NCBI GenBank assembly: GCA_019359095.1
Contig: JAHHHZ010000011.1
Coordinates: 372,001-436,000 of the forward strand
Direction of reading: 5' to 3'
DNA length: 64,000 nucleotides
Origin: Pleurocapsa minor HA4230-MV1
GTDB taxonomy: Bacteria > Cyanobacteriota > Cyanobacteriia > Cyanobacteriales > Xenococcaceae
Part shown: piece by piece, positions 1 through 64,000 of the stretch
Numbering within the stretch: position 1 is the first letter of the stretch
Layout: each line of letters starts with the position of its first letter
Notes under the pieces: generated by a model
Database searches by the model: none
Told to the model about the DNA's origin: nothing
What the model saw: the letters and a program-made list of their open reading frames with translations, nothing else
Translations under genes and position numbers: made by a program

Positions 1-135
1 GCCTAAAGTTTGAGTATAAAAGTTAAAGGATGTTTTTAAACAAGAAACTGATAAAGTAAGGTGGTTTAATCCTTGCAACATAGAGTTTAAAGCTTCCTCG
101 CTCTTTTACTGTTTATATTCTGGATAATAATTTTT

Positions 136-762
136 ATGATAACGATCGCTTTACCAAAAGGTGCTTTATTAAAAGACAGTATCGAGCTATTTAAGAATTT
201 AGGCTTAGATTTTAGTGCTTTCCTCGATAAAAACAACCGTCAACTACAAATTACCGAGGCGACAAATACCGCTAAAGCTTTACTGGTAAGAGCGCAGGAT
301 GTGCCTGTATACGTCGAATACGGTCAAGCACAGCTAGGAGTTGTGGGTTATGATGTGTTGCGAGAAAAACAGCCAGAAGTGGCGAATCTCGTCGATCTAG
401 AATTTGGCTATTGTCGCCTATCGGTAGCTGTACCTGCTAGTAGTTCCTATCGTCGTTCTGTGGAATTGCCTCCCCACGGTAGAGTGGCTTCTAAATTTGT
501 TAACTGTGCCAAAGAATATTTTGATGGTATTGACTTGCCCATAGAAATTGTACCGTTGTCTGGTTCTGTCGAGTTGGGGCCGATTACAGGGATGTCTGAG
601 GCGATCGTCGATTTAGTTTCGACAGGGAAAACGCTGAAGGAAAATGGCTTGATTGAAATTGATGTGCTATGCGAAAGTAGTGCCAGACTGATTGCTCATC
701 CCCTTAGCTATCGTTTAAATCGAGATAATATCAACGACTTAGTATCTCAGCTCAGAAGTTAG
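136..762 (+). CDS. hisG: ATP phosphoribosyltransferase, short form
   Basis: Catalyses the first step of histidine synthesis, joining ATP and PRPP to give phosphoribosyl-ATP in the cytoplasm. The 208-residue length is that of the short HisG form, which lacks the C-terminal regulatory domain and works with a HisZ subunit; no hisZ is seen in this window. The N-terminal TIALPKGAL and the PRPP-binding stretch LSGSVELGP at about residues 141-149, followed by [11 protein letters not shown], are the family signatures. The ATG lacks a clear Shine-Dalgarno sequence. It appears monocistronic, since the next gene starts about 160 bases later. hisIE lies near the other end of the window, so his genes are dispersed. 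Confidence 0.96.
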
Positions 763-920
763 CAATTCTTGATAATCCTGTCATAATTTAAATAATTAGT
801 GCGAATTAGTTTTACTCAAATTAATTAGTTTTTAGCTATCAGCTTCTGAGATAAAAGCTGGTAATAATAGGTGATTTGCAGATTCTTTAGGTTATTCCGC
901 ATCCATTAATATTGAAATTC

Positions 921-2753
921 ATGACCATCGCCTCGACTAAGCCCAATCAAGTTAGAAATCAGGACAATGATTGGCGATTATTCCTTAAGCTGATTCCCTA
1001 TGCCAGTAAAAGTAAGGGAACTCTGATTATTTCTCTCATCTTATTAATACCATTGGCGATCGCAGGTTCAATTCAACCCTTGATTGTTGGTCAAGCCATA
1101 TCTTTGCTTAAAAACGAACCAACCTGGAGTTTTTTGAGTGGTGTATCTGTCAGTCGAGGAATTAATCTGTTATCAGGGTTGTTGCTGCTAACTATTGTAA
1201 TCAGGCTGATGTTTGCTTCAGTTCAAGGTTATTTAGTCCAAAAGGTTGGACAAGAAATTACGGCTGAAGTTCGCCAGGATTTATTTACTCACGTTACTTC
1301 TCTAGCGTCTAGCTTTTTCGATCGCACTCCTGTTGGTAAATTAATTACTCGCATTGCTAGTGATGTAGAAGCCTTGGGCAATGTCTTTGCTAGTGGTGCA
1401 GTAGGAGTAGTGAGCGATTTTGTTTCGATTGTGGCGATCGTGGTAGTAATTTATGTTACCAACTGGAAGCTGGCATCAATTTTGGTTTTTATGCTGATTC
1501 CCGTCACTGCTCTAATTATCTATTTTCAACAACAATATCGTAAGGCTAACTATTCTGCTAGAGAAGAACTGTCTCAACTCAACTCGATGCTGCAAGAGAA
1601 TATAATGGGCATCAATATTGTTCAGCTATTCCGACGGGAGAGATATAACAGTGAAATGTATCGCTCAATTAACGAACGCTATCGTTTAGAAGTCGATAAA
1701 ACTATTTTTCACGATTCCGCTGTATCCGCCACCCTGGAATGGATTGCTTTAGTGGCGATCGCCGCAGTCCTCTGGTTAGGAGGTATATTTGTGCTGCAAG
1801 ACACGATGACTTATGGTGCGCTATTGGCATTTATTCTCTATGCTCAACGACTATTTAATCCATTGCGTCAGTTTGCGGATAAATTCACGATGTTTCAGTC
1901 TGGATTTACGGCTATTGAAAGAATTACCGAACTTTTAAACGAACCTGTTGAAATTAGAGATAAGGTGATTACTATAGCCGAAGGACATCGCACTTTATTA
2001 ACTACAAATACAGATAATTCCTTAACTGGAGAAATCCGTTTTGAAAACGTTTGGTTTGGCTATAAACCCGATGAATACGTCATTAAAAACCTGGACTTTA
2101 CGATCAAACCAGGAGAAAAAGTAGCATTAGTTGGCCCTACAGGCGCAGGAAAAAGCTCGATTATTCGTTTACTCTGTCGGCTATATGAACCCAGTAAAGG
2201 TAGAATTCTGGTAGACGGTATTGACATTAGAGATATTCCCCAAGCAGATTTACGGCGCTATATTGGCGTTATTTTACAAGAGAGCTTCTTGTTTGCAGGA
2301 GATGTTAAACGCAATATTACTTTGGGTGATAATTATTCTCTTGAAGAAGTTAAGCAGGCTGCCAAATTAGTTAACATCGATCGCTTTATCGAAGACTTAC
2401 CCGATGGTTATGACACGGTGTTACGAGAAAGAGGGACAAACCTTTCAGGAGGACAAAAACAACTTTTAGCCTTTGCGCGGGTAGCGATTCGTAATCCTCA
2501 CGTTTTGATTTTGGATGAAGCAACATCTAGTTTAGATGTCACCACCGAGGCTTTAATTCAATCCGCTTTAGACCAAATTCTGATTAATCGTACGGCAATC
2601 ATTATCGCCCACCGTCTATCTACAATCCGCAATGTTGATAAAATTTTGGTCTTGAAGCGAGGAGAATTAGTCGAATTTGGTAGTCATGATGAATTGCTGG
2701 AAAACGATGGTTTATACGCTAGCTTGTATAAGTTACAGATGCTTGGTCAGTAA
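921..2753 (+). CDS. ABC exporter, fused permease and ATPase (MsbA/MdlB type)
   Basis: A half-transporter of the type-I ABC exporter fold that would act in the plasma membrane as a dimer. About 330 residues of six-helix membrane domain precede an ATPase domain. Numbered from an upstream TTG at 912, the Walker A GPTGAGKSS is at about 418, the signature LSGGQ at 511, Walker B VLILDEATS at 531 and the switch His at 557. I prefer the ATG at 921 because the TTG adds only three residues. Substrate cannot be read from sequence; lipid or drug export is typical of the family. A small membrane-protein gene follows on the same strand after about 40 bases. Confidence 0.93.
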   Translation: MTIASTKPNQVRNQDNDWRLFLKLIPYASKSKGTLIISLILLIPLAIAGSIQPLIVGQAISLLKNEPTWSFLSGVSVSRGINLLSGLLLLTIVIRLMFASVQGYLVQKVGQEITAEVRQDLFTHVTSLASSFFDRTPVGKLITRIASDVEALGNVFASGAVGVVSDFVSIVAIVVVIYVTNWKLASILVFMLIPVTALIIYFQQQYRKANYSAREELSQLNSMLQENIMGINIVQLFRRERYNSEMYRSINERYRLEVDKTIFHDSAVSATLEWIALVAIAAVLWLGGIFVLQDTMTYGALLAFILYAQRLFNPLRQFADKFTMFQSGFTAIERITELLNEPVEIRDKVITIAEGHRTLLTTNTDNSLTGEIRFENVWFGYKPDEYVIKNLDFTIKPGEKVALVGPTGAGKSSIIRLLCRLYEPSKGRILVDGIDIRDIPQADLRRYIGVILQESFLFAGDVKRNITLGDNYSLEEVKQAAKLVNIDRFIEDLPDGYDTVLRERGTNLSGGQKQLLAFARVAIRNPHVLILDEATSSLDVTTEALIQSALDQILINRTAIIIAHRLSTIRNVDKILVLKRGELVEFGSHDELLENDGLYASLYKLQMLGQ

Positions 2754-2791
2754 TACTGCTCGTTAGTCAGGAGTCCAAGCTAATTTTAATT

Positions 2792-2977
2792 ATGGAAAAT
2801 AGTAATAATCTGACGATCGCCTTATCAATCTTATTCTGGTTAACTCCTATTGCCCTAACGATTCATCTGGCGCTCAAAAAAACTGAGTCAAATACTTACA
2901 AAAAAAGACTGGGTTATCTCTATGGCAGTTTATGGGCGATCGCTTGTTTGAGTTATGGCTGGTTATTTATTCACTAG
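2792..2977 (+). CDS. Small two-helix membrane protein, hypothetical
   Basis: A 61-residue product with two hydrophobic stretches, about residues 8-26 and 43-60, separated by a short Lys/Arg-rich loop. I do not recognise a named family. It follows the ABC exporter closely on the same strand, so cotranscription is plausible. Its 3' end overlaps the convergent rdgB gene by about 11 bases. The ATG has no strong ribosome site. Length and hydrophobic pattern support a real gene, but no functional residue stands out. Confidence 0.65.
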   Translation: MENSNNLTIALSILFWLTPIALTIHLALKKTESNTYKKRLGYLYGSLWAIACLSYGWLFIH

Positions 2978-3557
2978 CCAGCTGGGCTGATAACTGTTTT
3001 AACTCTGGCATTAGCTGAGCAAAAGCAACTCCCCGATGGCTAATTCTATTTTTAGTTGACGCAGACATTTCGGCAAAAGTCTGTTGTTGTGTCGGGACAT
3101 AAAAAATCGGATCGTAACCAAAACCACCGTTCCCACGGGGAGAGTTCAAGATTTCACCTGGACAAATTCCTGTTGTTGCCAAGATAATCTCGCCTTGAGG
3201 ATTAGCAATAGCGATCGCACAGATAAACTTCGCCTGTCTATTTTGGCTATCTCCCAACTCCCTCAGCAAGCGATTAATCCGATCTGAGTCTGTCTTGCCA
3301 TAACGCGCTGAATATAGTCCTGGCGCGCCATCTAAGGCATCTACCGCTAGTCCAGAATCATCAGCGATCGACCATTCACCTACAGCCTTTGCTACCTTTG
3401 AAGCTTTGAGACGAGCATTAGCGATAAAAGTAGTCCCAGTTTCATCTACATCAATCTCGGCAGGTTTTAAGACCAACTCCCAAGGTAAATCAACTAAATA
3501 TTCCTGTATTTCCTCAAGTTTTCCAGGATTTCCTGTAGCGACAACTAACTTTTTCAC
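2967..3557 (-). CDS. rdgB: Non-canonical purine NTP pyrophosphatase (RdgB/HAM1)
   Basis: Hydrolyses dITP, XTP and related deaminated purine nucleotides to monophosphates, which keeps them out of DNA and RNA. The N-terminal VVATGNPGKL is the substrate-binding T-x-N-x2-K motif, DDSGLAVDAL supplies the catalytic acidic pair, and GFGYDPIF is the third family motif. Length is about 196-200 residues, normal for the family. Start choice: a TTG at 3569 and a GTG at 3557 both fit and neither has a good ribosome site; the GTG gives the usual MKKLVVATGN beginning. It is convergent with, and slightly overlaps, the small membrane-protein gene. Confidence 0.93.
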   Translation of the reverse strand: MKKLVVATGNPGKLEEIQEYLVDLPWELVLKPAEIDVDETGTTFIANARLKASKVAKAVGEWSIADDSGLAVDALDGAPGLYSARYGKTDSDRINRLLRELGDSQNRQAKFICAIAIANPQGEIILATTGICPGEILNSPRGNGGFGYDPIFYVPTQQQTFAEMSASTKNRISHRGVAFAQLMPELKQLSAQLASE

Positions 3558-3689
3558 GGTTGCAATCAATATATTTAAGATTTTTCGTCAACTTACCATG
3601 AAAAACTAACTAAAAACTTGAACTAGAAAGCTATAAACTTTAAACTTCTTTTTATGAGACAGCTCATAGCTTACAGCTTACAACTAAAT

Positions 3690-5042
3690 TTACTGAATTA
3701 CGGCTTGAGCATAATATTGATCGGCAAACAAGCTAAAATTAGCTTCATCAGGGTTTTCGGTGATTGCGATCAAGATTTCGGCTGATTGATTTACCCAATA
3801 ATCTTGAGTGCCAAACTCCGCTTTGGAGAAGTTATTATTATCTTCATAAGTCATGGTTTGGGTGGTAAATTCGGTGGCGTTAAACGCTGCAAAATCGCCG
3901 ATCGCAGTTCCCTCATTATAGCGGACGATAGAATTGGAACTTTTCTCGTTATAAATCCCTGCGATGTTAACGTTTGTATTAAAGCTAGGGGCTAAGAAGT
4001 CTGAACCCACATTAACCACCTTGTTATTGTCCATCGTCGTGCCATTGGTGGTGTCGTTCCAAATATGAAAAGCGTTAATTTTTTCAAAATAGCTATCTTT
4101 CAAGATAACGTTGTTGGTGTTAAAAAATTTGATGCCAGAAGTATCATGACTTTGAGCGTGATTGGCTGCTAAATTAACAGACTGCACATTAACGTTGGTG
4201 ATTTGCGCACCATTAGTATCGCCAACCCCAATTCCTTTACGATCTACGTCATACACGCTAGTATTGCTTAATTTCAGTCCATCAGCATGATCCAAGGCAA
4301 TACCAGTTTGGTTGCCATCTGCAATCATTCCATTCTTGCCGATGTTGTGAACCTCAAGATTTTGCAACGTTAAATTTGTAGCTCTATAACCGTGAATACC
4401 ATTATTACCGTTAGTTATTTCTATATCCTGAATAGTTGCCCCTGAAGCACCTGAATAAAGAGTGATGATTGAATTGAATGTGCCACCACCGTCAATTACT
4501 GAATTTTCTTGACCATCCAGGATAATATTTTTATCAATGATCAAACCTGAAGTGTAGTATCTATTATTGCCCAATTGAACCACGTCACCACTATTAGCAG
4601 CTGCGATCGCACTAGCTAAATCTCCACCAAAATCGCGATCGACATCGATAGTATTATTAGTGGAAGGAATATAAGAAGTATCAACATAAGTAGTGTCAAT
4701 ATAAGAAGTGTCAACATTATCAATATTATCGATAGTATTGATCGGGCTACTCTGCTGATCGAGAAAATTTAGTAATTGGGCGGATTGCCCTTGATCTTCA
4801 ACAATCAAAATCGGACTAATCGTTTGTCCTGGGGTAAGATTTGCCCAGCCATCTTGCCCGCTCATTGTATAGCTGCCGTCTGAGTTGTGTATCAGATTTA
4901 CGCCATAAGCAGCCGATATTTGATAAGGTAAATTGAAATTTAAGGCCCAATTTGGAGCGTCTAGATCATTGCCAATTGATAACTCCAGTTTATATCCTCC
5001 GTTCCAATCTTCAACGATCGCCGATGTTGTATTAAAAGCCAT
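3690..5042 (-). CDS. CBM2-like plus right-handed beta-helix protein
   Basis: The first about 90 residues resemble a family-2 cellulose-binding module (GGYKLELSIGN, a conserved Trp, then DGWANLTPGQT). A low-complexity linker with repeated DTSYI/DTTYV units follows near residues 110-130. The remainder, about 145-430, is a run of short Asn/Gly/Val-rich coils (for example LDGQENSVIDGGG, then NLTLQNLEVHNIG) typical of parallel beta-helix proteins of the pectate lyase superfamily. No N-terminal signal peptide is visible, so export would need a C-terminal or other route. Likely role: binding or trimming polysaccharide. I chose the ATG at 5042 over a TTG four codons upstream. Confidence 0.82.
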   Translation of the reverse strand: MAFNTTSAIVEDWNGGYKLELSIGNDLDAPNWALNFNLPYQISAAYGVNLIHNSDGSYTMSGQDGWANLTPGQTISPILIVEDQGQSAQLLNFLDQQSSPINTIDNIDNVDTSYIDTTYVDTSYIPSTNNTIDVDRDFGGDLASAIAAANSGDVVQLGNNRYYTSGLIIDKNIILDGQENSVIDGGGTFNSIITLYSGASGATIQDIEITNGNNGIHGYRATNLTLQNLEVHNIGKNGMIADGNQTGIALDHADGLKLSNTSVYDVDRKGIGVGDTNGAQITNVNVQSVNLAANHAQSHDTSGIKFFNTNNVILKDSYFEKINAFHIWNDTTNGTTMDNNKVVNVGSDFLAPSFNTNVNIAGIYNEKSSNSIVRYNEGTAIGDFAAFNATEFTTQTMTYEDNNNFSKAEFGTQDYWVNQSAEILIAITENPDEANFSLFADQYYAQAVIQ

Positions 5043-5174
5043 AATATTTATCAAAAATTTAAAAAGTAATTTCTATTAACTCCCTTTATAAGTTTGGGAT
5101 TTAAACTTGAGCGTGATAGAAAATGCAAAGAGTGTGTGATATCGAGGCGTGACAGCAAAAAAAGCTCCTAATAT

Positions 5175-5248
5175 AGTCGTACAAAATTAGCGATAGACAA
5201 TTAGGGTGATCGGCTCGTAAGCAGGAAATAGGAAATAGGAAATAAGAA
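5175..5248. repeat. TACGAGCCGAT-family repeat, copy 1, with GGAAATA heptamers
   Basis: Read on the minus strand, positions 5222-5175 match sequences at 56361-56406 and 63162-63195: a TACGAGCCGAT core, then CACCCTAATTGTC, then CTAATTTTGTACG. On the plus strand the core is followed by GGAAATA heptamers at 5222-5248. It lies between the beta-helix gene and the decayed haemagglutinin remnant. No coding potential is seen. Confidence 0.7.
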
Positions 5249-5278
5249 GTGTATTTTAAAGATGTCCTAACGTTTTTA

Positions 5279-6301
5279 CCTAGGGCTATATTTAAAAGCT
5301 GATACTTTATCTTTAGACAATGGAACAATTTCGGCTGTAAATTTTCCTTCACAATCGCTGACAGAAAACGCAGACCCTTAAGTAGGCGGTAATATTACCC
5401 TAGAAATAGCGAAAAGTTTGTCCCTAGATAATGACAGCAACATAGCTGCTATAGCAACAGGTAATGCAAATGGTGGCAATGTCGATGTCAATGCTAATTT
5501 AATAGTTGCCTTCCCCGATGGGGATAACAATATTACTGCTAGCGCACAACAGGGTAGAGGTGGAAATATTAAGATTGCTAGCGAAAGAATCTTTGGGATT
5601 GAAGAACGCCCTTTAAATGACTTCACTAACGATATTAACGCTAGTTCTGAAGCTAGTGGTTTTGATGGCACTGTTAATATTAATACTTCCGACATTAATC
5701 CTGTTCAGGGGGCGACAGAATTACCTAGTAATACCATTTCTCAAAAGTAATAAGAGACTTGGTAGTAAAGCGTCTAGACTAAAATGCTGGGTTAATAAAA
5801 TCTTAAAATGTTAGTCTACATTCAATAGGCGCAATATTTTAACCCAACAAATTAATGTGGACGCGCTCTTTTGGTTGGGTAGAACCAAGCGTGAAACCCA
5901 ACAAAATCTTTTAATCGTTAGGTTGAGGCACGAAACCCAACCTACAATTTGATTGTATCTCTCCACTTACTATTGAAAATTGGTATAATGTATTCGAAAC
6001 CAGAGCAAAATACGGCTCAAGCTTGTGAAGCTGGTAGAGGTACAGCAAATAATGGTTTGGCGATCGCAGGTAAAGGTGGAGTTCCTCCCGCACCAGATAC
6101 CCCGTTAAATTCTGAGAATATTATTAGTAGTAATCAAAATCCTGCTGCATTTGCTATTCCTGAACCAATAGAAACCAGTCAGGGTAAAATACAGCCAGCC
6201 AGAGGAATTAAAGTAAGTAAGTCAGGAAAAATTAGCTTGACAGCATATCTCACTAATAATGCAGGGGAAAGAATCCCTGAAATCAAGCCAAACTGTAATT
6301 A
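5279..6301 (+). pseudogene. Remnant of a two-partner-secretion haemagglutinin (TpsA) 3' end
   Basis: The translation matches the C-terminal region of cyanobacterial filamentous-haemagglutinin-type adhesins: LSLDNGTISA, GGNITLEI, GGNVDVNANL, GRGGNIKI, GFDGTVNI, then GKGGVPPAPDTPLNS and QGKIQPARGIKV near the end. It is broken in at least two ways. An in-frame TAA sits near 5379 after ENADP. About 200-240 bases of non-coding, repeat-bearing DNA (about 5745-5985) separate the ELPSN part from the PEQNTAQACEAG part. Only about 240 codons survive; the secretion (TPS) domain and the repeat body are missing. Short open frames at 5418-5750 and 5949-6302 are pieces of this wreck. Confidence 0.85.
5750..5985. 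mobile_element. Small repeat element inserted in the TpsA remnant
   Basis: The segment parting the two TpsA fragments holds repeated AACCCAAC/GTTGGGT words and ends with AACCCAACCTAC near 5930-5942. The same words build the 78-base inverted repeat at 42003-42082, so both belong to one non-coding, MITE-like repeat family. Ends are approximate and no target duplication was established. Confidence 0.5.
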
Positions 6302-6369
6302 AAGGTGATGAGGCTGCGTCTCCGCATTGCGATCGCAACTTACTTAATATTTTTATTTCGTCTGGAAAA

Positions 6370-6675
6370 TTATGATTGAGGTTGGTCGGAATTAAGATTA
6401 CGTACTAGGTTCCGACAGCCAGCACAGTCACAGCCATAAAGCTCGACAGCCTTGTCTCCTTCTCGATCTATTTTGGCTGCAGTTTCCGCATCATATCCAT
6501 CACAGCTACAGTCAGCAAAAGGATAATCTGTTTTGCTGGCAGGAATTTCTGCTACCTCTTGATCGGTTTTGGGAGCAGTAAAAACGTATTCGGTGGCACT
6601 AACGGAATTTACACCGAGTAAGGAAAAGGCAACAGATCCCGAACAGCCAAGGGTAGTAAGTAATTTCTTGTTCAT
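6370..6675 (-). CDS. Small secreted cysteine-rich protein, hypothetical
   Basis: A 101-residue product with a typical signal peptide: basic MNKK start, hydrophobic core and a likely cut after SVSA near residue 27. The mature part is acidic and has two cysteine clusters, CSCDGYD and GCDCAGCRN, about 25 residues apart. Such clusters could bind a metal or form disulfides in the periplasm; I cannot tell which. I do not recognise the family. The gene is monocistronic, with an AGCTAAA heptamer array upstream. The C-terminal QPQS has no lipobox or anchor. Confidence 0.7.
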   Translation of the reverse strand: MNKKLLTTLGCSGSVAFSLLGVNSVSATEYVFTAPKTDQEVAEIPASKTDYPFADCSCDGYDAETAAKIDREGDKAVELYGCDCAGCRNLVRNLNSDQPQS

Positions 6676-6748
6676 AAGTTACTCCTGGTAAATTAGAAAT
6701 CAATTATATCCTCTAGATCAAAAAAATCAGTATCGTCATGAACATGAT

Positions 6749-6795
6749 AGCTAAAAGCTAAAAGCTAAAAGCTAAAAGCTAAAAGCTAAAAGCTA
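6749..6795. repeat. AGCTAAA heptamer array (STRR)
   Basis: Nearly seven perfect copies of the heptamer AGCTAAA lie between the small secreted protein gene and the toroid-protein gene. Short heptameric tandem repeats of this kind are known in cyanobacterial genomes. Related AGCTAAA/AGCTATA arrays recur near 17211, 17385, 41961 and 61782. Confidence 0.85.
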
Positions 6796-6816
6796 GTTCA
6801 TTTAAACGAAGCTAAT

Positions 6817-8439
6817 TCAAATTAGACGTGTTAAATTAAGTGGCTCTCCAGGACGTAAATTTGCTAGTCGATCGCTTAAATCCCAAGCAGGTTGCAGTTG
6901 TGCTGGTTGAAAAGTACGACTCATCACTACATAGATGGAAGTGCGATCGCAACCTAAATCCACGGCAATGACATCAGCCCAAGATTCAGCAGTCAAGCTA
7001 TCTTCAATGCGCCAATGTCCATCATGCCAAGCTAGACGACGGGAGAATGTAAACGGTGTAGTTTGTTTACCTGTGATGAGAATTTTTTGTAAGCTGCGAC
7101 GAATTAAATTAGGGAAAAAGCGCCCCAGAGATAACATAACTAAGCGCAGAATAATTAGATTCAGGGGATTCATTTGTTTCTGTTTTGCCCAGCCAAGTTT
7201 ACCAGCGATCGCAATTTGATCTGACTCTAGTTTAATTTGATAATTATCGACTAAATGTCCTACAGCATTGCGCCGTTTATTGCCATCCTGTACCAGTAAA
7301 GAAAATTGTGTATCGGAAGCAACTAGTTTATTGTCACGAAACAGCTTAAATACCCCGCCTTTATTCAGAGCTAGATATAATTCAGTGTTATCTCGACGAT
7401 CGATTAAAATGCCCCCTTGCTGGAGATGGATCTGTCCTTGAGTACGAGGCTGGAGGGGTGGACGAGCGGGGATAAAGTCGCGCCAGGCTAGAAGATAATT
7501 CCAAGTGTGATGTCCGATAATGCGATCGTCAGCATAACAAGAACCTAAACCAGCGGCTAATCCTTGTAAAAAGCGATCGTTGATATTTAGAGCTTCTGGT
7601 AGCCATTTTCCCACCAACTCAAAACCATGAGGAAAAAAGTTATAGGTGTTACGACTAGTATATTCTCCCCCATAAGAGCCATCAGGATGGACAAATTCGG
7701 CTGCCAGTTTGACGGCGGAGGCGATCGCCTGTTTCAACCTCTCATTGGGCTGTAATTCGTATAATCGCGCTAAACAAGAAATAGTTAGGGTATGGTAACC
7801 AGGATCGCAACCTTCATACTCAATAAACCAACCTTCGGGATTTTGCCAAGCATACACTTGTTCTAAACGTTCTTGCTTGCTAACTGACCAGCGATCTGTC
7901 TGTAACAACCTACCCACTAATTCTAAACACAGCACAATTAAAGCCTGATGATTAGTTAACCGCCCACTTTCCTGATGTTCTGCTAACCAGTCTGCCCGTC
8001 GGCGGAAAAAATCTAACACCTCTTGTGAATGCTCTAAACCCAACAAGCTAGTACTTTCCAAACAGGCTAGTAAGGAAAAGGCTGCTGCTCCTGCTGCTCG
8101 TTCATAGGGGAAATAATCATCACAAGAGCCATTACTATGACTACTTAAATTGGCATATGCAATCCCTGCTTTAACCCACTCCTTAACCATGGGTTGCTGA
8201 TAATAAATATTTCCTGGGCGATCGCAACTATAAGCCAACGCCAGAGGATAAACAAATTCTTGAGACATCCCTGCTGGAAAATCAATGACCTTATATTGCC
8301 AGAAAGTGCGATCGAAACAACCATAAGTCGGACTGTGAGGATTACGATCTAATAAAGTCAGAATCTTGGGAATCTGCGCCAAGGCTTCGCGAGCAAATAA
8401 ATCTCTGTTGGTCATAGGATAGTTGTTAGGGCGTGTCAT
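6817..8439 (-). CDS. Predicted alpha/alpha-toroid (heparinase/lyase-like) protein
   Basis: A 540-residue protein with no signal peptide or membrane segment. The first about 330 residues are helical and rich in Trp/Tyr/His motifs such as SHSNGSCDDYFPYERAAGA, EGWFIEYEGCDPGYHTLT and DGSYGGEYTSRNTYNFFPHG. This pattern resembles the alpha/alpha toroids of polysaccharide lyases and heparinase II/III relatives. The C-terminal 200 residues look beta-rich, as in those enzymes. A catalytic role on a glycan is inference; I cannot name the substrate. The ATG at 8439 follows directly on a TTG at 8442. Neighbours do not suggest an operon. Confidence 0.7.
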   Translation of the reverse strand: MTRPNNYPMTNRDLFAREALAQIPKILTLLDRNPHSPTYGCFDRTFWQYKVIDFPAGMSQEFVYPLALAYSCDRPGNIYYQQPMVKEWVKAGIAYANLSSHSNGSCDDYFPYERAAGAAAFSLLACLESTSLLGLEHSQEVLDFFRRRADWLAEHQESGRLTNHQALIVLCLELVGRLLQTDRWSVSKQERLEQVYAWQNPEGWFIEYEGCDPGYHTLTISCLARLYELQPNERLKQAIASAVKLAAEFVHPDGSYGGEYTSRNTYNFFPHGFELVGKWLPEALNINDRFLQGLAAGLGSCYADDRIIGHHTWNYLLAWRDFIPARPPLQPRTQGQIHLQQGGILIDRRDNTELYLALNKGGVFKLFRDNKLVASDTQFSLLVQDGNKRRNAVGHLVDNYQIKLESDQIAIAGKLGWAKQKQMNPLNLIILRLVMLSLGRFFPNLIRRSLQKILITGKQTTPFTFSRRLAWHDGHWRIEDSLTAESWADVIAVDLGCDRTSIYVVMSRTFQPAQLQPAWDLSDRLANLRPGEPLNLTRLI

Positions 8440-8442
8440 CAA

Positions 8443-8870
8443 TTAAGCCAAATGACAGAGGTAGCAAGGTAAATAAAACCTATAACTTTTGGTGATTAAT
8501 TTTAACCCTGACAATAACTCTTGACAATATTGTTGCTAGTTTACCTTTCAAAAACCGCAATTTCAGGACTAGTAGATCATCAAGCTTGTTTTGAGGGATA
8601 GTAAATATAGAAAAAGTATAGAAGTGTCACAAGGGTATAACATCAAAAGTGTTTACCTATTATCTACTACCTACTACCTACTACTTCCTATCTCCTATTT
8701 CCTATTTTTCACCACTCATCGGTGACACTAGTAACATTACCCACTGCATCATATTGAGAGACTGCTTAATTCGCCCTCTGTGTCAGGGTCTAAGTGCTAT
8801 AGTTTTGATTAGGCTATCCCGCTAATCATCATAGAAAGCTTAAACTAGAAGGTCTAAAAACCTAAAAATT
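8443..8870. other. Intergenic region with degenerate heptamers
   Basis: No convincing gene is seen. At 8664-8708 there is a mixed run of CTACTAC, CTACTTC and CTATTTC heptamers, related to the GGAAATA/GGAAGTA arrays elsewhere. The gap separates divergently transcribed genes, so promoters for both should lie here, but no clear -35/-10 pair could be assigned. Confidence 0.5.
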
Positions 8871-9107
8871 ATGATTAAATCCGAAGAAATAATCATCAAA
8901 GTATCATCAGATCTAGCTCAAGTTTATAACCAAGCTACTAAAGAAGAGCAAGAACAAATGCAATTTAAAATTGCCGCTTTAATGCGTTCTCAAATTGCTT
9001 ATTCTCAATCAACAAATTTAAATCGATTCAGACAAACTATGGATTTAGCTAGCCAAGAAGCCCAATCTCAAGGATTAACGCCAGAAATATTAGAGTCAAT
9101 GTTTTGA
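8871..9107 (+). CDS. Small helical protein, possibly antitoxin-like
   Basis: A 78-residue, mostly helical product beginning IKSEEIIIKVSSDLA and ending with LTPEILESMF. This layout, a short beta strand then helices ending in EILE, is common among small cyanobacterial proteins encoded beside PIN-type toxins. No toxin gene follows: the next frame, 56 bases on, is the SbcD-like nuclease. It may be an orphan antitoxin or an unrelated small protein. I cannot assign a function. Confidence 0.6.
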   Translation: MIKSEEIIIKVSSDLAQVYNQATKEEQEQMQFKIAALMRSQIAYSQSTNLNRFRQTMDLASQEAQSQGLTPEILESMF

Positions 9108-9163
9108 TCAAATTGACTACAGTAAAAGTGTTTTAGCGACAATTAAAAAACAAACTTGGACTT

Positions 9164-10393
9164 ATGGTTAAAATTCTGCACCTATCGGACATTCATTTAG
9201 GAAGTGGATTTTCTCACGGTAAAATTAATCCTGAAACAGGTATCAATACTAGATTAGAAGACTTTGTTAATAGCCTCAAAATCTGTATTGATCGGGCGAT
9301 CGCTGAACCTGTAGACTTAGTTTTGTTTGGTGGAGATGCTTTCCCTGATGCTACTCCTCCTCCCTATGTTCATGAGGCTTTTGCTAGCCAGTTTCGTCGT
9401 TTAGCCGATGCTAATATCCCAGCAATTCTATTGGTAGGTAATCACGATCAGCACTCTCAAGGAAGTGGTGGTGCTAGTTTATCGATTTACCGTACTTTAG
9501 TCGTGCCTGGCTTTATTGTGGGGGATACGATCGCAACTCATCGCCTGGATACTCAAAATGGTGCGGTGCAAGTAATTACCTTACCCTGGTTAAATCGTTC
9601 TACTCTTTTAACTCGCCCCGAAACTGAAGGATTAGCTTTAGCTGAAGTTAACGAGATGCTAATTCAAAAATTGCAGCCTGTACTAGAAGCAGAAATACGC
9701 CGTCTCGATCCCGATCTGCCCACAATTTTACTGGCTCATTTAATGGCAGATCGCGCTAGTTTAGGTGCAGAGAAGTTTCTTGCCGTAGGTAAAGGCTTTA
9801 CAATTCCTATGTCAATGTTAATTCGTGAAGAATTTGACTATGTAGCTTTAGGTCATGTTCATAAGCATCAAAACCTCAACCCTAGTAACGATCCGCCTGT
9901 AATTTATCCAGGTAGTATTGAACGAGTAGATTTTGGGGAAGAAAAAGAAGATAAAGGCTATATTTTTTTAGAAGTTGAATCGGGAAAAGCTGAATGGGAA
10001 TTTTGCACCTTGCCTGCACGTCCTTTTATCACGATTGAAATAGATGTATCTCAAGCAGAAGATCCTTTAGAGCAAGTATTACAGGCGATCGCCCAGCAAG
10101 AAATTGAGCAAAAAGTGGTGCGGTTAATATATAAATTGCGATCGCAGCAGTTAGATCTAATCAATACCTCTGCCCTAGATCGCGCTTTACAATCAGCCCA
10201 CAGCCACAGCATCCGCCCCGAATTAGTTAGTCAATTAGCCCGCCCTCGTTTACCAGAGTTAGGAGTCGGCAATACTTTAAATCCCCTGGAGGCATTAACT
10301 ACCTATCTTAATAACCAAGAAGATTTAAAAGATATTCAAAAAGAACTACTTGAAGCTGCGGAGAATTTACTGAATGAGACAGTTGCCCGATAA
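9164..10393 (+). CDS. sbcD: SbcD-like DNA repair exonuclease (metallophosphoesterase)
   Basis: A 409-residue calcineurin-type phosphoesterase of the SbcD/Mre11 group, which cuts DNA ends and hairpins with an SbcC-type ATPase. All metal-binding blocks are present: LSDIHLGSG (Asp9, His11), GGDAF, GNHDQH and GHVHKH. A C-terminal capping region follows. No sbcC is adjacent, so a partner would lie elsewhere or this may be a stand-alone cyanobacterial SbcD-family nuclease. It is convergent with the TIGR03279 gene, with only about five bases between the two. Confidence 0.88.
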   Translation: MVKILHLSDIHLGSGFSHGKINPETGINTRLEDFVNSLKICIDRAIAEPVDLVLFGGDAFPDATPPPYVHEAFASQFRRLADANIPAILLVGNHDQHSQGSGGASLSIYRTLVVPGFIVGDTIATHRLDTQNGAVQVITLPWLNRSTLLTRPETEGLALAEVNEMLIQKLQPVLEAEIRRLDPDLPTILLAHLMADRASLGAEKFLAVGKGFTIPMSMLIREEFDYVALGHVHKHQNLNPSNDPPVIYPGSIERVDFGEEKEDKGYIFLEVESGKAEWEFCTLPARPFITIEIDVSQAEDPLEQVLQAIAQQEIEQKVVRLIYKLRSQQLDLINTSALDRALQSAHSHSIRPELVSQLARPRLPELGVGNTLNPLEALTTYLNNQEDLKDIQKELLEAAENLLNETVAR

Positions 10394-10398
10394 TTCGC

Positions 10399-11730
10399 TT
10401 AATCAACACATCGATTAATTAATTCTTCCACACCGCTGACAGGCAAAATGGGTATTGCTAACTGATTACTAACATCAGCAACAGTCAAATCATCTAGGAA
10501 TTTGGTGTCATCATGCTTAAGCATTAAAGAAGGTAGTAATACGCCGTCTCCTAGATCTTTTGCTGACAAACCAGCCAGAATATCCTGTCCTGTTAATAAA
10601 CCCGTGACGGTAATTTCCTGTCCCCAATATTGGCTATTTAATGCCACTAGGTTAATCTCTAAACCCTCTACCTGATTAAGTTGGTTTACTAAGGGTTGAA
10701 AAGCCTGTTCTACTGCATTGCCTACCACCCAGGTAAAACGACGAGGTCGATCTATTGACTTGGGTAACATTTCTTGGGCGGTACTTTGAAACTGTTTAAG
10801 GAACAAGCGGATTGAACCAACACCATTACCAATTTGAGGATAGTCTTCATAGTGTGATTCTGCGGGAATATCTTGACGGGCGATGAGAAACCATTCATCC
10901 GCTAACCAAGCAAAAGTGCTGCCAAACTGCTGTTTAAACTTGTCCTGTAATTGCTGTACCTGTTCAATTACGGCGATCGCTTGTTGTTGACTGACAGGTA
11001 TTAGTTCATCTTCTGCGGGGCGAAAACGGGTTAAGCCCACGGGAACAACCGCAGCGGAAGCAACAGCAGGTATTTCTCCTTGATGGAAAGAAGCTAAATC
11101 TAATAAAGTTCTGGCTAGATGTTCGCCATCATTAATGCCAGGACAAACAACTACTTGAGCATGAATTTGTAAACGTCTCTCCTGAAACCATTGCAGTTGA
11201 GACATAATTAGCCCTGCGCGCTCGTTTTTCAGCAGTCTAGTTCTAATTTCTGGTTCAGTGGCGTGTATCGACACAAACAGCGGAGACAGGCGCATCTGTT
11301 CAATCCGTCGCCATTCTTTTTCTGTCAGGTTGGTGAGAGTTAGATAGCTGCCATATAAAAAGCTCAAACGATAGTCATCATCTTTCAAGTAGAGACTTTG
11401 TCGTTTACCAGGAGGTTGCTGATCGATAAAGCAAAAAGGACAGTGATTATTACACTGAATTAGACCATCGAATAAAGCCGTTTCAAATTCTAGCCCCAGA
11501 TCATCATCGTAATCCTTTTCAATCTCAATCTGATGCAAATCGCCTGCTGTATCGATTACTTCTAATTCCAGATATTCATCACTACAGAGGAAACGATAAT
11601 CAATCAAATCCCGTGGCTGAGTCTGGTTAATCGAAACGATCGCATCCCCAACTTCAAACCCAATTTCGGCGGCGATCGAATCTGGCAATACACGGCTAAT
11701 TTTGGCTGGTTGAACGGTACTTTGACTCAT
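10399..11730 (-). CDS. PDZ plus radical-SAM-like FeS protein (TIGR03279/DUF512 family)
   Basis: A 443-residue protein with an N-terminal PDZ-like domain (about residues 9-60, PDSIAAEIGFEVGDAI) followed by a radical-SAM-type C-x3-C-x2-C motif, CNNHCPFC, at Cys93, Cys97 and Cys100. The C-terminal half is a DUF512 domain. The architecture is that of the cyanobacterial TIGR03279 family, annotated as a putative FeS oxidoreductase of unknown substrate. The cysteine spacing supports a 4Fe-4S cluster. The gene stands alone and converges on the sbcD-like gene. Confidence 0.9.
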   Translation of the reverse strand: MSQSTVQPAKISRVLPDSIAAEIGFEVGDAIVSINQTQPRDLIDYRFLCSDEYLELEVIDTAGDLHQIEIEKDYDDDLGLEFETALFDGLIQCNNHCPFCFIDQQPPGKRQSLYLKDDDYRLSFLYGSYLTLTNLTEKEWRRIEQMRLSPLFVSIHATEPEIRTRLLKNERAGLIMSQLQWFQERRLQIHAQVVVCPGINDGEHLARTLLDLASFHQGEIPAVASAAVVPVGLTRFRPAEDELIPVSQQQAIAVIEQVQQLQDKFKQQFGSTFAWLADEWFLIARQDIPAESHYEDYPQIGNGVGSIRLFLKQFQSTAQEMLPKSIDRPRRFTWVVGNAVEQAFQPLVNQLNQVEGLEINLVALNSQYWGQEITVTGLLTGQDILAGLSAKDLGDGVLLPSLMLKHDDTKFLDDLTVADVSNQLAIPILPVSGVEELINRCVD

Positions 11731-11918
11731 ATTAGTTGATAATATCCAGAATAAACTGTTGAAAGAAGTTGCGATCGCGCTTGGAGTATAAGTTTAATTG
11801 TGTTTAAAAAAATGATTACTAAATTAATACAGAATTAAATATATTTATGATATTTATGAGATTATAGTTTTTGTCTAAAAAGATACTTTAATATTTCAAG
11901 TCACTTTCAAAAATTTAA

Positions 11919-13109
11919 ATGACTACCAGTAATACAAAGCAAATTATTAGTACTGATAAGTTTAATCAATTGTTATCGATAATTGACCCTAAAGAGCGCG
12001 AGATTCTCGAGATTCTAATTGGTTCAGATTTAACTCAAGTTAAATTTTCTTCTCCTGCTTATTTAGGGGGTTTTAATTTATCTGATGCTGTTTTGGAAAA
12101 CTTAGATTTGATCAGTTGCCAGATATATAACTGTAACCTGACTAGGGCATCACTAAGAAATTCCAAGCTGTACAAAGCAAATATACGAAAGAATGACTTA
12201 ACAGACTCTAATTTTACTAAAGCTGACCTCACTCAAGCTAGATTTGATGAAAGCCAATTGGTTAATACTAATTTTGAGCAAGCAATTTTAGAAGGGGCAG
12301 ATTTTAGCCAAGTAAAATTACTCAAAAATGTTAGTTTTCGACAAGCAAACCTCAGTAAGTCAAATTTAAGAGGTTACGATGCTCGAGAACCAAAAGTATA
12401 TTTAGATTTAAGTAGTTCGGATTTAAAAGAAGCTAATTTAAAAGGAGCTTTGTATGATTCACATACTATATTTCCCAAAGGATTTGATCCCCAAGCAGCA
12501 GGAGCATATTTCATAACTGCTGGTGTTTCCTTATCGAACACGGATTTAAGTTTTACTAATTTAGCTGAAGCTCATCTTAGTGGTGCAGATCTTAGTGGTG
12601 CTAACTTGACTGGAGCAAGAATTGCATCCGCCAACTTAAATGGGGCTAATCTTACTGAAGTAACTTTGAGCTATGAAAAAGCTAGGTTTGATAGAGATTT
12701 ATACGCAAATGTTCATTTAGAAGGAGCTATCTTACACCGAGCAACAATTATTGGCATAAAGCCAGATAATACTTGTATGAATCTTGATGGAATAGATTTA
12801 ACCGAAGCCAGAATAATAGACTGTTCATTTACTTACTGTGATATGAACGGCGCAAAACTAATCAACCTGCGCTTGGATGGTACTGATTTTCATGATGCCA
12901 AACTTAGGGGAGCTAATTTTGCTAATAGCAGCTTACGAGGATGTAATTTTAGTAGGGCTGATTTGAGAGGAGTAAATTTTGAGAATGCCGATCTAAGTGG
13001 TGCAAGCTTATTTGATGCCAATTTAACCAATACCGACTTGTCAAAAGCTAATCTGAATGGAGTTGATTTAAGTAAAACTATACTCGACAATACAAAGTTA
13101 CCAGTTTAA
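11919..13109 (+). CDS. Pentapeptide repeat protein
   Basis: A 396-residue protein made largely of A(D/N)LXX-type pentapeptides. Repeats begin near residue 45 (LSDAVLENLDL), break around residues 145-190 and 250-290, and run densely to the end (for example ADLRGVNFENADLSGASL). Such repeats fold into a right-handed quadrilateral beta-helix. A 40-residue non-repeat N-terminus (DPKEREILEILIGSD) may be a separate helical cap. Function is unknown; the family is greatly expanded in cyanobacteria. A strong inverted repeat follows the stop codon. Confidence 0.92.
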   Translation: MTTSNTKQIISTDKFNQLLSIIDPKEREILEILIGSDLTQVKFSSPAYLGGFNLSDAVLENLDLISCQIYNCNLTRASLRNSKLYKANIRKNDLTDSNFTKADLTQARFDESQLVNTNFEQAILEGADFSQVKLLKNVSFRQANLSKSNLRGYDAREPKVYLDLSSSDLKEANLKGALYDSHTIFPKGFDPQAAGAYFITAGVSLSNTDLSFTNLAEAHLSGADLSGANLTGARIASANLNGANLTEVTLSYEKARFDRDLYANVHLEGAILHRATIIGIKPDNTCMNLDGIDLTEARIIDCSFTYCDMNGAKLINLRLDGTDFHDAKLRGANFANSSLRGCNFSRADLRGVNFENADLSGASLFDANLTNTDLSKANLNGVDLSKTILDNTKLPV

Positions 13110-13158
13110 AGACGAATTGGTTGTTTTGAGTGACAATTCAACCAATATTTTTCGTCTT
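13108..13158. terminator. Bidirectional terminator between convergent genes
   Basis: Nested inverted repeats, AAGACGAA with TTCGTCTT outside and TTGGTTG with CAACCAA inside, plus a T-rich run, lie in the 75-base gap between the pentapeptide gene and uppP. The symmetry suits termination in both directions. Confidence 0.65.
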
Positions 13159-13184
13159 GTTCTTCTTTCTTCCTGCGTCGTTAT

Positions 13185-14174
13185 TTATCCTTTAATCCAT
13201 CCCAGCGCCAGAGCAACCAAGATAAATACGCCAAATCCTAATCGATACCAAACAAACACCCAAGTACTTCTTCTCTTGAGAAATTCTAATAACCAGGCGA
13301 TCGCTAAATAAGAAAATACTGTTGAAGAGATTAAGCCAGCAATTAAAGGCAAAAATCCCGCATCACCTCCACCAGTATCGATTAAGTCTTTTAACCCAAC
13401 TAATCCAGCAGCAGTAATTGCCGGAATTCCTAACAGAAAAGAAAATCTGGCTGCTGAGGCGCGATCGATATTATTAAATAAACTGGCAGTCATTGTCGAA
13501 CCAGAACGAGACACTCCAGGTATAATTGCTAAAGCTTGAGCAAAACCAATTAAAACCCCGTCTTTGACTGTCAAATCTTCAAAATTACGTTTTTGAGTCC
13601 CTACATATTCTGCCAAAGCTAACAAGGAAGCCATCACAATCGAAACAATCGCAATTGAGGGCATACTTCTAAAAACTGTTTCATAAATTGGCGGTTCAAA
13701 AATTGTCAGCAACAAACCAGCAAAAATAAGTGGGAGTGAACCTAACGCTAATCCTACCGCTAACAAAAAATCTTGAGATTCATAATTAGAATGGCGAATT
13801 GCTTTAATTATTCCTTTGACAATCTGACTTAAATCTGACCAAAAATAAGAGATAACCGCAGCAATACTCCCAAGCTGAATCACAGCCGTAAAAGAAACCC
13901 CAGGATCGTCCCAGCCAAAAAATACGGGAATGGCTTTTAAATGCGCAGTACTACTGATGGGGATAAACTCTGTCGCTCCCTGGACAAATCCCAACACGAT
14001 CGCCTGGAACAGATTTACCTGCGTTGTTCCTGCTGTTTTAGGGTTTTGGGTTAAAAGTTCTGGTGAGCTTGCCAGAGCTAAATTATGATCTAACTGATTA
14101 AAAATAAGGCTAAATATAAGACCAAAGCCTAAAAAATAAAGTAGACTCGTATACTTGTTGGTCTTTCTAGACAT
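13185..14174 (-). CDS. uppP: Undecaprenyl-diphosphatase
   Basis: Integral membrane phosphatase that recycles undecaprenyl pyrophosphate to the monophosphate carrier used for peptidoglycan and polysaccharide export. The two catalytic motifs are clear: GFVQGATEFIPISSTAHL near residue 62 and IIPGVSRSGST near residue 218. The 329-residue length includes an N-terminal extension of about 50 residues with its own hydrophobic segment (LGFGLIFSLIF), which the compact bacterial enzymes lack. It converges on the pentapeptide gene. Confidence 0.95.
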   Translation of the reverse strand: MSRKTNKYTSLLYFLGFGLIFSLIFNQLDHNLALASSPELLTQNPKTAGTTQVNLFQAIVLGFVQGATEFIPISSTAHLKAIPVFFGWDDPGVSFTAVIQLGSIAAVISYFWSDLSQIVKGIIKAIRHSNYESQDFLLAVGLALGSLPLIFAGLLLTIFEPPIYETVFRSMPSIAIVSIVMASLLALAEYVGTQKRNFEDLTVKDGVLIGFAQALAIIPGVSRSGSTMTASLFNNIDRASAARFSFLLGIPAITAAGLVGLKDLIDTGGGDAGFLPLIAGLISSTVFSYLAIAWLLEFLKRRSTWVFVWYRLGFGVFILVALALGWIKG

Positions 14175-14346
14175 AATGTAGTAATTTCAAATCTCAAACA
14201 TTTGTTAAGTATGCTAAGTATCAAGTGTATCTGGGAATCACTCATAATCCAAGCAATTTAAATCAGTAGATAAAGTTCGATATTATAGGAATATAGTGAG
14301 TACACTTGGAAATTACTAATAACCACCATATTAATCTATTAGACGT

Positions 14347-15006
14347 ATGAGTTATGCAACCTCTTCCGCTAGGGCAGAAATTAATGAACTGCGTCGTTTG
14401 AAAACCTTACTTCCCCCTGAGCTGCAAAGCTGGGTAATTGTTGAAGGCTCAACCGAAGTTAATCCAGCTTTGATCCGTAGTGAAGAAATTGGCAAAGACG
14501 AGATTGAAATCCAAATTGATTTGGCTAAATGGGACAGTTTAGCGATCGACCAACGTAACCTGCTATTTTGGCACGAAGTTGCGCGGGTGCAAAATGACAC
14601 CATCCCCAAAGAAGGCTGGGAAATGGCAGCTTTAGCAATTGGTTTGGGTGGTGCTGTCGGGGAATTATGGGTACAAGACGGTTTGCTGCTGTTACTCGCC
14701 ATGTCCTTGTGTGGTATCTCTGGCTATCGACTCTGGCAAAAAAATAGTAGTGAAAAAACTGTTGCCGAAGCAATTGAGGCAGATGAAAAAGCGATCGCCC
14801 TGGCTCTTCGTTTTGGCTACTCTCCCAAAAATGCTTATCAAAGTCTAGCAAGCGCTTTAAAAACTTTGATCGAAATGACTCCTAGCCGTCGCAAACGCAA
14901 AAAATACGAAGAACGCTTACAAGCATTACGTCGTGCTGCTACTAGAGATCAGGCAAAGGCTAAAGAGGGAAGAGAACCGATTGGCAGAAGAGATAACCGC
15001 CTGTAA
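14347..15006 (+). CDS. DUF3318 family cyanobacterial protein
   Basis: A 219-residue protein with a soluble N-terminal part (EINELRRLKTLLP, then WDSLAIDQRNLLFWHEVARVQ), two hydrophobic stretches at about residues 95-128, and a very basic, helical C-terminus rich in Arg/Lys. This is the layout of DUF3318 proteins, conserved in cyanobacteria and of unknown function. The HEVARVQ stretch resembles a metallopeptidase HE motif, but the full HExxH is absent. The ATG start precedes a well-conserved-looking region; no operon partner is evident. Confidence 0.82.
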   Translation: MSYATSSARAEINELRRLKTLLPPELQSWVIVEGSTEVNPALIRSEEIGKDEIEIQIDLAKWDSLAIDQRNLLFWHEVARVQNDTIPKEGWEMAALAIGLGGAVGELWVQDGLLLLLAMSLCGISGYRLWQKNSSEKTVAEAIEADEKAIALALRFGYSPKNAYQSLASALKTLIEMTPSRRKRKKYEERLQALRRAATRDQAKAKEGREPIGRRDNRL

Positions 15007-15245
15007 AATATCTAAATCAATGTTAAATTAGGTTGACAAAAACAAAAAGATGTTAATCATATATAATTGTTTGGGTAAATTGCTTAATTAATCAGATTAA
15101 GTTCTAGGGCTGTGATAAGCAGTTTAAAGTGTTTAATTCAGTTTTCTGGTTCAAAATAGATAAATTTACCAATTTTTATCAAAAAATTAAGCTTTACAGC
15201 TTAAAGTACAAGTTTAATTTTGCTGACAACTAAAATTGAGAATTA

Positions 15246-16220
15246 ATGATAGACGAGACACCAGAAATCTTGTTTCCCCTATCCAATTTAGAGGATAGCC
15301 CAGTTGTAGAGATCCCAGAGCGCTTAACAGTTTTAGAAGCTTTAGTTTTTAAGCAAACTGTGGGTAAGCTACTGCTACAAGATATTCCTCATCATCAAAT
15401 CTTTCTCGATTTTAGTCAAACCAGATTTATTGATAGCAGCGGGATTGGCGCGCTCATTGCCAATTTTAAGCTAGCCCAGGCGAGTAAGGTTGAATTAATT
15501 CTAGAGTCAGTGCAACCTCCTGTGATGGCTACTCTATCAATGACAGGGCTATGTGAGGTATTAAATATTAAATCCTCGGCAAAATGGTCGCCAAAAGAGT
15601 CTCCTGAAACTCATCCCTCGGTCAGATCGATTGTTAAGCGACTAATAGACATCTTGGGAGCAATCGTCGGTCTAACCATTACAGGAATCATCTTTATTCC
15701 TGTGGCGATCGCAATTAAGTCCAATAGCCAGGGGCCCATCTTGTTTCATCATACTCGCTGTGGCTGGATGGGTCGCAAGTTTCAGATTTGGAAATTTCGC
15801 TCGATGTATGCCAATGCTGAAGATCTCAAGCAACAAATTGAAAATCAAGCAAGTGGCGCTTTTTTTAAGAATGACAACGATCCTCGCATTACTTCCGTTG
15901 GCAATTTTCTGCGTCGCAAGAGTTTAGATGAGTTGCCCCAATTTTGGAATGTTCTTAAAGGAGATATGAGCCTGGTGGGGACTCGTCCGCCAACTCCTGA
16001 AGAAGTGGAAACCTATCAGATCCCAGAGTGGCAGAGACTCAACGTTAAGCCTGGCATGACTGGAGAATGGCAGGTACATGGTCGCTCTCAAGTACGCAAC
16101 TTTGAAGATGTGATTAAACTAGATTTAAGATATCAGCGTAACTGGAATTTGCGCTACGACATCAAACTAATTTTAAAAACTCTGATGATTATTTTTAGTA
16201 AAAACAACGGTGCGGTTTAA
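15246..16220 (+). CDS. STAS domain fused to a bacterial sugar transferase
   Basis: Residues 1-110 form an anti-sigma-antagonist STAS domain; [14 protein letters not shown] at 61-74 holds the usual phosphorylatable Ser (64 or 65). A short linker leads to a membrane helix at about 134-156 and a sugar-phosphate transferase domain with KFRSM at 173-177 and [19 protein letters not shown] at 207-225. Such transferases place the first sugar-1-phosphate on undecaprenyl phosphate at the start of exopolysaccharide or glycan synthesis. The fusion suggests that initiation is gated by a partner-switching signal. No glycan operon surrounds it. Confidence 0.9.
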
Positions 16221-16289
16221 ACTTAAATATACTTAAATATATAGGTCAAAGTATTTAGAAGCAAAGACCTCACACTATATATAGTTTTA

Positions 16290-17180
16290 ATGAGCCAGCA
16301 GACAGAGATGAGGATCGCTATCATCGGGGATGTTCACGATCAGTGGTCAGCAGCAGACAATTTGGCGTTACAGCACCTAAAAGTAGATTTAGTACTGTTT
16401 GTGGGAGATTTTGGCAACGAGGCGGTAGAAGTAGTCCGTGAAGTTGCTGCTGTCTCCATTCCCAAAGCAGTAATCATGGGAAATCATGATGCTTGGTATA
16501 GCGCTTCTTCTTGGGGCAAACAAAAAGCACCCTACGATCAGTCTCAAGAGGATCGAGTACAGCAGCAGCTAGATTTATTAGGTGAAGCCCACGTCGGGTT
16601 TAGTAAGCTAGATTTCCCTCAGCTTGATGTTGCGGTGGTTGGTAGTCGTCCTTTTAGCTGGGGTGGCTTGACCTGGAGAAATAGTCAGTTTTATCGCGAT
16701 CGCTATCAGATTAAAAATTTTGAGGAGTCAACTCAGCAAATAGTTAAATCTGCCCAAGATACAGCCTCGCAAACTTTAATTTTTATTGCCCATAATGGCC
16801 CAGCTGGTTTAGGCAAACAGACAGAATCAATTTGTGGTCGAGACTGGAAAGCCGAAGGAGGAGATTATGGCGATCCTGACTTAAGTGAAGCGATCGCCCA
16901 GACCCAAAGTTTGGGTAAGTCTATTCCTCTGGTCACCTTTGGACATATGCACCATGAGTTAAAAATTCCCCGTGGTAAACGAAGAAAATTAGTCGAGGTA
17001 CGAGAACAAACCGTATATTTCAATGCAGCCTGTGTACCTCGTGTGATTAAAACTGCTCAGGATACAAAACGGAGTTTTTCGATAGCAACCCTGCGCCAAG
17101 GAATAGTACAGACAATTTCTTTACTCTGGCTTAACCAAGATTTTGCCATTGAATCGGAAGAATTGCTGTATCAAGCTTAA
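16290..17180 (+). CDS. TIGR04168-type metallophosphoesterase
   Basis: A 296-residue calcineurin-like phosphoesterase with IGDVHDQW (residues 12-19), VGDFGNE, MGNHDAW and FGHMHHEL metal-binding blocks. The mix of features matches the TIGR04168 family of cyanobacteria and plastids; the physiological substrate is unknown. It starts 70 bases after the STAS-transferase and could share its transcript. An internal ATG at codon 7 (MRIAIIGDVHD) is an alternative start and would give the usual short N-terminus. Confidence 0.85.
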   Translation: MSQQTEMRIAIIGDVHDQWSAADNLALQHLKVDLVLFVGDFGNEAVEVVREVAAVSIPKAVIMGNHDAWYSASSWGKQKAPYDQSQEDRVQQQLDLLGEAHVGFSKLDFPQLDVAVVGSRPFSWGGLTWRNSQFYRDRYQIKNFEESTQQIVKSAQDTASQTLIFIAHNGPAGLGKQTESICGRDWKAEGGDYGDPDLSEAIAQTQSLGKSIPLVTFGHMHHELKIPRGKRRKLVEVREQTVYFNAACVPRVIKTAQDTKRSFSIATLRQGIVQTISLLWLNQDFAIESEELLYQA

Positions 17181-17595
17181 GCTGAAATACACAAAAGCCT
17201 CTTCTAATTGAGCTATAAGCTATAAGCTATAAGCCTTTAAAATATTTGTCAGGTACTTTAACTCTAAAGGTGCGCGATCGCCCAAAAGAAAAATTTAAGT
17301 CTATAGATAGTGCTATGCAATTAACAAAACACTATCTATGTGTAGTAGTTGACTAATTCAATTTTTGTTTAACTTGTCACAAATAGCTAAAAGCTAAAAG
17401 CTAAGAGCCAGTGCGAAGCCTTTACAGTTTTGGGCATGATTTTTTGGATGAGTTTATGGATGAGTTTTATGAGATCGCCAGACTCAAAGCCACATTAAGA
17501 TCGAACTTGAACAAAATCTTCACTATTTTAGTGAAAAAGCGCTTTTTTTAGGCGATTTTATTGATTAACCAACATATCCATCGAGAAGATCTTCA
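17181..17595. other. Intergenic region with two heptamer arrays and a 53-base repeat
   Basis: Holds AGCTATA repeats (17211-17234), AGCTAAA repeats (17385-17408) and, at 17446-17498, a block repeated at 29312-29364. A GTG-started frame at 17411-17551 would encode 46 residues containing DEFMDEFYEIARLKATL, but the second copy of the block has a stop just before it, so I do not call it a gene. The rest shows no clear feature. Confidence 0.5.
17446..17498 (+). repeat. 53-base repeat, copy A, upstream of the haloperoxidase-like gene
   Basis: Begins GGATGAGTTT and matches the minus strand of 29364-29312 at 44 of 53 positions by hand count, without gaps. Both copies lie upstream of an oxidative-enzyme gene on the same strand: about 100 bases before the haloperoxidase-like gene here, about 145 before the carotenoid oxygenase gene there. 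Confidence 0.7.
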
Positions 17596-19275
17596 ATGAT
17601 TAACTACCATCAAAATTTGCCAGAAGACTTTGAATCTCGGCAACAAGGAGCTTCCTTAAAACGTAAACAGACCTTAAATGATGCCTTCAATGCTTTCCTA
17701 ACTTCGTCACCATCAATCAACGGAGATGCAGAACGATTTGAACAGCTAGGTTTTCCAGGGTTTGCTTCTTTTACTAAAGCTCTAGCTCATAATTCAATTG
17801 GGTTGGTGGAACAATCATCTTACGAGTCACTACTGACGGCGATTCAACAAGGCACTCAAGAAGCTTTTGAGGAAGTTCAACTCGGTGGCGGGGTTCGCTT
17901 ACTGACTAATCCACTTAATGCCTATTCATTTCAATTACTCGGCAATGATGCTCATGGCGCACGAATAGCAGCAGCTCCTAAGTTTGCCAGTCGCAATACA
18001 GCAATTGATATGGTCGAGCGTTATTGGATGGCACTGGCGCGAGATATCCGCTTCGATCAATATGCTCATAGTCAGCTAATCGCTGATGCTTGCGAGGACT
18101 TAAATAACTTGGGGTTTGAGCAACAGTTTGGTTTTCAATGCTTGCCAGACACGATCTTTCGCGGGCCTTATGAAGGTTGTGATGTAGGCCCTCATGTTTC
18201 TCAGTTCCTACTGCAAGATTTCCAGTTTGGCAATCAGCCAATTAGACAGTTGCAGCGTTATCCAAGAGAGAGGCTTGATTACCTAACGGATTTTGAGACT
18301 TGGAGCAAAGTCAACAATGGGGAAATTAATCCAACAGGTTCAGACATTATTGACGGTACGCGCTATATTACAACCTTGCGCGATGGTGGTCAGTGGGTTC
18401 ATCTTGATTTTCCACATCAAGCGGGTCTTTGGGCGACAATTATTCTCCTGGGTCTGAAGACAAACGTAGCAGATGCGAGTCCCTACGCCAATGGAGATAT
18501 CACAAGTTCCGAGGCGTTTGGTAGTCTGGGCAGTCCAGATATTACGCTTCAGAGTGTTCTTGCTGGGGTCTCTGCTCTCAAGCACGCATGGTTTCAAAAA
18601 TGGGGGGTTCATCAGCGTTTAAGACCAGAAGTATACGCCCAGCGTCTTGAGCTTTGCCGACGTGGATCGCTGGGTAACTATCCTGATAGCCCACTCAATA
18701 ATGACAAATTTAACGGGCTTTTTGGCGAAGGTGCGGACGTTTGGCGCGAGACCAAAGTACTCGATCGCATTCTTAAACATAATCAGCAACAAAACTTAGC
18801 TCAAAGTCGTAGCGATCAAAATGGGACTTGGTTACTACCAATGGCTTTTCCCGAAGGTTCGCCAACCCATCCTTCATATCCTGGTGGACATTCGGCATTT
18901 GTCGCTGCTGCTGCAACTATTGCCAAAGCATTTTTTGCCGATGGTGAATTTTTCCATCCCAAAGTGCCAATCGATCATGGTCAGCAATTAGGAGATTTTA
19001 GAGGCCCGACGCTGACTATCCATGGTGAGCTTAACAAACTGATTGCCAATGTTACCTTGTTCCGTGACGGGGCGGGGATGAACTGGCGTACCGATGGGAC
19101 AGTTTCTGGTTGGAATGCTGCGTTTGACCGTCAAGGCAACGGCATTGAGACTGGCGGTAATCTGCTGGGAGAGAAGATGGCAATTAGTATCTTGCGGGAC
19201 ATCAAGCGCACTTATCGAGAAGAGGTGGGAACTTTTGAGTTTCGCGACCTAGGTGGCAATTTAATTCAAATATAA
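17596..19275 (+). CDS. Vanadium haloperoxidase-like protein (PAP2 superfamily), altered active site
   Basis: A 559-residue protein of the vanadium-dependent bromoperoxidase family. Lys335 and Arg343 in FQKWGVHQRLRPE, the HPSYPGGH block ending in His432, and Arg490 fall at the expected spacing for vanadate-binding residues. Two positions differ: the usual Ser before Gly-His is Gly430, and the axial His expected six residues after the last Arg is Asn496 (FRDGAGMNW, codon AAC at 19081). Loss of the axial His should weaken vanadate binding, so it may be an inactive, phosphatase-like or otherwise altered member. No signal peptide is seen. It stands alone after a repeat-rich gap. Confidence 0.85.
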   Translation: MINYHQNLPEDFESRQQGASLKRKQTLNDAFNAFLTSSPSINGDAERFEQLGFPGFASFTKALAHNSIGLVEQSSYESLLTAIQQGTQEAFEEVQLGGGVRLLTNPLNAYSFQLLGNDAHGARIAAAPKFASRNTAIDMVERYWMALARDIRFDQYAHSQLIADACEDLNNLGFEQQFGFQCLPDTIFRGPYEGCDVGPHVSQFLLQDFQFGNQPIRQLQRYPRERLDYLTDFETWSKVNNGEINPTGSDIIDGTRYITTLRDGGQWVHLDFPHQAGLWATIILLGLKTNVADASPYANGDITSSEAFGSLGSPDITLQSVLAGVSALKHAWFQKWGVHQRLRPEVYAQRLELCRRGSLGNYPDSPLNNDKFNGLFGEGADVWRETKVLDRILKHNQQQNLAQSRSDQNGTWLLPMAFPEGSPTHPSYPGGHSAFVAAAATIAKAFFADGEFFHPKVPIDHGQQLGDFRGPTLTIHGELNKLIANVTLFRDGAGMNWRTDGTVSGWNAAFDRQGNGIETGGNLLGEKMAISILRDIKRTYREEVGTFEFRDLGGNLIQI

Positions 19276-19391
19276 AACAAATATAGAAATATACATTGTT
19301 TTTCAGCTTACAGTCTGTTGAAATTGGCGATCGCCAATTTGGCCAATTGTCGGTGAAAATTGCCCAAGCTAGATCTTCTTAATCTAAAGAC

Positions 19392-19538
19392 ATGAATGCA
19401 CCTAATAAAAATAACAGTAAAAATAATAAAAATAAACTGCCTGAGTGGCAATCGGTAAAAATGAGAACTCTGATCGAGCAACATTGGTCAGAAGTATGGA
19501 AAATTGTCATAGCCAGAGACCGTTCTAGCCAAAATTAA
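19392..19538 (+). CDS. Possible 48-residue protein
   Basis: An ATG-started frame giving a Lys/Asn-rich N-terminus and then LPEWQSVKMRTLIEQHW and a helical, Trp-containing tail ending RDRSSQN. The composition after residue 15 looks protein-like and amphipathic. Nothing is recognised and there is no strong ribosome site. It sits alone between two larger genes on the same strand. Treat as a candidate only. Confidence 0.35.
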   Translation: MNAPNKNNSKNNKNKLPEWQSVKMRTLIEQHWSEVWKIVIARDRSSQN

Positions 19539-19743
19539 GCTTAATATCTACTGTGGCAAAAAAGCTAGCAGGTAATGCTATTCTGTAGTTTAGGTTGCTC
19601 AAAAGTGCTAAACATCAGTAAAGAAGAGTAACAATTGTTCACTATAGCTACGATAAATTGCCTAAAATTTGCTTAACTTCTTCTAATTTAACTGTTTTAA
19701 TTAGCAGAATAGATTAAAGTGCCAAAATTAGTGTTTAATCGCC

Positions 19744-21081
19744 ATGAATCTCGATCGTCTTCTTGAGACAATTGACCGTCAACTAATTGACCACCAAGAT
19801 CGTCCTCTTCATGCCACAGAAATTCTGATTTTGCGGGGAAATTGGCAGTTCAAAACCTACAACCAAATTGCTCTAGAGGCAGATTATAGTCCTGGCTATT
19901 TTACTACTGTTGTTGCCCCTGAATTATATCAGCGGCTTTCGCAACTTATCGGTCAGCGCGTGACCAAAAAGAACTGTCGGGTGTTATTAGAGTCTTATGT
20001 CGCAACTAATCCAGTGGTTTCTGCTCCTGAAACCGCCAAGCAAGATCTAACTAGATCTTTCCAGATTAACCCAGATGCTTTACCCTGCTACCCTAGTGGC
20101 TCAGTACCTTTAGACTCTCCCTTTTATCTCGAACGCTTTGCTGTTGAGGAGCAAGTAGAGCGAGAAATTAGGAAACCAGGGGCCTTAATTAGAATTAAAG
20201 CTCCCAGAGAAATGGGTAAAACTTCACTGTTATTAAGAATTCTCGACTATGCTAATCAGCACAACTACCGTACCGTTAGCCTAAATCTTGAGCAAGCCGA
20301 TCAAGCAATTTTAGAAGATTTAAATCAATTTTTGCGCTGGCTGTGTGCCAATATTAGCCGTCAACTTGGACGCAAACCGATGCTAGATGAGTATTGGGAT
20401 GAAGATATGGGCAGTAAAATTAGCTCGACCCTTTATCTACAGGATTACATACTAGAGTCAATTGATACTCCCTTGGTCTTGGCGTTGGATGAAGTCAATC
20501 AGGTTTTTGAACATCCCCAAGTAGCGAAAGATTTTTTGCCTTTATTGCGTTCGTGGTATGAAGAGGCAAAAAGACTGCCTATTTGGCAAAAGCTGCGACT
20601 AATTGTAATTCACTCAACCGAAATTTATGTCCCGCTTCAGCTCAATCAGTCACCGTTTAATGTCGGGTTACCAATTCAGTTAGAAGATTTTAATTTAGCC
20701 CAAGTACAGCAGTTAGCTCAACGTTATGGACTCAACTGGGAAGATGGTGTTTTAGGTAAACAGCTAATGTCTATGGTCGGTGGACATCCTGCACTGGTTA
20801 ACTTGGCTCTCTATCATCTTAGTCGGCAAGAAATAACTATGTCGCAACTGCTAGAAGCTGCTCCTACGGCTATGGGAATTTATGCTCATCACTTGCAACG
20901 TCATTGGGCAACCTTGAAAAGACAGCCTGAATTAGACCAGGCGCTTGATACTGTTTTCAAGGCGAGGGAGCCTGTTACCTTAGATCCAATCATCGCTTAT
21001 AAGCTTAGTAGTATGGGGGTTATTAAGCAATTAGGCGATAAAGCGATCGCAGGTTGTGAATTATATCGGCGGTATTTTTGA
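19744..21081 (+). CDS. vMAP-domain AAA-like (AAA_35) ATPase
   Basis: A 445-residue protein. The first about 85 residues (ATEILILRGNW, then YNQIALEADYS) form the helix-turn-helix-like vMAP domain found in vWA-MoxR-associated proteins. An AAA_35 STAND-like ATPase follows, with a variant P-loop APREMGKTS at 153-161, a Walker B-like LALDEVNQ near 235 and a helical C-terminus. Relatives are predicted to act in signalling or conflict systems; no effector is fused here. The same ATPase type forms the C-terminus of the convergent 2049-residue kinase next door. The stop codon is immediately followed by a GGAAGTA heptamer array. Confidence 0.85.
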   Translation: MNLDRLLETIDRQLIDHQDRPLHATEILILRGNWQFKTYNQIALEADYSPGYFTTVVAPELYQRLSQLIGQRVTKKNCRVLLESYVATNPVVSAPETAKQDLTRSFQINPDALPCYPSGSVPLDSPFYLERFAVEEQVEREIRKPGALIRIKAPREMGKTSLLLRILDYANQHNYRTVSLNLEQADQAILEDLNQFLRWLCANISRQLGRKPMLDEYWDEDMGSKISSTLYLQDYILESIDTPLVLALDEVNQVFEHPQVAKDFLPLLRSWYEEAKRLPIWQKLRLIVIHSTEIYVPLQLNQSPFNVGLPIQLEDFNLAQVQQLAQRYGLNWEDGVLGKQLMSMVGGHPALVNLALYHLSRQEITMSQLLEAAPTAMGIYAHHLQRHWATLKRQPELDQALDTVFKAREPVTLDPIIAYKLSSMGVIKQLGDKAIAGCELYRRYF

Positions 21082-21124
21082 AATAGGAAATAGGAAGTAG
21101 GAAGTAGGAAGTAGGAAATAGGAA
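21081..21124. repeat. GGAAATA/GGAAGTA heptamer array (STRR)
   Basis: About six heptamers alternating GGAAATA and GGAAGTA, starting at the last base of the vMAP-ATPase stop codon and ending just before the 3' end of the giant kinase gene. Same family as the arrays near 5222 and 56315. Confidence 0.85.
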
Positions 21125-21135
21125 TTTTAATTCAA

Positions 21136-24100
21136 TTAAATAAAGATTGATTGATAAATACGATTTTGGACTTTTAAAATTCCCTGTTGCTTCACGACTA
21201 GCCCAGATAACAATAATTCTCTTTCCGCTGAACTATTAACCGCGACAACCTCTGTTTGATGCAAAATTTGGCGATAAAGCTCTAGTAGTTGGACGGACTG
21301 TTTACTTTTAAGCAGGCGATCGCGAATAGTTCTTAGATGTTCAGGCTCATCTTGAGATTCCCAATTGGCGATGATCTTGGTTTGCACTAAGTTCTCAATC
21401 CAGGCGGCTTCTGTGTTGCTAGGAATAGAAGATGAAGTACTGCGAATCAGTTTACATAGCTTTTGCGTCAAAAAAGGCTGACCACTCGTCCAGGCTAATA
21501 CTTCTTTTAGCACCGTCTGGGGATTACTTACTTTTTCGCTGAGTCCTTGCAGTAGAGGCTGTGCTTCATGTTCTTTAAAACCCTCTAGTTGGATTGCCTG
21601 ACCAATATTAAAGGGAGTTGTCTGGATATCGGTCATTAAATCTGAGGGGGTAGCAACGCCAAAAAAAGCAAAGGTTAAACGTTGATACTCTTGATTAAGA
21701 CTACGCTGGTTATAACAGGAGCGAATTAAAGCAAAAAAGTCATTGACTGGGAAATTCAAGCCCAGGACACTATCAATTTCATCGATAAAAATTACTATTT
21801 TTTGTGGCATAGCGGGATCTTGTTGTCCCACCTCAACCAGCAAAACTTCTTCGATAAATTGACTCAACCGCTGCACGGGAGAAATATCTATTCGTTCTTG
21901 CCACCAAGTTTTTAGCTTAACCTTTCTGAGTAAACCAAAACTGCGCCATAGTTCGACAGTCAAGCCTTTATACCATTGTTCGGGGGTAATATTTTCGCTC
22001 CCAATACGGGTCAGATCGATCGCCCCACAGCTAAATCCTTCATGCTGGAGGTGGTGCATCATGTGTACCATGAGGCTAGATTTGCCCATTTGCCGAGGAT
22101 TGAGAACATAACAAAACTCTCCCTGTTTTAAAGCCTTGTAAAGACTACGATCTGCCGAGCGCACGACATAGGTAGGAGCATCCATCGGCAAACTTCCCCC
22201 TACTTGATAGTCAAAAGTAGCATCTGGTTCGGCATTTTTAAGTAACTCGTTTTCAAACAATAATTCTGCTTGGGTGGCTTTAAGAATTTCTAAAGTTTGA
22301 GATAGTTCATAGGTGCGTTCTTGCACTTTTTGTTCTAGGGTGCGGTTAGCCAAAGCTAATTCATCTTTTGCCTGTTGCAAGGCGATGTTCTTGAGTTCAA
22401 GTTTATGGGTAAACTGAATGCGTTCCGCTTCTAGGTGTTTACGTTCGCTGATATCGGCAAAAGCGGCGATCGCATATTTAATCTTGCCCGTTTCATCAAA
22501 AATTGGGGTGGCAGAAACTTCCAGCGGCATAATTTCATTAGTCAAGTGCAGTTCAAGATCGTCTTTTTTGACCGTTTCACCAGCGAGCGCACGGGCAATG
22601 GGCAATTCTGCTACTGGATATAATTGTTCGGTTCCCGCTTGATAGACTCGATAAACTTCTGCTATTTGCTCAGTTGTAATGTGTGCTGGGGCATTGCTTT
22701 CATGCGCTAACGTCTTGGCTATTTGATTGGCATAATAAACTTCCCCTGTGAGTTCGTGAACAGATACTCCCACAGGCATCGCTTCTAAAAATTGCGCCAG
22801 ACGGCTTTGATTTTCCTGTAGCTCGGTGTAGAGTTTGGCATTGGTAATAGCGATCGCTGCTTGGCTGGATAAAACTTGCAGAATTTCTAATCTTTCTTGG
22901 GTAAATGCGCCGACGATCAGATTGTTTTCTAAATAGACAATGCCCCGCAGTTTACCTTGATCCATTAGTGGCGTACACAAGAGAGATTTAATCGGATGGG
23001 ATTTAAGATAAGGATCTTGATTAAAATCACTCTCTCTGGTGGCATTATTTTTTAGTACAGTTTTTTGGGTACGAGCAACATAGTTAATGATTGATGTCGG
23101 CAGGCAGCCGCGAATGGGAAGCGACTTAACCACCGTCACCTCATTGGCATCCACCGAACCAGATGCCTCGATTAGCAGTTTCCCCTCGGTTTCTAAAATC
23201 AGGCAGCCAATTTGCGCCCCCGCACTCTCAATCAAAATTTTCATTAGTCTGGCGAGTAATTTATCCAAAACTATCTCGCTGGAGATTGCTTGAGATGCTT
23301 TGATGATCGTGGCTAAGTCTAAGACTTCTCCTGAACGAGTGTTGGAAGTAGTAGTTCTCAACTTTTCTGTCGTCGAAGTAGTAGGGCCCCAAAGGCTTAA
23401 AAACTGTGGGTATTTGGTTTGCAAATCTTCAACCTTGGCGGTTGCTCCCCAAAGAGAATAAAGATACTGTGCTTCATTTAAATAAACTGGGGCAATTTTA
23501 ACTTTACCCCAGTCTAAATAAAACTTGGCTGCCAGTTCGTTGGCAAAAGCTTCTTCATTGATATATTTATGTTCTCTAGCTTCAGCGATGGCGCGATCGT
23601 AAAAATCTATTGCCTCAAGATAGCAGCCTTGAATGCGATATTGTTCTGCTTGGATTAAGTACAACTTGTGCAAATAATTCATGGGGGCATGATCTGCCCA
23701 CTCCTGCATTTTAGTTTTACGGGCAGCAACTCGGAGCAATATTTGCTGCTGCTGGCAAATTGACACAGAACTGTAAATACCTAAATGGGCTAAAGTATCA
23801 TAATAATTGAATAGAGGAATAAGTAAGGTTGCTGTTGCTCCATCTAAATACTCTTGGGCTTGATTGGCGTTGGCTACTGCCTGATGGTATTCGCCAAACA
23901 GACAACACAGATATAATTTGTTAACGTATAAAGCACAAAGAGCATAGCGATCGTTTGCCGACTGGTGCAGGGGAAGCATTACTTCTTCATCATAAAGTTC
24001 CCCCAGCAAACGGTAGGGACTTTGAGAGCAACCCATTAAATTTAAGACAGTTTGACCGTAAATTTTGAGATAATTAAGCGTATTTTGCTGTTTGAGTTTA

Positions 24101-27100
24101 CTAAAAGCGCGATCGTAAGCTGCTATTTCTGCTGCTAATTGAGTAAGTTCTTTGCCGACAAAAGCTGAATGAAACGAATAGATATAGGCGCATGTAGTTC
24201 CATAGTATAAGTCGCCCATTTCTAAGCCGATTTGATAGGCAGATTGCAGAGATGCTAATGAGTTTCTGACTGGTTCTTGCCAGATACTAATTGCCGTAGA
24301 AAATACAGCGATTATTTTAGGCAATAGTTCTGGTGTGCGTAATTGATCGGCAAGATTTAAAGCCAGCCGTCCAAATCGATAGCCTGTTTCAATTTCACCC
24401 ACTACACCACAAAGAATTAGCCCATAGTTAACATAAGCAAAAGCAGATAAGGAACTATTTCCCGATTGAATCGATAAATTAACTTGCTTAGACACCAGTA
24501 TTGGTAGTAGTTGAGGCGCAGCAATAAAGATCGAAGAGAAAATCGAACTAGCTATCTGCATGACAGCTAATTTTTCTGGATCGATCATTTGAGGTAAGTT
24601 AATTAAATCCTCAATCTCTTTGCCAGCCAAATTTGTTTGCGTTTTGGCTAGTTCTTGTTGAATGTCTAATAATTGAGGCGACTGGGAAAAGGTAAACTCT
24701 AAATTTTCCAGCAGAGTTAGAGCCATTTGAATTGCGGTTAAGTCTTGATTTTGTGCCTGGTAAGCTTCGAGCTGCACTTGATAAACCTTGACTCGATCTA
24801 ACAAGGTTTGAGCCTGTTGCTGCACCACTGAAGCGAAATGTTCCATCTGCTCAAAATCGCCATTTAAATAGGCTACCTCTGCTGCCTCAGAATAAAGAGC
24901 CAGGATCAGATTGTAATTAGTCAACCAGCTTTCATCCGTTAAGAATTCTTGACCGAGCTTGAGATATTTGAGTGCTGCATCATAAGCGTTGGCTGCCTTA
25001 GCTTTTTGCCCTGCCAATAAGTTTAGTTGAGCAATTTCAGTGCGCTGTGAGCGATCGCTAATCAGTTGCTGTCCTAGATTAAGATGATCGACAATTTTAA
25101 AGATCTTTTCGGCTAACTCCTCGGCTGGAGTATGTGACCAAAGTAAACGACCAATTTGAAGATGAATAGATCGCTTTTGTGCTTCATCAATTAAATTATA
25201 AGCTCCTTGTTGAATGCGATCGTGTCCAAATTTATAATTTTGAATTAGTAATCGCTCATCTAATTCTGATAGAGGAATAGTTAAACCTGTATTAATCGTG
25301 GGGGTTAAATTTTCAAACAGCGATTCAGCCGATTTGCCACAGATCATCGAGATAGTGTCCAAGTCAAATTCTGCCCCAATGCAGGCTGCTAGACTCAATA
25401 TCTCTTGAGTAGATTGAGGCAATTTCCGCATTTTGCCGATCATAAACTCGACCAGATTATCGGTACTGCTAATTCTTTCAATTTTTTTAAGATCCCATTG
25501 CCAGTATCCTCGATGGTTTTTAGCTTCATTAACAGAATATTGAGCAGGATTAAATACCAGCAAATTATCTGCATAGATGCTTTTGAGAAATTCATTAATA
25601 AAAAAAGGATTGCCGTTAGTTTTTTGCCAGACTAATTCGGCAAGCGATCGCACATATTCTCTGGCTTGATTGAGGGTATCGGCAATTAATTGCTCAATCT
25701 GATTAATAGCCAAAGGCTTTAAAATAATTTGATTGACTATTGCTCCTTCTCGGCGCAATTTGTCTAGGGTAATGGTCAAGGGATGAATAGCGTTAATCTC
25801 ATTATGGCGATAGGAGCCGATCAAGAACAGATAGCTAAAATCGGCATCGATCATGATGCGCTCGATCAATTTTAGACTGGCAGAGTCTGCCCACTGTAAA
25901 TCATCCAAAAAGATCACTAAAGGATGTTTCTCAGAGCAAAAAACCCGAATAAAGTTTTTAAAAACTAAATTAAAGCGATTTTGAGCTGCTGTGGCTGCTA
26001 ATTCTGATAACGCTGGCTGCTGACCAATAATTAGTTCGACTTCGGGAATAACATTAATGATTAATTGACCATTTAGGCCTAATGCGTTTAAAAGCTTTTT
26101 ACGCCAGCGATTGAGTCTAAGGGTACTTTCCCCTAAAAGTTGTTTGACTAAATCAGTCAAGGCATCGACTACCGCAGAATAAGGAGTATTGCGCTGAAAT
26201 TGAGCAAATTTGCCCGAGATAAAATAACCCTGTTTCTCAGTGATGGGTTGATAAAGTTCTTGTACTAAGGTTGTTTTCCCCACGCCAGAATATCCCATAA
26301 CCAGCATTAGTTCGGTTTGAGAAATTGATGTTGCTGCCACTCGCTCAAATGCTTCTAGTAAAATAGAGATTTCTGACTCTCGACCATAGAGTTTTTGAGA
26401 AATATAAAATCTATTAGCTACATCTTGAGTGGCGATCGCAAAATCTGTGATTTTGCCTGTAGTTTCTAGTTGTCTTAAACATTCTGCTAAATCTGCTTGA
26501 ACACCATCGGCACTTTGATATCCCTCCTCGGAAGTTTTCGCCATCAATTTGAGGATTAACTTAGAAATAACTACAGGAATATCGGGATTAATCTGATGGG
26601 GAGGTAATGGTTCTTTTGCTAGATGAGAGTGGATCAACTCTAAAGCATCAGTTGTCTCAAAAGGCAATTGTTTGGTGAGCAGTTCGTAAAAAGTGACCCC
26701 CAGAGAATAAAGATCGCTGCGGTAATCTAAACTACGGTTCATTCGCCCCGTTTGTTCGGGGGAAATATAGGCTAAAGTACCCTCAAGCAAATGAGCATCT
26801 TTCAGACGTGGATTTTCCTGCTGAAGGATAGTAGCAATGCCAAAATCAATGATTTTGAGTTCTCCTGTGGCGGGGTTCAAGACAATATTGGCTGGATTAA
26901 TGTCTTTGTGAATAACCTTAGCTGCATGAACCTTACCCAAATTTTCCACAATCTCGATCGCGATCGCCAGAAATTCTCGGAGTGTTAAAGACTTTGACTC
27001 AACCCATTTTTTTAAAGATACAGCCCCAAAATCTTCGAGGATAATCACTAAGCTTCTACCATAAGGCTCTAGACCGTAAGCCTTGATTGCCCCCTCAAAC

Positions 27101-27285
27101 TTAAGGCTGCAAATGGTTTTATATTCCTGTCGATAGCGGGCAAGTTCTTGGGAAGTAGGATAGTCTTGTTTTAATACTTTGAGGATCACAGGCTGATTAT
27201 CTGCACAGTGAATACCCTGATAGACTTCTGAGTTAAAGCTTTCGTAGATTTTGGTGAGAACTTGATAGCCCCGCAAAGTTATCAT
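21136..27285 (-). CDS. Giant Ser/Thr kinase-AAA-TPR-GAF-PAS-AAA_35 signalling protein
   Basis: A 2049-residue protein. Residues 1-270: Ser/Thr kinase with Lys36, HKDINPANI (Asp128) and DFG (Asp147). About 300-640: a regulatory AAA/STAND ATPase, P-loop GYSGVGKTT near 331. About 650-1300: helical TPR-like repeats. About 1328-1480: GAF. About 1495-1615: PAS, then a coiled coil. The N-terminal order is that of cyanobacterial multidomain kinases that usually end in a histidine kinase or cyclase. Here the C-terminus (about 1690-2049) is instead an AAA_35 ATPase, P-loop NPRQMGKSS, like the convergent 19744 gene. It is a cytoplasmic sensor with three NTP-using domains; the signal is unknown. It stands alone. 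Confidence 0.92.
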
Positions 27286-27392
27286 GATAAATTGTTCAAA
27301 TAGTTCAGGTAAGGATTAAGTAGCAAGCAGCAACTGACTAGAAGAGATAATTAGGTTGTTAGTTTTTTTCCCTGCGTTTTGATCAAGAAGCC

Positions 27393-29168
27393 TCAATTTA
27401 CTTTTCGATTGAGAATATCGCTGGGTCGATTCATTAAGAATTCATACGGTACTTTCAGCGCACTACGTATAGCAGATTGCCATCTATCCACATTGTAATG
27501 AGATTGCCTGGGACTAATTTGTTCAAAATACTCTGAATGTAAAGTAAAACCAAAATTGATTGACGGAGGCTGAAGTTTAGCAATCGGCCCTTGACTAAGA
27601 TGTTCGGCAGCAAATAGCCACACTTCAGAACCTTGAGGGCCTAACACTGTAGCAAAAATAGCTCCTTTATTCTGTTCTTGAGGAATAAATTGAATACTAT
27701 CAAAAATATACTCATCAGGACAAACATAAAAATCGAGCAGTTCTTTACCTAAATTAAACACAGGAGTATCAGGATTTTGTTCTTGTTCTGTTTTAATCTT
27801 CTGGGTAAGTTCCTGCCAATTTTGAGCCAGATCAACTTTCGCTAAAACGGAAGGAAGATCGTGTTTAGGAAGTTGTTCGTCGGTTAAAATTCTATTCACA
27901 TGGTCACGGAAACTTAGATATTGACGACGGCAGATTAAATCTTGATGGTATCCGCCATAAGCTTGATAGATAGCTGAGTGTCCTTGAGGCGCAAAAAGCT
28001 CTCTGGGGTCAGCAGTATACAGCAGCGTGGAAAACCAACCTGGATGGATGAAAGCCTCTTGGCTAATTACTTGAGCAGACTTAGCATCGTTTTTAATTAC
28101 GACCTTACGCAAGACTCCAGGATCGAAGGCAAACATCCAAGGTATGCCATGATATTCTGAAGTATAGCGATCGCCGCTAAAATGTCTGACATCATCTGGT
28201 TTGATTGCATCACTGACACTAATGGTTGCTTGCTGTACGGCAACTAAATTGATTTTATTGTCATCATCGTGTTGATAATTACAGAGAAAGTGGTAACTGT
28301 CGCCCTCAAAAGTGATCAGGCGTGATGGAACAGGTTTAAGATCTGGTTGGAGATCTTGGCGGTTGACCAGATAAATTTGCGTTTTGGGATAAGCTTGTAA
28401 AGGCGAAACTTTGATGCCCAACAAGGTTGCCACGCCAATCTGAAATGGCATATCGGGAATCATAATCAATTTTTCGGTCACTATTGCTGTATGCGGGCTA
28501 CCGTCAAGAACCGTCCCTTCTAATTCCCAATGCTTTAAACTGCCTTCCCCATCCCAACTGGTGATATAAACCGCACTCACCATATCGGTAAATAATTTTC
28601 CTGGACGGAGTTGCGACTTTAATTCGCAGGTAATTAGCTCATGGGTATTAGGATCGTAAAAAGGATGAGCTGTATTTGCCACCAAGGGAAAAAGGGATAG
28701 GGGAATAGAAACAATATGTTCGTCAAAGTAGCCTATTGGGGTGATAGTTTCGAGGCTGATGGGATCTACCTCCCAATAACGCCCTGCATCTGCGGTCATA
28801 ATTGGTCTACCATCGAAATTAACAATGCCTGTATTAGCAATCTCTGCGATACCAATTAGACCAAGCCTGGCAGGAAAAAAAGCTTCGGGTAAAATTTCGC
28901 TAATTGGCGATTGTATTGAGTGCCAAAAACTATCCCAAGTAGTTAATTTTTGACGCCGAACTTGGATTTTTCCTCCTTGTGGCTGGAGATCGCACCTGAT
29001 AATTACCCCTTCTCCAGCAAATAAATGGCGATCGCTTCTACGGTGATAAGGAGCAACAATAAAAATATGACCCGATAAGTTATCTGGCCAATCTCCTTCA
29101 ATCTTAATCTCTTCACACAAACTATCAGAATCGGTAAAATTACGAAATTTGTTAACATCAACTGACAT
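27393..29168 (-). CDS. Carotenoid oxygenase family protein
   Basis: A 591-residue member of the RPE65/carotenoid cleavage oxygenase family, which uses a four-His non-haem iron in a seven-bladed propeller. The N-terminal LSGHIFIVAP with LFAGEGVI is the family's opening motif. Candidate iron ligands are His in NTAHPFYDP (about 166), the YHFLCNYQHD region (about 295), EYHGIPW (about 338) and one near the C-terminus (LHSEYFEQ, about 540). It diverges from well-known apocarotenoid cleavers, so the substrate may be a carotenoid, an apocarotenoid or another polyene. It is monocistronic; copy B of a 53-base repeat lies upstream. Confidence 0.85.
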   Translation of the reverse strand: MSVDVNKFRNFTDSDSLCEEIKIEGDWPDNLSGHIFIVAPYHRRSDRHLFAGEGVIIRCDLQPQGGKIQVRRQKLTTWDSFWHSIQSPISEILPEAFFPARLGLIGIAEIANTGIVNFDGRPIMTADAGRYWEVDPISLETITPIGYFDEHIVSIPLSLFPLVANTAHPFYDPNTHELITCELKSQLRPGKLFTDMVSAVYITSWDGEGSLKHWELEGTVLDGSPHTAIVTEKLIMIPDMPFQIGVATLLGIKVSPLQAYPKTQIYLVNRQDLQPDLKPVPSRLITFEGDSYHFLCNYQHDDDNKINLVAVQQATISVSDAIKPDDVRHFSGDRYTSEYHGIPWMFAFDPGVLRKVVIKNDAKSAQVISQEAFIHPGWFSTLLYTADPRELFAPQGHSAIYQAYGGYHQDLICRRQYLSFRDHVNRILTDEQLPKHDLPSVLAKVDLAQNWQELTQKIKTEQEQNPDTPVFNLGKELLDFYVCPDEYIFDSIQFIPQEQNKGAIFATVLGPQGSEVWLFAAEHLSQGPIAKLQPPSINFGFTLHSEYFEQISPRQSHYNVDRWQSAIRSALKVPYEFLMNRPSDILNRKVN

Positions 29169-29544
29169 AACAGATACTCCTGAAATCTCGGAAATTTAAG
29201 CTATGAGAAACTTTATTGATGCTGATCAAATATGTGCATCATGTTGTATTTATGCTGTTTGTCAATTTGCCACTAGATTAATATTTCTATTTAAGGTTTA
29301 GAAATTTTATTTTAATTTTGCTTTTGCACTAGCGATCTCATAAAACTCATCTAAAAACTCATCCTAAATCTACAAAGCAGTACCAACTAAAGGTAGAACT
29401 GTATAACTTTTCTATGGTCATTAGGCGATCGCCAAAAAAACTAAGACTAAAGGTTTTCTTTAAATTGAATACATTACTCTTGAGTGGGAGAGCATGATGG
29501 TAAAATGTCCTTATTTGCCCTGATATAAGATCGCTAGCAAAATA
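29169..29544. other. Intergenic region upstream of the carotenoid oxygenase gene
   Basis: Contains copy B of the 53-base repeat at 29312-29364, AT-rich DNA and no credible gene. A 75-residue minus-strand frame here starts inside the tRNA remnant and is not protein-like. Confidence 0.5.
29312..29364 (-). repeat. 53-base repeat, copy B, upstream of the carotenoid oxygenase gene
   Basis: Minus-strand copy of the block at 17446-17498. Its in-frame reading, DEFLDEFYEIASAKAKLK, keeps protein-like substitutions relative to copy A, but a TAG stands directly before it and a TAA just after, so this copy cannot encode the same small protein. Confidence 0.7.
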
Positions 29545-29591
29545 AGCTCTCGACGGGATTTGAACCCGTGATAGAACTCTTGTCAACAGCT
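29545..29591 (-). tRNA. tRNA 3'-half remnant (possible att site)
   Basis: On the minus strand: an imperfect anticodon stem around the loop TTGACAA (anticodon GAC if real), a five-base variable loop, a perfect T arm (ACGGG, loop TTCAAAT, CCCGT) and a 3' acceptor strand CGAGAGC. No matching 5' acceptor strand GCTCTCG or proper D arm lies upstream, where the 3' end of a coiled-coil gene is found instead. A 3' half next to foreign-looking genes is what integration into a tRNA gene leaves behind. It is not a functional tRNA as it stands. Confidence 0.55.
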
Positions 29592-29614
29592 ATAGCGTAC
29601 TCTCAAAGACTTAC

Positions 29615-30151
29615 TCACTTATTCAGTTTTGCCCTGTGCTGTTCAATAATTAACTTAGCAGAAGTTAATTTAGATTTTATTTCCCGTAGCTGTGCCTCCT
29701 CCTCTGTTTCCTGGTCAATAGCATCCAAATCTTCTCTTAGGTCTTGTACAGCGTCCCAGAGATTCCTGTTTTCTATCTCATAGGTTTGCATCCTTTCTTG
29801 AAATTCGTAGGTTGTAGATTCAAGTGCTGCTATTCTTCTATCTTGAGCTTCTATATCAGTCCTCATCGTTTCGATGATTACTAAGGCTTCATCTAATTGG
29901 GTTGTCACTAGATTCAAAGCAGTAGTTAGCTCTACTTTGGTCTCTACTAATTCAGTCTCTAGTTGGTCTATTTCTTGAACTGCTTCAGCATTCTGTATCT
30001 GTAGCTGATAGATTGTTTGATTAGCATCCTCTAACCTATTGTAGATGTCTGAGGTCTGATTATTTAACTGAGAAATATCACTTTGAGCAATTGTAATTTG
30101 CTTTTGAATCTGGGTACATACCTGGTAGTTGTTTAATAACTTATTAAACAA
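29615..30151 (-). CDS. Coiled-coil protein, 5' end possibly broken
   Basis: 178 residues that are almost entirely coiled coil (heptads from SDISQLNNQTSDIYN to KLIIEQHRAKLNK), acidic, without membrane segments. The only start for this frame is a TTG. In the same frame, an ATG at 30214 gives MSYEQIKNLREKEQG, then a TAA, then EHLSKLFNKLL leading into this frame. A single CAA-to-TAA change in a longer gene would explain this. It may therefore be a pseudogene or use the TTG. It resembles phage or plasmid coiled-coil proteins only in general character. The tRNA remnant follows 24 bases downstream. Confidence 0.5.
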   Translation of the reverse strand: MFNKLLNNYQVCTQIQKQITIAQSDISQLNNQTSDIYNRLEDANQTIYQLQIQNAEAVQEIDQLETELVETKVELTTALNLVTTQLDEALVIIETMRTDIEAQDRRIAALESTTYEFQERMQTYEIENRNLWDAVQDLREDLDAIDQETEEEAQLREIKSKLTSAKLIIEQHRAKLNK

Positions 30152-30160
30152 CTTAGAAAG

Positions 30161-30493
30161 ATGCTCTTACCCTTGTTCTTTTTCTCTCAAATTTTTGATT
30201 TGTTCGTAGCTCATGTTTTTATTCGCGATCGCGTCATTACCCTACTTTTCTCATTTTCTCTCGATTCATGCAAGAGGTCTAATCTGATTGAATCCCCAGT
30301 AGCACTGTGTGATTGGTTAGAGTCATACTTTGGCTTTCCTGTAGAGTTACAGCAGAATCTCAGCATGGGTTTTCCTGATGATACAATCTCCCCTGGAGCA
30401 ACTATAGTTAGTACTGCCACCCTAGAAGCGATCGCCTCTTGGTATCCTGAACTAGACACCGCGGATATTCGTCGGCGTTTTCGTGCCAATTAA
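30161..30493 (+). CDS. Short ORF, likely gene remnant
   Basis: 110 residues. The C-terminal half (ALCDWLESYFGFPVELQQ, then EAIASWYPELDTADIRRRF) looks like real protein, with balanced composition and ordinary codons. The N-terminal 40 residues are the antisense of the coiled-coil gene's start and look non-coding. Probably the 3' end of a gene whose beginning was lost. A 92-residue minus-strand frame over the same bases is Arg/Ser-rich and less convincing. Not assigned to any family. Confidence 0.35.
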   Translation: MLLPLFFFSQIFDLFVAHVFIRDRVITLLFSFSLDSCKRSNLIESPVALCDWLESYFGFPVELQQNLSMGFPDDTISPGATIVSTATLEAIASWYPELDTADIRRRFRAN

Positions 30494-30620
30494 AATTGGC
30501 GATCAAATAACGATTTCTTAATCGTCAGGGCAAAATACTATCAAATACGTTTGTTACGCTAATAGGCGATCAATTTACCACTTTAATCTAAAAAAATCTG
30601 CGTTAATTGTTATCATCCCT

Positions 30621-30663
30621 CAGTAATCAGTAATCAGTAATCAGTAATCAGTAATCAGTAATC
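30621..30663. repeat. AGTAATC heptamer array that ends the gluconokinase gene
   Basis: Six perfect AGTAATC heptamers. On the minus strand the array encodes the final ITDY and the stop codon of the gluconokinase gene. The same heptamer occurs at 55447-55476 and, in related form, at 63841-63888. Confidence 0.85.
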
Positions 30664-31136
30664 TTCTGCAAAATCTCTTCCACCATTGCTCCAGGATTAA
30701 GAGCGACATCGATTGTTAAGGCATCTTGCGGTTCTTCTAAGGTGTCAAATTGACTGCGAAGCAGATTAGGATTCATAAAATGTCCTGTACGCTGTTGAAC
30801 CCTGTTTTGAATACAGTCATAATCACCTTTAAGATAGATAAAAACAACCTCAGAACTTCCTCCTTGCAGAATTTGACGATATTGCGCTTTGAGAGCAGAA
30901 CAAGCTAATATACCCTGTTTCTTGCTATCTAGAACGTGAGCGATTAACTGCTGAAGTTCTTTCAACCAAGGTAGGCGATCGCTATCTGTTAAAGCAATAC
31001 CACGATTCAGTTTGTCAAGATTGGCTGGAGAATGAAAATCATCAGCATCATAAAAATCCCAGCCAGTGCGATCGCTTAGCAGTTTGCCAATAGTTGATTT
31101 TCCTGTGCCTGAAACTCCCATGATCACGTAAAACAT
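30648..31136 (-). CDS. gntK: Gluconokinase
   Basis: Phosphorylates gluconate to 6-phosphogluconate, feeding the oxidative pentose phosphate pathway. The 162-residue length, P-loop GVSGTGKST at residues 7-15, FYDADDFHSPANLDKLNRG and the C-x-A-L motif ACSALKAQYR are diagnostic of GntK-type kinases. The last residues ITDY and the TGA stop are encoded by an AGTAATC tandem array, so the original C-terminus was probably replaced or trimmed by repeat growth without loss of the core fold. Divergent from crtH, with about 90 bases between. Confidence 0.93.
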   Translation of the reverse strand: MFYVIMGVSGTGKSTIGKLLSDRTGWDFYDADDFHSPANLDKLNRGIALTDSDRLPWLKELQQLIAHVLDSKKQGILACSALKAQYRQILQGGSSEVVFIYLKGDYDCIQNRVQQRTGHFMNPNLLRSQFDTLEEPQDALTIDVALNPGAMVEEILQKITDY

Positions 31137-31227
31137 ACACTTAAAACCTAACTTTGACGGTAAACTATATATCTAAACATTGCTTAATTTTCTTTCAGCA
31201 TTTTTTCAGCATCTTTTTAATTAATTT

Positions 31228-32748
31228 ATGAATGCGATGACAATAACACCTACTACAACATCTTATGACGTGGTAGTTATAGGTTCTGGTATTGGTGGTT
31301 TGGTAACGGCTACTCAACTAGCAGCCAAAGGAGCGAAAGTACTAGTTTTGGAACGTTATTTGATTCCAGGTGGTAGTGGTGGTTATTTTGAGCGTGGCGA
31401 GTACCGCTTTGATGTGGGAGCATCAATGATTTTTGGTTTTGGGGACAAGGGGACAACCAACCTTTTGACTCGTGCTTTAGCAGCAGTGGATATGAAAATT
31501 GAAACTTTTGCCGACCCCGTGCAGATTCATTACCATTTGCCCGATGGCTTGGAACTCAAGGTTCATCGCGATTATGAAGCATTTCTTCAGGAGTTGATTG
31601 CCATCTTTCCCCATGAAGAACAGGGAATTCGGGCATTCTATGGCAAATGTTGGGAAGTATTCAACTATCTTAATTCAATGGAGTTGCTTTCCTTAGAAGA
31701 ACCTCGCTATCTAATGCGAGTATTTTTCCAAAAGCCTTTTTCCTGCCTAGGTTTAGCTAAATATTTACCCCTGAACGTTGGCGATCTTGCCCGCAAGCAT
31801 ATTAAAGACCCCAAGCTGTTGCAATTTATTGATATGGAGTGTTATCTCTGGTCAGTCGTACCTGCTGATAAAACTCCGATGATTAATGCGGGAATGGTAT
31901 TTAGCGATCGCCATTACGGAGGTATCAATTATCCTAAAGGTGGTGTGGGGCAAATTGCGCAAAAACTCGCTGATGGTTTAATTCAGGCTGGGGGGGAGAT
32001 TAAGTACAAAGCCAGAGTTACCGAAATTATGTTAGAAAATGGTCGAGCTGTTGGAGTTAAGCTTGCCGACAACAGCGAATATCGGGCTAAAAAAGTAGTT
32101 TCTAATGCGACACGCTGGGACACCTTTGGTAAATTAATTCCCCCTGAGCATACTCCTAAAAAAGAAATTAAATGGCAGCAAAGATATCAAAAATCTCCTA
32201 GCTTCCTCAGTTTGCATTTAGGAGTTGCCGCTAACGTATTGCCTAAAGGAACAGACTGTCATCATATTCTGTTAGAAAGCTGGGACAAAATGGAATCAAA
32301 CGAAGGCACGATTTTTGTCTCGATTCCTACTTTGCTCGACCCTAGTTTGGCGCCTCCAGGCTATCACATCATTCACACCTTTACCCCAAGCTGGATAGAA
32401 GATTGGCAAGGACTATCACCTCAAGAGTATCAAGAGAAAAAAGAGGTGGCAGCAACTAAACTAATTCAGCGTCTAGAAGCAATTTTCCCTGGACTTGCTG
32501 CGGGTTTAGATTACCAAGAAGTGGGTACTCCCCGCACTCATCGTCGCTTTTTAGGTAGAGAAGATGGTACTTATGGCCCAGTTCCCAGCCGTAAATTGGC
32601 TGGCTTGTTAGGAATGCCTTTCAATCGCACCAGTATCCCTGGACTGTATTGCGTGGGTGACAGTACTTTTCCTGGTCAAGGTTTAAACGCCGTTGCTTTC
32701 TCTGGCATGAGTTGTGGGCATCGTGTGGCAGTAGACTTGGGGCTATAA
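31228..32748 (+). CDS. crtH: Carotenoid isomerase (prolycopene isomerase)
   Basis: Converts cis-lycopene intermediates made by the desaturases to all-trans lycopene, at the thylakoid or plasma membrane. The 506-residue length, FAD-binding [20 protein letters not shown] near residues 16-35, [18 protein letters not shown] and the C-terminal [22 protein letters not shown] match the CrtISO/CrtH flavoprotein family. Two ATGs three codons apart at the start are both possible. It is monocistronic, with a GC-rich palindromic repeat after the stop. Confidence 0.93.
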
Positions 32749-32764
32749 AAGTGACTATTGGCTT

Positions 32765-32845
32765 AGAGCTTAGAGCTGCGGACGCTACCGCGTCCCAGTC
32801 GTCTTACGACGATCTGCGCTACGCGCTGCGCTTAGAGCTAGGAGC
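32765..32845. repeat. GC-rich palindromic repeat cluster
   Basis: Three small palindromes in a row: GGACGC..GCGTCC, CGTCTTACGACG-type, and GCGC..GCGC, flanked by TTAGAGCT words. GC content is much higher than in surrounding DNA, as in dispersed palindromic repeats of cyanobacteria. A related block is seen near 56215-56280. Confidence 0.6.
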
Positions 32846-32986
32846 AAAGCTCCTTTATCGGCGATTGCGACTTTGATCGTTCGGTTTTACTGATTGGTAA
32901 AGCGAAAAATAACAGATACTATCGATACAGATTAGAAGTATCACTGGGATTATTTTGCCCAGATACTACTGACAATAAGAGGCTAA

Positions 32987-34513
32987 GTGGAGGTAGATAC
33001 TAAAGTGCAAAACTGGTTGCTACAGAATTTAAGCGATGTACTTAATCGAGAATTAGAATTACAGCTTGGTACAGCTCAAACTGCCTCCTATTCAGATGTT
33101 GAGCAGATAAGTGAGAAAAAGTCGCAAAAATATTACAGTCACAAATATCACTTGGCAGAGTTAAATGCCGAAAGAGAATGGCACGGAGCGATCGCTTCTG
33201 TCGAAGAATTACTCTTGTCTGAAATCAATGGCAACCAGCAGCCAGAATCAACTAAATCAGGTCTAGTTTTTTCTGCTCCTGTACCTTTATTTAGTAAATT
33301 AGAACTAGTATCAAGCTTTCAGTCAGCAATATTTACCCCTAATGCTTTTAAGGTAAATGCGCTGATGCCCTGTCGCCATGCGACTGAACATATAGTTAGA
33401 CAAGACACTACGCCAGTCATAGAGCTACCTCTAATTCCTCAAGATCCCATCGCTCAAGAACAATTTTGCTTAGTACTGACTGCTAACTTTGGTCTAATTT
33501 TGGTTTTAGGCACAGATGCAGAAGGTAATCCTAAATTTCATTTTTCTTTCGACCCTGTTACTTTGGGGAAAGTGTGGACTACGTTGCGATCGCGTTTAGT
33601 AATTACCAAATATCATAATTTAGCTGAATTAGATCGTTTAATCGAGCAATTTGCACCTCCTACTCCAGATTATCAATTAGTAACTAGCTTTAGTCGCCGT
33701 TTATTACATCACATACCCGCTCTAGAGTATTTATCAGCTAATTCTCGTCAAGTTGAAACAGTGGCAGCAGTTGCTGAATCAGCAGGAGCAGTTTTTCCAG
33801 GTAATGGTGCTACCAGTTGCGTGGAAATGGAGCTATTACAAGCGCTGACACACGAAGTTCGGACTCCTTTAACCACGATTCGTACTTTAACGAAACTACT
33901 CTTAAAACGTAAACAAGACTTTAAACCCAACGTAATTCAAAGATTACAAACCATCGATCGCGAATGTACCGAACAGATCGAGCGCATGGAACTGATTTTT
34001 CGCGCTGCGGAATTAGAATCTACGCCTCTTAACGCCAAGCCAGTAGAGCTAGTTGCCTTTTCTTTAGAACAAGTGTTTCAGCAAAGTATTCCTCGTTGGC
34101 AGGAAAAAGCTAAACGACGTAATGTAGAGCTGGATTTTACTCTGCCTTCTAGCTTACCTAGAATAATTAGCGATCCTGGGATGTTAGATACAGTTTTAAC
34201 GGGACTGATGGAAAGCTGTACTCGTAGTTTGCCCACAGGAGGACACATTGATGTGAAGGTTTCGACAGCTGGAAATCAGCTTAAGTTACAGGTGCTTTCT
34301 CAAGCTAGCAACACTGATAATCCTTTTAAATCTTTAGGACAGTTACTCACCTTTCAGCCAGCAACAGGTTGTCTTAGCCTTAATTTAGATGCCACTAAAA
34401 ATATCTTTCAGGCTTTGGGAGGTAAACTTACTGTAAGACAACGACAAGAGCAGGGTAAAGAGCTAACTATTTTCCTTCCTTTAGGCAATTCATATCAAAC
34501 CTCAAAGGTGTAA
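32987..34513 (+). CDS. Histidine-kinase-like protein with degenerate ATPase domain
   Basis: A 508-residue soluble protein starting at a GTG. The dimerisation/phosphoacceptor helix is intact: LTHEVRTPLTTIRTL with His289. The ATP-binding region is eroded. The N-box position reads LTGLMESCTRS without the usual Asn, and no clear DxGxG block follows. The N-terminal 280 residues form an unrecognised cyanobacterial sensor region. It could be a pseudokinase, a phosphatase-type partner or a very divergent kinase. No response regulator is adjacent. Confidence 0.75.
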   Translation: MEVDTKVQNWLLQNLSDVLNRELELQLGTAQTASYSDVEQISEKKSQKYYSHKYHLAELNAEREWHGAIASVEELLLSEINGNQQPESTKSGLVFSAPVPLFSKLELVSSFQSAIFTPNAFKVNALMPCRHATEHIVRQDTTPVIELPLIPQDPIAQEQFCLVLTANFGLILVLGTDAEGNPKFHFSFDPVTLGKVWTTLRSRLVITKYHNLAELDRLIEQFAPPTPDYQLVTSFSRRLLHHIPALEYLSANSRQVETVAAVAESAGAVFPGNGATSCVEMELLQALTHEVRTPLTTIRTLTKLLLKRKQDFKPNVIQRLQTIDRECTEQIERMELIFRAAELESTPLNAKPVELVAFSLEQVFQQSIPRWQEKAKRRNVELDFTLPSSLPRIISDPGMLDTVLTGLMESCTRSLPTGGHIDVKVSTAGNQLKLQVLSQASNTDNPFKSLGQLLTFQPATGCLSLNLDATKNIFQALGGKLTVRQRQEQGKELTIFLPLGNSYQTSKV

Positions 34514-34543
34514 GAGTATTCCAATAAAAAAAAGAGCTAAAAA

Positions 34544-34862
34544 TCAAGTAGAAGAGCTAAAGATTTCAACAAACCATTTTTTCAAGTTTGGTAAACGTTG
34601 AATCTGTTGTTCAACTTCTGCCATGGCAACTTTTGTCAGTTTGACCCCTGTTTGATCAAGCTTGTTAATCAAAGTAACCACTGGATTTTTTTCCTTAAAG
34701 GTTAGGGTTGAAGCGAACTGTAGCACAGTATCTACACTATCTAATAAGCTGCCACTTCAATGCTGTTCGAGCCAGCTTTTGGCTCGCTCAACAGGGTTAT
34801 ATTTACTGTGGTAGGGCGGATAATCAGCTAGTTGAATTGTCAGTTGAAACTTCTTCTTCGGT
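34544..34862 (-). pseudogene. Transposase remnant, ISAzo13-like C-terminus
   Basis: The minus-strand translation gives LADYPPYHSKYNPVERAKSW, then LEQH, a TGA where such proteins have Trp, then SGSLLDSVDTVLQFAS and a tail with GVKLTKVAMAEVEQQIQRLP. This is the C-terminal end of an ISAzo13-type (DDE) transposase as I remember it. The upstream part is missing and the frame is stopped, so the element is dead. Terminal inverted repeats were not found. Confidence 0.65.
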
Positions 34863-35037
34863 AGTAAATTTGCCCAGTCCTATTCTGAGCAAGCCTTCAA
34901 TTGATTCCTTAGATCAATTCATCGCCCTTAAAACATGGTGGGGTGCTGCTGATCCAGTGGAAATTGCCAAGCGATCGCGCTTATCTCGGAAAAAGCGCGG
35001 GCAATATCTGTGTAAGTTCAATCATACAACGTTTTGA
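34840..35037 (+). pseudogene. Possible 3' fragment of a disrupted gene
   Basis: The plus-strand frame next to the transposase remnant ends with SLDQFIALKTWWGAADPVEI and a basic tail RSRLSRKKRGQYLCKFN. The composition looks coding, but the 5' part of the frame runs antisense through the transposase remnant. It may be the end of a gene cut by the insertion. No family recognised. Confidence 0.25.
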
Positions 35038-35076
35038 TAAACTTTTTGAAGTCGAGAATTAGATCGCCAAGATATT

Positions 35077-36327
35077 TTAGTTCATATTGTTTCGCACTTT
35101 CATATCATTGAAAACAAGTCGTGACATTTCAGGAAAAATATTCCAGTCATGAGCATAACTACGATCTTCTGCAAAAATTGTTAATATGTACTCTGTTTTT
35201 TGATCGGCAGTAGCTATATATGCGGTTTCTCCTCTTGATTCTGAAGTCCACCCTGCTTTGGCTGCAAAATAGATATCGTCTGGCAAAGATTGACTAAAAA
35301 AACCGCGTACATTGTTAAATATATTTGGGTCTTTATCAACTCTACTTTTAATTCTAGTAGTAGCATCAATAGCTAATAAATTTAGCATTTTAGAGCTTTT
35401 ATCCGAAGAAACTGCTTGTCGTTTGACAATTTCATACATTAGTCGAGAAGTTTGTTTGGTGGTTATCTTATTACGAATCGGGTTATCTTTATTTTCTCTC
35501 ATCTGTAATTCTCTTCCTTGTGGTGAATAAAGTTTGAGGTAGGGAATAGGAAAAGTTTTCTGACTAATATTTAAATCTTCATATCCCGCATCGATAAAAA
35601 AGCGATTGGTTTGCTTCCTTTTATTTAACCAAAGCTCAAGCTCTTTAGTGTTTAGATTTGAACCAGATTGAGTATCACTAATTCGATCTAAAATGCGACT
35701 AGCAGCTTCGTTATCTGACTTTTTCATCATTTTGTGCAAGTCTAAGCTCAGTTGTTCATCTTCAATCAAATTTTTCTCTTGTAATTGAGCTTGAAGCATA
35801 ACTAACCAATAAAGTTTCACAACGCTTGCAGGATATCTAGGTTTTTCTTGTTGATACGAAGCTTCTTCACCAGTTTTCAGATCGATTAATGTAACTGATA
35901 AAGAAGTGGTTGGCAAACCTTTCTTTGAAGCCAAATTTATAACTCGATCTACTATTTTTTGTAAATCTTGACTTTGACGTATATTTGGGTTAACTTTTAC
36001 ATTGTAAACTAGCTTTTGCCTCGGTGTTAATCGAGTCTCAGGCAAAGAAGTAGGATACGTTGTGGACGCTTTTTCTATTTGATTATCATGTAAGTTTGAA
36101 TCACTATTAATTAAACTTTTAGTAATGATATTTTTTGATATTTCTTTAGCGCTTAAATTTCCCGGTGGTTGATGATTTAATTTAGCTATTTGCCAAATAC
36201 CAATCATTATTAATGTAGTTAGTATAGATATAGATCCTATTTTAAACAAATAAAATAGGTCAAATAAACAAAGATCTTTTTCTAAATAACTTTGATTTTT
36301 TGTAGAGAACTGAGATTTATTTTTCAT
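35077..36327 (-). CDS. Membrane-anchored serine hydrolase, class A beta-lactamase fold
   Basis: 416 residues. One transmembrane helix at about 30-48 anchors a periplasmic domain. Active-site motifs are SVVK (Ser168, Lys171), SDN (204-206) and KAG (357-359) in place of the usual KTG. This arrangement is typical of class A beta-lactamase-like proteins and D,D-peptidase relatives acting on peptidoglycan. It is the last gene of a leftward run that includes the IMS protein (14 bases upstream), so a role in wall remodelling for that cluster is possible. True beta-lactamase activity is less likely given the long linker. Confidence 0.85.
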   Translation of the reverse strand: MKNKSQFSTKNQSYLEKDLCLFDLFYLFKIGSISILTTLIMIGIWQIAKLNHQPPGNLSAKEISKNIITKSLINSDSNLHDNQIEKASTTYPTSLPETRLTPRQKLVYNVKVNPNIRQSQDLQKIVDRVINLASKKGLPTTSLSVTLIDLKTGEEASYQQEKPRYPASVVKLYWLVMLQAQLQEKNLIEDEQLSLDLHKMMKKSDNEAASRILDRISDTQSGSNLNTKELELWLNKRKQTNRFFIDAGYEDLNISQKTFPIPYLKLYSPQGRELQMRENKDNPIRNKITTKQTSRLMYEIVKRQAVSSDKSSKMLNLLAIDATTRIKSRVDKDPNIFNNVRGFFSQSLPDDIYFAAKAGWTSESRGETAYIATADQKTEYILTIFAEDRSYAHDWNIFPEMSRLVFNDMKVRNNMN

Positions 36328-36341
36328 ATAATTTACCTCAG

Positions 36342-37397
36342 CTATTTAATTTTTTTTATGGTTTGGTAATCAGCTATTTTCCACTGTCCATTTTCAGACT
36401 CAAGATCATAGCGTACTAATCTGGTATCGAAACCACTAGCATTACGATCTATATTGCCGTATTGATTATAAAGAGTACGTTGTTCTGTCACAATTACTTC
36501 AATAGTGGCGTAATCCTCGTTCACAGCAAAATTTTCTACTGAGTCAATACTTTGAAGATCATAGATATAGTAAGAGGCATTATCTTGCAGCCAAGCAACC
36601 GATCCTTCAGGACTGCCTATATTATCGTAATAAGCTTTGCCAGTGAGCAATTCAGCCCCTAATTCTCTATTAAACGGCGGAGCAAATATTTGACTTTTGG
36701 CATCTAACCATCTTGCTAGTAAGTTAACAGCTTCTTGTTGAGTAAATGATGGAATTGACTGAGAAGCGTTTTCTATTTCAAGGTTTGATAAAGATAAATC
36801 TGTTTGTTGATAAGTTTCTGTGGATGGGAGAGATTCATCTGATGATTTTTCTACTTCTATAGATTCAGAAGTTTGTTGTTCGATATTGCTTGCTGTTTGA
36901 TTTGCTTGGTGACCATTTATTATTAAACCTAAGAAAATAAAGAATCCAATCATACCACCAATAATCCAAGCTGTTCCTGATTGTTTTGAGTTGTTGGATG
37001 GAGGATTAATTGGAGTAACATCAGAATTCTTTTCACTCTGGTTTGTATTAATAACTTGGCTATCTTCTCTTTGTTTACTCAGATTAATTTCTGGCTCTAC
37101 TGCCATAGAGATATCGACTACAGAAGCGGTATGCTCTACTTGTTTGTCTTGTGTAGATTTTCTTTTATCTACTAACTCATTACTATTTAATGTAAACTCA
37201 GATTTGAGAGATTCAAGTTCTTGCTGTTCTTGTTCGAGTTGTTCTATCTGACTTTTAGAACGTTCAAGCTTTCTAATTTCTCTTTCTAATTGTTTTTTTT
37301 GCTCGCTCCGCTCAATTGGATCTGAGATCTTGATATCTATTTCTTCTAACTGCTTCTCCAGCAATTGAATATCTCTTTTTAGTTTAGAACTTGACAT
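36342..37397 (-). CDS. Coiled coil, membrane helix and ARC6-type IMS domain protein
   Basis: 351 residues. The N-terminal 75 are a charged coiled coil (LEKQLEEIDIKISDPIERSE), followed by a linker, one transmembrane helix at 142-162, a Ser/Gln-rich stretch and a C-terminal domain from about 218 (FTQQEAVNLLARWLDAKSQI to GQWKIADYQTI). This C-terminal domain is the IMS/DUF4101 domain found at the end of the division protein ARC6/Ftn2 and in other cyanobacterial proteins. The predicted topology is a cytoplasmic coiled coil and an external IMS domain. The coiled coil is a paralogue of that in the next gene. Fourteen bases separate it from the hydrolase gene downstream. Confidence 0.85.
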   Translation of the reverse strand: MSSSKLKRDIQLLEKQLEEIDIKISDPIERSEQKKQLEREIRKLERSKSQIEQLEQEQQELESLKSEFTLNSNELVDKRKSTQDKQVEHTASVVDISMAVEPEINLSKQREDSQVINTNQSEKNSDVTPINPPSNNSKQSGTAWIIGGMIGFFIFLGLIINGHQANQTASNIEQQTSESIEVEKSSDESLPSTETYQQTDLSLSNLEIENASQSIPSFTQQEAVNLLARWLDAKSQIFAPPFNRELGAELLTGKAYYDNIGSPEGSVAWLQDNASYYIYDLQSIDSVENFAVNEDYATIEVIVTEQRTLYNQYGNIDRNASGFDTRLVRYDLESENGQWKIADYQTIKKIK

Positions 37398-37635
37398 AAT
37401 ATATAAGCCTATAAATATAAATAATTTATATTTAAAACTCTATTATTACCAATTAACTGAGATCTTAAAGAGATACAAATCACAATCCAAAAAGATGGCG
37501 ATCGCTTTTTCTAGTTGTTGTTTGTTTTTAAATAGCCAATTGTTTACATAATTGTCCAAAATTCAATAATTAGAATTAATAATTCATCCAGCGAATAACT
37601 TTATAAGGTTAATTTGAAAAAATGATTTTATACTT

Positions 37636-38343
37636 TTATACTATTTTAAGCTTAACCTTACTTTTCGATTTACTAATTGCAATTCCATTATCAATAGCTG
37701 ATATCCAAGGAGCAGCTACTAAAGTACTTTCATCAGAAATGAAAATAGTAGCAGATACCATTGCAATAAATAAGATACATAATGGTTTCCACCTTCTTGT
37801 ATATACGTAAGGAAAAATGAATCCAAATAAAGCAAATATACTTGATATCCAAATTGCTCTTTTGGATAAATAAATTAGATGAGTTGTCTGGGGATTATTT
37901 ACACTTTCGGGTAATTCTCTTGAATTTACCAAAAAAATAGAATCATCTGAAACTAAAGTATAAGAATCATTAGTCCAGTCTTCGGAGCTTTGATTGACTG
38001 GTAGATCCCAATCATTTAGAACTTGGTTATTAATATTATCTTGTCTTACTTCAGATTTTATTTTCTCGGTTACTGAATTTTGTTCTTGTAAATGTTGACT
38101 ATCTTGTTGTTTATTAGTTTCTTGTTCATGAGTTATCAAAAAATCAGTTTTTAAAGATTCAAGTTCTTGCTGTTCTTGCTGTAATTTCTCGAAATTATTT
38201 TTTGTTCTAGTAAGCTTTTTGATTTGCTTTTGTAATTCTATTTTACGTTCATTACGTTCAATGGAGTCAGTAATACTAGTATCTATCTCTTGTAATTTTT
38301 CCTCCAACAATTTTATCTTGTTCTCTATTTTAGAATTCAACAT
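37636..38343 (-). CDS. Coiled-coil protein with C-terminal membrane helices
   Basis: 235 residues. The first 75 form a coiled coil clearly related to that of the IMS protein (both contain EEIDxxIxDxIERxE and end QQELESLK). After a variable linker come two hydrophobic segments at about 165-183 and 190-210 (IWISSIFALFGFIFPYVYTRR, KPLCILFIAMVSATIFI) with a short basic turn, somewhat like TM2-type hairpins. The tail is Lys/Ser-rich. Function unknown; it would present its coiled coil in the cytoplasm. Confidence 0.7.
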   Translation of the reverse strand: MLNSKIENKIKLLEEKLQEIDTSITDSIERNERKIELQKQIKKLTRTKNNFEKLQQEQQELESLKTDFLITHEQETNKQQDSQHLQEQNSVTEKIKSEVRQDNINNQVLNDWDLPVNQSSEDWTNDSYTLVSDDSIFLVNSRELPESVNNPQTTHLIYLSKRAIWISSIFALFGFIFPYVYTRRWKPLCILFIAMVSATIFISDESTLVAAPWISAIDNGIAISKSKSKVKLKIV

Positions 38344-38455
38344 GATCTGACTAGTATATAAAAATTATATTTAAGACTCTATTATCGCCATTGAATAAAT
38401 ATAATATGAAGATATAAATCACAAGTTGAAAAGATAGCGATCACGCTTAAATTGA

Positions 38456-39850
38456 TTAATCTTTTTGGATGGCATAACATAAACGTCCAATAGTTAAAGT
38501 AGACTCATCCATTGAGTTTAAAGTAATATTTTTTAGGCTATTCATAAAGCCGTATAAATTACTAGTTTTTGAACCATCACTACCACTATTGAGATTCCAC
38601 TCACTCCACCATTCAGGTTTTTGCAAGTCCTTAGCCACAACATCGACTGCAAAATAATAAATATTGGATTCGGGAAAGTTATTTGGATTTATGCTGGTAG
38701 TAAATTCAATTTGATTGTCATTAATTTGCCAATCTTTAAAATTCAAAGCTTTTTCAGCAGCAGGCGCTTGTTTAAACTGTTGTTTATTAAATTTATCAAA
38801 CGCACTGACATTTGTGGCGATTTTTAAATCATGAGGATCGGCTGATAAAGTATGATTAATTTGTTTGAGGGGAAGTTGATATTTTATTTCTAAAGAATCA
38901 GTATTTTTATTCTTAATTTCTAATAATTCTATTGGTTGATTATTCTTCTCTACCGATACATCTCCATTATGTAATAAGTTGGGTGCTGCTAAATCTGATG
39001 ATAAGTTAAGTGGAGAATTGAGATAAGATACATCTGCAACTAAATTATGTGGCGAAAAAATTAAGAACTGACTGCGATCGCTTAAATCTCCTTGTTCTTT
39101 GGCTAACTTATCAAAGTAATTAGCAATATCCTGATGGTGACCTAGAAATAGTACATAAAAAGGTCGATACTGCTTGCTAGTTTTCCCTTCAGTGTTGTAG
39201 TTAAACTTTTTATCGGCATCACTGGCAGAATAAACAGTGCCATTAAATTCGCTTTTTACTGCCCAAATACCTACGGCATAATTTTCAGCTTGATTATTAA
39301 AATAATTTTCTTTGATTTTATTAGCAATCAAATTAACATCACCATCATTTTGATCTAGATCCGTAACTATCACAGTCAGGCGATCGCTATTTTTAGGTTT
39401 AGTAATTAGAGAACCCAAATCACTAGAAACAGCAGGAAAATTGGATTTCTTCCCATCATAAAATTCTGATTTGTGCGCTTTATTAAATTCAGAACGAGTT
39501 AGTTCTTTTGCTTGATGTTGATGATCTCCAGAACGATAGTATTTAACAGTAGCTTTAGAACGACTACCACTTAAACCTAAAGTACTATCTAATAATTTTA
39601 AGGCTTGGATATAAGAACTATTTTCTTGATTTATATAGCCCAACATTGAGCCAGAACCATCAACATTAAAATCAATAGCTAAAGGATTAGTTAGTTCAGT
39701 TTTTTGCTTAACTCGCTCCAATTCACAATGTAAATTGGCATGATCGTCATTTACTAATGTTCCTTCTGGCTCTCCTTTAGCAACCGCAACACAGCCAGAC
39801 AACATGGCTAGAATAGCTAAATAAATAATATTTCTGTTAGATATAAACAT
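38456..39850 (-). CDS. vWA-domain lipoprotein
   Basis: 464 residues. The lipoprotein signal LAMLSGC puts the lipidated Cys at 20. A von Willebrand factor A domain begins at about residue 57 with IDFNVDGSGSM; Asp64, Ser66 and Ser68 form the metal-ion (MIDAS) motif, and VTDLDQNDGD near 160 supplies a later acidic residue. The C-terminal half is beta-rich. vWA domains bind partner proteins in a metal-dependent way. It is divergent from the membrane protein-tubulin-actin operon, with only 135 bases between starts, which suggests joint regulation. Confidence 0.85.
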   Translation of the reverse strand: MFISNRNIIYLAILAMLSGCVAVAKGEPEGTLVNDDHANLHCELERVKQKTELTNPLAIDFNVDGSGSMLGYINQENSSYIQALKLLDSTLGLSGSRSKATVKYYRSGDHQHQAKELTRSEFNKAHKSEFYDGKKSNFPAVSSDLGSLITKPKNSDRLTVIVTDLDQNDGDVNLIANKIKENYFNNQAENYAVGIWAVKSEFNGTVYSASDADKKFNYNTEGKTSKQYRPFYVLFLGHHQDIANYFDKLAKEQGDLSDRSQFLIFSPHNLVADVSYLNSPLNLSSDLAAPNLLHNGDVSVEKNNQPIELLEIKNKNTDSLEIKYQLPLKQINHTLSADPHDLKIATNVSAFDKFNKQQFKQAPAAEKALNFKDWQINDNQIEFTTSINPNNFPESNIYYFAVDVVAKDLQKPEWWSEWNLNSGSDGSKTSNLYGFMNSLKNITLNSMDESTLTIGRLCYAIQKD

Positions 39851-39985
39851 AATTGTAGTTAAAAATAAATTGTTTAATTTTGCCTAAATTTCAGTATTAA
39901 TACACATAAATATGACATTTTCAATTAAAACTTTATGAGTTACATTGTAATTAACTAATATTTATTATGACAATAAGCTAAATAT
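39851..39985. promoter_or_regulatory. Shared divergent promoter region of the cytoskeletal-type cluster
   Basis: A 135-base, very AT-rich gap between the vWA lipoprotein start and the membrane-protein start. Both promoters must lie here or overlap. No operator palindrome could be named by eye. Confidence 0.5.
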
Positions 39986-40456
39986 ATGAAATCAGGAGAA
40001 ATAACTAGACTAATAATTTGTCTAATTATTGGTGCATTAATAATTTTTCTCGGTCAGCCAAAAATTTATGATTTAAGAATAGTTAGAATTACTGATATTC
40101 CCGATCTTAAAGAATGGATTGGTAGTTATTATATGAACCAAGCTAGTATTGTTTTTGCAATATCTTTAATTTCTGTCATTTTCTGGTCTGTTTCTGCTAT
40201 TCGTTCCAAAGCTAACGGCAGCGAATTAAAAACCTGGCAAGGTATTTGGTATGCACTTTTATTTGTTAATGTTCTAAGTATTTTTATTGCTATTTATCTT
40301 AATAAGATTAGCGATGATGCCCTACTTTCATCAATATTTTTCTTACTATTTGATGTAATTTGGATTTTCTGGCTAGGAACTGCTTTAAGTTCACCTAATT
40401 TGTTTATGTATTTACCCCCAGGTTCAGGCACAATACGCAGAGTTTTTGGAGATTAA
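39986..40456 (+). CDS. Polytopic membrane protein, first gene of the tubulin/actin-like operon
   Basis: 156 residues with about four transmembrane segments (about 8-24, 54-72, 88-106 and 115-135) and a short C-terminal cytoplasmic tail PPGSGTIRRVFGD. No family recognised. The stop codon is three bases before the tubulin-like gene's ATG, so the two are almost surely cotranscribed. Likely role by context: a membrane anchor for the tubulin-like or actin-like partner. Confidence 0.75.
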   Translation: MKSGEITRLIICLIIGALIIFLGQPKIYDLRIVRITDIPDLKEWIGSYYMNQASIVFAISLISVIFWSVSAIRSKANGSELKTWQGIWYALLFVNVLSIFIAIYLNKISDDALLSSIFFLLFDVIWIFWLGTALSSPNLFMYLPPGSGTIRRVFGD

Positions 40457-40459
40457 AAA

Positions 40460-41947
40460 ATGACTATTTATTTAATTGGTATTGGTGGCAGTGGGGCAAA
40501 ATGTGTAGAATCGGTAGTGCATCTAGCATCAGTCGGTTTATTTCCGCAAGAGCCAATCAAAGTCTTATTTATAGATGCCGATGAAAGCAATGGCAATGTT
40601 GAAAGAGCGAGAAATAGTTTAAATATTCAAACTGCATGTCAACGAATATTGTCGGCGATTGATAAACAGCAGTGTCCTTGGATGCAGACATCAATTAAAT
40701 CTTTCGATCTGTGGTCGCCATTTGCTAAAAATAGCTTAAACAAAGAATTAAGTGCGTTTTTTAACTACAACAACATTAAGCAAAGCGAGCCGGCCTTAGC
40801 TAATCTATTTGATGTTCTCTATACTGATACAGAAAAACAAGAAAATTTAGACGTAGGTTTTCGTGGTAGACCTGCTATTGGTGCTGCGGTGATGAGTCAA
40901 GTAGACTTAAATCGCTTAGATGAAGAACCCTGGGGGACTTTTATCGAGCAAATTAGAGCGGATGTCAACGAAGGGAAACAACCAAAAGTGTTGTTGTGTG
41001 GTTCGATCTTTGGTGGTACTGGCGCATCAGGATTACCTACTATTGCTCGCTTGATTGCTAACAAATTAAACGACATCAAAATTAGAGAGCGAGTCAAGAT
41101 TGGTTCTGTTTTTATTCTGCCTTATTTTGGCTTTACTGCTCCTGCGGGAGAAAGTGAAAACGGCATTTATGCTCAGTCGGATAAGTTTTTGCTCAATACA
41201 GAAGCAGCACTGCGCTACTATGTCACCCAAGCTCAAGGCATTTTTGATACCGTCTATTTATTAGGTAACGAGAATTTAGCCAGAGTAAATTTCAGCATTG
41301 GTAAAAATACCCAGTGTAATCAACCTCATTTTATTGAATTATATGCTGGTCTTGCTGCCAGACATTTTCTAACGGAAACTCATCCCCAAGAAGAAACAAT
41401 TGTCTTGTTGTCTCGTTCTCGATCGCAATATATCAATTGGGATGACATTCCCGATGGCCACAACGTCCAAAAGATTTTAGGTAGTACGACTAGATTTGCC
41501 TATACTTGGCTAGCAGAAATTGCTCCAGAATTAACCAGTGCCAAACAAGAAGGATTTAAAAGTTATATCAGATTTGCTCCTTGGTTGAGTAGATTCTATG
41601 ATACCGATCCTAAGAAACCACTCCAGTTTGACAGTGACCAACAGCAAAATGCGATCGCCACAATTAATAACTGGTGTAAAGACTATTTACGCTGGTTACA
41701 AGAAATTCATCAATGTGAAAGCGATCGAGTTGAATTATTTAAACACAGCATTTTTGCCCAAGTCAATAATCTTCAGGGAACTAAATTACAAGATTTGATC
41801 CTGGGAGATAACCGCGATGCCAAAACCAGACAACGCAACGATGAACCAACCAGAATTAAAAACAATCTCCATCCCAAAAATATTCAAGGCAATAATAACG
41901 GCACGGTGGGATTAGCTCAAGCTGTATATCAAGCTTGTCAGCTTTAG
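40460..41947 (+). CDS. Tubulin-like GTPase (Tubulin_2 type)
   Basis: 495 residues with the nucleotide-binding layout of the FtsZ/tubulin superfamily: an N-terminal glycine loop IGIGGSGAKCVE (residues 6-17), an early Asp in FIDADESNGN, and the tubulin signature FGGTGASGLPT at about 184-194. The C-terminal 200 residues differ from FtsZ. This matches the Tubulin_2 family, not the cell-division FtsZ. Published genome-context work has linked some such proteins to vWA proteins in predicted membrane-remodelling systems, and a vWA lipoprotein lies next door here. Translation is coupled to the preceding membrane-protein gene. Confidence 0.88.
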   Translation: MTIYLIGIGGSGAKCVESVVHLASVGLFPQEPIKVLFIDADESNGNVERARNSLNIQTACQRILSAIDKQQCPWMQTSIKSFDLWSPFAKNSLNKELSAFFNYNNIKQSEPALANLFDVLYTDTEKQENLDVGFRGRPAIGAAVMSQVDLNRLDEEPWGTFIEQIRADVNEGKQPKVLLCGSIFGGTGASGLPTIARLIANKLNDIKIRERVKIGSVFILPYFGFTAPAGESENGIYAQSDKFLLNTEAALRYYVTQAQGIFDTVYLLGNENLARVNFSIGKNTQCNQPHFIELYAGLAARHFLTETHPQEETIVLLSRSRSQYINWDDIPDGHNVQKILGSTTRFAYTWLAEIAPELTSAKQEGFKSYIRFAPWLSRFYDTDPKKPLQFDSDQQQNAIATINNWCKDYLRWLQEIHQCESDRVELFKHSIFAQVNNLQGTKLQDLILGDNRDAKTRQRNDEPTRIKNNLHPKNIQGNNNGTVGLAQAVYQACQL

Positions 41948-41960
41948 ACGTTGTTATTTG

Positions 41961-41988
41961 TAGCTCTTAGCTTTTAGCTTTTAGCTAA
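41961..41988. repeat. AGCTTTT/AGCTCTT heptamer repeats inside the operon
   Basis: A short run of TTAGCTC/TTAGCTT heptamers just after the tubulin-like gene's stop codon, the complement of the AGCTAAA arrays elsewhere. Confidence 0.65.
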
Positions 41989-42002
41989 CCCTATTAATAA
42001 AT

Positions 42003-42082
42003 GTAGGTTGGGTTGAGGAACGAAACCCAACGCTAAAATCTACAACTGGTGTTGGGTTGCGCTACCGCTTAACCCAACCTAC
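42003..42082. mobile_element. MITE-like inverted-repeat element
   Basis: Starts GTAGGTTGGGTT and ends AACCCAACCTAC, a perfect 12-base terminal inverted repeat, with internal GAAACCCAAC and GTTGGGTTGC words; total about 80 bases. It lies between the tubulin-like and actin-like genes. Related to the segment at 5750-5985. It carries no gene and presumably moved through a transposase elsewhere in the genome. Confidence 0.75.
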
Positions 42083-42107
42083 TCTAAAAACTTTTGACTT
42101 AAAAACT

Positions 42108-45100
42108 ATGGCTAATTTAATATTACCGAAATTAAAAACAGGAACAGATGTTAGACCTCCAGAAAGAGAAGGAATTTGGACAAGCTTAGAATCAAAATCG
42201 GCGTTTCAGAATGTAGCAACCAGTCTCGATTATCAAGCTTCGGGAGAAACTAAAAGCGTAAGTTCTGTTCCTACTATGTGGGCGCGTCCTCTGTCTATAG
42301 AGATGGCGTTACACAATAAAAACTATCCTATTCGTAGAGAAATCATTGCTCAGTGGCAGGGAATGTTAGCTGCTGTAGCGTTAGCCGAAGTCAGACGATT
42401 TCCTTTAACCGCTCAACTAGTGGATTTGAGCAAATTACGCCAACAGCAGCCTTTTAGTAGAGCTTTATACCAACTGTTACCCAATCCCGTTAATGCTCTT
42501 TATAGTCTTGATGGTAATAATCCTTGGCAGGAAGTTTATGTTTTCCTGTGGAACAATCAACCCGTGGGAATGACTTCACCCAGTACCATAGTTGCTAATT
42601 CCGAAGAAGGTAATTGGTCTGGTTTACCCTGGTGGAATGAGGAAACAAAATGTTTAGGATCTCCCCTGACTGGTAATCACCTTAACGAGAATGAAAAAGC
42701 CTTGTTATGGCGGTGGTTAGAAAATTTAGGCAATCATCTGCATAATTATCAAGGTAAACCCAGGGCGATCGATGAAATTAGCGGTTTAATTAATGAATTT
42801 CGCAATAGTTTGGGTTCTTATCCCGAACAAGCCTTAAGTTTAAGCGATAATCCGCAGTTTTTTGGCGTATCGCTCAATCGTGGTGTCCTCAATGGGATTA
42901 ACAAGCCTGCCAAAGCCGAAGCGCAACCATCTAACGTGCGCTTGATTGGTAGTAAAGGTTTAGGCACAGTACCAGACTTACTGATCCTCGATCCGCAGAT
43001 AGCGGAAGCTTGGGGAAAATCACCCCAAAATATTTGGATACATCAAGACCAAACTTTAGCATCACTGCGACTAGAAGATTTAAAAACGAGTAAAGTCATC
43101 TGGCAGAATGTACGCTGGATCGAATCTAAGGATTTATTTTTACCAGAATTAACCTTTATCGATATCGAAGATGCCTTACCTGGTGGTTATTTACCTCCAG
43201 AAACTCAACCTTTAATCTTTAACAAACGCAGAATTACCCCCTTACTGCCCTTAAATCCGCTTCTGCTGGAATATTTCACCCCCGAAGATCTGATCCGTCA
43301 TCTCAATATAACTCCTCTCAACAGCAGCGATGGCTCTTTTATCAGAATTGAGTTAGATTTACCTCTTTCGGGCAATAATAATCAACCGCAAAATTATCGC
43401 ATCTACAAAGATTATCCACTAAAAGAAGAAAATGCTTTAGCTGACGGCGTGCCTATCTTAGAAGTATGGCCTCATTTCCAAGCCGAAGGTTGGCAAGAAT
43501 ATTATGGTTTCTATTACGATGCAGGTTTGGGAGAAGATACGTTTCAGGTCAGTTTTTCTCAAGCAAAAGAACCCCATGTCTTCCAGCAGGGAAGGGGTAA
43601 TTATCAACTAACCAGACTGGATAAATATCCGTCCCATATTTTGTGTCAAAGTCAGAACCGTCAGCCTTTTGGTTTAATCTTGCTGAAAACACCACCCAGA
43701 ATCGACTTAACTGGTGAGTGGCGTGTGGGAGTAGACTTTGGGACTTCTTTCACCAATATCTATGTCAACCGCAGAGGTACTGTCGAACCTTTATCTTTAG
43801 AAACTCTACACCACAAAGTAACAGAAGCGGATATTGAAACTCGTACTCCTGTATTATTTGAATATTTTATTCCTGAAAACTTTATTCCTTTAGAAAAGCC
43901 TCTACCTCTTTCTAGTGTTTTAACTACCAGAGGTAAAACTAATTGTGCCAAAGGTAAAGAGCGGGCTTTATTTGATGGACGGATTTATATTCCCGATAAT
44001 AGCGATCGCTTTAGACCTAGTAATGATTGGATGGAAACAGATTTAAAATGGGATAATTTTGTTCCCAATCGTCTATTTTTAGAACATTTAGTCTTACATA
44101 TTTCTGCTTTAGCTGTCAGTAAAGGAATCAAAGAAATTCAATGGGCTTTATCTTATCCTTCTGCTTTCGCCAAAAGCGATCGTCGTAGATATATTAAAAG
44201 TTGGCAAGAAATCACCGAAAACTTGCAACAAAAGACGGGAATCAAGCAAATTTGCCCCAAACAAGATGATTTAGACTATTTCCGTACTGAAAGTCTAGCT
44301 GTTGCCCAATATTTTGCCGATCAAGAAGATTACGATTTAGTTCGTAGCACTTGTATCGATATGGGTGGCGGGACATCAGATATTTCAATTTGGGAAAACA
44401 ATCAGCTAGTACACCAATGTTCCGTTAGATTAGCAGGTCGTCAATTAATTTCACAATTTTTTGAAGTTAATATCGATTTTCTCTGTAAAAGCTTCCAGGA
44501 AAACCCTGAAGATTGGAAAGGCTTAAAACAAGAGCGTTTTTATGCCAAACTCGATGTTTTACTCCGTCACAAAGCAGAACAATGGCTCAAAGAGAAGATC
44601 AAAAACTTTGATAAAGACCCCGAATTTCAGGGCTTAGTCCGTTTAATCGCCTTTGGTACAGCAGGACTATATTACTACGTGGGCATTCTCTTAAAAGTGC
44701 TTCATGCCGAAGGAAAATATAGCGTAGACGAAATTACACCTACCTACGTTGGTGGTAACGGTTCTCGCTTACTTAACTGGCTAGATAATAGCGGTGAATT
44801 TGATCCTAGTTCTGATATCAACGATTTATTCAGCTATATGTTGAGTAGAGGTTCTGGTTTTGAAGACACGGAAGAAAAAACTCGCTTGAGTCAAAAACCC
44901 AAAGATGAGGTAGCCTGTGGTTTAGTTCTCAGCGATACCCGTCTTAAAGGACTAACCGCAAGACAAGAAGACCCATTGATTGCAGGAGAAGTATGTGAGA
45001 TTAACGGCGAGAAGATTGAATACGATAGTCGTCTAGAGTGGGAAGATACAATTAAAGACTTCAAAATTCCCGAACTTGGTCAATTATTCACCTTTATGAA

Positions 45101-45350
45101 TGAATTTAACTTAGGTATCCAAGAATTAAAGTTGGAAGATATTAAACCAATGCCTCAACATCAAAGAGGAAAGGGTTTAGAAGCAAAATATAAAGAACAA
45201 CTCTATCGCAAAACTAGAAAGGAATTAGATGCGATGTTACTCAAAGAGTTTTACAAAGGTGATGCTGAAGATATTCGCCCTGATGCGCCTTTTATCTTAG
45301 GTTTAAAAGCTCTGTTGCGAGTTTTAGCTAAAGAATGGGCTGGTAAATAA
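42108..45350 (+). CDS. Large protein with C-terminal actin/Hsp70-like ATPase domain
   Basis: About 1080 residues from the ATG at 42108; an upstream TTG at 42057 lies inside a repeat element and is rejected. The first about 530 residues are an unrecognised, Trp- and Pro-rich domain. The rest has actin-fold ATPase blocks: phosphate-1 GVDFGTSFTNIYVN at about 540, phosphate-2 CIDMGGGTSDISIW at about 749, and adenosine-motif-like YVGGNGSRLL at about 879. It resembles SrfB-like and other Hsp70/actin superfamily proteins in large bacterial operons. Likely an ATP-driven partner of the tubulin-like protein upstream. No membrane segment. Confidence 0.85.
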   Translation: MANLILPKLKTGTDVRPPEREGIWTSLESKSAFQNVATSLDYQASGETKSVSSVPTMWARPLSIEMALHNKNYPIRREIIAQWQGMLAAVALAEVRRFPLTAQLVDLSKLRQQQPFSRALYQLLPNPVNALYSLDGNNPWQEVYVFLWNNQPVGMTSPSTIVANSEEGNWSGLPWWNEETKCLGSPLTGNHLNENEKALLWRWLENLGNHLHNYQGKPRAIDEISGLINEFRNSLGSYPEQALSLSDNPQFFGVSLNRGVLNGINKPAKAEAQPSNVRLIGSKGLGTVPDLLILDPQIAEAWGKSPQNIWIHQDQTLASLRLEDLKTSKVIWQNVRWIESKDLFLPELTFIDIEDALPGGYLPPETQPLIFNKRRITPLLPLNPLLLEYFTPEDLIRHLNITPLNSSDGSFIRIELDLPLSGNNNQPQNYRIYKDYPLKEENALADGVPILEVWPHFQAEGWQEYYGFYYDAGLGEDTFQVSFSQAKEPHVFQQGRGNYQLTRLDKYPSHILCQSQNRQPFGLILLKTPPRIDLTGEWRVGVDFGTSFTNIYVNRRGTVEPLSLETLHHKVTEADIETRTPVLFEYFIPENFIPLEKPLPLSSVLTTRGKTNCAKGKERALFDGRIYIPDNSDRFRPSNDWMETDLKWDNFVPNRLFLEHLVLHISALAVSKGIKEIQWALSYPSAFAKSDRRRYIKSWQEITENLQQKTGIKQICPKQDDLDYFRTESLAVAQYFADQEDYDLVRSTCIDMGGGTSDISIWENNQLVHQCSVRLAGRQLISQFFEVNIDFLCKSFQENPEDWKGLKQERFYAKLDVLLRHKAEQWLKEKIKNFDKDPEFQGLVRLIAFGTAGLYYYVGILLKVLHAEGKYSVDEITPTYVGGNGSRLLNWLDNSGEFDPSSDINDLFSYMLSRGSGFEDTEEKTRLSQKPKDEVACGLVLSDTRLKGLTARQEDPLIAGEVCEINGEKIEYDSRLEWEDTIKDFKIPELGQLFTFMNEFNLGIQELKLEDIKPMPQHQRGKGLEAKYKEQLYRKTRKELDAMLLKEFYKGDAEDIRPDAPFILGLKALLRVLAKEWAGK

Positions 45351-45474
45351 TTTAGTCTTTTTGACTTTAATTTATCCCTCGATAAATTGTGAGGTGAGAG
45401 GCAATTTATGATCGGCAAACCATCTCATGATTCTAGTGATTCTCAAATTTAGTTATTTAGCAGCATTAGCGGTT

Positions 45475-46476
45475 ATGCCAGACTGTCCAGTTTGTAAATA
45501 TTCTCATAGAGAAGAAGTAAGGAATTGTCAAAGATGTAATTGGTCGATGAAAGATGATTTGGATTCTATAGGAATTAATCCAGAACATCCAATTTTAGCA
45601 ACTTATATTCCAACTATTGTCAATCGTTTGGAAGAAGAAGCAAAATCTAAAAACAATTTGCTTTTACATATTCAGACATTAGACCCAGATAATCAGAAGG
45701 CGAATAATCAAAAATTGGATGAACTAATCGACATAATTGAGTATAGTAAAAAAGAATACTTTCAGGAAATAGAAACTTTAAAAGAGCAAGTAATTGAATT
45801 GAAGTGTTTTCTGGAAAGTAAAAATAATTATTCTAATGTTGATCCCAAGACAACAAATAACTCTATAAGCACCAAAGATATCCAAACATTATTACCAATA
45901 GAAAACACTCCAGATGATTTGAATAATAAAAATGTTAGCAATATAAAAGATAACGAAAATCATAGCATTTTTTCAATAGAAAGCGATCGCAATGTAAACA
46001 ATGATCCCAATTCAATAAATGAACCACAAGAAGGTAGTCTTTACAATGAGACAGGCGATCGCGAATCGTCTAAAAGTGTTGATACTCAAGAAGATACCGC
46101 ACCCGAACTTAATTCAAATAGAAACTATCAAAGTTTTTATCGCTTGATTAAAAATGGAGAACTTGAAGCTATTAAAGTAGCAGTGCCTCAAGAAACTGTA
46201 GAAAAAATTAGAGGTGGTACTAATAGTGAACTAAAATTTGTTAATGATCGGAAAGGTAATTATTGGATTGTTAATTGGCATGAGGTTTATTGTTTGATTC
46301 CCAAAGAGAAAATAAATATCAATCAATATCAATACGGAAACTTTCAAAGAATATTTAATTGTCAAAACTATCAGGAAACATACAAAGACCTTGAAGTGAT
46401 TGAACCTGCTACTGTTTTAAAAAGTGATGGTGAAACTTGGCAGCTAGAAAGAAAAGGTAAAATTAAATTTATTTAA
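45475..46476 (+). CDS. Zinc-ribbon, coiled-coil protein with C-terminal repeat domain
   Basis: 333 residues from ATG 45475; an ATG at 45427 would add 16 hydrophobic residues. The N-terminus is a zinc ribbon (Cys4, Cys7, Cys18, Cys21: DCPVCKYS, NCQRCNW). Helical stretches and a low-complexity Asn/Asp/Ser linker follow. The last about 110 residues are the domain shared with the next two genes (KGNYWIVNW, VYCLIPKE, RIFNCQNY, WQLERKGKIKF). This copy is almost the same as the middle copy in the 47569 gene, at DNA level too. The cluster context suggests an adaptor in the tubulin/actin-like system. Confidence 0.75.
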   Translation: MPDCPVCKYSHREEVRNCQRCNWSMKDDLDSIGINPEHPILATYIPTIVNRLEEEAKSKNNLLLHIQTLDPDNQKANNQKLDELIDIIEYSKKEYFQEIETLKEQVIELKCFLESKNNYSNVDPKTTNNSISTKDIQTLLPIENTPDDLNNKNVSNIKDNENHSIFSIESDRNVNNDPNSINEPQEGSLYNETGDRESSKSVDTQEDTAPELNSNRNYQSFYRLIKNGELEAIKVAVPQETVEKIRGGTNSELKFVNDRKGNYWIVNWHEVYCLIPKEKININQYQYGNFQRIFNCQNYQETYKDLEVIEPATVLKSDGETWQLERKGKIKFI

Positions 46477-46492
46477 ATATTGGCATAATCTT

Positions 46493-47512
46493 ATGAATAT
46501 AAATAAACATGGTATTAATTGCTTATCAAAACTCGCACTAATCATAAGTATTTTTTTAAATATAGCTAACTCCGTATCAGCACAAGATTCAACATTATCT
46601 CCGTTACCAACAACAGAAAATACAACTTTACCGTCATCTACTAATAGTAATATAAGCAATCCAACGCCATCATTAGATACACCAGAAGAGCAAAAACCAG
46701 ATATTAGTGAACAATTAACACAGATTCAAAAAGATTTAAATGATTCGGGTTTAAAAGAAATCAATCAATCTTTGAACAATAAAGATTTTTTTTCTAAGAA
46801 AAATAGTTTGATTTTTATCGATCTACCTATTTTGGCTATTTTATTATTATTATGGTTTCTAACTCAAAATAAACAACAAAAGCAAATTAAAGAACTAACA
46901 AAAAATCAAAACAAAATTATAAGTAAATTTAATCAATTAAGTGAACTTGATAATCAATTAAGTAACTTAGATAGAACAAGTCGCCAGATCATTGAAAAAA
47001 TTCAAGACAGTAATCAAAGAAATATTGACTCGGAGATTAGATTACGTGAACTTTTTAGTAAACAGCAATTCAACCAATCTGTAAATTATCATAACAGTTT
47101 AACTTCAGATATATCTCATTTAAATTCAATTGTTGTTGTCGATAAAGTTTCACAGTTTGTTGAAACTTATAATCAAAACAAAAATTCTATATGCGACAAT
47201 GCAAAAACTCTAGTTGCAGAAAGGCAAGTAAGCCTGAATCAAAGACGTTCTGGTAGTGCTAATGTAGTTACTCTCGAAAATACGACTCAGAAGAAGTATT
47301 GCATTATTGAAGAAGAGAACAATTATTATCTAATTCCTCATACCAAAATCAAATTCGATGAATTTAATAAGTCTACTCTTGAATCTTTGTTTGACTGTGC
47401 TAACTTAACTTCTGACTATCATAATTTTCAATTAGTTAAGCCAGCAAAAGTATCTCAAATAGATTCAGAAATATGGCAACTTGAGGAAAAAGGTAAGCTA
47501 AATTTCTATTAA
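46493..47512 (+). CDS. Exported/membrane coiled-coil protein with C-terminal repeat domain
   Basis: 339 residues. A signal peptide (cut likely after NSVSA near residue 30) is followed by a Ser/Thr/Pro-rich linker, a transmembrane helix at about 106-123 (IDLPILAILLLLWFL), a coiled coil at about 125-180 and, from about 225, one copy of the domain shared with both neighbours (KKYCIIEE, YYLIPHTK, LFDCANL, WQLEEKGKLNF). The N-terminus would lie outside and the coiled coil and repeat domain inside the cytoplasm. It begins 16 bases after the previous gene, so they are cotranscribed. Confidence 0.78.
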   Translation: MNINKHGINCLSKLALIISIFLNIANSVSAQDSTLSPLPTTENTTLPSSTNSNISNPTPSLDTPEEQKPDISEQLTQIQKDLNDSGLKEINQSLNNKDFFSKKNSLIFIDLPILAILLLLWFLTQNKQQKQIKELTKNQNKIISKFNQLSELDNQLSNLDRTSRQIIEKIQDSNQRNIDSEIRLRELFSKQQFNQSVNYHNSLTSDISHLNSIVVVDKVSQFVETYNQNKNSICDNAKTLVAERQVSLNQRRSGSANVVTLENTTQKKYCIIEEENNYYLIPHTKIKFDEFNKSTLESLFDCANLTSDYHNFQLVKPAKVSQIDSEIWQLEEKGKLNFY

Positions 47513-47568
47513 ATACTAAAAATCAAACATACCTCAATCAATTATTTGAAAAGAATTAACAAAATCTC

Positions 47569-49446
47569 ATGGCTACAAGTGATAAAAATACAGTTGTCAC
47601 TCAAGGATTTGTCGATAAACTGATTGACAAAATAGGTAAAATCTTAAAAGAGCAACATGCTCTCGTTGAACGAGATGAAGAACAGGCAGAAGAAATAGAA
47701 TCATTACTTAATAAAATAAGCTCGATTGAAAACGATTTTGAAGAGTTAACTAAATCATTAGCAAAAGGAAGTTATCCTCTTAAATTAGCGCGATCTATAA
47801 AAGTAGCATCATCTTCTATAAAACCTCATATTGTTCCTGTCGATCTAACTAAAGCTCAATTAATTGCCACCTATAACGAATTAGTAGCCGTGTTGTCTGG
47901 TTATATTATCCCCGTTACCCTTACGTCAGATAGTTATCGAGGTTCAAATTCAGATGAAATAATTTTAGAAACAACAGTAAAGGGCAATTATTGGGCAATT
48001 ACGACTCTAGAAAATAAACAGCATAAATATTGGCTAGTACCTAATAATAATATTAGTTTTAATATTCACAAATTGAAAACAGTTGAAAGTTTATTTCAAT
48101 TAATGGGAGACTATGATTCACCCAATAGTGACTTCATTTTGGAAGAACCAGCAGTTCTTTCTCTATTACCTAATAACAAACAGTGGAAACTACTTCAGCC
48201 TGGAGTCCTATTATTTGGTACAAATTCAAAATCTGTATCGTCACAATTAAAGCCGTCACAAAATGTAGCTGATGATGAGCAGTCTAAAATTAACAAGCAA
48301 CTCTTATCTGGCTTAACAGCCTTTCAAACTGAACTAGATAAACTAAACAGTAAAATTTCGCAGTTGGAAATACAATCTGAAATATCCCATCAAACTCATC
48401 AAAGAGAAAAAAAAGAATGGTTGTCAGAAAAAGAAATTTTGGCTCAGCAACTAGGAAAAATTGCCGATTTTAAATCTCAGCTATCTAACTTTAAAACTAA
48501 AGTTGTTAATTCTTTCAATGAATATAATCAAGTTGATACAAAAGACAATAATCATAATAGTTTATTTACTCAGGAAAGCGATAGTAGCTTTTTTGACAAC
48601 TCTAATAATCAACAAGATATTAAATCAGAAAATAATTTAAATGGAAGCTATCAAAGTTTTTATCGCTTAATTAAAAATGGAGAACTTGAAGTCAGCGAAG
48701 TTAAAGTTTCTCAAGAAACAATGGAAAAAATTAGAGGTGGAACGCAAAGCGAGCTAGATTTTGTTAATGACCAAAAGGGAAACTTTTGGATTGTTAATTG
48801 GCATGATGTTTATTGTTTAATTCCTAAAGAGAAAACCTATATCAATCCATATCAATATGGCAATTTTCAAAGAATATTTAATTGTCAAAACTATCAAGAA
48901 ACATACACAGACCTTGAAGTGATTGAACCTGCTACAGTTCTCAAAAGTGATGGTGAAACTTGGCAGCTAGAAAGAAAAGGTAAAATTAATTTTGCTCCAG
49001 ACAATCAAAACAATATAAAAGATGCAAACAATAACCATAATCAAAATCTAAAAATAGACTTGACAACTCAAATCTCTCAATTTAGACAAGCATATACTCA
49101 AGACATAAAGCTGATTCAAGATCTGATAATAGCTAAAGTTGCAATTAGCGTTGAAACTTTAGAACAAATTACATTCAATAAACCTGATGTAATTACATTA
49201 GAAAATACTCCTCATGGTAAATATTGGATTATTGACTACTCAGGTAATTACTTTCTGATACCGAGTGAAATACAGCACATAACTGATGCAAAAGAAACCT
49301 CTCTAACTATTGCCCGACTTTTGTTTCATTTATCTGGATACTATCCCCAGTACTCTAGCTATCATCTTATCAGACCTGCAATAGTAACTAAAGTATCTAC
49401 AAATCAGTGGAAACTAGAAGAAAAAGGTAAATTTAACTTTGCGTAG
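47569..49446 (+). CDS. Soluble protein with three copies of the shared domain
   Basis: 625 residues. Order: coiled coil (about 25-65), domain copy 1 (about 100-215, KGNYWAITT, YWLVPNNN, WKLLQPGVLLF), coiled coil (about 230-285), acidic linker, copy 2 (about 358-475, nearly identical to the copy in the 45475 gene) and copy 3 (about 500-625, GKYWIIDY, YFLIPSEI, WKLEEKGKFNF). No membrane segment or known enzymatic motif. The multi-copy layout suggests a scaffold with repeated binding modules. It ends the densely packed part of the rightward operon. Confidence 0.78.
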   Translation: MATSDKNTVVTQGFVDKLIDKIGKILKEQHALVERDEEQAEEIESLLNKISSIENDFEELTKSLAKGSYPLKLARSIKVASSSIKPHIVPVDLTKAQLIATYNELVAVLSGYIIPVTLTSDSYRGSNSDEIILETTVKGNYWAITTLENKQHKYWLVPNNNISFNIHKLKTVESLFQLMGDYDSPNSDFILEEPAVLSLLPNNKQWKLLQPGVLLFGTNSKSVSSQLKPSQNVADDEQSKINKQLLSGLTAFQTELDKLNSKISQLEIQSEISHQTHQREKKEWLSEKEILAQQLGKIADFKSQLSNFKTKVVNSFNEYNQVDTKDNNHNSLFTQESDSSFFDNSNNQQDIKSENNLNGSYQSFYRLIKNGELEVSEVKVSQETMEKIRGGTQSELDFVNDQKGNFWIVNWHDVYCLIPKEKTYINPYQYGNFQRIFNCQNYQETYTDLEVIEPATVLKSDGETWQLERKGKINFAPDNQNNIKDANNNHNQNLKIDLTTQISQFRQAYTQDIKLIQDLIIAKVAISVETLEQITFNKPDVITLENTPHGKYWIIDYSGNYFLIPSEIQHITDAKETSLTIARLLFHLSGYYPQYSSYHLIRPAIVTKVSTNQWKLEEKGKFNFA

Positions 49447-49573
49447 ATATACGCTACTCGTAGATACAGGAGAGCGAAAATCGGATTAGATCTCATTATA
49501 TTTTTTTAAAGGATAAGATGGGGGATGCAATTAATCTAACTTTTAAGATTCTAAAAATTTTGGATTGTAATTA

Positions 49574-50254
49574 ATGAGTGAGAAATCTAGCGTCCCGATA
49601 TTTAAGTCTTGGTTAAATCGGGGAAAACAGCACTTTCAAAGTATTCCAGTTTTACTTTGGTCAAATGCTCTGACAATTGTGTTTTTAAGCCTATTAAGCA
49701 TCTATGCCAAGATTAAAAGTAAGGGTTCAGGTATTGAAAACCTGTTTAGCGATCCTTTTTATTTCAATATTTTTTATGAAGGTTGGCTGACTAGTCTCTC
49801 AGAAATTCTCTGGTGTACAGCGATCGCCATCTGCCTCTTTGCCTCTTTTCTCTTGTCTAAGTCGAATCGTCCTTTTCAGGTATTTTTATGGGGTAGTGCG
49901 CTGGTTATGCTGCTGCTCTTTTTTGACGATCGCTTTCGTTTAACTCTTCTTTTATGTGCTTTTTTTGGTGCTTGTAAAGTCGTTAAATTGAGTGTATACA
50001 GTATTTATGGCTTACTGATCATCAGCTACGCTTTAGTATTTGGTCGGACAATTCGCCAGACTCCTTATCTTCCTTTGCTCTTAGCTTTTTTTCTGTTTGG
50101 ATTTTCTAGTGCGATCGATATTGCTCCCATTGGTGGTCGTGGTATTCGCGCTATGTTGGAAGATGGGACTAAACTCATTGGTCTAATTAATTTAACTATT
50201 TACTTCTGGTGGATTTGTCAGCAAGAGATTCAAAAAAATATAGTGCAGAAATAA
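49574..50254 (+). CDS. Polytopic membrane protein, hypothetical
   Basis: 226 residues with about six hydrophobic segments from residue 28 to 215. Conserved-looking polar residues sit at helix edges: FDDRFRL near 115 and MLEDGTKLIG near 195, acidic residues that may bind a metal or substrate. No named family recognised. It follows the three-domain-copy protein after 127 bases on the same strand and may be the last gene of that operon or independent. Confidence 0.65.
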   Translation: MSEKSSVPIFKSWLNRGKQHFQSIPVLLWSNALTIVFLSLLSIYAKIKSKGSGIENLFSDPFYFNIFYEGWLTSLSEILWCTAIAICLFASFLLSKSNRPFQVFLWGSALVMLLLFFDDRFRLTLLLCAFFGACKVVKLSVYSIYGLLIISYALVFGRTIRQTPYLPLLLAFFLFGFSSAIDIAPIGGRGIRAMLEDGTKLIGLINLTIYFWWICQQEIQKNIVQK

Positions 50255-50316
50255 TTTGCCGCGCTCAGCTATATACTTCTACACTATTTATACTATTTTG
50301 AACTTATTTAAATTTA

Positions 50317-50826
50317 CTAACCGATGCTACAAGAATTACGGTAGAAAAGACGCAATAAGAAGGCAGCACTAACTAATTTAGCTATTTCTAAACTCCAGTA
50401 GGCAATGTGCATTGAAGTCATAGAAGCAGGCATGACTTTAGCAGGAGCAAAAAGATCTAATGGCATACCCAAGCTACTCATTTGTGGAGTCAAAACATAA
50501 GTATATGCTAGAGCAATGATTAATAAGCCAGCGGCTAACAAAACTGACTTGGTGTTTACATTACTAACTGCATTATTGCCATAACGATAGACTAAACAAC
50601 CTGCTAAAACTGTGGCAGCACAAAGTAATTCTAGATGATTAAAAGTGCCAAAAATTACGTAACCAGCACTAGCAAATCCAGGCTCATTCATCATGCCAGT
50701 AGTTAGCATTCCAGGCACAACTAAGCAGTCAAAAACCAAGCTGCCACTGAGCCAAAATCCTAAAGCAAACATAATTATGGTTGACCAGTTTGCTGATGGG
50801 GAATTACGAGGAGAAAATGCTTGCAT
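50317..50826 (-). CDS. Four-helix membrane protein, possibly DUF4149/TMEM205-like
   Basis: About 170 residues from ATG 50826; a GTG at 50856 would give 179. Four hydrophobic helices: about residues 18-39, 60-78, 92-112 and 140-160. The opening GFWLSGSLVFDCLVVPGML and later polar TPQM resemble the DUF4149/TMEM205 group, but I am not certain. Converges with the 49574 gene and precedes nothing on its strand. Confidence 0.65.
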   Translation of the reverse strand: MQAFSPRNSPSANWSTIIMFALGFWLSGSLVFDCLVVPGMLTTGMMNEPGFASAGYVIFGTFNHLELLCAATVLAGCLVYRYGNNAVSNVNTKSVLLAAGLLIIALAYTYVLTPQMSSLGMPLDLFAPAKVMPASMTSMHIAYWSLEIAKLVSAAFLLRLFYRNSCSIG

Positions 50827-51017
50827 AAGAATAGGAATAAAAATTATTACTCCCACAGCTTAACTAATAACTTAACCGTCTCGTATAACGAAAGGTAAAG
50901 TCTTTTGAAGAAGCTCTAAGTCTTGACAGCGATCGATGAACAATCAATAAACGAGGCTAACAAACAACAAGTAGCTTTAATTAAATAGAGGATAAATAAG
51001 TAAAAATGCTTAATTTT

Positions 51018-51626
51018 TTAAGTATTTTTTTGAGCATATTGCTGTTGTATTTCTTGAATAGAAAATAGAGCCTGAAATGTAATTCCTTGAGATTGATATA
51101 GTTCGTTTCCTCCTTGTTCTCGGTCTACTAAAGCCAAGATTTGCGTCACCTGATATCCCGCATCTTGTAATCTTTCGACGGCGGTTAATGCCGAGCCACC
51201 AGTAGTCACAACATCTTCTAAGACAATTATTTTAGCTCCCTCGGCTAAAGTCGGCCCTTCTATATAAGCTTTGGTACCATGTCCTTTAGGTTTTTTACGG
51301 ATAATTAAAGCGGGAATTGGCTGGTTTTCATAGGCTGAAACAATGCTTACTGCTGAAACCATCGGATCGGCACCTAAAGTTAGACCTGCAACGGCTGACG
51401 TATCTTGTGGTAGCTTTTGGTATAGTAAACGACCTAGAGCTAATGCGCCGATCGCATTTAAAGTCACCTGTTTACAATTAATATAATAAGAACTTTTCGC
51501 TCCAGAAGAAAGAGTAAAATCTCCTTCAACATAGGCATCTTTAACAATTAAATCTAGAAGAATCTGGCGTAAAGTATCTGTATCGGCTGTAGCTAGTGAA
51601 GAAAGAGAAGTTTGTTTTGTGTTCAT
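51018..51626 (-). CDS. pyrE: Orotate phosphoribosyltransferase
   Basis: Joins orotate and PRPP to orotidine monophosphate in pyrimidine synthesis. 202 residues with the PRPP-binding signature VLEDVVTTGGSA and the substrate regions FTLSSGAKSSYYINCK and LGADPMVSAV; ALIIRKKPKGHGTK forms the flexible catalytic loop. The N-terminal about 15 residues are variable. Monocistronic, as is common for pyrE in cyanobacteria. Confidence 0.95.
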   Translation of the reverse strand: MNTKQTSLSSLATADTDTLRQILLDLIVKDAYVEGDFTLSSGAKSSYYINCKQVTLNAIGALALGRLLYQKLPQDTSAVAGLTLGADPMVSAVSIVSAYENQPIPALIIRKKPKGHGTKAYIEGPTLAEGAKIIVLEDVVTTGGSALTAVERLQDAGYQVTQILALVDREQGGNELYQSQGITFQALFSIQEIQQQYAQKNT

Positions 51627-51801
51627 AAGTTGAGTGCAATAGAAAAGATATTTGTGGACTGTTCTTTCATTAAATCTTCAGCTAGGATTGAGCAGAAGTT
51701 ACAGTAGTTTTGTCGCCCTGATAAGCAGGGAAATCATAACACGACCAGGCAATCTGTAGCCGTTAGTTTATTCACAAATATCACAAATATTAAGTAAAGT
51801 A

Positions 51802-52158
51802 ATGTCTATTAAGTTTACTAAATTAAGTAAAGTTCTAGTGATAGCTGCTATTGCTAGCCTATTTGCAGTTGAAGCCCAAGCAGAAATGAAGCCTCTAGAT
51901 GATGCGTTTAAAGATGCGTATCATAAAAGAGGTAAAAATGCTTTTAAACAAAGCAATATTTTTGGTCAAATTAACACTATTGTTGGTTTGACAGGATTCC
52001 CTGAGCAGCATGTTTCTTTAGATGGTAAGGCAGTCGATCAGCTCTATCAGCAAAGTCTAATTAAGCAAACATCGTCAGGAGAGTATTCTGTTACTAGAGA
52101 CTTAGAAAATCCCTATAACACCTCTCTGCGTGAGAATCCTAGCTATATTGCCTTTTAA
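51802..52158 (+). CDS. Small exported protein, hypothetical
   Basis: 118 residues with a signal peptide (KVLVIAAIASLFAVEAQA, cut near residue 27). The mature protein is about 90 residues, soluble, starting EMKPLDDAFKDAYHKRGKNA; INTIVGLTGFPEQH and RENPSYIAF are notable. No cysteines after the signal. Not recognised; the pattern suits a periplasmic or thylakoid-lumen protein. A T-run hairpin follows the gene. Confidence 0.7.
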   Translation: MSIKFTKLSKVLVIAAIASLFAVEAQAEMKPLDDAFKDAYHKRGKNAFKQSNIFGQINTIVGLTGFPEQHVSLDGKAVDQLYQQSLIKQTSSGEYSVTRDLENPYNTSLRENPSYIAF

Positions 52159-52206
52159 TTGAGCTTGATATGTTGACAACACTAAACTAGAAATAAGCAA
52201 TAACAA

Positions 52207-52249
52207 AAGTGTGGGGCAAAGTAATATTTACCTCACTTGCTTTTTTTTT
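52207..52249 (+). terminator. Rho-independent-type terminator
   Basis: Imperfect hairpin AAGTG..CACTT with a G-rich/C-rich inner part, followed by nine T residues at 52241-52249, downstream of the small exported protein gene. Confidence 0.55.
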
Positions 52250-52269
52250 CTTATCTTTCCTCAATTGAG

Positions 52270-52342
52270 TCCAGGGTGCAGGAGTTGAACCTGCCTTGCA
52301 CAAATTATGAGTTTGTTGCCTAAACCGCTCGGCCAACCCTGG
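52270..52342 (-). tRNA. tRNA with CAU anticodon (elongator Met or Ile2)
   Basis: A complete 73-base cloverleaf on the minus strand: acceptor CCAGGGT/ACCCTGG, D arm GCC..GGC, anticodon stem ACAAA/TTTGT around loop CTCATAA (anticodon CAT in DNA), five-base variable loop, T arm GCAGG-TTCAACT-CCTGC, discriminator A. No encoded CCA. The acceptor lacks the mismatch typical of initiator tRNA. Whether it reads AUG, or AUA after lysidine modification, cannot be settled by eye. Confidence 0.92.
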
Positions 52343-52435
52343 ATATTTATTTTTGCACCAGTAGACCATTATATTAGATAAGTCGGTTATCTTTGACAAG
52401 ATTAACTAAAAAAAATCAAAAAAAATTGCGATCGC

Positions 52436-52687
52436 ATGAAAATTAGAGTTAAGTTGTGGCTCACTATCTTCTTATTTTTGATGATGCTGTTGGCTAGCGT
52501 GGCTAGCTCCTACATTGGCTACTTTATGGGTAGTGAGGCTTTGAAGGTAGTAACTCAACCAAATATTAATTCTGACGACGATAATCTCAGTCAAAAGCCT
52601 TTAGGTGGCAAACACAAGGGTTTGGAAATTATTGAAGAACAAGAAATTTTGCAACAAGTGTCTGATGTAGTGAATCAAACAAAATAG
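52436..52687 (+). CDS. Single-pass membrane protein, hypothetical
   Basis: 83 residues: one N-terminal transmembrane helix at about 8-30 (TIFLFLMMLLASVASSYIGYF) and an acidic, probably external or cytoplasmic tail rich in Glu/Gln. A HIP1 octamer overlaps the start region. It lies 59 bases upstream of the CorC-type gene on the same strand. Not recognised. Confidence 0.6.
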   Translation: MKIRVKLWLTIFLFLMMLLASVASSYIGYFMGSEALKVVTQPNINSDDDNLSQKPLGGKHKGLEIIEEQEILQQVSDVVNQTK

Positions 52688-52746
52688 ATAATGACTCAGC
52701 AAACTAGTTTCGTGATGCAGGCTTATATTCTTCTCTTGTTAGTTGG

Positions 52747-54069
52747 TTGATGGCTGAACAAAATTTGTGGTTGACTCTAGTTGGTGTTTTACTTTTAATC
52801 GCGATCAATGCTTTTTTTGTTACCGCAGAGTTTTCGATTGTTTCAGTTCGTCGCTCTCGCATCAGTCAGTTAGTTAAAGATGGAGATGTTCAGGCTCAAA
52901 CTGTACAGTCTCTTCAAAGAAGTATCAATCGCTTGTTATCCACTACCCAACTAGGTATTACTCTTTCTAGCTTAGCGCTGGGATGGGTTGGCGAAAAAAC
53001 AATCGCTGTCTCAATTATTGTCTTAGTTGAACGGCTCAACTTACCGACTTATATCTCTAAATCTCTGGCTCATTCTCTAGCTCTTCCCCTGTCATTTATT
53101 ATTTTGGCATACCTACAAATCGTTTTAGGGGAACTTTGTCCTAAGTCGGTAGCTTTGATGTATCCTGAGCAACTAGCTCGGTTTTTTGGCCCTCCTAGTG
53201 TTGCTATTGCGCGCATTTTTAGCCCTTTTGTGGCAATTTTAAACTTATCTACCAGTCTGTTATTGAAGCTGATTGGAGTTGAATATAGTGGCGATGGCTG
53301 GTATGAGAAAGTCACCTCCGAAGAACTACAGCTAATGATTGCTACGGAAAGAGAATCAATTGGTTTAGAAGCAGAACAAAGACAACTGCTAAAAAATGTG
53401 TTTGAATTTCGGGATGATACTGCCGAAGAAGTGATGATTCCCCGCACCGATATCAAATTTCTCACCCTCAATACTACTTTTGGTGATTTATTACAGGCGA
53501 TCGCAGAATATGGCTATTCAGGATATCCTGTAGTTGGTGAATCGCTCGATGATATACGCGGAATTATTCACTATAAGAAACTGGCTGAACCGCTGGCACA
53601 AGGCAACATTAACTTTGATTCTACTTTAGAGTCATGGTTAGAACCTGTCGGTTTTATTCCAGAATCAACATCCCTTAATGAACTACTACCTTCCATGCAG
53701 CGATCGCAACAAAAAATGTTGGTGGTAATCGATGAATTTGGCGGGACAGCTGGTTTAATTACCCTCCATGACTTGATTGCCGAAATTGTCGGTGATGGAG
53801 GTAGCGATCCCGAAACGGGAATTGAAGCAGTCCAAAAAATAGACGAGAATACGTTCTTAGTTTCGGCACAGATCAACCTAGAAGAAATAAACGAGCAACT
53901 AGATTTAACTTTACCTCTAGCAGATGAATACAACACTTTGGGTGGCTTTTTGTTGGAACAATGGCAAAAGATTCCCCATCAAGGAGAAAAGCTGGAATAT
54001 GAGAACCTAGTTTTCACTGTCACTCTTGCCGATAGTAATCGACTATATCAAATACTTATTTCCCGTTAA
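52747..54069 (+). CDS. CorC/HlyC-type CBS-domain membrane protein
   Basis: 440 residues: DUF21 (CNNM) membrane domain with about four helices (1-190), a pair of CBS domains (about 205-335; PRTDIKFL, then LVVIDEFGGTAGLITLHDL) and a C-terminal CorC_HlyC transporter-associated domain from about 350. Such proteins move or regulate Mg2+/Co2+ and similar ions at the plasma membrane; the hemolysin name is historical. Start ATG at 52747, or the second one codon on. Followed after 32 bases by the TauE-type permease. Confidence 0.92.
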   Translation: MMAEQNLWLTLVGVLLLIAINAFFVTAEFSIVSVRRSRISQLVKDGDVQAQTVQSLQRSINRLLSTTQLGITLSSLALGWVGEKTIAVSIIVLVERLNLPTYISKSLAHSLALPLSFIILAYLQIVLGELCPKSVALMYPEQLARFFGPPSVAIARIFSPFVAILNLSTSLLLKLIGVEYSGDGWYEKVTSEELQLMIATERESIGLEAEQRQLLKNVFEFRDDTAEEVMIPRTDIKFLTLNTTFGDLLQAIAEYGYSGYPVVGESLDDIRGIIHYKKLAEPLAQGNINFDSTLESWLEPVGFIPESTSLNELLPSMQRSQQKMLVVIDEFGGTAGLITLHDLIAEIVGDGGSDPETGIEAVQKIDENTFLVSAQINLEEINEQLDLTLPLADEYNTLGGFLLEQWQKIPHQGEKLEYENLVFTVTLADSNRLYQILISR

Positions 54070-54101
54070 CTACAATTAATTAAGTATATTTAATTAAAAT
54101 T

Positions 54102-54905
54102 ATGGATGGAAGCTGGCTAATTTTGGCTGGAGGTGGTTTTGTTGCTGGTGTTCTAGCTGGCATACTAGGAATTGGTGGCGGGTTCATCATTGTATCGTTG
54201 TTAATCGCCTTGAACTACCCCTTTCCCCAGGCGATCGCCACTAGTACTCTGGTAATCATCATGAGTTCTAGTGCAGGCAGCTTTTATAACTGGAAAATGG
54301 GCTACCTAAATCTCCAGCGGGTAATCTATCTGGCGATTCCAGCTATTATCTTTGCTCCTTTGGGAGGATATTTAACAGGAGAAATACCAGAGTATATCTT
54401 GTTAATTATATTTGCCTCTTTTATGCTGGTCAATATTGCTTTAATTAGGCTTAAAAAAAGTATCGCCAACAGGAAACAAGAACACTCAACCAAGACCAAG
54501 ACGCTGAATCCCATAATTTCTAGAGTTATTACGGGAGGACTTGCTGGTTTTTTGGCTGGTCTTTTGGGCATTGGTGGTGGTGTGATTATGGTTCCGCTGC
54601 AAATGTTGCTCTTAAACGAAGACATTAAAACGGCAGTTCGCACCAGCCTAGGGGTAATTGTGGCAGCAACTATCTCAGCTTGTGTATTTCATATAGTTAA
54701 AGGCAATGTTCTATTTGTTCCTGGTTTAATTTTAGGCATTAGTGGCATGGTGGGTTCTCAAGCGGGAACGAGGCTACTACCCAATATGTCCAATTCTTTG
54801 GTAAGTAAGTTTTTTAGTTTGTTTTTGATTACAATGGCCCTGTTTAACTTTTGGAAAGCCTGGAACAGCTATCATCTCAGCCTTTATAGTTTGCTAGGGA
54901 ATTAG
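54102..54905 (+). CDS. TauE/SafE-type (TSUP) permease
   Basis: 267 residues with eight hydrophobic segments in two homologous halves, each opening with a Gly-rich signature: AGILGIGGGFIIVSLL near 19 and AGLLGIGGGVIMVPL near 152. TSUP permeases move sulfite, sulfonates or other small organosulfur anions; the substrate here is unknown. The final codons and the TAG stop lie inside a TAGGGAAT repeat (54895-54924). Confidence 0.9.
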   Translation: MDGSWLILAGGGFVAGVLAGILGIGGGFIIVSLLIALNYPFPQAIATSTLVIIMSSSAGSFYNWKMGYLNLQRVIYLAIPAIIFAPLGGYLTGEIPEYILLIIFASFMLVNIALIRLKKSIANRKQEHSTKTKTLNPIISRVITGGLAGFLAGLLGIGGGVIMVPLQMLLLNEDIKTAVRTSLGVIVAATISACVFHIVKGNVLFVPGLILGISGMVGSQAGTRLLPNMSNSLVSKFFSLFLITMALFNFWKAWNSYHLSLYSLLGN

Positions 54906-54924
54906 GGAATTAGGGAATTAGGGA
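54895..54924. repeat. AGGGAATT tandem repeat at the permease stop codon
   Basis: Over three copies of the octamer AGGGAATT. The permease gene ends Gly-Asn-stop inside the first copy, so the repeat supplies the stop. Confidence 0.8.
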
Positions 54925-55048
54925 GAGATAACTAATTACCACTAAAATATATCTTGTTTTTGGTTTTATTCAGAATATTTCCTAGGCTGGGATACACCAA
55001 AAAAATAGGCTAAAGTAAACTCAATTATTGAGCATAATTAAATCTTAA

Positions 55049-55438
55049 ATGTCGATACTAGAGCAACTTTTCAAATACCATAAAAAGCGTCGTTTTGCTG
55101 TAGCCTTAGCTTTGTTGGGTACTGTGACCCCTGTTGTCGGACTGCATAAACTATATTTAGGTCAGCCAGTATGGGGCATTATGTATATCCTCTTGTGGTC
55201 TACGCCAATTGCTCGTATTGCCTCGGCAATTGATGCGGTATGGTATCTGGTACAAGATTGCGAACAGTTTGAACGTCAATTCAATGGACACAAGTACAAT
55301 TCTAATTTGAGTAGCGCACCCCAGGTAAAAGCGATCGCCGAAGCCATGCGCGAACTCGATCGGCTACGAGAAGATGGTTTGGTTACAGAGTATGAATTTG
55401 AACAAAAACGCCGCCAGCTTTTAGAACAAATCACTTGA
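55049..55438 (+). CDS. TM2-domain protein with SHOCT-like tail
   Basis: 129 residues. Two membrane helices with a TM2-type hairpin (about 15-68: GLHKLYLGQPVWGIMYILLW), followed by a helical, charged C-terminus LDRLREDGLVTEYEFEQKRR at 106-125, the SHOCT-like short helix pair. Function unknown; widespread in bacteria. Its stop is 38 bases before the ComEA-like gene, across a repeat array. Confidence 0.82.
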   Translation: MSILEQLFKYHKKRRFAVALALLGTVTPVVGLHKLYLGQPVWGIMYILLWSTPIARIASAIDAVWYLVQDCEQFERQFNGHKYNSNLSSAPQVKAIAEAMRELDRLREDGLVTEYEFEQKRRQLLEQIT

Positions 55439-55446
55439 GCAATGAA

Positions 55447-55476
55447 CAGTAATCAGTAATCAGTAATCAGTAATCA
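55447..55476. repeat. AGTAATC heptamer array abutting a start codon
   Basis: Four AGTAATC heptamers that run directly into the ATG of the ComEA-like gene (AATCATG), displacing any ordinary ribosome-binding site. Confidence 0.85.
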
Positions 55477-55994
55477 TGTTTAAGCTATCTGAAATTGCAA
55501 TTAGCAAGAAAATAGCCAACGATCCTTACTATCGTTTTCAGTCTTTAAGGGAAATTGCGATCGCTGCTAAATTAGGGATTAAGATTGACGTTAATCTAGC
55601 AACGGTGGATGATTGGCTGCGACTACCAGGATTTTCTATTCGTCAGGCGCGATCGCTGGTAGAGTTAGTCAGGATGGGGGTACAGTTAGTTTGTCTAGAA
55701 GATATTGCTGCGGCGATCGATGTTTCTCCCCAGCACTTGCAACCCTATGAGCCAGTTTTAGCTTTTGCCTATTACGATCGCCTCAGTCCTCTTAGTCCAG
55801 TAAAAATAAATATTAATAACGCCTCGATCCAAGAACTTGCTGCAATTCCTGCCATGACTTGTGATTTGGCTGAAGAAATTGTCTTTCATCGTCAAAATCA
55901 GGGAAAATATCGCAATTTAGTAGACTTATCATCCCGTCTCAACCTTGATAGCGATTTAATCTCGCAAATAATGCACTATGTAAACTTTACCTGA
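55476..55994 (+). CDS. ComEA-like helix-hairpin-helix protein
   Basis: 172 residues with two helix-hairpin-helix units: LATVDDWLRLPGFSIRQARSL (about 41-61) and INNASIQELAAIPAMTCDLA (about 112-131). These bind DNA non-specifically in ComEA-type competence proteins, but here there is no signal peptide or membrane helix, so a cytoplasmic DNA or RNA role is likelier. The start codon lies immediately at the end of an AGTAATC array, with no Shine-Dalgarno sequence possible. Confidence 0.8.
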   Translation: MFKLSEIAISKKIANDPYYRFQSLREIAIAAKLGIKIDVNLATVDDWLRLPGFSIRQARSLVELVRMGVQLVCLEDIAAAIDVSPQHLQPYEPVLAFAYYDRLSPLSPVKININNASIQELAAIPAMTCDLAEEIVFHRQNQGKYRNLVDLSSRLNLDSDLISQIMHYVNFT

Positions 55995-56412
55995 TCTAGG
56001 TTCGGGTTAAGACAATTTTGGGGGTAATTTTACAAAGTAATAATATTTTTTAATTTCTTAATGCTACGGCTAATTGTATAGTTACTAACTTTAAGGTTTG
56101 TTTGTGCTTGAAGTCTTTTTAATCCTTCTTATGAGGTTTTATAGCCATACATAAAAACGTTAGGATATTTCTTATATGAAGTCCGTTTAAACAATTCCAA
56201 TTAAAACTCGCGCCCTAAAGGATATGCGAAGCGGTATGCTTTAGCACTAGCTTCGCGTCGCAAAGACGCTAAGACGCAAAGATTTTATTAGAAGTAATTA
56301 AGCGGACTTGATATTACTTCCTACTTCCTATTTCCTATTTCCTATTTCCTATTTCCTACTTACGAGCCGATTACTATTAATGTCCTAATCTAATTTTGTA
56401 CGGCTATAATTG
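55995..56412. other. Intergenic region with palindromic and STRR repeats
   Basis: No gene seen. It holds a palindromic cluster near 56215-56280 (GCGAAGC, GCTTTAGC, GACGC words), TATTTCC heptamers at 56315-56360, and copy 2 of the TACGAGCCGAT repeat at 56361-56406. It lies between convergent genes. Confidence 0.55.
56315..56406. repeat. TATTTCC heptamers with TACGAGCCGAT-family repeat, copy 2
   Basis: Five TATTTCC/TACTTCC heptamers lead into TACGAGCCGATTAC and then TGTCCTAATCTAATTTTGTACGG in two parts, the same order as the minus strand of copy 1 (5248-5175). Copy 3 is at 63162-63195. Confidence 0.75.
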
Positions 56413-56838
56413 CTAGCGCTCGATCATCAACTTGCTCTCTACTGTTGCTAATAACTCGTCAATAATTCGGTTATGAAAATAGTGAGGCGGATTCCACTTA
56501 ACCCACTCGGAAGAACTATGTTCAGTCATCACAATCTCTAATTCTTCACTTACCCAAGCAAAAAAAATCACCAAAGATTTCTCAACTTTTTCCCCCCCGA
56601 AACGTCGATAACGAGGATAATAAATTGTCCTAAAGCGAAAATCTAATTCTAAACAGACTTGTTTCCGAGTAATTCCTGTCTCTTCAAATAATTCTCGCAG
56701 TGCGCACTGTAACTCTGTCTCTCCTGGTTCAATATGACCTTTGGGCAAATCATAACGATACGAACGCTTCATCAACAAAAATGATGGTTTTTGAGTTTTT
56801 GTGAAGCAGATTACACCGCAGGATTTTACTTTTTCCAT
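56413..56838 (-). CDS. NUDIX hydrolase
   Basis: About 141 residues from ATG 56838; upstream alternatives are an ATG at 56853 and a TTG at 56874. The Nudix box is complete: GHIEPGETELQCALRELFEE followed by TGI, fitting G-x5-E-x7-RE-U-x-EE-x-G-U. The upstream VKSCGVICF and FRFRTIYYPRYRRFGGEKVEK suggest the diadenosine tetraphosphate hydrolase group. Cytoplasmic nucleotide clean-up. It follows the DUF952-yjbQ pair on the same strand and may be cotranscribed. Confidence 0.88.
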   Translation of the reverse strand: MEKVKSCGVICFTKTQKPSFLLMKRSYRYDLPKGHIEPGETELQCALRELFEETGITRKQVCLELDFRFRTIYYPRYRRFGGEKVEKSLVIFFAWVSEELEIVMTEHSSSEWVKWNPPHYFHNRIIDELLATVESKLMIER

Positions 56839-56896
56839 GGAAAGCGAGCGCATGACAGAGACGATCTTCGTCAAGATAAATGATTCAAGTCATAAT

Positions 56897-57247
56897 TCAA
56901 ATTTTTAATTCTTCAGGCAGATCGAAGCCACCATCAGTATTACAGGGAAAAGCGATCGCCTCAATCACAGCATCAATAGGCAATACACCATAAAAGTGAG
57001 GATATAATTCAATACCCCCCTCCAGATTTTCCTCAATTAGACCATCTTTTATTCTAGATGAATCGATCACTAATATCACAAGTCCGTTTTGTTCGGCATA
57101 AAAACGCTCAGCTACGGTCAAGAGTTGATGACGATAGGAAAGATGAATAAACTGTGATTGGGCAAATCCTTTCGGTTGATATTCGCCCAGAATTTGGGCA
57201 TCTTTCCATTCAGCAGAAGAGGTGATGTGATATGTTTTTTGACTCAA
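56897..57247 (-). CDS. DUF952 family protein
   Basis: 116 residues matching the DUF952 pattern: YHITSSAEWKDAQ at the start, FAQSQFIHLSYRHQLLTVAE, then LVILVIDSSRI and GGIELYPHFYGVLP. The His/Tyr-rich fold resembles the NAD-dependent ADP-ribosyl transferase-like group, but activity is unproven. Overlaps the upstream yjbQ gene by four bases (ATGA), so translation is coupled. Confidence 0.88.
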   Translation of the reverse strand: MSQKTYHITSSAEWKDAQILGEYQPKGFAQSQFIHLSYRHQLLTVAERFYAEQNGLVILVIDSSRIKDGLIEENLEGGIELYPHFYGVLPIDAVIEAIAFPCNTDGGFDLPEELKI

Positions 57248-57669
57248 GATGACTCACCGCTGATATGAACAATAATCTCTCGATAATTACCACGTTGGCG
57301 ATGTTCCCAAAGATATATTCCCTGCCAAGTCCCTAAAACTAACCTACTGTTAGAAATCGGGATCTGTTCTGAGGTATGGGTTAGAGCCGAGCGAATATGA
57401 GCGGGCATATCATCCAGTCCTTCTGCACCGTGGATATAGCGACTGGCATCTTCTGGTACTAGCCGAGCAAAAAAGTTCTCCAAATCAATTAAGACATCAG
57501 GATCGGCATTTTCTTGGATTAATAAAGAAGCAGAAGTATGGCGAATAAAAATTGTACAGAGTCCTGTAACCACATGAGATTTAGCCACAGCCTGTTCTAC
57601 TTGACTAGTAATGTTATGGAGCGATTTACCTGTAGTTTTGATTTTTAAAGCTATTTGATGGTGTTTCAT
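57244..57669 (-). CDS. yjbQ: YjbQ/UPF0047 family protein
   Basis: 141 residues with the UPF0047 signature IFIRHTSASLLIQENADPDV and later HGAEGLDDMPAHIRSAL and LGTWQGIYLWEHR. Members show weak thiamin-phosphate synthase activity; the physiological role is uncertain. Overlaps DUF952 by four bases and follows the protease-GUN4 gene by 15 bases, so the four leftward genes (57685, 57244, 56897, 56413) may be one operon. Confidence 0.92.
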   Translation of the reverse strand: MKHHQIALKIKTTGKSLHNITSQVEQAVAKSHVVTGLCTIFIRHTSASLLIQENADPDVLIDLENFFARLVPEDASRYIHGAEGLDDMPAHIRSALTHTSEQIPISNSRLVLGTWQGIYLWEHRQRGNYREIIVHISGESS

Positions 57670-57684
57670 TGGTAATTGCTGAGT

Positions 57685-59379
57685 TTAATTTTTAGATTTC
57701 GGTGGTTTGTTGATGTCAGGCTGATTCTTGCTATTTACATTATTACCAGGGTTTTGAGCCGTGTCGGCAGAATTTGCTTTGGCTTCTGCTTCCAACTCTG
57801 CGGTGGTGGGGTTAAGATTGCAGCGAGCAAATAAGGATTTAATCACATTTTGTTCTTCATCTGGGAGCGCAAACCACCAGGGGAGATGACCTGCGGGGGC
57901 TTTTGACGGCTCAAAGTCTAGCTCGTCGTAAAGCAGATAACCGCTACCGTTGGCAACTTCTCCTTTTTTCCAACCTACCTCAGTAGCAAAACGTCGCCAA
58001 GTTTGAGTTGAAAAGTCTCCATCTTGGTTAACGTTCTGCCACACTTGTTGTTGCGGACTAAAGCCAAATTGATTGTTACTGTATTTCTTCCAGAGATAAT
58101 CTACGGTTCTAACATCAGGGCAAGAATATTCCGCAATAGTTTTTAGTTCGATAAAGATATGCTGATTATCATTTTTAGCGGACTTGATAATCTGCTCAAC
58201 CAATTGATAGGTATGTAGATCTGCTTCTGACCATTTACCCTCCTTAAGGAGATCGCGCAGCTTAGTGTAATCAATCCCAGTTTTAGGCGAGATTAAAGCA
58301 ATTTTTTTAGTGGTGCTAGTAACTGAAACCTCCTCTAGCTGTTCTGGCTGATTGGGTTTAGCTTCAGTTTCGACGATTACTTCGGGTTTGCTTGCTGGTT
58401 TGGGCTGTTCTACTGGTTGTTCGGCTTCGGTTTCGACGATTACTTCGGGTTTGCTTGCGGGTTTAGTTGCTGGTTTGCTGCCAGAACCAAAGGTTGGTAC
58501 AGATGAAACATTATTAGAATTAATTGGTGACGGTTGGCTTGGAGCTGTTGGTTTGACGGGTGTTTTGGCTGGGGGAGCGGGTTTTGTCGCTGGCTGTTGG
58601 GCTGCCACTTCAGGTTTGGGGGTTGCTGCTGGGGGATTTTGCGCGGTGGGTTGAGCCTCTAATTTAGCGATCGCCTGTTGATAACTAACAATCGGAATTG
58701 CATAGTTGGAAGTACCGCCTGAAATCGCATTAACATTCGCTTCTCCATGAATTCCAATCATGACCCCATCTCGACTAAAAACAGGTCCTCCACTCATCCC
58801 AGGAAAGGCTTCCCCACTATAGATTAGAGAATAGCCATTTGCAGTAGATTTTGGCAAAATACCCACTATATTAGCCGTAAAAAAGCGATAATAGCGATTA
58901 TCTTCCCGCCGTAGTTCCCCTGGATAGCCCGCAAAATAGACAATTTGTCCTTCACTCAGGCTACCAGAATCGCCCAATTCGGCAGTTTGATAATTTTGGT
59001 CACTGCTAAATTGAAATATAGCCAGATCTACCCCTGGCAATTGTTTAATGCTGCTGGCTATTACCTGATGTTTTCGACCATCAATAGTCTGTACGGTGTA
59101 GCTCCCTTGATTTTTCATTACGTGCCAGTTGGTCAAGACGGTATAGTTGCCATCCTGGTATTCGAGGATTGAACCAGAACCAACATTCGCTCCATCTATA
59201 CGGACAACAATTTGTTTGGCACGAAGATTAACTTCTTCTGGCGCAAGAGCCTGAGCTAGTTGAGAGACTTCAGCTTGAGTCTGTTGGGTGGCGATCGCAC
59301 TGAGTAAGATACCTGATGCTAAGATGCTACTTACTGCCCCTGTAATGGTTAGTTGAGTAATTTTATGCTTAAATTTCAT
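57685..59379 (-). CDS. Trypsin-like serine protease fused to a GUN4 domain
   Basis: 564 residues. A signal peptide/anchor (residues 1-36) precedes a trypsin-like domain with catalytic His86 (LTNWHVM), Asp118 (GVDLAIF) and Ser196 (PGMSGGPV). A Pro/Lys/Ala-rich linker of about 100 residues contains two copies of KPASKPEVIVETEA. The last about 150 residues, from DYTKLRDLLKEGKWSEAD, form a GUN4 domain (RTVDYLWKKYSNNQFGFS, PAGHLPWWF). GUN4 domains bind porphyrins and regulate Mg-chelatase in the stand-alone protein. Here the domain would be exported with the protease, so a porphyrin-sensing periplasmic or lumenal protease is possible. Confidence 0.88.
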   Translation of the reverse strand: MKFKHKITQLTITGAVSSILASGILLSAIATQQTQAEVSQLAQALAPEEVNLRAKQIVVRIDGANVGSGSILEYQDGNYTVLTNWHVMKNQGSYTVQTIDGRKHQVIASSIKQLPGVDLAIFQFSSDQNYQTAELGDSGSLSEGQIVYFAGYPGELRREDNRYYRFFTANIVGILPKSTANGYSLIYSGEAFPGMSGGPVFSRDGVMIGIHGEANVNAISGGTSNYAIPIVSYQQAIAKLEAQPTAQNPPAATPKPEVAAQQPATKPAPPAKTPVKPTAPSQPSPINSNNVSSVPTFGSGSKPATKPASKPEVIVETEAEQPVEQPKPASKPEVIVETEAKPNQPEQLEEVSVTSTTKKIALISPKTGIDYTKLRDLLKEGKWSEADLHTYQLVEQIIKSAKNDNQHIFIELKTIAEYSCPDVRTVDYLWKKYSNNQFGFSPQQQVWQNVNQDGDFSTQTWRRFATEVGWKKGEVANGSGYLLYDELDFEPSKAPAGHLPWWFALPDEEQNVIKSLFARCNLNPTTAELEAEAKANSADTAQNPGNNVNSKNQPDINKPPKSKN

Positions 59380-59574
59380 CTATTTAATTTTGAGCGATAA
59401 TTTTGAGCGGGTTTAACTATAAATAACTACTAAATATTAATAATTTAATTAACCAGATTGGGATAATTATTAGCTATTGTATTTATTGTCGCAAAATAAC
59501 AATTGTAAGTTTCTCCCGATTGGACAGCAAATGAACTGAAGTTTCTAGCCTATTGCTGCTAAATTATGCTTATT

Positions 59575-60849
59575 TTAGGGAACAGGAGCAAATACCTTGA
59601 GACTTTGAGGTAAGCATTCAATCTCTAGAGGTGTATTGCCGATAATTTCACCATCTAAAACAACTTTTTGGATTGGGTTGGCAGAAATTTTTACTTTTGG
59701 CGATCGCAAATGAACAACATTATCTAATCCTGCGTTAGTTCTAATCAGGGCAGCCCCCAACATGCCTAAGAGCGTAGTTACCGCCTGTAGCTTGTTATCC
59801 ACCGTGGCAATAGTAATATCTAGCAAACCGTCATCGACAACCACTTCACCTATTCCTTGAGCTAAGACTGATGTGGGTGGTGCAGCATTGGCAATGGTGA
59901 TTGCCCCCGCCTGGAAAGTTCTAATTTCTCCAGCAATTTCGATTTCCGCCTCAAACAGTTGCTGTTCGTCTAACTGCCTCCAACCTGCCATGATATAAGC
60001 CAAAGAACCCCAGCGATTTTTAGCCTCGCGATCGGCTTTTTCGATCGTTTCGGCTTCATAACCAATCCCCGCCAAGAGAATTAAGGGCAAATTGTTACAT
60101 AGAGCAGCATCAATGGTTCTAACTTTCCCTGCCAAAATTATTTCACAAGCTCGTCTAAGTTGATTAATTTGCTGGGTAATACCCAAAGCCATACTAAAAG
60201 CATTCGCCGTGCCTCTAGGGATAACGCCCAAAGGAATATCCGTACCGATAACTGCCCCTGCCACTGCCGAGATCGTACCATCACCTCCCGAAGCAATAAT
60301 CAAATCAGCATCCTGAGCGATCGCCTGTTCGGCTAATTCTCGCGGATCGATATCAGGACTAGTTAAATGAACCTCAAGGTGTAAATGAGGCTCTAAAGTT
60401 TGCTTAATAAATTCCAAGTCTTGTTGGCCGTTGCCATTACCCGATATAGGATTAAAAATCAAATGAGCTACCAAACTTTGAGCAAAACTATTGGCGATCG
60501 CTTCTGCTGTGGCTAAATTAGTCGCTAAAGGGACTAAGTGTAAATTGCAAATCCGCAGTAGTGCTTGAATGTCTGGCTCATCAGGTTGTGCGTTTAAAGG
60601 ATCGATTAAAAAAATTACCGCAATCACTTCCCCCGCAACGACTTTGGCAGCGATTTGGACATCTCCTCCCAATGAACCTGATGCCATAATTTCTATTTTG
60701 AGCTTAGTTGCGTCCTTAATTCTTTTCCCTGTAATCCCTGTAGCAATTAGATGATAGCGAGACAACAAAGGCTGATGGTTAAGCGCAAAATTTACCATTT
60801 CATCTTTCTTTGCGTCGTGGGCAATTAGAGCAATTGTTCTAGCCATATG
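59575..60849 (-). CDS. Methylglyoxal synthase fused to a YegS-like lipid kinase
   Basis: About 424 residues from the ATG giving MARTIALIAHD; an upstream ATG at 60894 adds 15. Residues 1-120 are a methylglyoxal synthase domain (HDAKKDEMVNF, TGITGKRI, SGSLGGDVQIAAKV, FLIDPLNAQPDEPDI). Residues 135-424 are a diacylglycerol/sphingosine-kinase-like domain (LIFNPISGNG, IIASGGDGTISAVAGAV, IPRGTANAFSMALGI). One half makes methylglyoxal from dihydroxyacetone phosphate and the other phosphorylates a lipid; both touch triose-phosphate and glycerolipid metabolism. Confidence 0.9.
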   Translation of the reverse strand, partial: HMARTIALIAHDAKKDEMVNFALNHQPLLSRYHLIATGITGKRIKDATKLKIEIMASGSLGGDVQIAAKVVAGEVIAVIFLIDPLNAQPDEPDIQALLRICNLHLVPLATNLATAEAIANSFAQSLVAHLIFNPISGNGNGQQDLEFIKQTLEPHLHLEVHLTSPDIDPRELAEQAIAQDADLIIASGGDGTISAVAGAVIGTDIPLGVIPRGTANAFSMALGITQQINQLRRACEIILAGKVRTIDAALCNNLPLILLAGIGYEAETIEKADREAKNRWGSLAYIMAGWRQLDEQQLFEAEIEIAGEIRTFQAGAITIANAAPPTSVLAQGIGEVVVDDGLLDITIATVDNKLQAVTTLLGMLGAALIRTNAGLDNVVHLRSPKVKISANPIQKVVLDGEIIGNTPLEIECLPQSLKVFAPVP

Positions 60850-61087
60850 TTCTAGCCATAGTCGAATGGGGTAGCTGATAACTGAAAATACCAATAGTTC
60901 GGTTAGTACGGTTAAAGTTCGGTTTTAAAGGTTAAAACAAGGTAAATCCTGGTAGATAGATGCGTTAAAATCATTTGTACGAACTCTGACATCAAAGCAA
61001 TAATTAGAGCTTAGATATTGTTTCTCCCGTCAATTTGTCGCGTAGATAACAATATAACGTAAGAGGTAAATTTACTAAGTAAAACCT

Positions 61088-61777
61088 ATGGATTCACCAA
61101 TTCAGGCAGTACAAGCTCCCTATAGAGGAGGCGGTGGTAACTATCGCACTCCACCCCCAGATTTACCTTCTCTGCTATTAAAAGAGCGCATTATCTATTT
61201 AGGTCTTCCTTTAGTTTCTCCTGATGAGTATAAAGACCAAATGGGAATTGACGTTACGGAGTTGATCGTAGCTCAATTACTCTTTCTACAATTTGATGAT
61301 CCAGACAAACCAATTACCATGTACATCAACTCTACTGGTACTTCTTGGTATGGCGGAGACTCCATTGGTTTTGAAACAGAAGCTTTTGCTATCTGTGACA
61401 CTATGGACTACATTAAGCCCCAAGTACATACTATCTGTATTGGTCAGGCGATGGGAACGGCAGCGATGATTCTCTCTTCTGGAGCCAAAGGCTATCGCGC
61501 CAGCTTGCCCAACGGCACAATTATTCTGCATCAACCCCGTCAGGGTGCAAGAGGACAAGCAACCGATATTCAAATTCGTGCCAAAGAAGTCATTGAAAAT
61601 AAGCGAGCTGTCTTGGAAATTTTTAGTCGTAACACTGGTCAATCAGTAGAGAAGCTAGAAAAAGATACAGACAGAATGCTTTATATGACTCCCCAAGATG
61701 CCAAGAACTACGGCTTAATCGATAAAGTTCTAGAAAGTACTAGCGATCTGCCTACTCCTGTAGCTGCTCTTAGTTAA
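61088..61777 (+). CDS. clpR: Clp protease subunit ClpR (catalytic Ser absent)
   Basis: 229 residues of the ClpP fold. At the catalytic Ser position the usual GLAASMGA is GQAMGTAA (about 119-126), so the Ser is lost; the downstream IILHQPRQGARGQATDI matches the His-bearing ClpP region. This is the inactive ClpR subunit that forms the mixed ClpP3/R core in cyanobacteria and plastids. The active partner follows after 110 bases that contain heptamer repeats. Confidence 0.93.
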   Translation: MDSPIQAVQAPYRGGGGNYRTPPPDLPSLLLKERIIYLGLPLVSPDEYKDQMGIDVTELIVAQLLFLQFDDPDKPITMYINSTGTSWYGGDSIGFETEAFAICDTMDYIKPQVHTICIGQAMGTAAMILSSGAKGYRASLPNGTIILHQPRQGARGQATDIQIRAKEVIENKRAVLEIFSRNTGQSVEKLEKDTDRMLYMTPQDAKNYGLIDKVLESTSDLPTPVAALS

Positions 61778-61781
61778 ATAC

Positions 61782-61816
61782 AGCTTTCAGCTTTTAGCTC
61801 TTAGCTTTTAGCTAAA
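61782..61816. repeat. TTAGCTT/TTAGCTC heptamers between clpR and clpP
   Basis: About five AGCTTTT/AGCTCTT-type heptamers (complement of AGCTAAA) in the gap of the clp operon. Confidence 0.75.
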
Positions 61817-61887
61817 TCAAAGCTAATAATTCACAGCTTTAAACAAGAAGAACACTAGAAACCCCTAATAAAGGTAAATTAAAGTCT

Positions 61888-62487
61888 ATGCCCATTGGTA
61901 TTCCCAAAGTTCCCTATCAAATGCCTGGTCAGCAGTATAGCGACTGGATTAGCATTTATGACCGCTTATATCGTGAGCGCATTATTTTCCTCGGCCGAGG
62001 AGTTAATGATAGTCTAGCTAATCAAATTATTGCGATCATGCTCTACCTGGATTCTGAAGATCCTGGTAAACCGATCTACCTTTATATCAACTCTCCTGGT
62101 GGTTCCGTAACTGCTGGATTAGCTATCTATGACACGATGCGTCACATCAAGTCTGAGGTAGTAACTATTTGTGTTGGTTTAGCTGCCTCTATGGGGGCAT
62201 TTTTGCTCTGTGGTGGCACCAAAGGTAAGCGTTTAGCATTGCCTCATTCTCGGATCATGATTCACCAGCCTTTAGGGGGTGTTCAAGGACGCAGACAGGC
62301 GACAGATATTGATATTGAAGCCAAAGAAATTCTGCGCCTTCGTGACCAATTAAATCAAATGATGGCCGATAATACGGGGCAATCGATCGAAAAAATCAAA
62401 AAAGATACCGATCGCGATTATTTTATGTCAGCTTATGAAGCGATGGAATATGGTCTAATCGATCAAGTAATTGAAGACAAGCAATAG
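61888..62487 (+). CDS. clpP: ATP-dependent Clp protease proteolytic subunit (ClpP3 type)
   Basis: 199 residues. Catalytic Ser101 in [11 protein letters not shown], His126 in [10 protein letters not shown] and an Asp near 177 in [11 protein letters not shown] complete the triad; [12 protein letters not shown] forms the oxyanion region. Partner of the adjacent ClpR in a two-gene operon. Works with a ClpC-type ATPase to degrade cytosolic proteins. A hairpin terminator follows. Confidence 0.95.
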
Positions 62488-62516
62488 TCTTAACTAATGA
62501 CAAATAATTTTAATCT

Positions 62517-62549
62517 ACTGGTGAGTTAATTAAACTTGCCAGTTTTTTT
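62517..62549 (+). terminator. Rho-independent terminator of the clp operon
   Basis: Hairpin ACTGG..CCAGT with a perfectly palindromic inner AGTTAATTAAACT, followed by seven T residues, 30 bases after the clpP stop. Confidence 0.8.
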
Positions 62550-62858
62550 AGGACTCGATTAGCTAAAAAAATTTAATTAAATTTATGAGATTTATTTTTT
62601 GGCTTTTGACTATTATTAACTAATTGTTAAATATTTTATGATTACTTATGTAACTGTTAAAGTTGCAAAAATAAGGCAAAGTTAGATTTTTGTTGCCAAA
62701 ATACTTGGGCAAATATACTACTGATAAAGCTGTAACTCTTTACTAAACTAGGAAGTGTCTTCAAATATCAAAAATAATCTCAGCTTTGCTAATAATTAAC
62801 TATTAATATTTATACTGTTTATGAAATTGGTAAATAATTGAGTGTCGAGTCTAAAAAA
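62550..62858. other. AT-rich intergenic region
   Basis: About 300 bases of AT-rich DNA between the clp terminator and a small ORF. No gene, repeat or clear regulatory site was recognised. Confidence 0.45.
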
Positions 62859-63026
62859 ATGAATATTCATACTTTAAGAAGTAACATCACCAAAAGTAGA
62901 AATACTTTAATCGGTAAAGTTCTCAATACGAAGAAAAATCTTAATTATTTAAAAGATTTGGAATCTTGGGGCAGCCTGGAGATTGTTAATTCTAACGAAG
63001 CTTATATTGAATATAGATTGATTTAA
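62859..63026 (+). CDS. Small basic protein, hypothetical
   Basis: 55 residues from ATG 62859; a TTG at 62838 would give 62. Basic N-terminal half (LRSNITKSRNTLIGKVLNTK) and an acidic C-terminus (SLEIVNSNEAYIEYRLI). A strong terminator directly downstream supports a transcribed small gene. Not recognised. Confidence 0.5.
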   Translation: MNIHTLRSNITKSRNTLIGKVLNTKKNLNYLKDLESWGSLEIVNSNEAYIEYRLI

Positions 63027-63049
63027 GCTTTAATACAAATGATTTAAGG

Positions 63050-63082
63050 AGCTGCTTCAGACTGTGAGGCAGCTTTTTTTTT
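63050..63082 (+). terminator. Rho-independent terminator
   Basis: Stem AGCTGC/GCAGCT extended by TCA/TGA around GACTG, followed by nine T residues, 24 bases after the small basic protein gene. Confidence 0.85.
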
Positions 63083-63161
63083 GCTGGTAAACCTGTAAAG
63101 TAGTTATATGGCAATACTAGGCAATGTTAGGAAGTTTTTTATTACTACCTACTACCAATAA

Positions 63162-63195
63162 AGCCAATCACCCTAATTGTCCTAAGCTAATTTAC
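63162..63195. repeat. TACGAGCCGAT-family repeat, copy 3
   Basis: AGCCAATCACCCTAATTG then TCCTAAGCTAATTTACG, colinear with copies 1 and 2 but lacking the TACG before AGCC. CTACTAC heptamers precede it and the repeat ends directly at the hisIE start codon. Confidence 0.65.
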
Positions 63196-63196
63196 G

Positions 63197-63838
63197 ATGT
63201 CCTCAAGTAAAACTAAAAATTACAACTTACCTCTAGACAAAATTCGCTTCAATGAACAAGGATTAGTCCCAGCGATCGCCCAAGACTACCTTGATGGTAC
63301 AGTGTTAATGATGGCGTGGATGAATCAAGAATCGTTACAGAAAACTTTGGCGACGGGAGAAACTTGGTACTGGAGTAGATCCCGTCAGGAATTATGGCAC
63401 AAGGGCGCAACTTCAGGGCATATTCAAAAAGTGCGATCGCTGCGTTACGATTGTGATAGTGATGCTTTACTAATCACCATTGAACAGGTTGGGGATATTG
63501 CCTGTCATACAGGGGAACGTAGCTGTTTCCATCAGATCGATGAGAGCAAAATTGCACCTCCTGCCGACACTTTATCAGAAGTCTATCGCGTAATTTGCGA
63601 TCGCCTGGCTAACCCTATCGAGTCCTCCTATACCTGTCAGTTAATTGCGGGAGGAGACAACAAAATTCTCAAGAAAATTGGCGAAGAATCAGTTGAAGTA
63701 GTAATGGCTTGCAAAGACGATCGACCAGAAGAAATTGCCTCGGAAGTGGCAGACTTGCTCTATCACACCCTAGTTGCCCTGGCTTATCACAAGGTGGATA
63801 TCCGCGATGTTTATCGTCAACTGCAATCTAGAAGGTAA
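63197..63838 (+). CDS. hisI: Bifunctional phosphoribosyl-AMP cyclohydrolase/phosphoribosyl-ATP pyrophosphatase
   Basis: Performs steps two and three of histidine synthesis. 213 residues: a HisI domain (about 1-115) with [28 protein letters not shown] and the metal-binding Asp and Cys residues ([19 protein letters not shown]), then a HisE domain (about 120-213) with [17 protein letters not shown] and [14 protein letters not shown] repeat of the TACGAGCCGAT family lies right up to the start codon. hisG is at the other end of the window. Confidence 0.95.
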
Positions 63839-63840
63839 AT

Positions 63841-63917
63841 TGATTACTGGTTACTAATTACTGATTACTGATTACTAATTACTAATTAGCGATCGCTCAT
63901 TGCTCACTGCTCACTGC
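63841..63917. repeat. ATTACTG/ATTACTA and GCTCACT heptamer arrays
   Basis: About six ATTACTG/ATTACTA heptamers (complement of the AGTAATC type) from 63841 to 63888, a HIP1 octamer, then three GCTCACT/GCTCATT heptamers at 63894-63917. The GCTCACT part encodes the last residues and stop of the minus-strand gene that runs off the window. Confidence 0.8.
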
Positions 63918-64000
63918 TTTGCGAATTTCTGAGTAAAACGAGGTTTGCTTGGTACCGTCGCTGTATTTGACTACTGTGGTACGCATTTTGAAGTTGTCGC
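63897..64000 (-). CDS. C-terminal end of an unidentified protein (partial)
   Basis: The open minus-strand frame enters from the window edge and reads DNFKMRTTVVKYSDGTKQTS, then FYSEIRKAVSSEQ and a TGA. The 33 visible residues look protein-like. The last five residues and the stop fall in GCTCACT heptamers. Too short to identify. Confidence 0.5.
   Translation of the reverse strand, partial: DNFKMRTTVVKYSDGTKQTSFYSEIRKAVSSEQ

Follow-up and report, generated by a model that had tools for sequence, protein, structure and literature searches.

Which of the genes that face each other across a short divergent gap in the genome of Pleurocapsa minor HA4230-MV1 belong to one system, and what might such a system do? 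The window, the whole stretch of 64,000 nucleotides that was analysed, carries a gene for a tubulin-like protein next to one for an actin-like protein. The classical example of a tubulin and an actin fold working as a pair is FtsZ with FtsA. To our knowledge, hardly any bacterial machine outside cell division has been described in which the two folds are partners.

Layout and conservation of the locus

An ORF check of the window recovered every open reading frame that a sequence-only reading had named, each at its coordinates, as well as the divergent gap of 135 bases:

35077..36327, minus strand: Beta-lactamase2-type serine hydrolase (PF13354, 3e-18), optional accessory
36342..37397, minus strand: TM protein with an ARC6-like IMS domain (PF13355, 2.7e-27), optional accessory
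37636..38343, minus strand: 235-aa TM protein that has a region in common with the IMS protein (phmmer E 3.5e-16)
38456..39850, minus strand: vWA-like lipoprotein, 464 aa, lipobox LSGC, MIDAS-like DGSGSM, core
39851..39985: divergent intergenic region, 135 bases, between the lipoprotein gene and the operon
39986..40456, plus strand: small membrane protein, 156 aa, four hydrophobic segments, core
40460..41947, plus strand: predicted short tubulin-like GTPase, 495 aa, Tubulin_2 match, core
42108..45350, plus strand: predicted actin-like ATPase, 1080 aa, actin/Hsp70 motifs and MreB profile match, core
45427..46476, plus strand: shared-domain protein, Cys-rich N-terminus (by eye), domain at 46153-46470
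46493..47512, plus strand: shared-domain protein with two hydrophobic segments, domain at 47189-47506
47569..49446, plus strand: 625-aa protein without a hydrophobic segment, three domain copies at 47890-48216, 48667-48993 and 49120-49440

The short tubulin-like gene is present in 25 genomes of a panel of 386 cyanobacterial genomes. The actin-like gene and the lipoprotein gene are each found in all 25 of these and in two others (Fisher 2.6e-37, kinship ignored), and the shared domain in 23 of the 25 versus 4 of the 361 others. The core parts co-occur even on separate contigs, for example in G111, G151 and G296. The distances of the tubulin-like and actin-like proteins are correlated (0.959 over 2016 pairs), a value raised by shared ancestry. 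A Tubulin_2 search gave no match in G406, and the same search also misses genomes with the short type, such as G014 and G076.

Locus comparison used the best 80 of 201 relatives; a contig titled Chloroflexaceae (L129, probably stray) and a Sericytochromatia locus (L165) were counted with the cyanobacteria. Of the 77 loci that reach 600 bases or more upstream of the tubulin-like gene, 71 encode a homologue of the small membrane protein, and 72 homologues contain four (47), three (21) or two (4) hydrophobic segments. Genes for the lipoprotein, the membrane protein, the tubulin-like and the actin-like protein follow one another in this order, mostly with shared-domain proteins behind them, also in Poribacteria, Acidobacteria, Nitrospirae, KSB1, Aminicenantes, Selenomonadales and Bacteroidota. 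Where the contig reaches, the 22 non-cyanobacterial loci contain the lipoprotein in 18/18, the membrane protein in 20/21, the actin-like protein in 21/21 and the domain in 18/19. The spread amounts to seven phyla by record title, or eight with Aminicenantes counted apart, mostly from MAGs. The core is one co-inherited system. The actin-like, lipoprotein and shared-domain genes repeatedly accompany the tubulin-like gene, and the independent scatter of homologues that the sequence-only reading would have taken as a sign of chance was not seen.

The shared domain has about 107 aa, and the genome gave no copies beyond the five in the three proteins at 45427-49446. No Pfam family was found for it, and the PDB sequence search returned nothing convincing (best E 0.14). 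It is a new domain, as the sequence-only reading had suspected, and specific to the system; the coiled coils ascribed to the same three proteins and to the two divergent membrane proteins are a matter of appearance. Alignment A6 holds 29 of 245 domain copies.

The outer genes fared differently. The IMS and beta-lactamase-like genes were demoted from the core to optional accessories, the pair being seen together in three lineages: the window, Chamaesiphon (L101) and Picosynechococcus (L031 and L181, which are the same plasmid). The IMS gene adjoins the system at L101 and L031/L181, and the serine hydrolase gene is found at these and at L028. The evidence does not support the IMS protein as a constant part of the system, and the supposed wall hydrolase proved to be of the Beta-lactamase2 type. 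The suspected paralogy of the two divergent membrane proteins is upheld by their common region; the 235-aa protein has no homologue besides the IMS protein in the loci searched. A 226-aa membrane gene that had also been counted into the cluster was rejected, as it goes with the flank in the comparison with G070. In this comparison the core is 85-89% identical, and the neighbouring flank, on another contig in G070, is 74-78% identical, a difference that speaks for mobility of the core.

The two predicted NTPases and the lipoprotein

The tubulin-like protein contains GSIFGGTGASG and matches Tubulin_2 at 29.1 bits (Pfam cut-off 27), in agreement with the GTPase and its GGTGASG motif read from the sequence. 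A genome-wide Tubulin_2 search scored the best piece of the protein at 19.7 bits, under the cut-off. Motifs were counted in length-filtered sets (tubulin-like, 470-540 aa; actin-like, 950-1400 aa; lipoprotein, 400-560 aa). The T4 GTP-binding loop pattern is found in 73 of 75 tubulin-like homologues, and a candidate T7 catalytic loop, N-x-x-H-F-x-E, in 66. In profile-profile comparison, the tubulin-like profile matched FtsZl1 (prob. 97.0 global, 95.7 local), and a direct match to cyanobacterial FtsZ was absent (prob. 0.3). The link to FtsZ runs via FtsZl1/Tubulin_2 only. The profile had no match in the PDB sequence search. It is a short protein distantly related to FtsZl1. Its homologues in L089-L168 have 474-615 aa as called, fragments aside. 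Alignment A1 leaves out two of the 26 tubulin-like sequences, whose starts are over-long, and comprises the other 24.

The actin-like protein starts at ATG 42108; the ORF program had placed the start at TTG 42057. It has the phosphate-1, phosphate-2 and adenosine motifs of the actin/Hsp70 superfamily, and FtsA and MreB match at phosphate-2, both under their Pfam cut-offs. The three motifs are found in 66, 67 and 67 of 69 homologues by loose patterns, and in 62, 42 and 53 by strict ones. Residues 530-1080 matched MreB (prob. 95.8) and, only locally, Hsp70 (66.7); FtsZ gave no match (0.7). The two profiles are thus matched separately, the tubulin-like one by FtsZl1 and the actin-like one by MreB/Hsp70, with no match the other way round. 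The PDB sequence search hit mainly the phosphate-2 region (best E 0.0031, MreB). The earlier assignment of actin/Hsp70 motifs to a protein of about 1080 residues is confirmed by their conservation and by the MreB match, and the C-terminal half is predicted to be actin/MreB-like. These motifs and the MreB profile match are what it shares with MreB/FtsA and Hsp70; its length of 1080 aa and its N-terminal half set it apart, the N-terminal 535 aa matching none of the four families compared. Some copies look decayed: the gene is split in G042 and has a single in-frame TAG in G320.

All 17 of the 17 lipoprotein homologues compared keep the lipobox Cys. The MIDAS-like pattern is present in 60 of 61 in its loose form and in 27 of 61 in the strict DxSxS type. 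The lipoprotein had no Pfam vWA match at E<=1, its profile had no match in the PDB sequence search, and neither hhalign against two small vWA sets nor comparison with the vWA-motif proteins of FtsZl1 loci gave a match. The description as a vWA lipoprotein with a complete metal site therefore stands for the lipoprotein and the MIDAS-like motif; a proved vWA identity was dropped, and the label 'vWA' should be read as motif-based only. Among the remaining alignments, A2 contains 19 of the 27 ORFs of its cluster, and the others contain 17 of 22 (A3), the window with 51 of 74 (A4) and the window with 44 of 65 (A5).

Related systems and genomic setting

The predicted membrane-remodelling system FtsZl1-vWA-OmpA (Makarova and Koonin 2010, PMC2875224) is among the closest known systems, and it is in line with the earlier remark that tubulin-like proteins outside FtsZ are tied to vWA proteins. 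Both have membrane proteins, a protein of the Tubulin_2 superfamily and a periplasmic partner that may be vWA. However, FtsZl1 has 1070-1129 aa in eight cyanobacterial loci, compared with about 500 aa for the tubulin-like protein here, and the 495-aa protein of the window lacks the ~1000-aa architecture of GTPase, extended coiled coil and helical C-terminal domain. The eight FtsZl1 loci gave no actin-like HMM match, whereas an actin-like partner is constant here, and none is mentioned in the accessible part of the FtsZl1 paper (PMC2875224). The present system differs from other FtsZl1-vWA-type systems by this partner. Four of the eight FtsZl1 loci have a ZorB-like gene behind FtsZl1 and a gene of 552-679 aa in the ZorA position, and the one in L187 matches PADLOC ZorA (9.8e-14).

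The GTPase-centric GAP1-N2 conflict systems (Kaur et al. 2020, PMC7159879) share tubulins, HSP70-type actin-fold and vWA proteins, and variable operons near the membrane. According to the accessible text, they occur in firmicutes and actinobacteria and are centred on a DO-GTPase with GAP1, and their tubulin theme and HSP70 theme are described as not overlapping, whereas both NTPases are together here. In the partly accessible open-access literature we found no description of a tubulin-like/actin-like pairing, in keeping with the expectation that it was undescribed.

In the anti-phage system Zorya, ZorA and ZorB are MotAB-like (PMC11890865). A long ZorA-like protein and a ZorB-like protein with an OmpA-type peptidoglycan-binding domain are encoded at many non-cyanobacterial loci and a few cyanobacterial ones; the tubulin-like and actin-like partners distinguish the present system, and no ZorAB-like gene was found at the window locus. 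Downstream of the core, 16 of the 22 non-cyanobacterial loci have a ZorA-like gene and 13 a ZorB-like one; among the 38 cyanobacterial loci whose sequence extends 8 kb downstream, only 2 have a ZorAB-like gene. Nearby, ZorA-like and ZorB-like genes are found together at four cyanobacterial loci, and a ZorB-like gene alone at three. MotA_ExbB exceeded its Pfam cut-off in 1 of 4 ZorA-like proteins scanned, which leaves the ZorA-like assignment partly weak. ZorC, ZorD or ZorE was not noticed among the matches listed for the proteins scanned with PADLOC. As for GTPases of the GAP1-N2 kind, two tandem P-loop-like genes (by eye) lie behind one lineage, L100/L036, and have homologues only there.

MoxR/vWA, iSTAND or STAND genes are located within or immediately 5' of the operon at five cyanobacterial loci (MoxR and vWA in L118, L114 and L130; iSTAND in L118; STAND in L092 and L091). 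These conflict modules are mostly confined to single lineages, and none is in the window. Both NTPase genes are found together on five plasmids, and a phage tail gene adjoins the L295 copy; a search of a phage collection gave no match. PADLOC was run on 98 of 239 flank proteins (100 by fixed shuffle, two ZorAB-like matches taken out) and on 73 of 76 control proteins from FtsZl1-locus flanks (three in the ZorA position taken out). The commonest family matched 3 flank proteins (best 25 of 87 families), versus at most 2 control proteins per family (best 25 of 52). Compared with this control, which is small and different in kind, the flanks show no clear excess of PADLOC families. Pfam families on the same 98 proteins were mostly regulators, kinases and WD40 (best 25 of 172), and profile scans of the window proteins recognised no known effector in the core.

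Possible functions

In our estimate, the chances are about even that the core is a co-inherited, horizontally mobile, envelope-spanning device of the FtsZl1-vWA kind, driven by GTP and ATP and most likely used in conflict, be it with phage, another envelope attack or stress. The conflict setting is favoured by the coupling of the operon, in some lineages, with ZorAB-like, MoxR/vWA, iSTAND and STAND genes, and by its travel on plasmids and phage-like contigs. For its assembly and function, we infer the following. The lipoprotein with its MIDAS-like motif would be in the periplasm, and the short GTPase and the ATPase with its large N-terminal region of its own in the cytoplasm. The membrane protein, with its roughly four TM segments, would join the two sides, and the shared-domain proteins, some with membrane segments, would be adaptors or linkers. 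Sensing or gripping of the envelope may fall to the lipoprotein, joined by the peptidoglycan-binding ZorAB-like stator at loci that have one. A signal would then cross the membrane to the two NTPases, which would assemble below it, perhaps as filaments or a patch linked by the domain proteins, and the membrane would be remodelled or sealed, or the cell shut down. The parts fit an NTP-driven machine through cytoplasm, membrane and periplasm, much as had been imagined, with the hydrolase and IMS genes as options only. The ZorAB-like genes, the other phyla and the mobility were out of reach of the sequence-only reading. A more ambitious version is tentative: a phylum-crossing mobile immune or stress machine, with a co-assembled tubulin-/actin-like cytomotive unit, a periplasmic sensor lipoprotein and possibly an ancestral ZorAB-like wall-anchored proton motor.

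Membrane remodelling for growth or stress, following Makarova and Koonin, would dispense with defence: the NTPases would shape or constrict the inner membrane, and the lipoprotein and stator would couple it to the wall. The FtsZl1 relation, the membrane and lipoprotein partners, the IMS and hydrolase accessories of three lineages and the lack of clear defence enrichment in the flanks agree with this. We nevertheless consider it unlikely, given the restriction to 25 of 386 genomes, the copies on plasmids and phage-like contigs and the MoxR/iSTAND/STAND coupling at five loci. It is more doubtful still that a proton-driven stator works with cytoskeletal NTPases to carry cargo or a surface structure through the envelope. 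The OmpA-type domain of the ZorB-like protein, the actin-like NTPase and the lipoprotein would suit such secretion or movement, but most cyanobacterial loci have no stator genes, and a look over the neighbourhood tables as a whole showed no outer-membrane channel, pilin or adhesin that recurs.

Tubulin and actin folds both serve in partition, and ParM is much shorter than 1080 aa. Partition of plasmids or chromosomes by a TubZ- and ParM-like pair draws on this double use and on the five plasmid copies; it is very improbable, being disfavoured by the constant membrane and lipoprotein partners, the location of most copies outside known plasmids and the length of the actin-like protein, and no recurrent DNA-binding adaptor was noticed. 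A chance neighbourhood has a negligible probability, as it fits the inconstant outer genes (226-aa TM, IMS and hydrolase) but is refuted for the core by the 25/25 co-occurrence and the order kept across phyla.

The gene set links what was predicted for FtsZl1-vWA in 2010 with stators of the Zorya type and with conflict systems found in multicellular bacteria. Plasmid copies are present in culturable Picosynechococcus and Gloeothece strains. Because this small set of genes is on plasmids of culturable strains, the role of FtsZl1-type systems is directly testable.

Layout of the locus and identity of its NTPases

All open reading frames that the sequence-only reading had assigned to a divergent cluster are present in their places (window coordinates):

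39986-40456, + strand, membrane protein of 156 aa
40460-41947, + strand, tubulin-like protein of 495 aa, starting 3 bases past the membrane gene
42108-45350, + strand, actin-like protein of 1080 aa
45427-49446, + strand, three shared-domain proteins
49574-50254, + strand, membrane protein of 226 aa
38456-39850, divergent from the operon with 135 bases between, lipoprotein
divergent side, with the lipoprotein, transmembrane proteins of 235 aa and 351 aa
35077-36327, divergent side, serine hydrolase (Pfam Beta-lactamase2, 3e-18)

An IMS domain in the divergent group was also recognised by Pfam (2.7e-27). The genome has 5.6 Mb, and its nearest named relative in a GTDB-wide scan is a Myxosarcina MAG (96% identity). 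By eye, the 160-base gap between the tubulin-like and actin-like genes (41948-42107) contains GTTGGGTT/AACCCAAC repeats.

The 495-aa protein is assigned to Tubulin_2 (29.1 bits, Pfam cut-off 27), and for the 1080-aa protein Pfam gives only FtsA/MreB phosphate-2 stretches, under the cut-offs. In profile-profile comparison, the tubulin-like protein matched eight sequences of FtsZl1, a long Tubulin_2 relative, with a probability of 97.0 globally (E 2e-10, 351 columns) and 95.7 locally; the values against cyanobacterial FtsZ, MreB and Hsp70 were 0.3, 0.0 and 0.2. Its link to FtsZ runs through FtsZl1/Tubulin_2 only. Residues 530-1080 of the actin-like protein matched MreB (95.8, E 7e-9; 93.8 globally over 298 columns) and, in local mode alone, Hsp70 (66.7, E 5e-5; global 0.0). 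They did not match FtsZ (0.7) or FtsZl1 (0.6), and the N-terminal part (1-535) had no match in this comparison (at most 0.7). The alignments pair GGTG, GSIFGGTGASG and FDxVYLLG of the tubulin-like protein with GGTG, GSLGGGTGSG and FDFTYLVG of FtsZl1, and VDFGTSFTN and DIGGGTSD of the actin-like protein with MreB motifs. The T4 loop is kept in 73 of 75 tubulin-like proteins, and the phosphate-1, phosphate-2 and adenosine motifs are found in 66, 67 and 67 of 69 actin-like proteins by loose patterns (62, 42 and 53 by strict ones). Because of the profile matches, the aligned motifs and their survival, both proteins are very probably nucleotide-binding members of their superfamilies. The lipoprotein had been read as a vWA protein with a metal site; a MIDAS-like pattern in its loose form is present in 60 of 61 homologs (strict DxSxS type, 27/61), but the vWA identity is assigned by no profile.

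The new-looking domain of the three coiled-coil proteins indeed has no Pfam family (best E 0.0067, in three of 29 members), and its five copies in the window genome are all at this locus. In a panel of 386 cyanobacterial genomes (G numbers), it occurs in 27, including 23 tubulin-positive ones; it is missing from tubulin-positive G042 and G035, and occurs outside this set in G038, G058, G211 and, weakly, G247. The domain is system-specific. Second actin-like paralogues adjoin the first at five of the individually compared loci (L numbers; L098:16928-19912, L042:449-3379, L102, L109 and L120). Those of L098 and L042 have the shared domain fused near the N-terminus, and that of L098 matched none of the three actin motif patterns.

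Co-inheritance, spread and mobility of the system

The four-gene core and the new domain family are a real, co-inherited and mobile system. Each core protein was looked for in the same 386 genomes, 25 of which have the tubulin-like one. The actin-like profile matched 27 (all 25, G255 and G038), as did the lipoprotein profile (all 25, with weak fragment matches in G048 and G087). The one-sided Fisher p, which ignores kinship, was 2.6e-37 for the tubulin-like protein against either partner. Among others, G111, G151, G296 and G157 have the parts on separate contigs, yet all co-occur. Neighbourhood clustering of 26 loci recovered the membrane protein and the actin-like protein in 24 each and the lipoprotein in 22. 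With both partner genes in 25/25 tubulin-positive genomes, the core is one system, as had been proposed, rather than a set of chance neighbours. The distance correlation between the tubulin-like and actin-like proteins was 0.959 (2016 pairs), and those with the lipoprotein were 0.857 (tubulin-like) and 0.816 (actin-like), all partly due to shared ancestry. Signs of decay are seen in some copies: G042 has a split actin-like match, and that of G320 contains one in-frame TAG.

The GTDB-wide scan gave 201 relatives, and the best 80 were taken on. By title, these are 56 cyanobacterial, one Sericytochromatia, one Chloroflexaceae (probably a stray contig) and 22 others: 11 Poribacteria, 3 Selenomonadales, 2 Nitrospirae, 3 Acidobacteria/Blastocatellia/Pyrinomonadaceae, and one each of KSB1, Aminicenantes and Bacteroidota (Foetidibacter). 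The system is in seven phyla by title, or eight counting Aminicenantes apart; single titles may be wrong because they are mostly of MAGs. Loci were counted by HMM annotation on contigs reaching far enough, with the first 58 of the 80 treated as cyanobacteria. The actin-like protein was present in 21/21 non-cyanobacterial and 56/58 cyanobacterial loci (within 700 bases behind the tubulin-like gene in 20 and 51), the membrane protein in 20/21 and 51/56, the lipoprotein in 18/18 and 35/46, and a domain protein in 18/19 (absent from Foetidibacter) and 44/46. The lipoprotein gene lies on the operon strand in 20/21 non-cyanobacterial loci and is divergent in 33/40 cyanobacterial ones. In Foetidibacter (L168:15069-16604), a gene judged Hsp70-like by its N-terminus lies past the actin-like gene at the contig end. 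In KSB1 (L137:16164-17228), an Lcl_C protein (1e-22) with a weak nucleoside-deoxyribosyltransferase match lies between the domain gene and a ZorA-like gene.

Both NTPases occur on five cyanobacterial plasmids, and the lipoprotein, membrane, tubulin-like, actin-like and domain genes are adjacent on Gloeothece plasmid Cy782204. On a Picosynechococcus sp. PCC 7003 plasmid typed as mobilizable (L181), an alternate F1F0 ATPase operon adjoins the system. Distant relatives (24-27% identity) lie on four IMG/VR contigs, two of them almost the same; the tubulin-like and actin-like genes are adjacent in all four, and the lipoprotein profile matches in three. The small ORF in between is beyond reach of the membrane-protein HMM. 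The two near-identical contigs have a ZorB-like gene. Among these candidate phage contigs, L295 adjoins a phage tail gene (7e-25) and L294 a DNA invertase.

In G070, of the window's genus, the system is at a different site; the sequence on its left corresponds to other, dispersed contigs of the window genome, and the right flank seen in the window is on another G070 contig, away from the system. Identity is 89.0% over 3.7 kb and 85.5% over 3.6 kb in the core, 79-80% in the domain genes and 74-78% in the shared flank. The different site and the greater likeness of the core favour horizontal transfer; a core under stronger selection would also be more alike. The 226-aa membrane gene travels with the flank in G070 and is therefore removed from the proposed cluster. 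In G406, of the same genus, homology to the right flank starts at 50315, and a Tubulin_2 search, which overlooks some genomes with the short type, gave no short-type match. The tubulin-like versions of two Microcystis species (L100 and L132) are far apart in a quick tree, which is a further sign of transfer. In L100 (Microcystis viridis; 18801-21311), the domain genes are followed by genes lying in tandem whose N-termini look P-loop-like by eye; the two scanned had no Pfam or PADLOC matches.

A ZorAB-like stator and the possible role of the system

A ZorA-like protein lies behind the core in 16/22 non-cyanobacterial loci (complete versions have 596-802 aa), and 13 of these loci also have a ZorB-like protein. 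ZorA- or ZorB-like genes are present in 14 of the 16 loci whose sequence runs on for 8 kb downstream, and the two exceptions belong to Selenomonadales. The ZorB assignment is good: two proteins scanned by Pfam have an OmpA domain (7e-11 and 6e-10), matches to PADLOC ZorB reach 2.7e-19, and all eight sequences inspected have an FxDLM-type first membrane segment, where MotB has its proton-carrying Asp. ZorA is assigned less firmly. MotA_ExbB exceeded the Pfam cut-off in one of four proteins scanned, and with PADLOC ZorA several of the matches lie within the coiled-coil tail; the assignment is helped by the match of the family HMM to the ZorA-like gene of an FtsZl1 locus (L183, 6e-13). A second type of ZorAB-like pair is found near cyanobacterial loci of Snowella (L134/L050), Synechocystis (L048), Gloeobacterales (L158) and L162, and a ZorB-like gene alone in L049, L132 and L169; in L169, which lacks the tubulin-like gene, it is a fragment of 74 aa.

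FtsZl1 has been reported with vWA, GTPase and OmpA-family genes (Makarova and Koonin, PMC2875224), and no actin-like partner appears in the available part of that paper. Four of the eight cyanobacterial FtsZl1 loci examined (L183, L185, L187 and L188) have a ZorB-like gene and a ZorA-position gene right behind FtsZl1, the latter matching PADLOC ZorA in L187, of the window's genus (9.8e-14); the 'OmpA-like' partner of 2010 may therefore be half of a ZorAB-like stator. The present system is related to the FtsZl1 systems but is set apart from them by the actin-like ATPase, its constant partner, and by the ZorAB-like pair of many lineages. In the available part of Kaur et al. (PMC7159879), tubulin and HSP70 are non-overlapping themes of GTPase-centred systems, and by term counts 'tubulin' and 'vWA' are absent from the available text on Zorya (PMC11890865) and MotAB (PMC12505986). 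No description of the tubulin-like/actin-like pair was found in the open literature, with subscription papers and bioRxiv preprints mostly outside the scope.

The anatomy argues strongly for an envelope-spanning, NTP-driven device. Conflict or stress is our first choice for its job, with roughly an even chance of being right. PADLOC families are not clearly enriched in the flank proteins relative to the FtsZl1 control (98 vs 73 proteins), which counts against a conflict role. Five loci have conflict modules. In Phormidium (L118:11587-15556), the tubulin-actin interval encodes an iSTAND protein (PF19995, 1.8e-14), a MoxR-type AAA (AAA_5, 4e-11) and a CoxE-type vWA (6e-11), the same three components that make up the iSTAND ternary conflict systems in the available part of Kaur et al. 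(PMC7159879). The MoxR-type AAA and CoxE-type vWA also lie between the tubulin-like and actin-like genes in Westiellopsis (L114:12683-14802) and upstream of the tubulin-like gene in Calothrix (L130:1513-3532). In L091 and L092, AAA_35-type proteins precede the tubulin-like gene, with WD40 repeats in L092.
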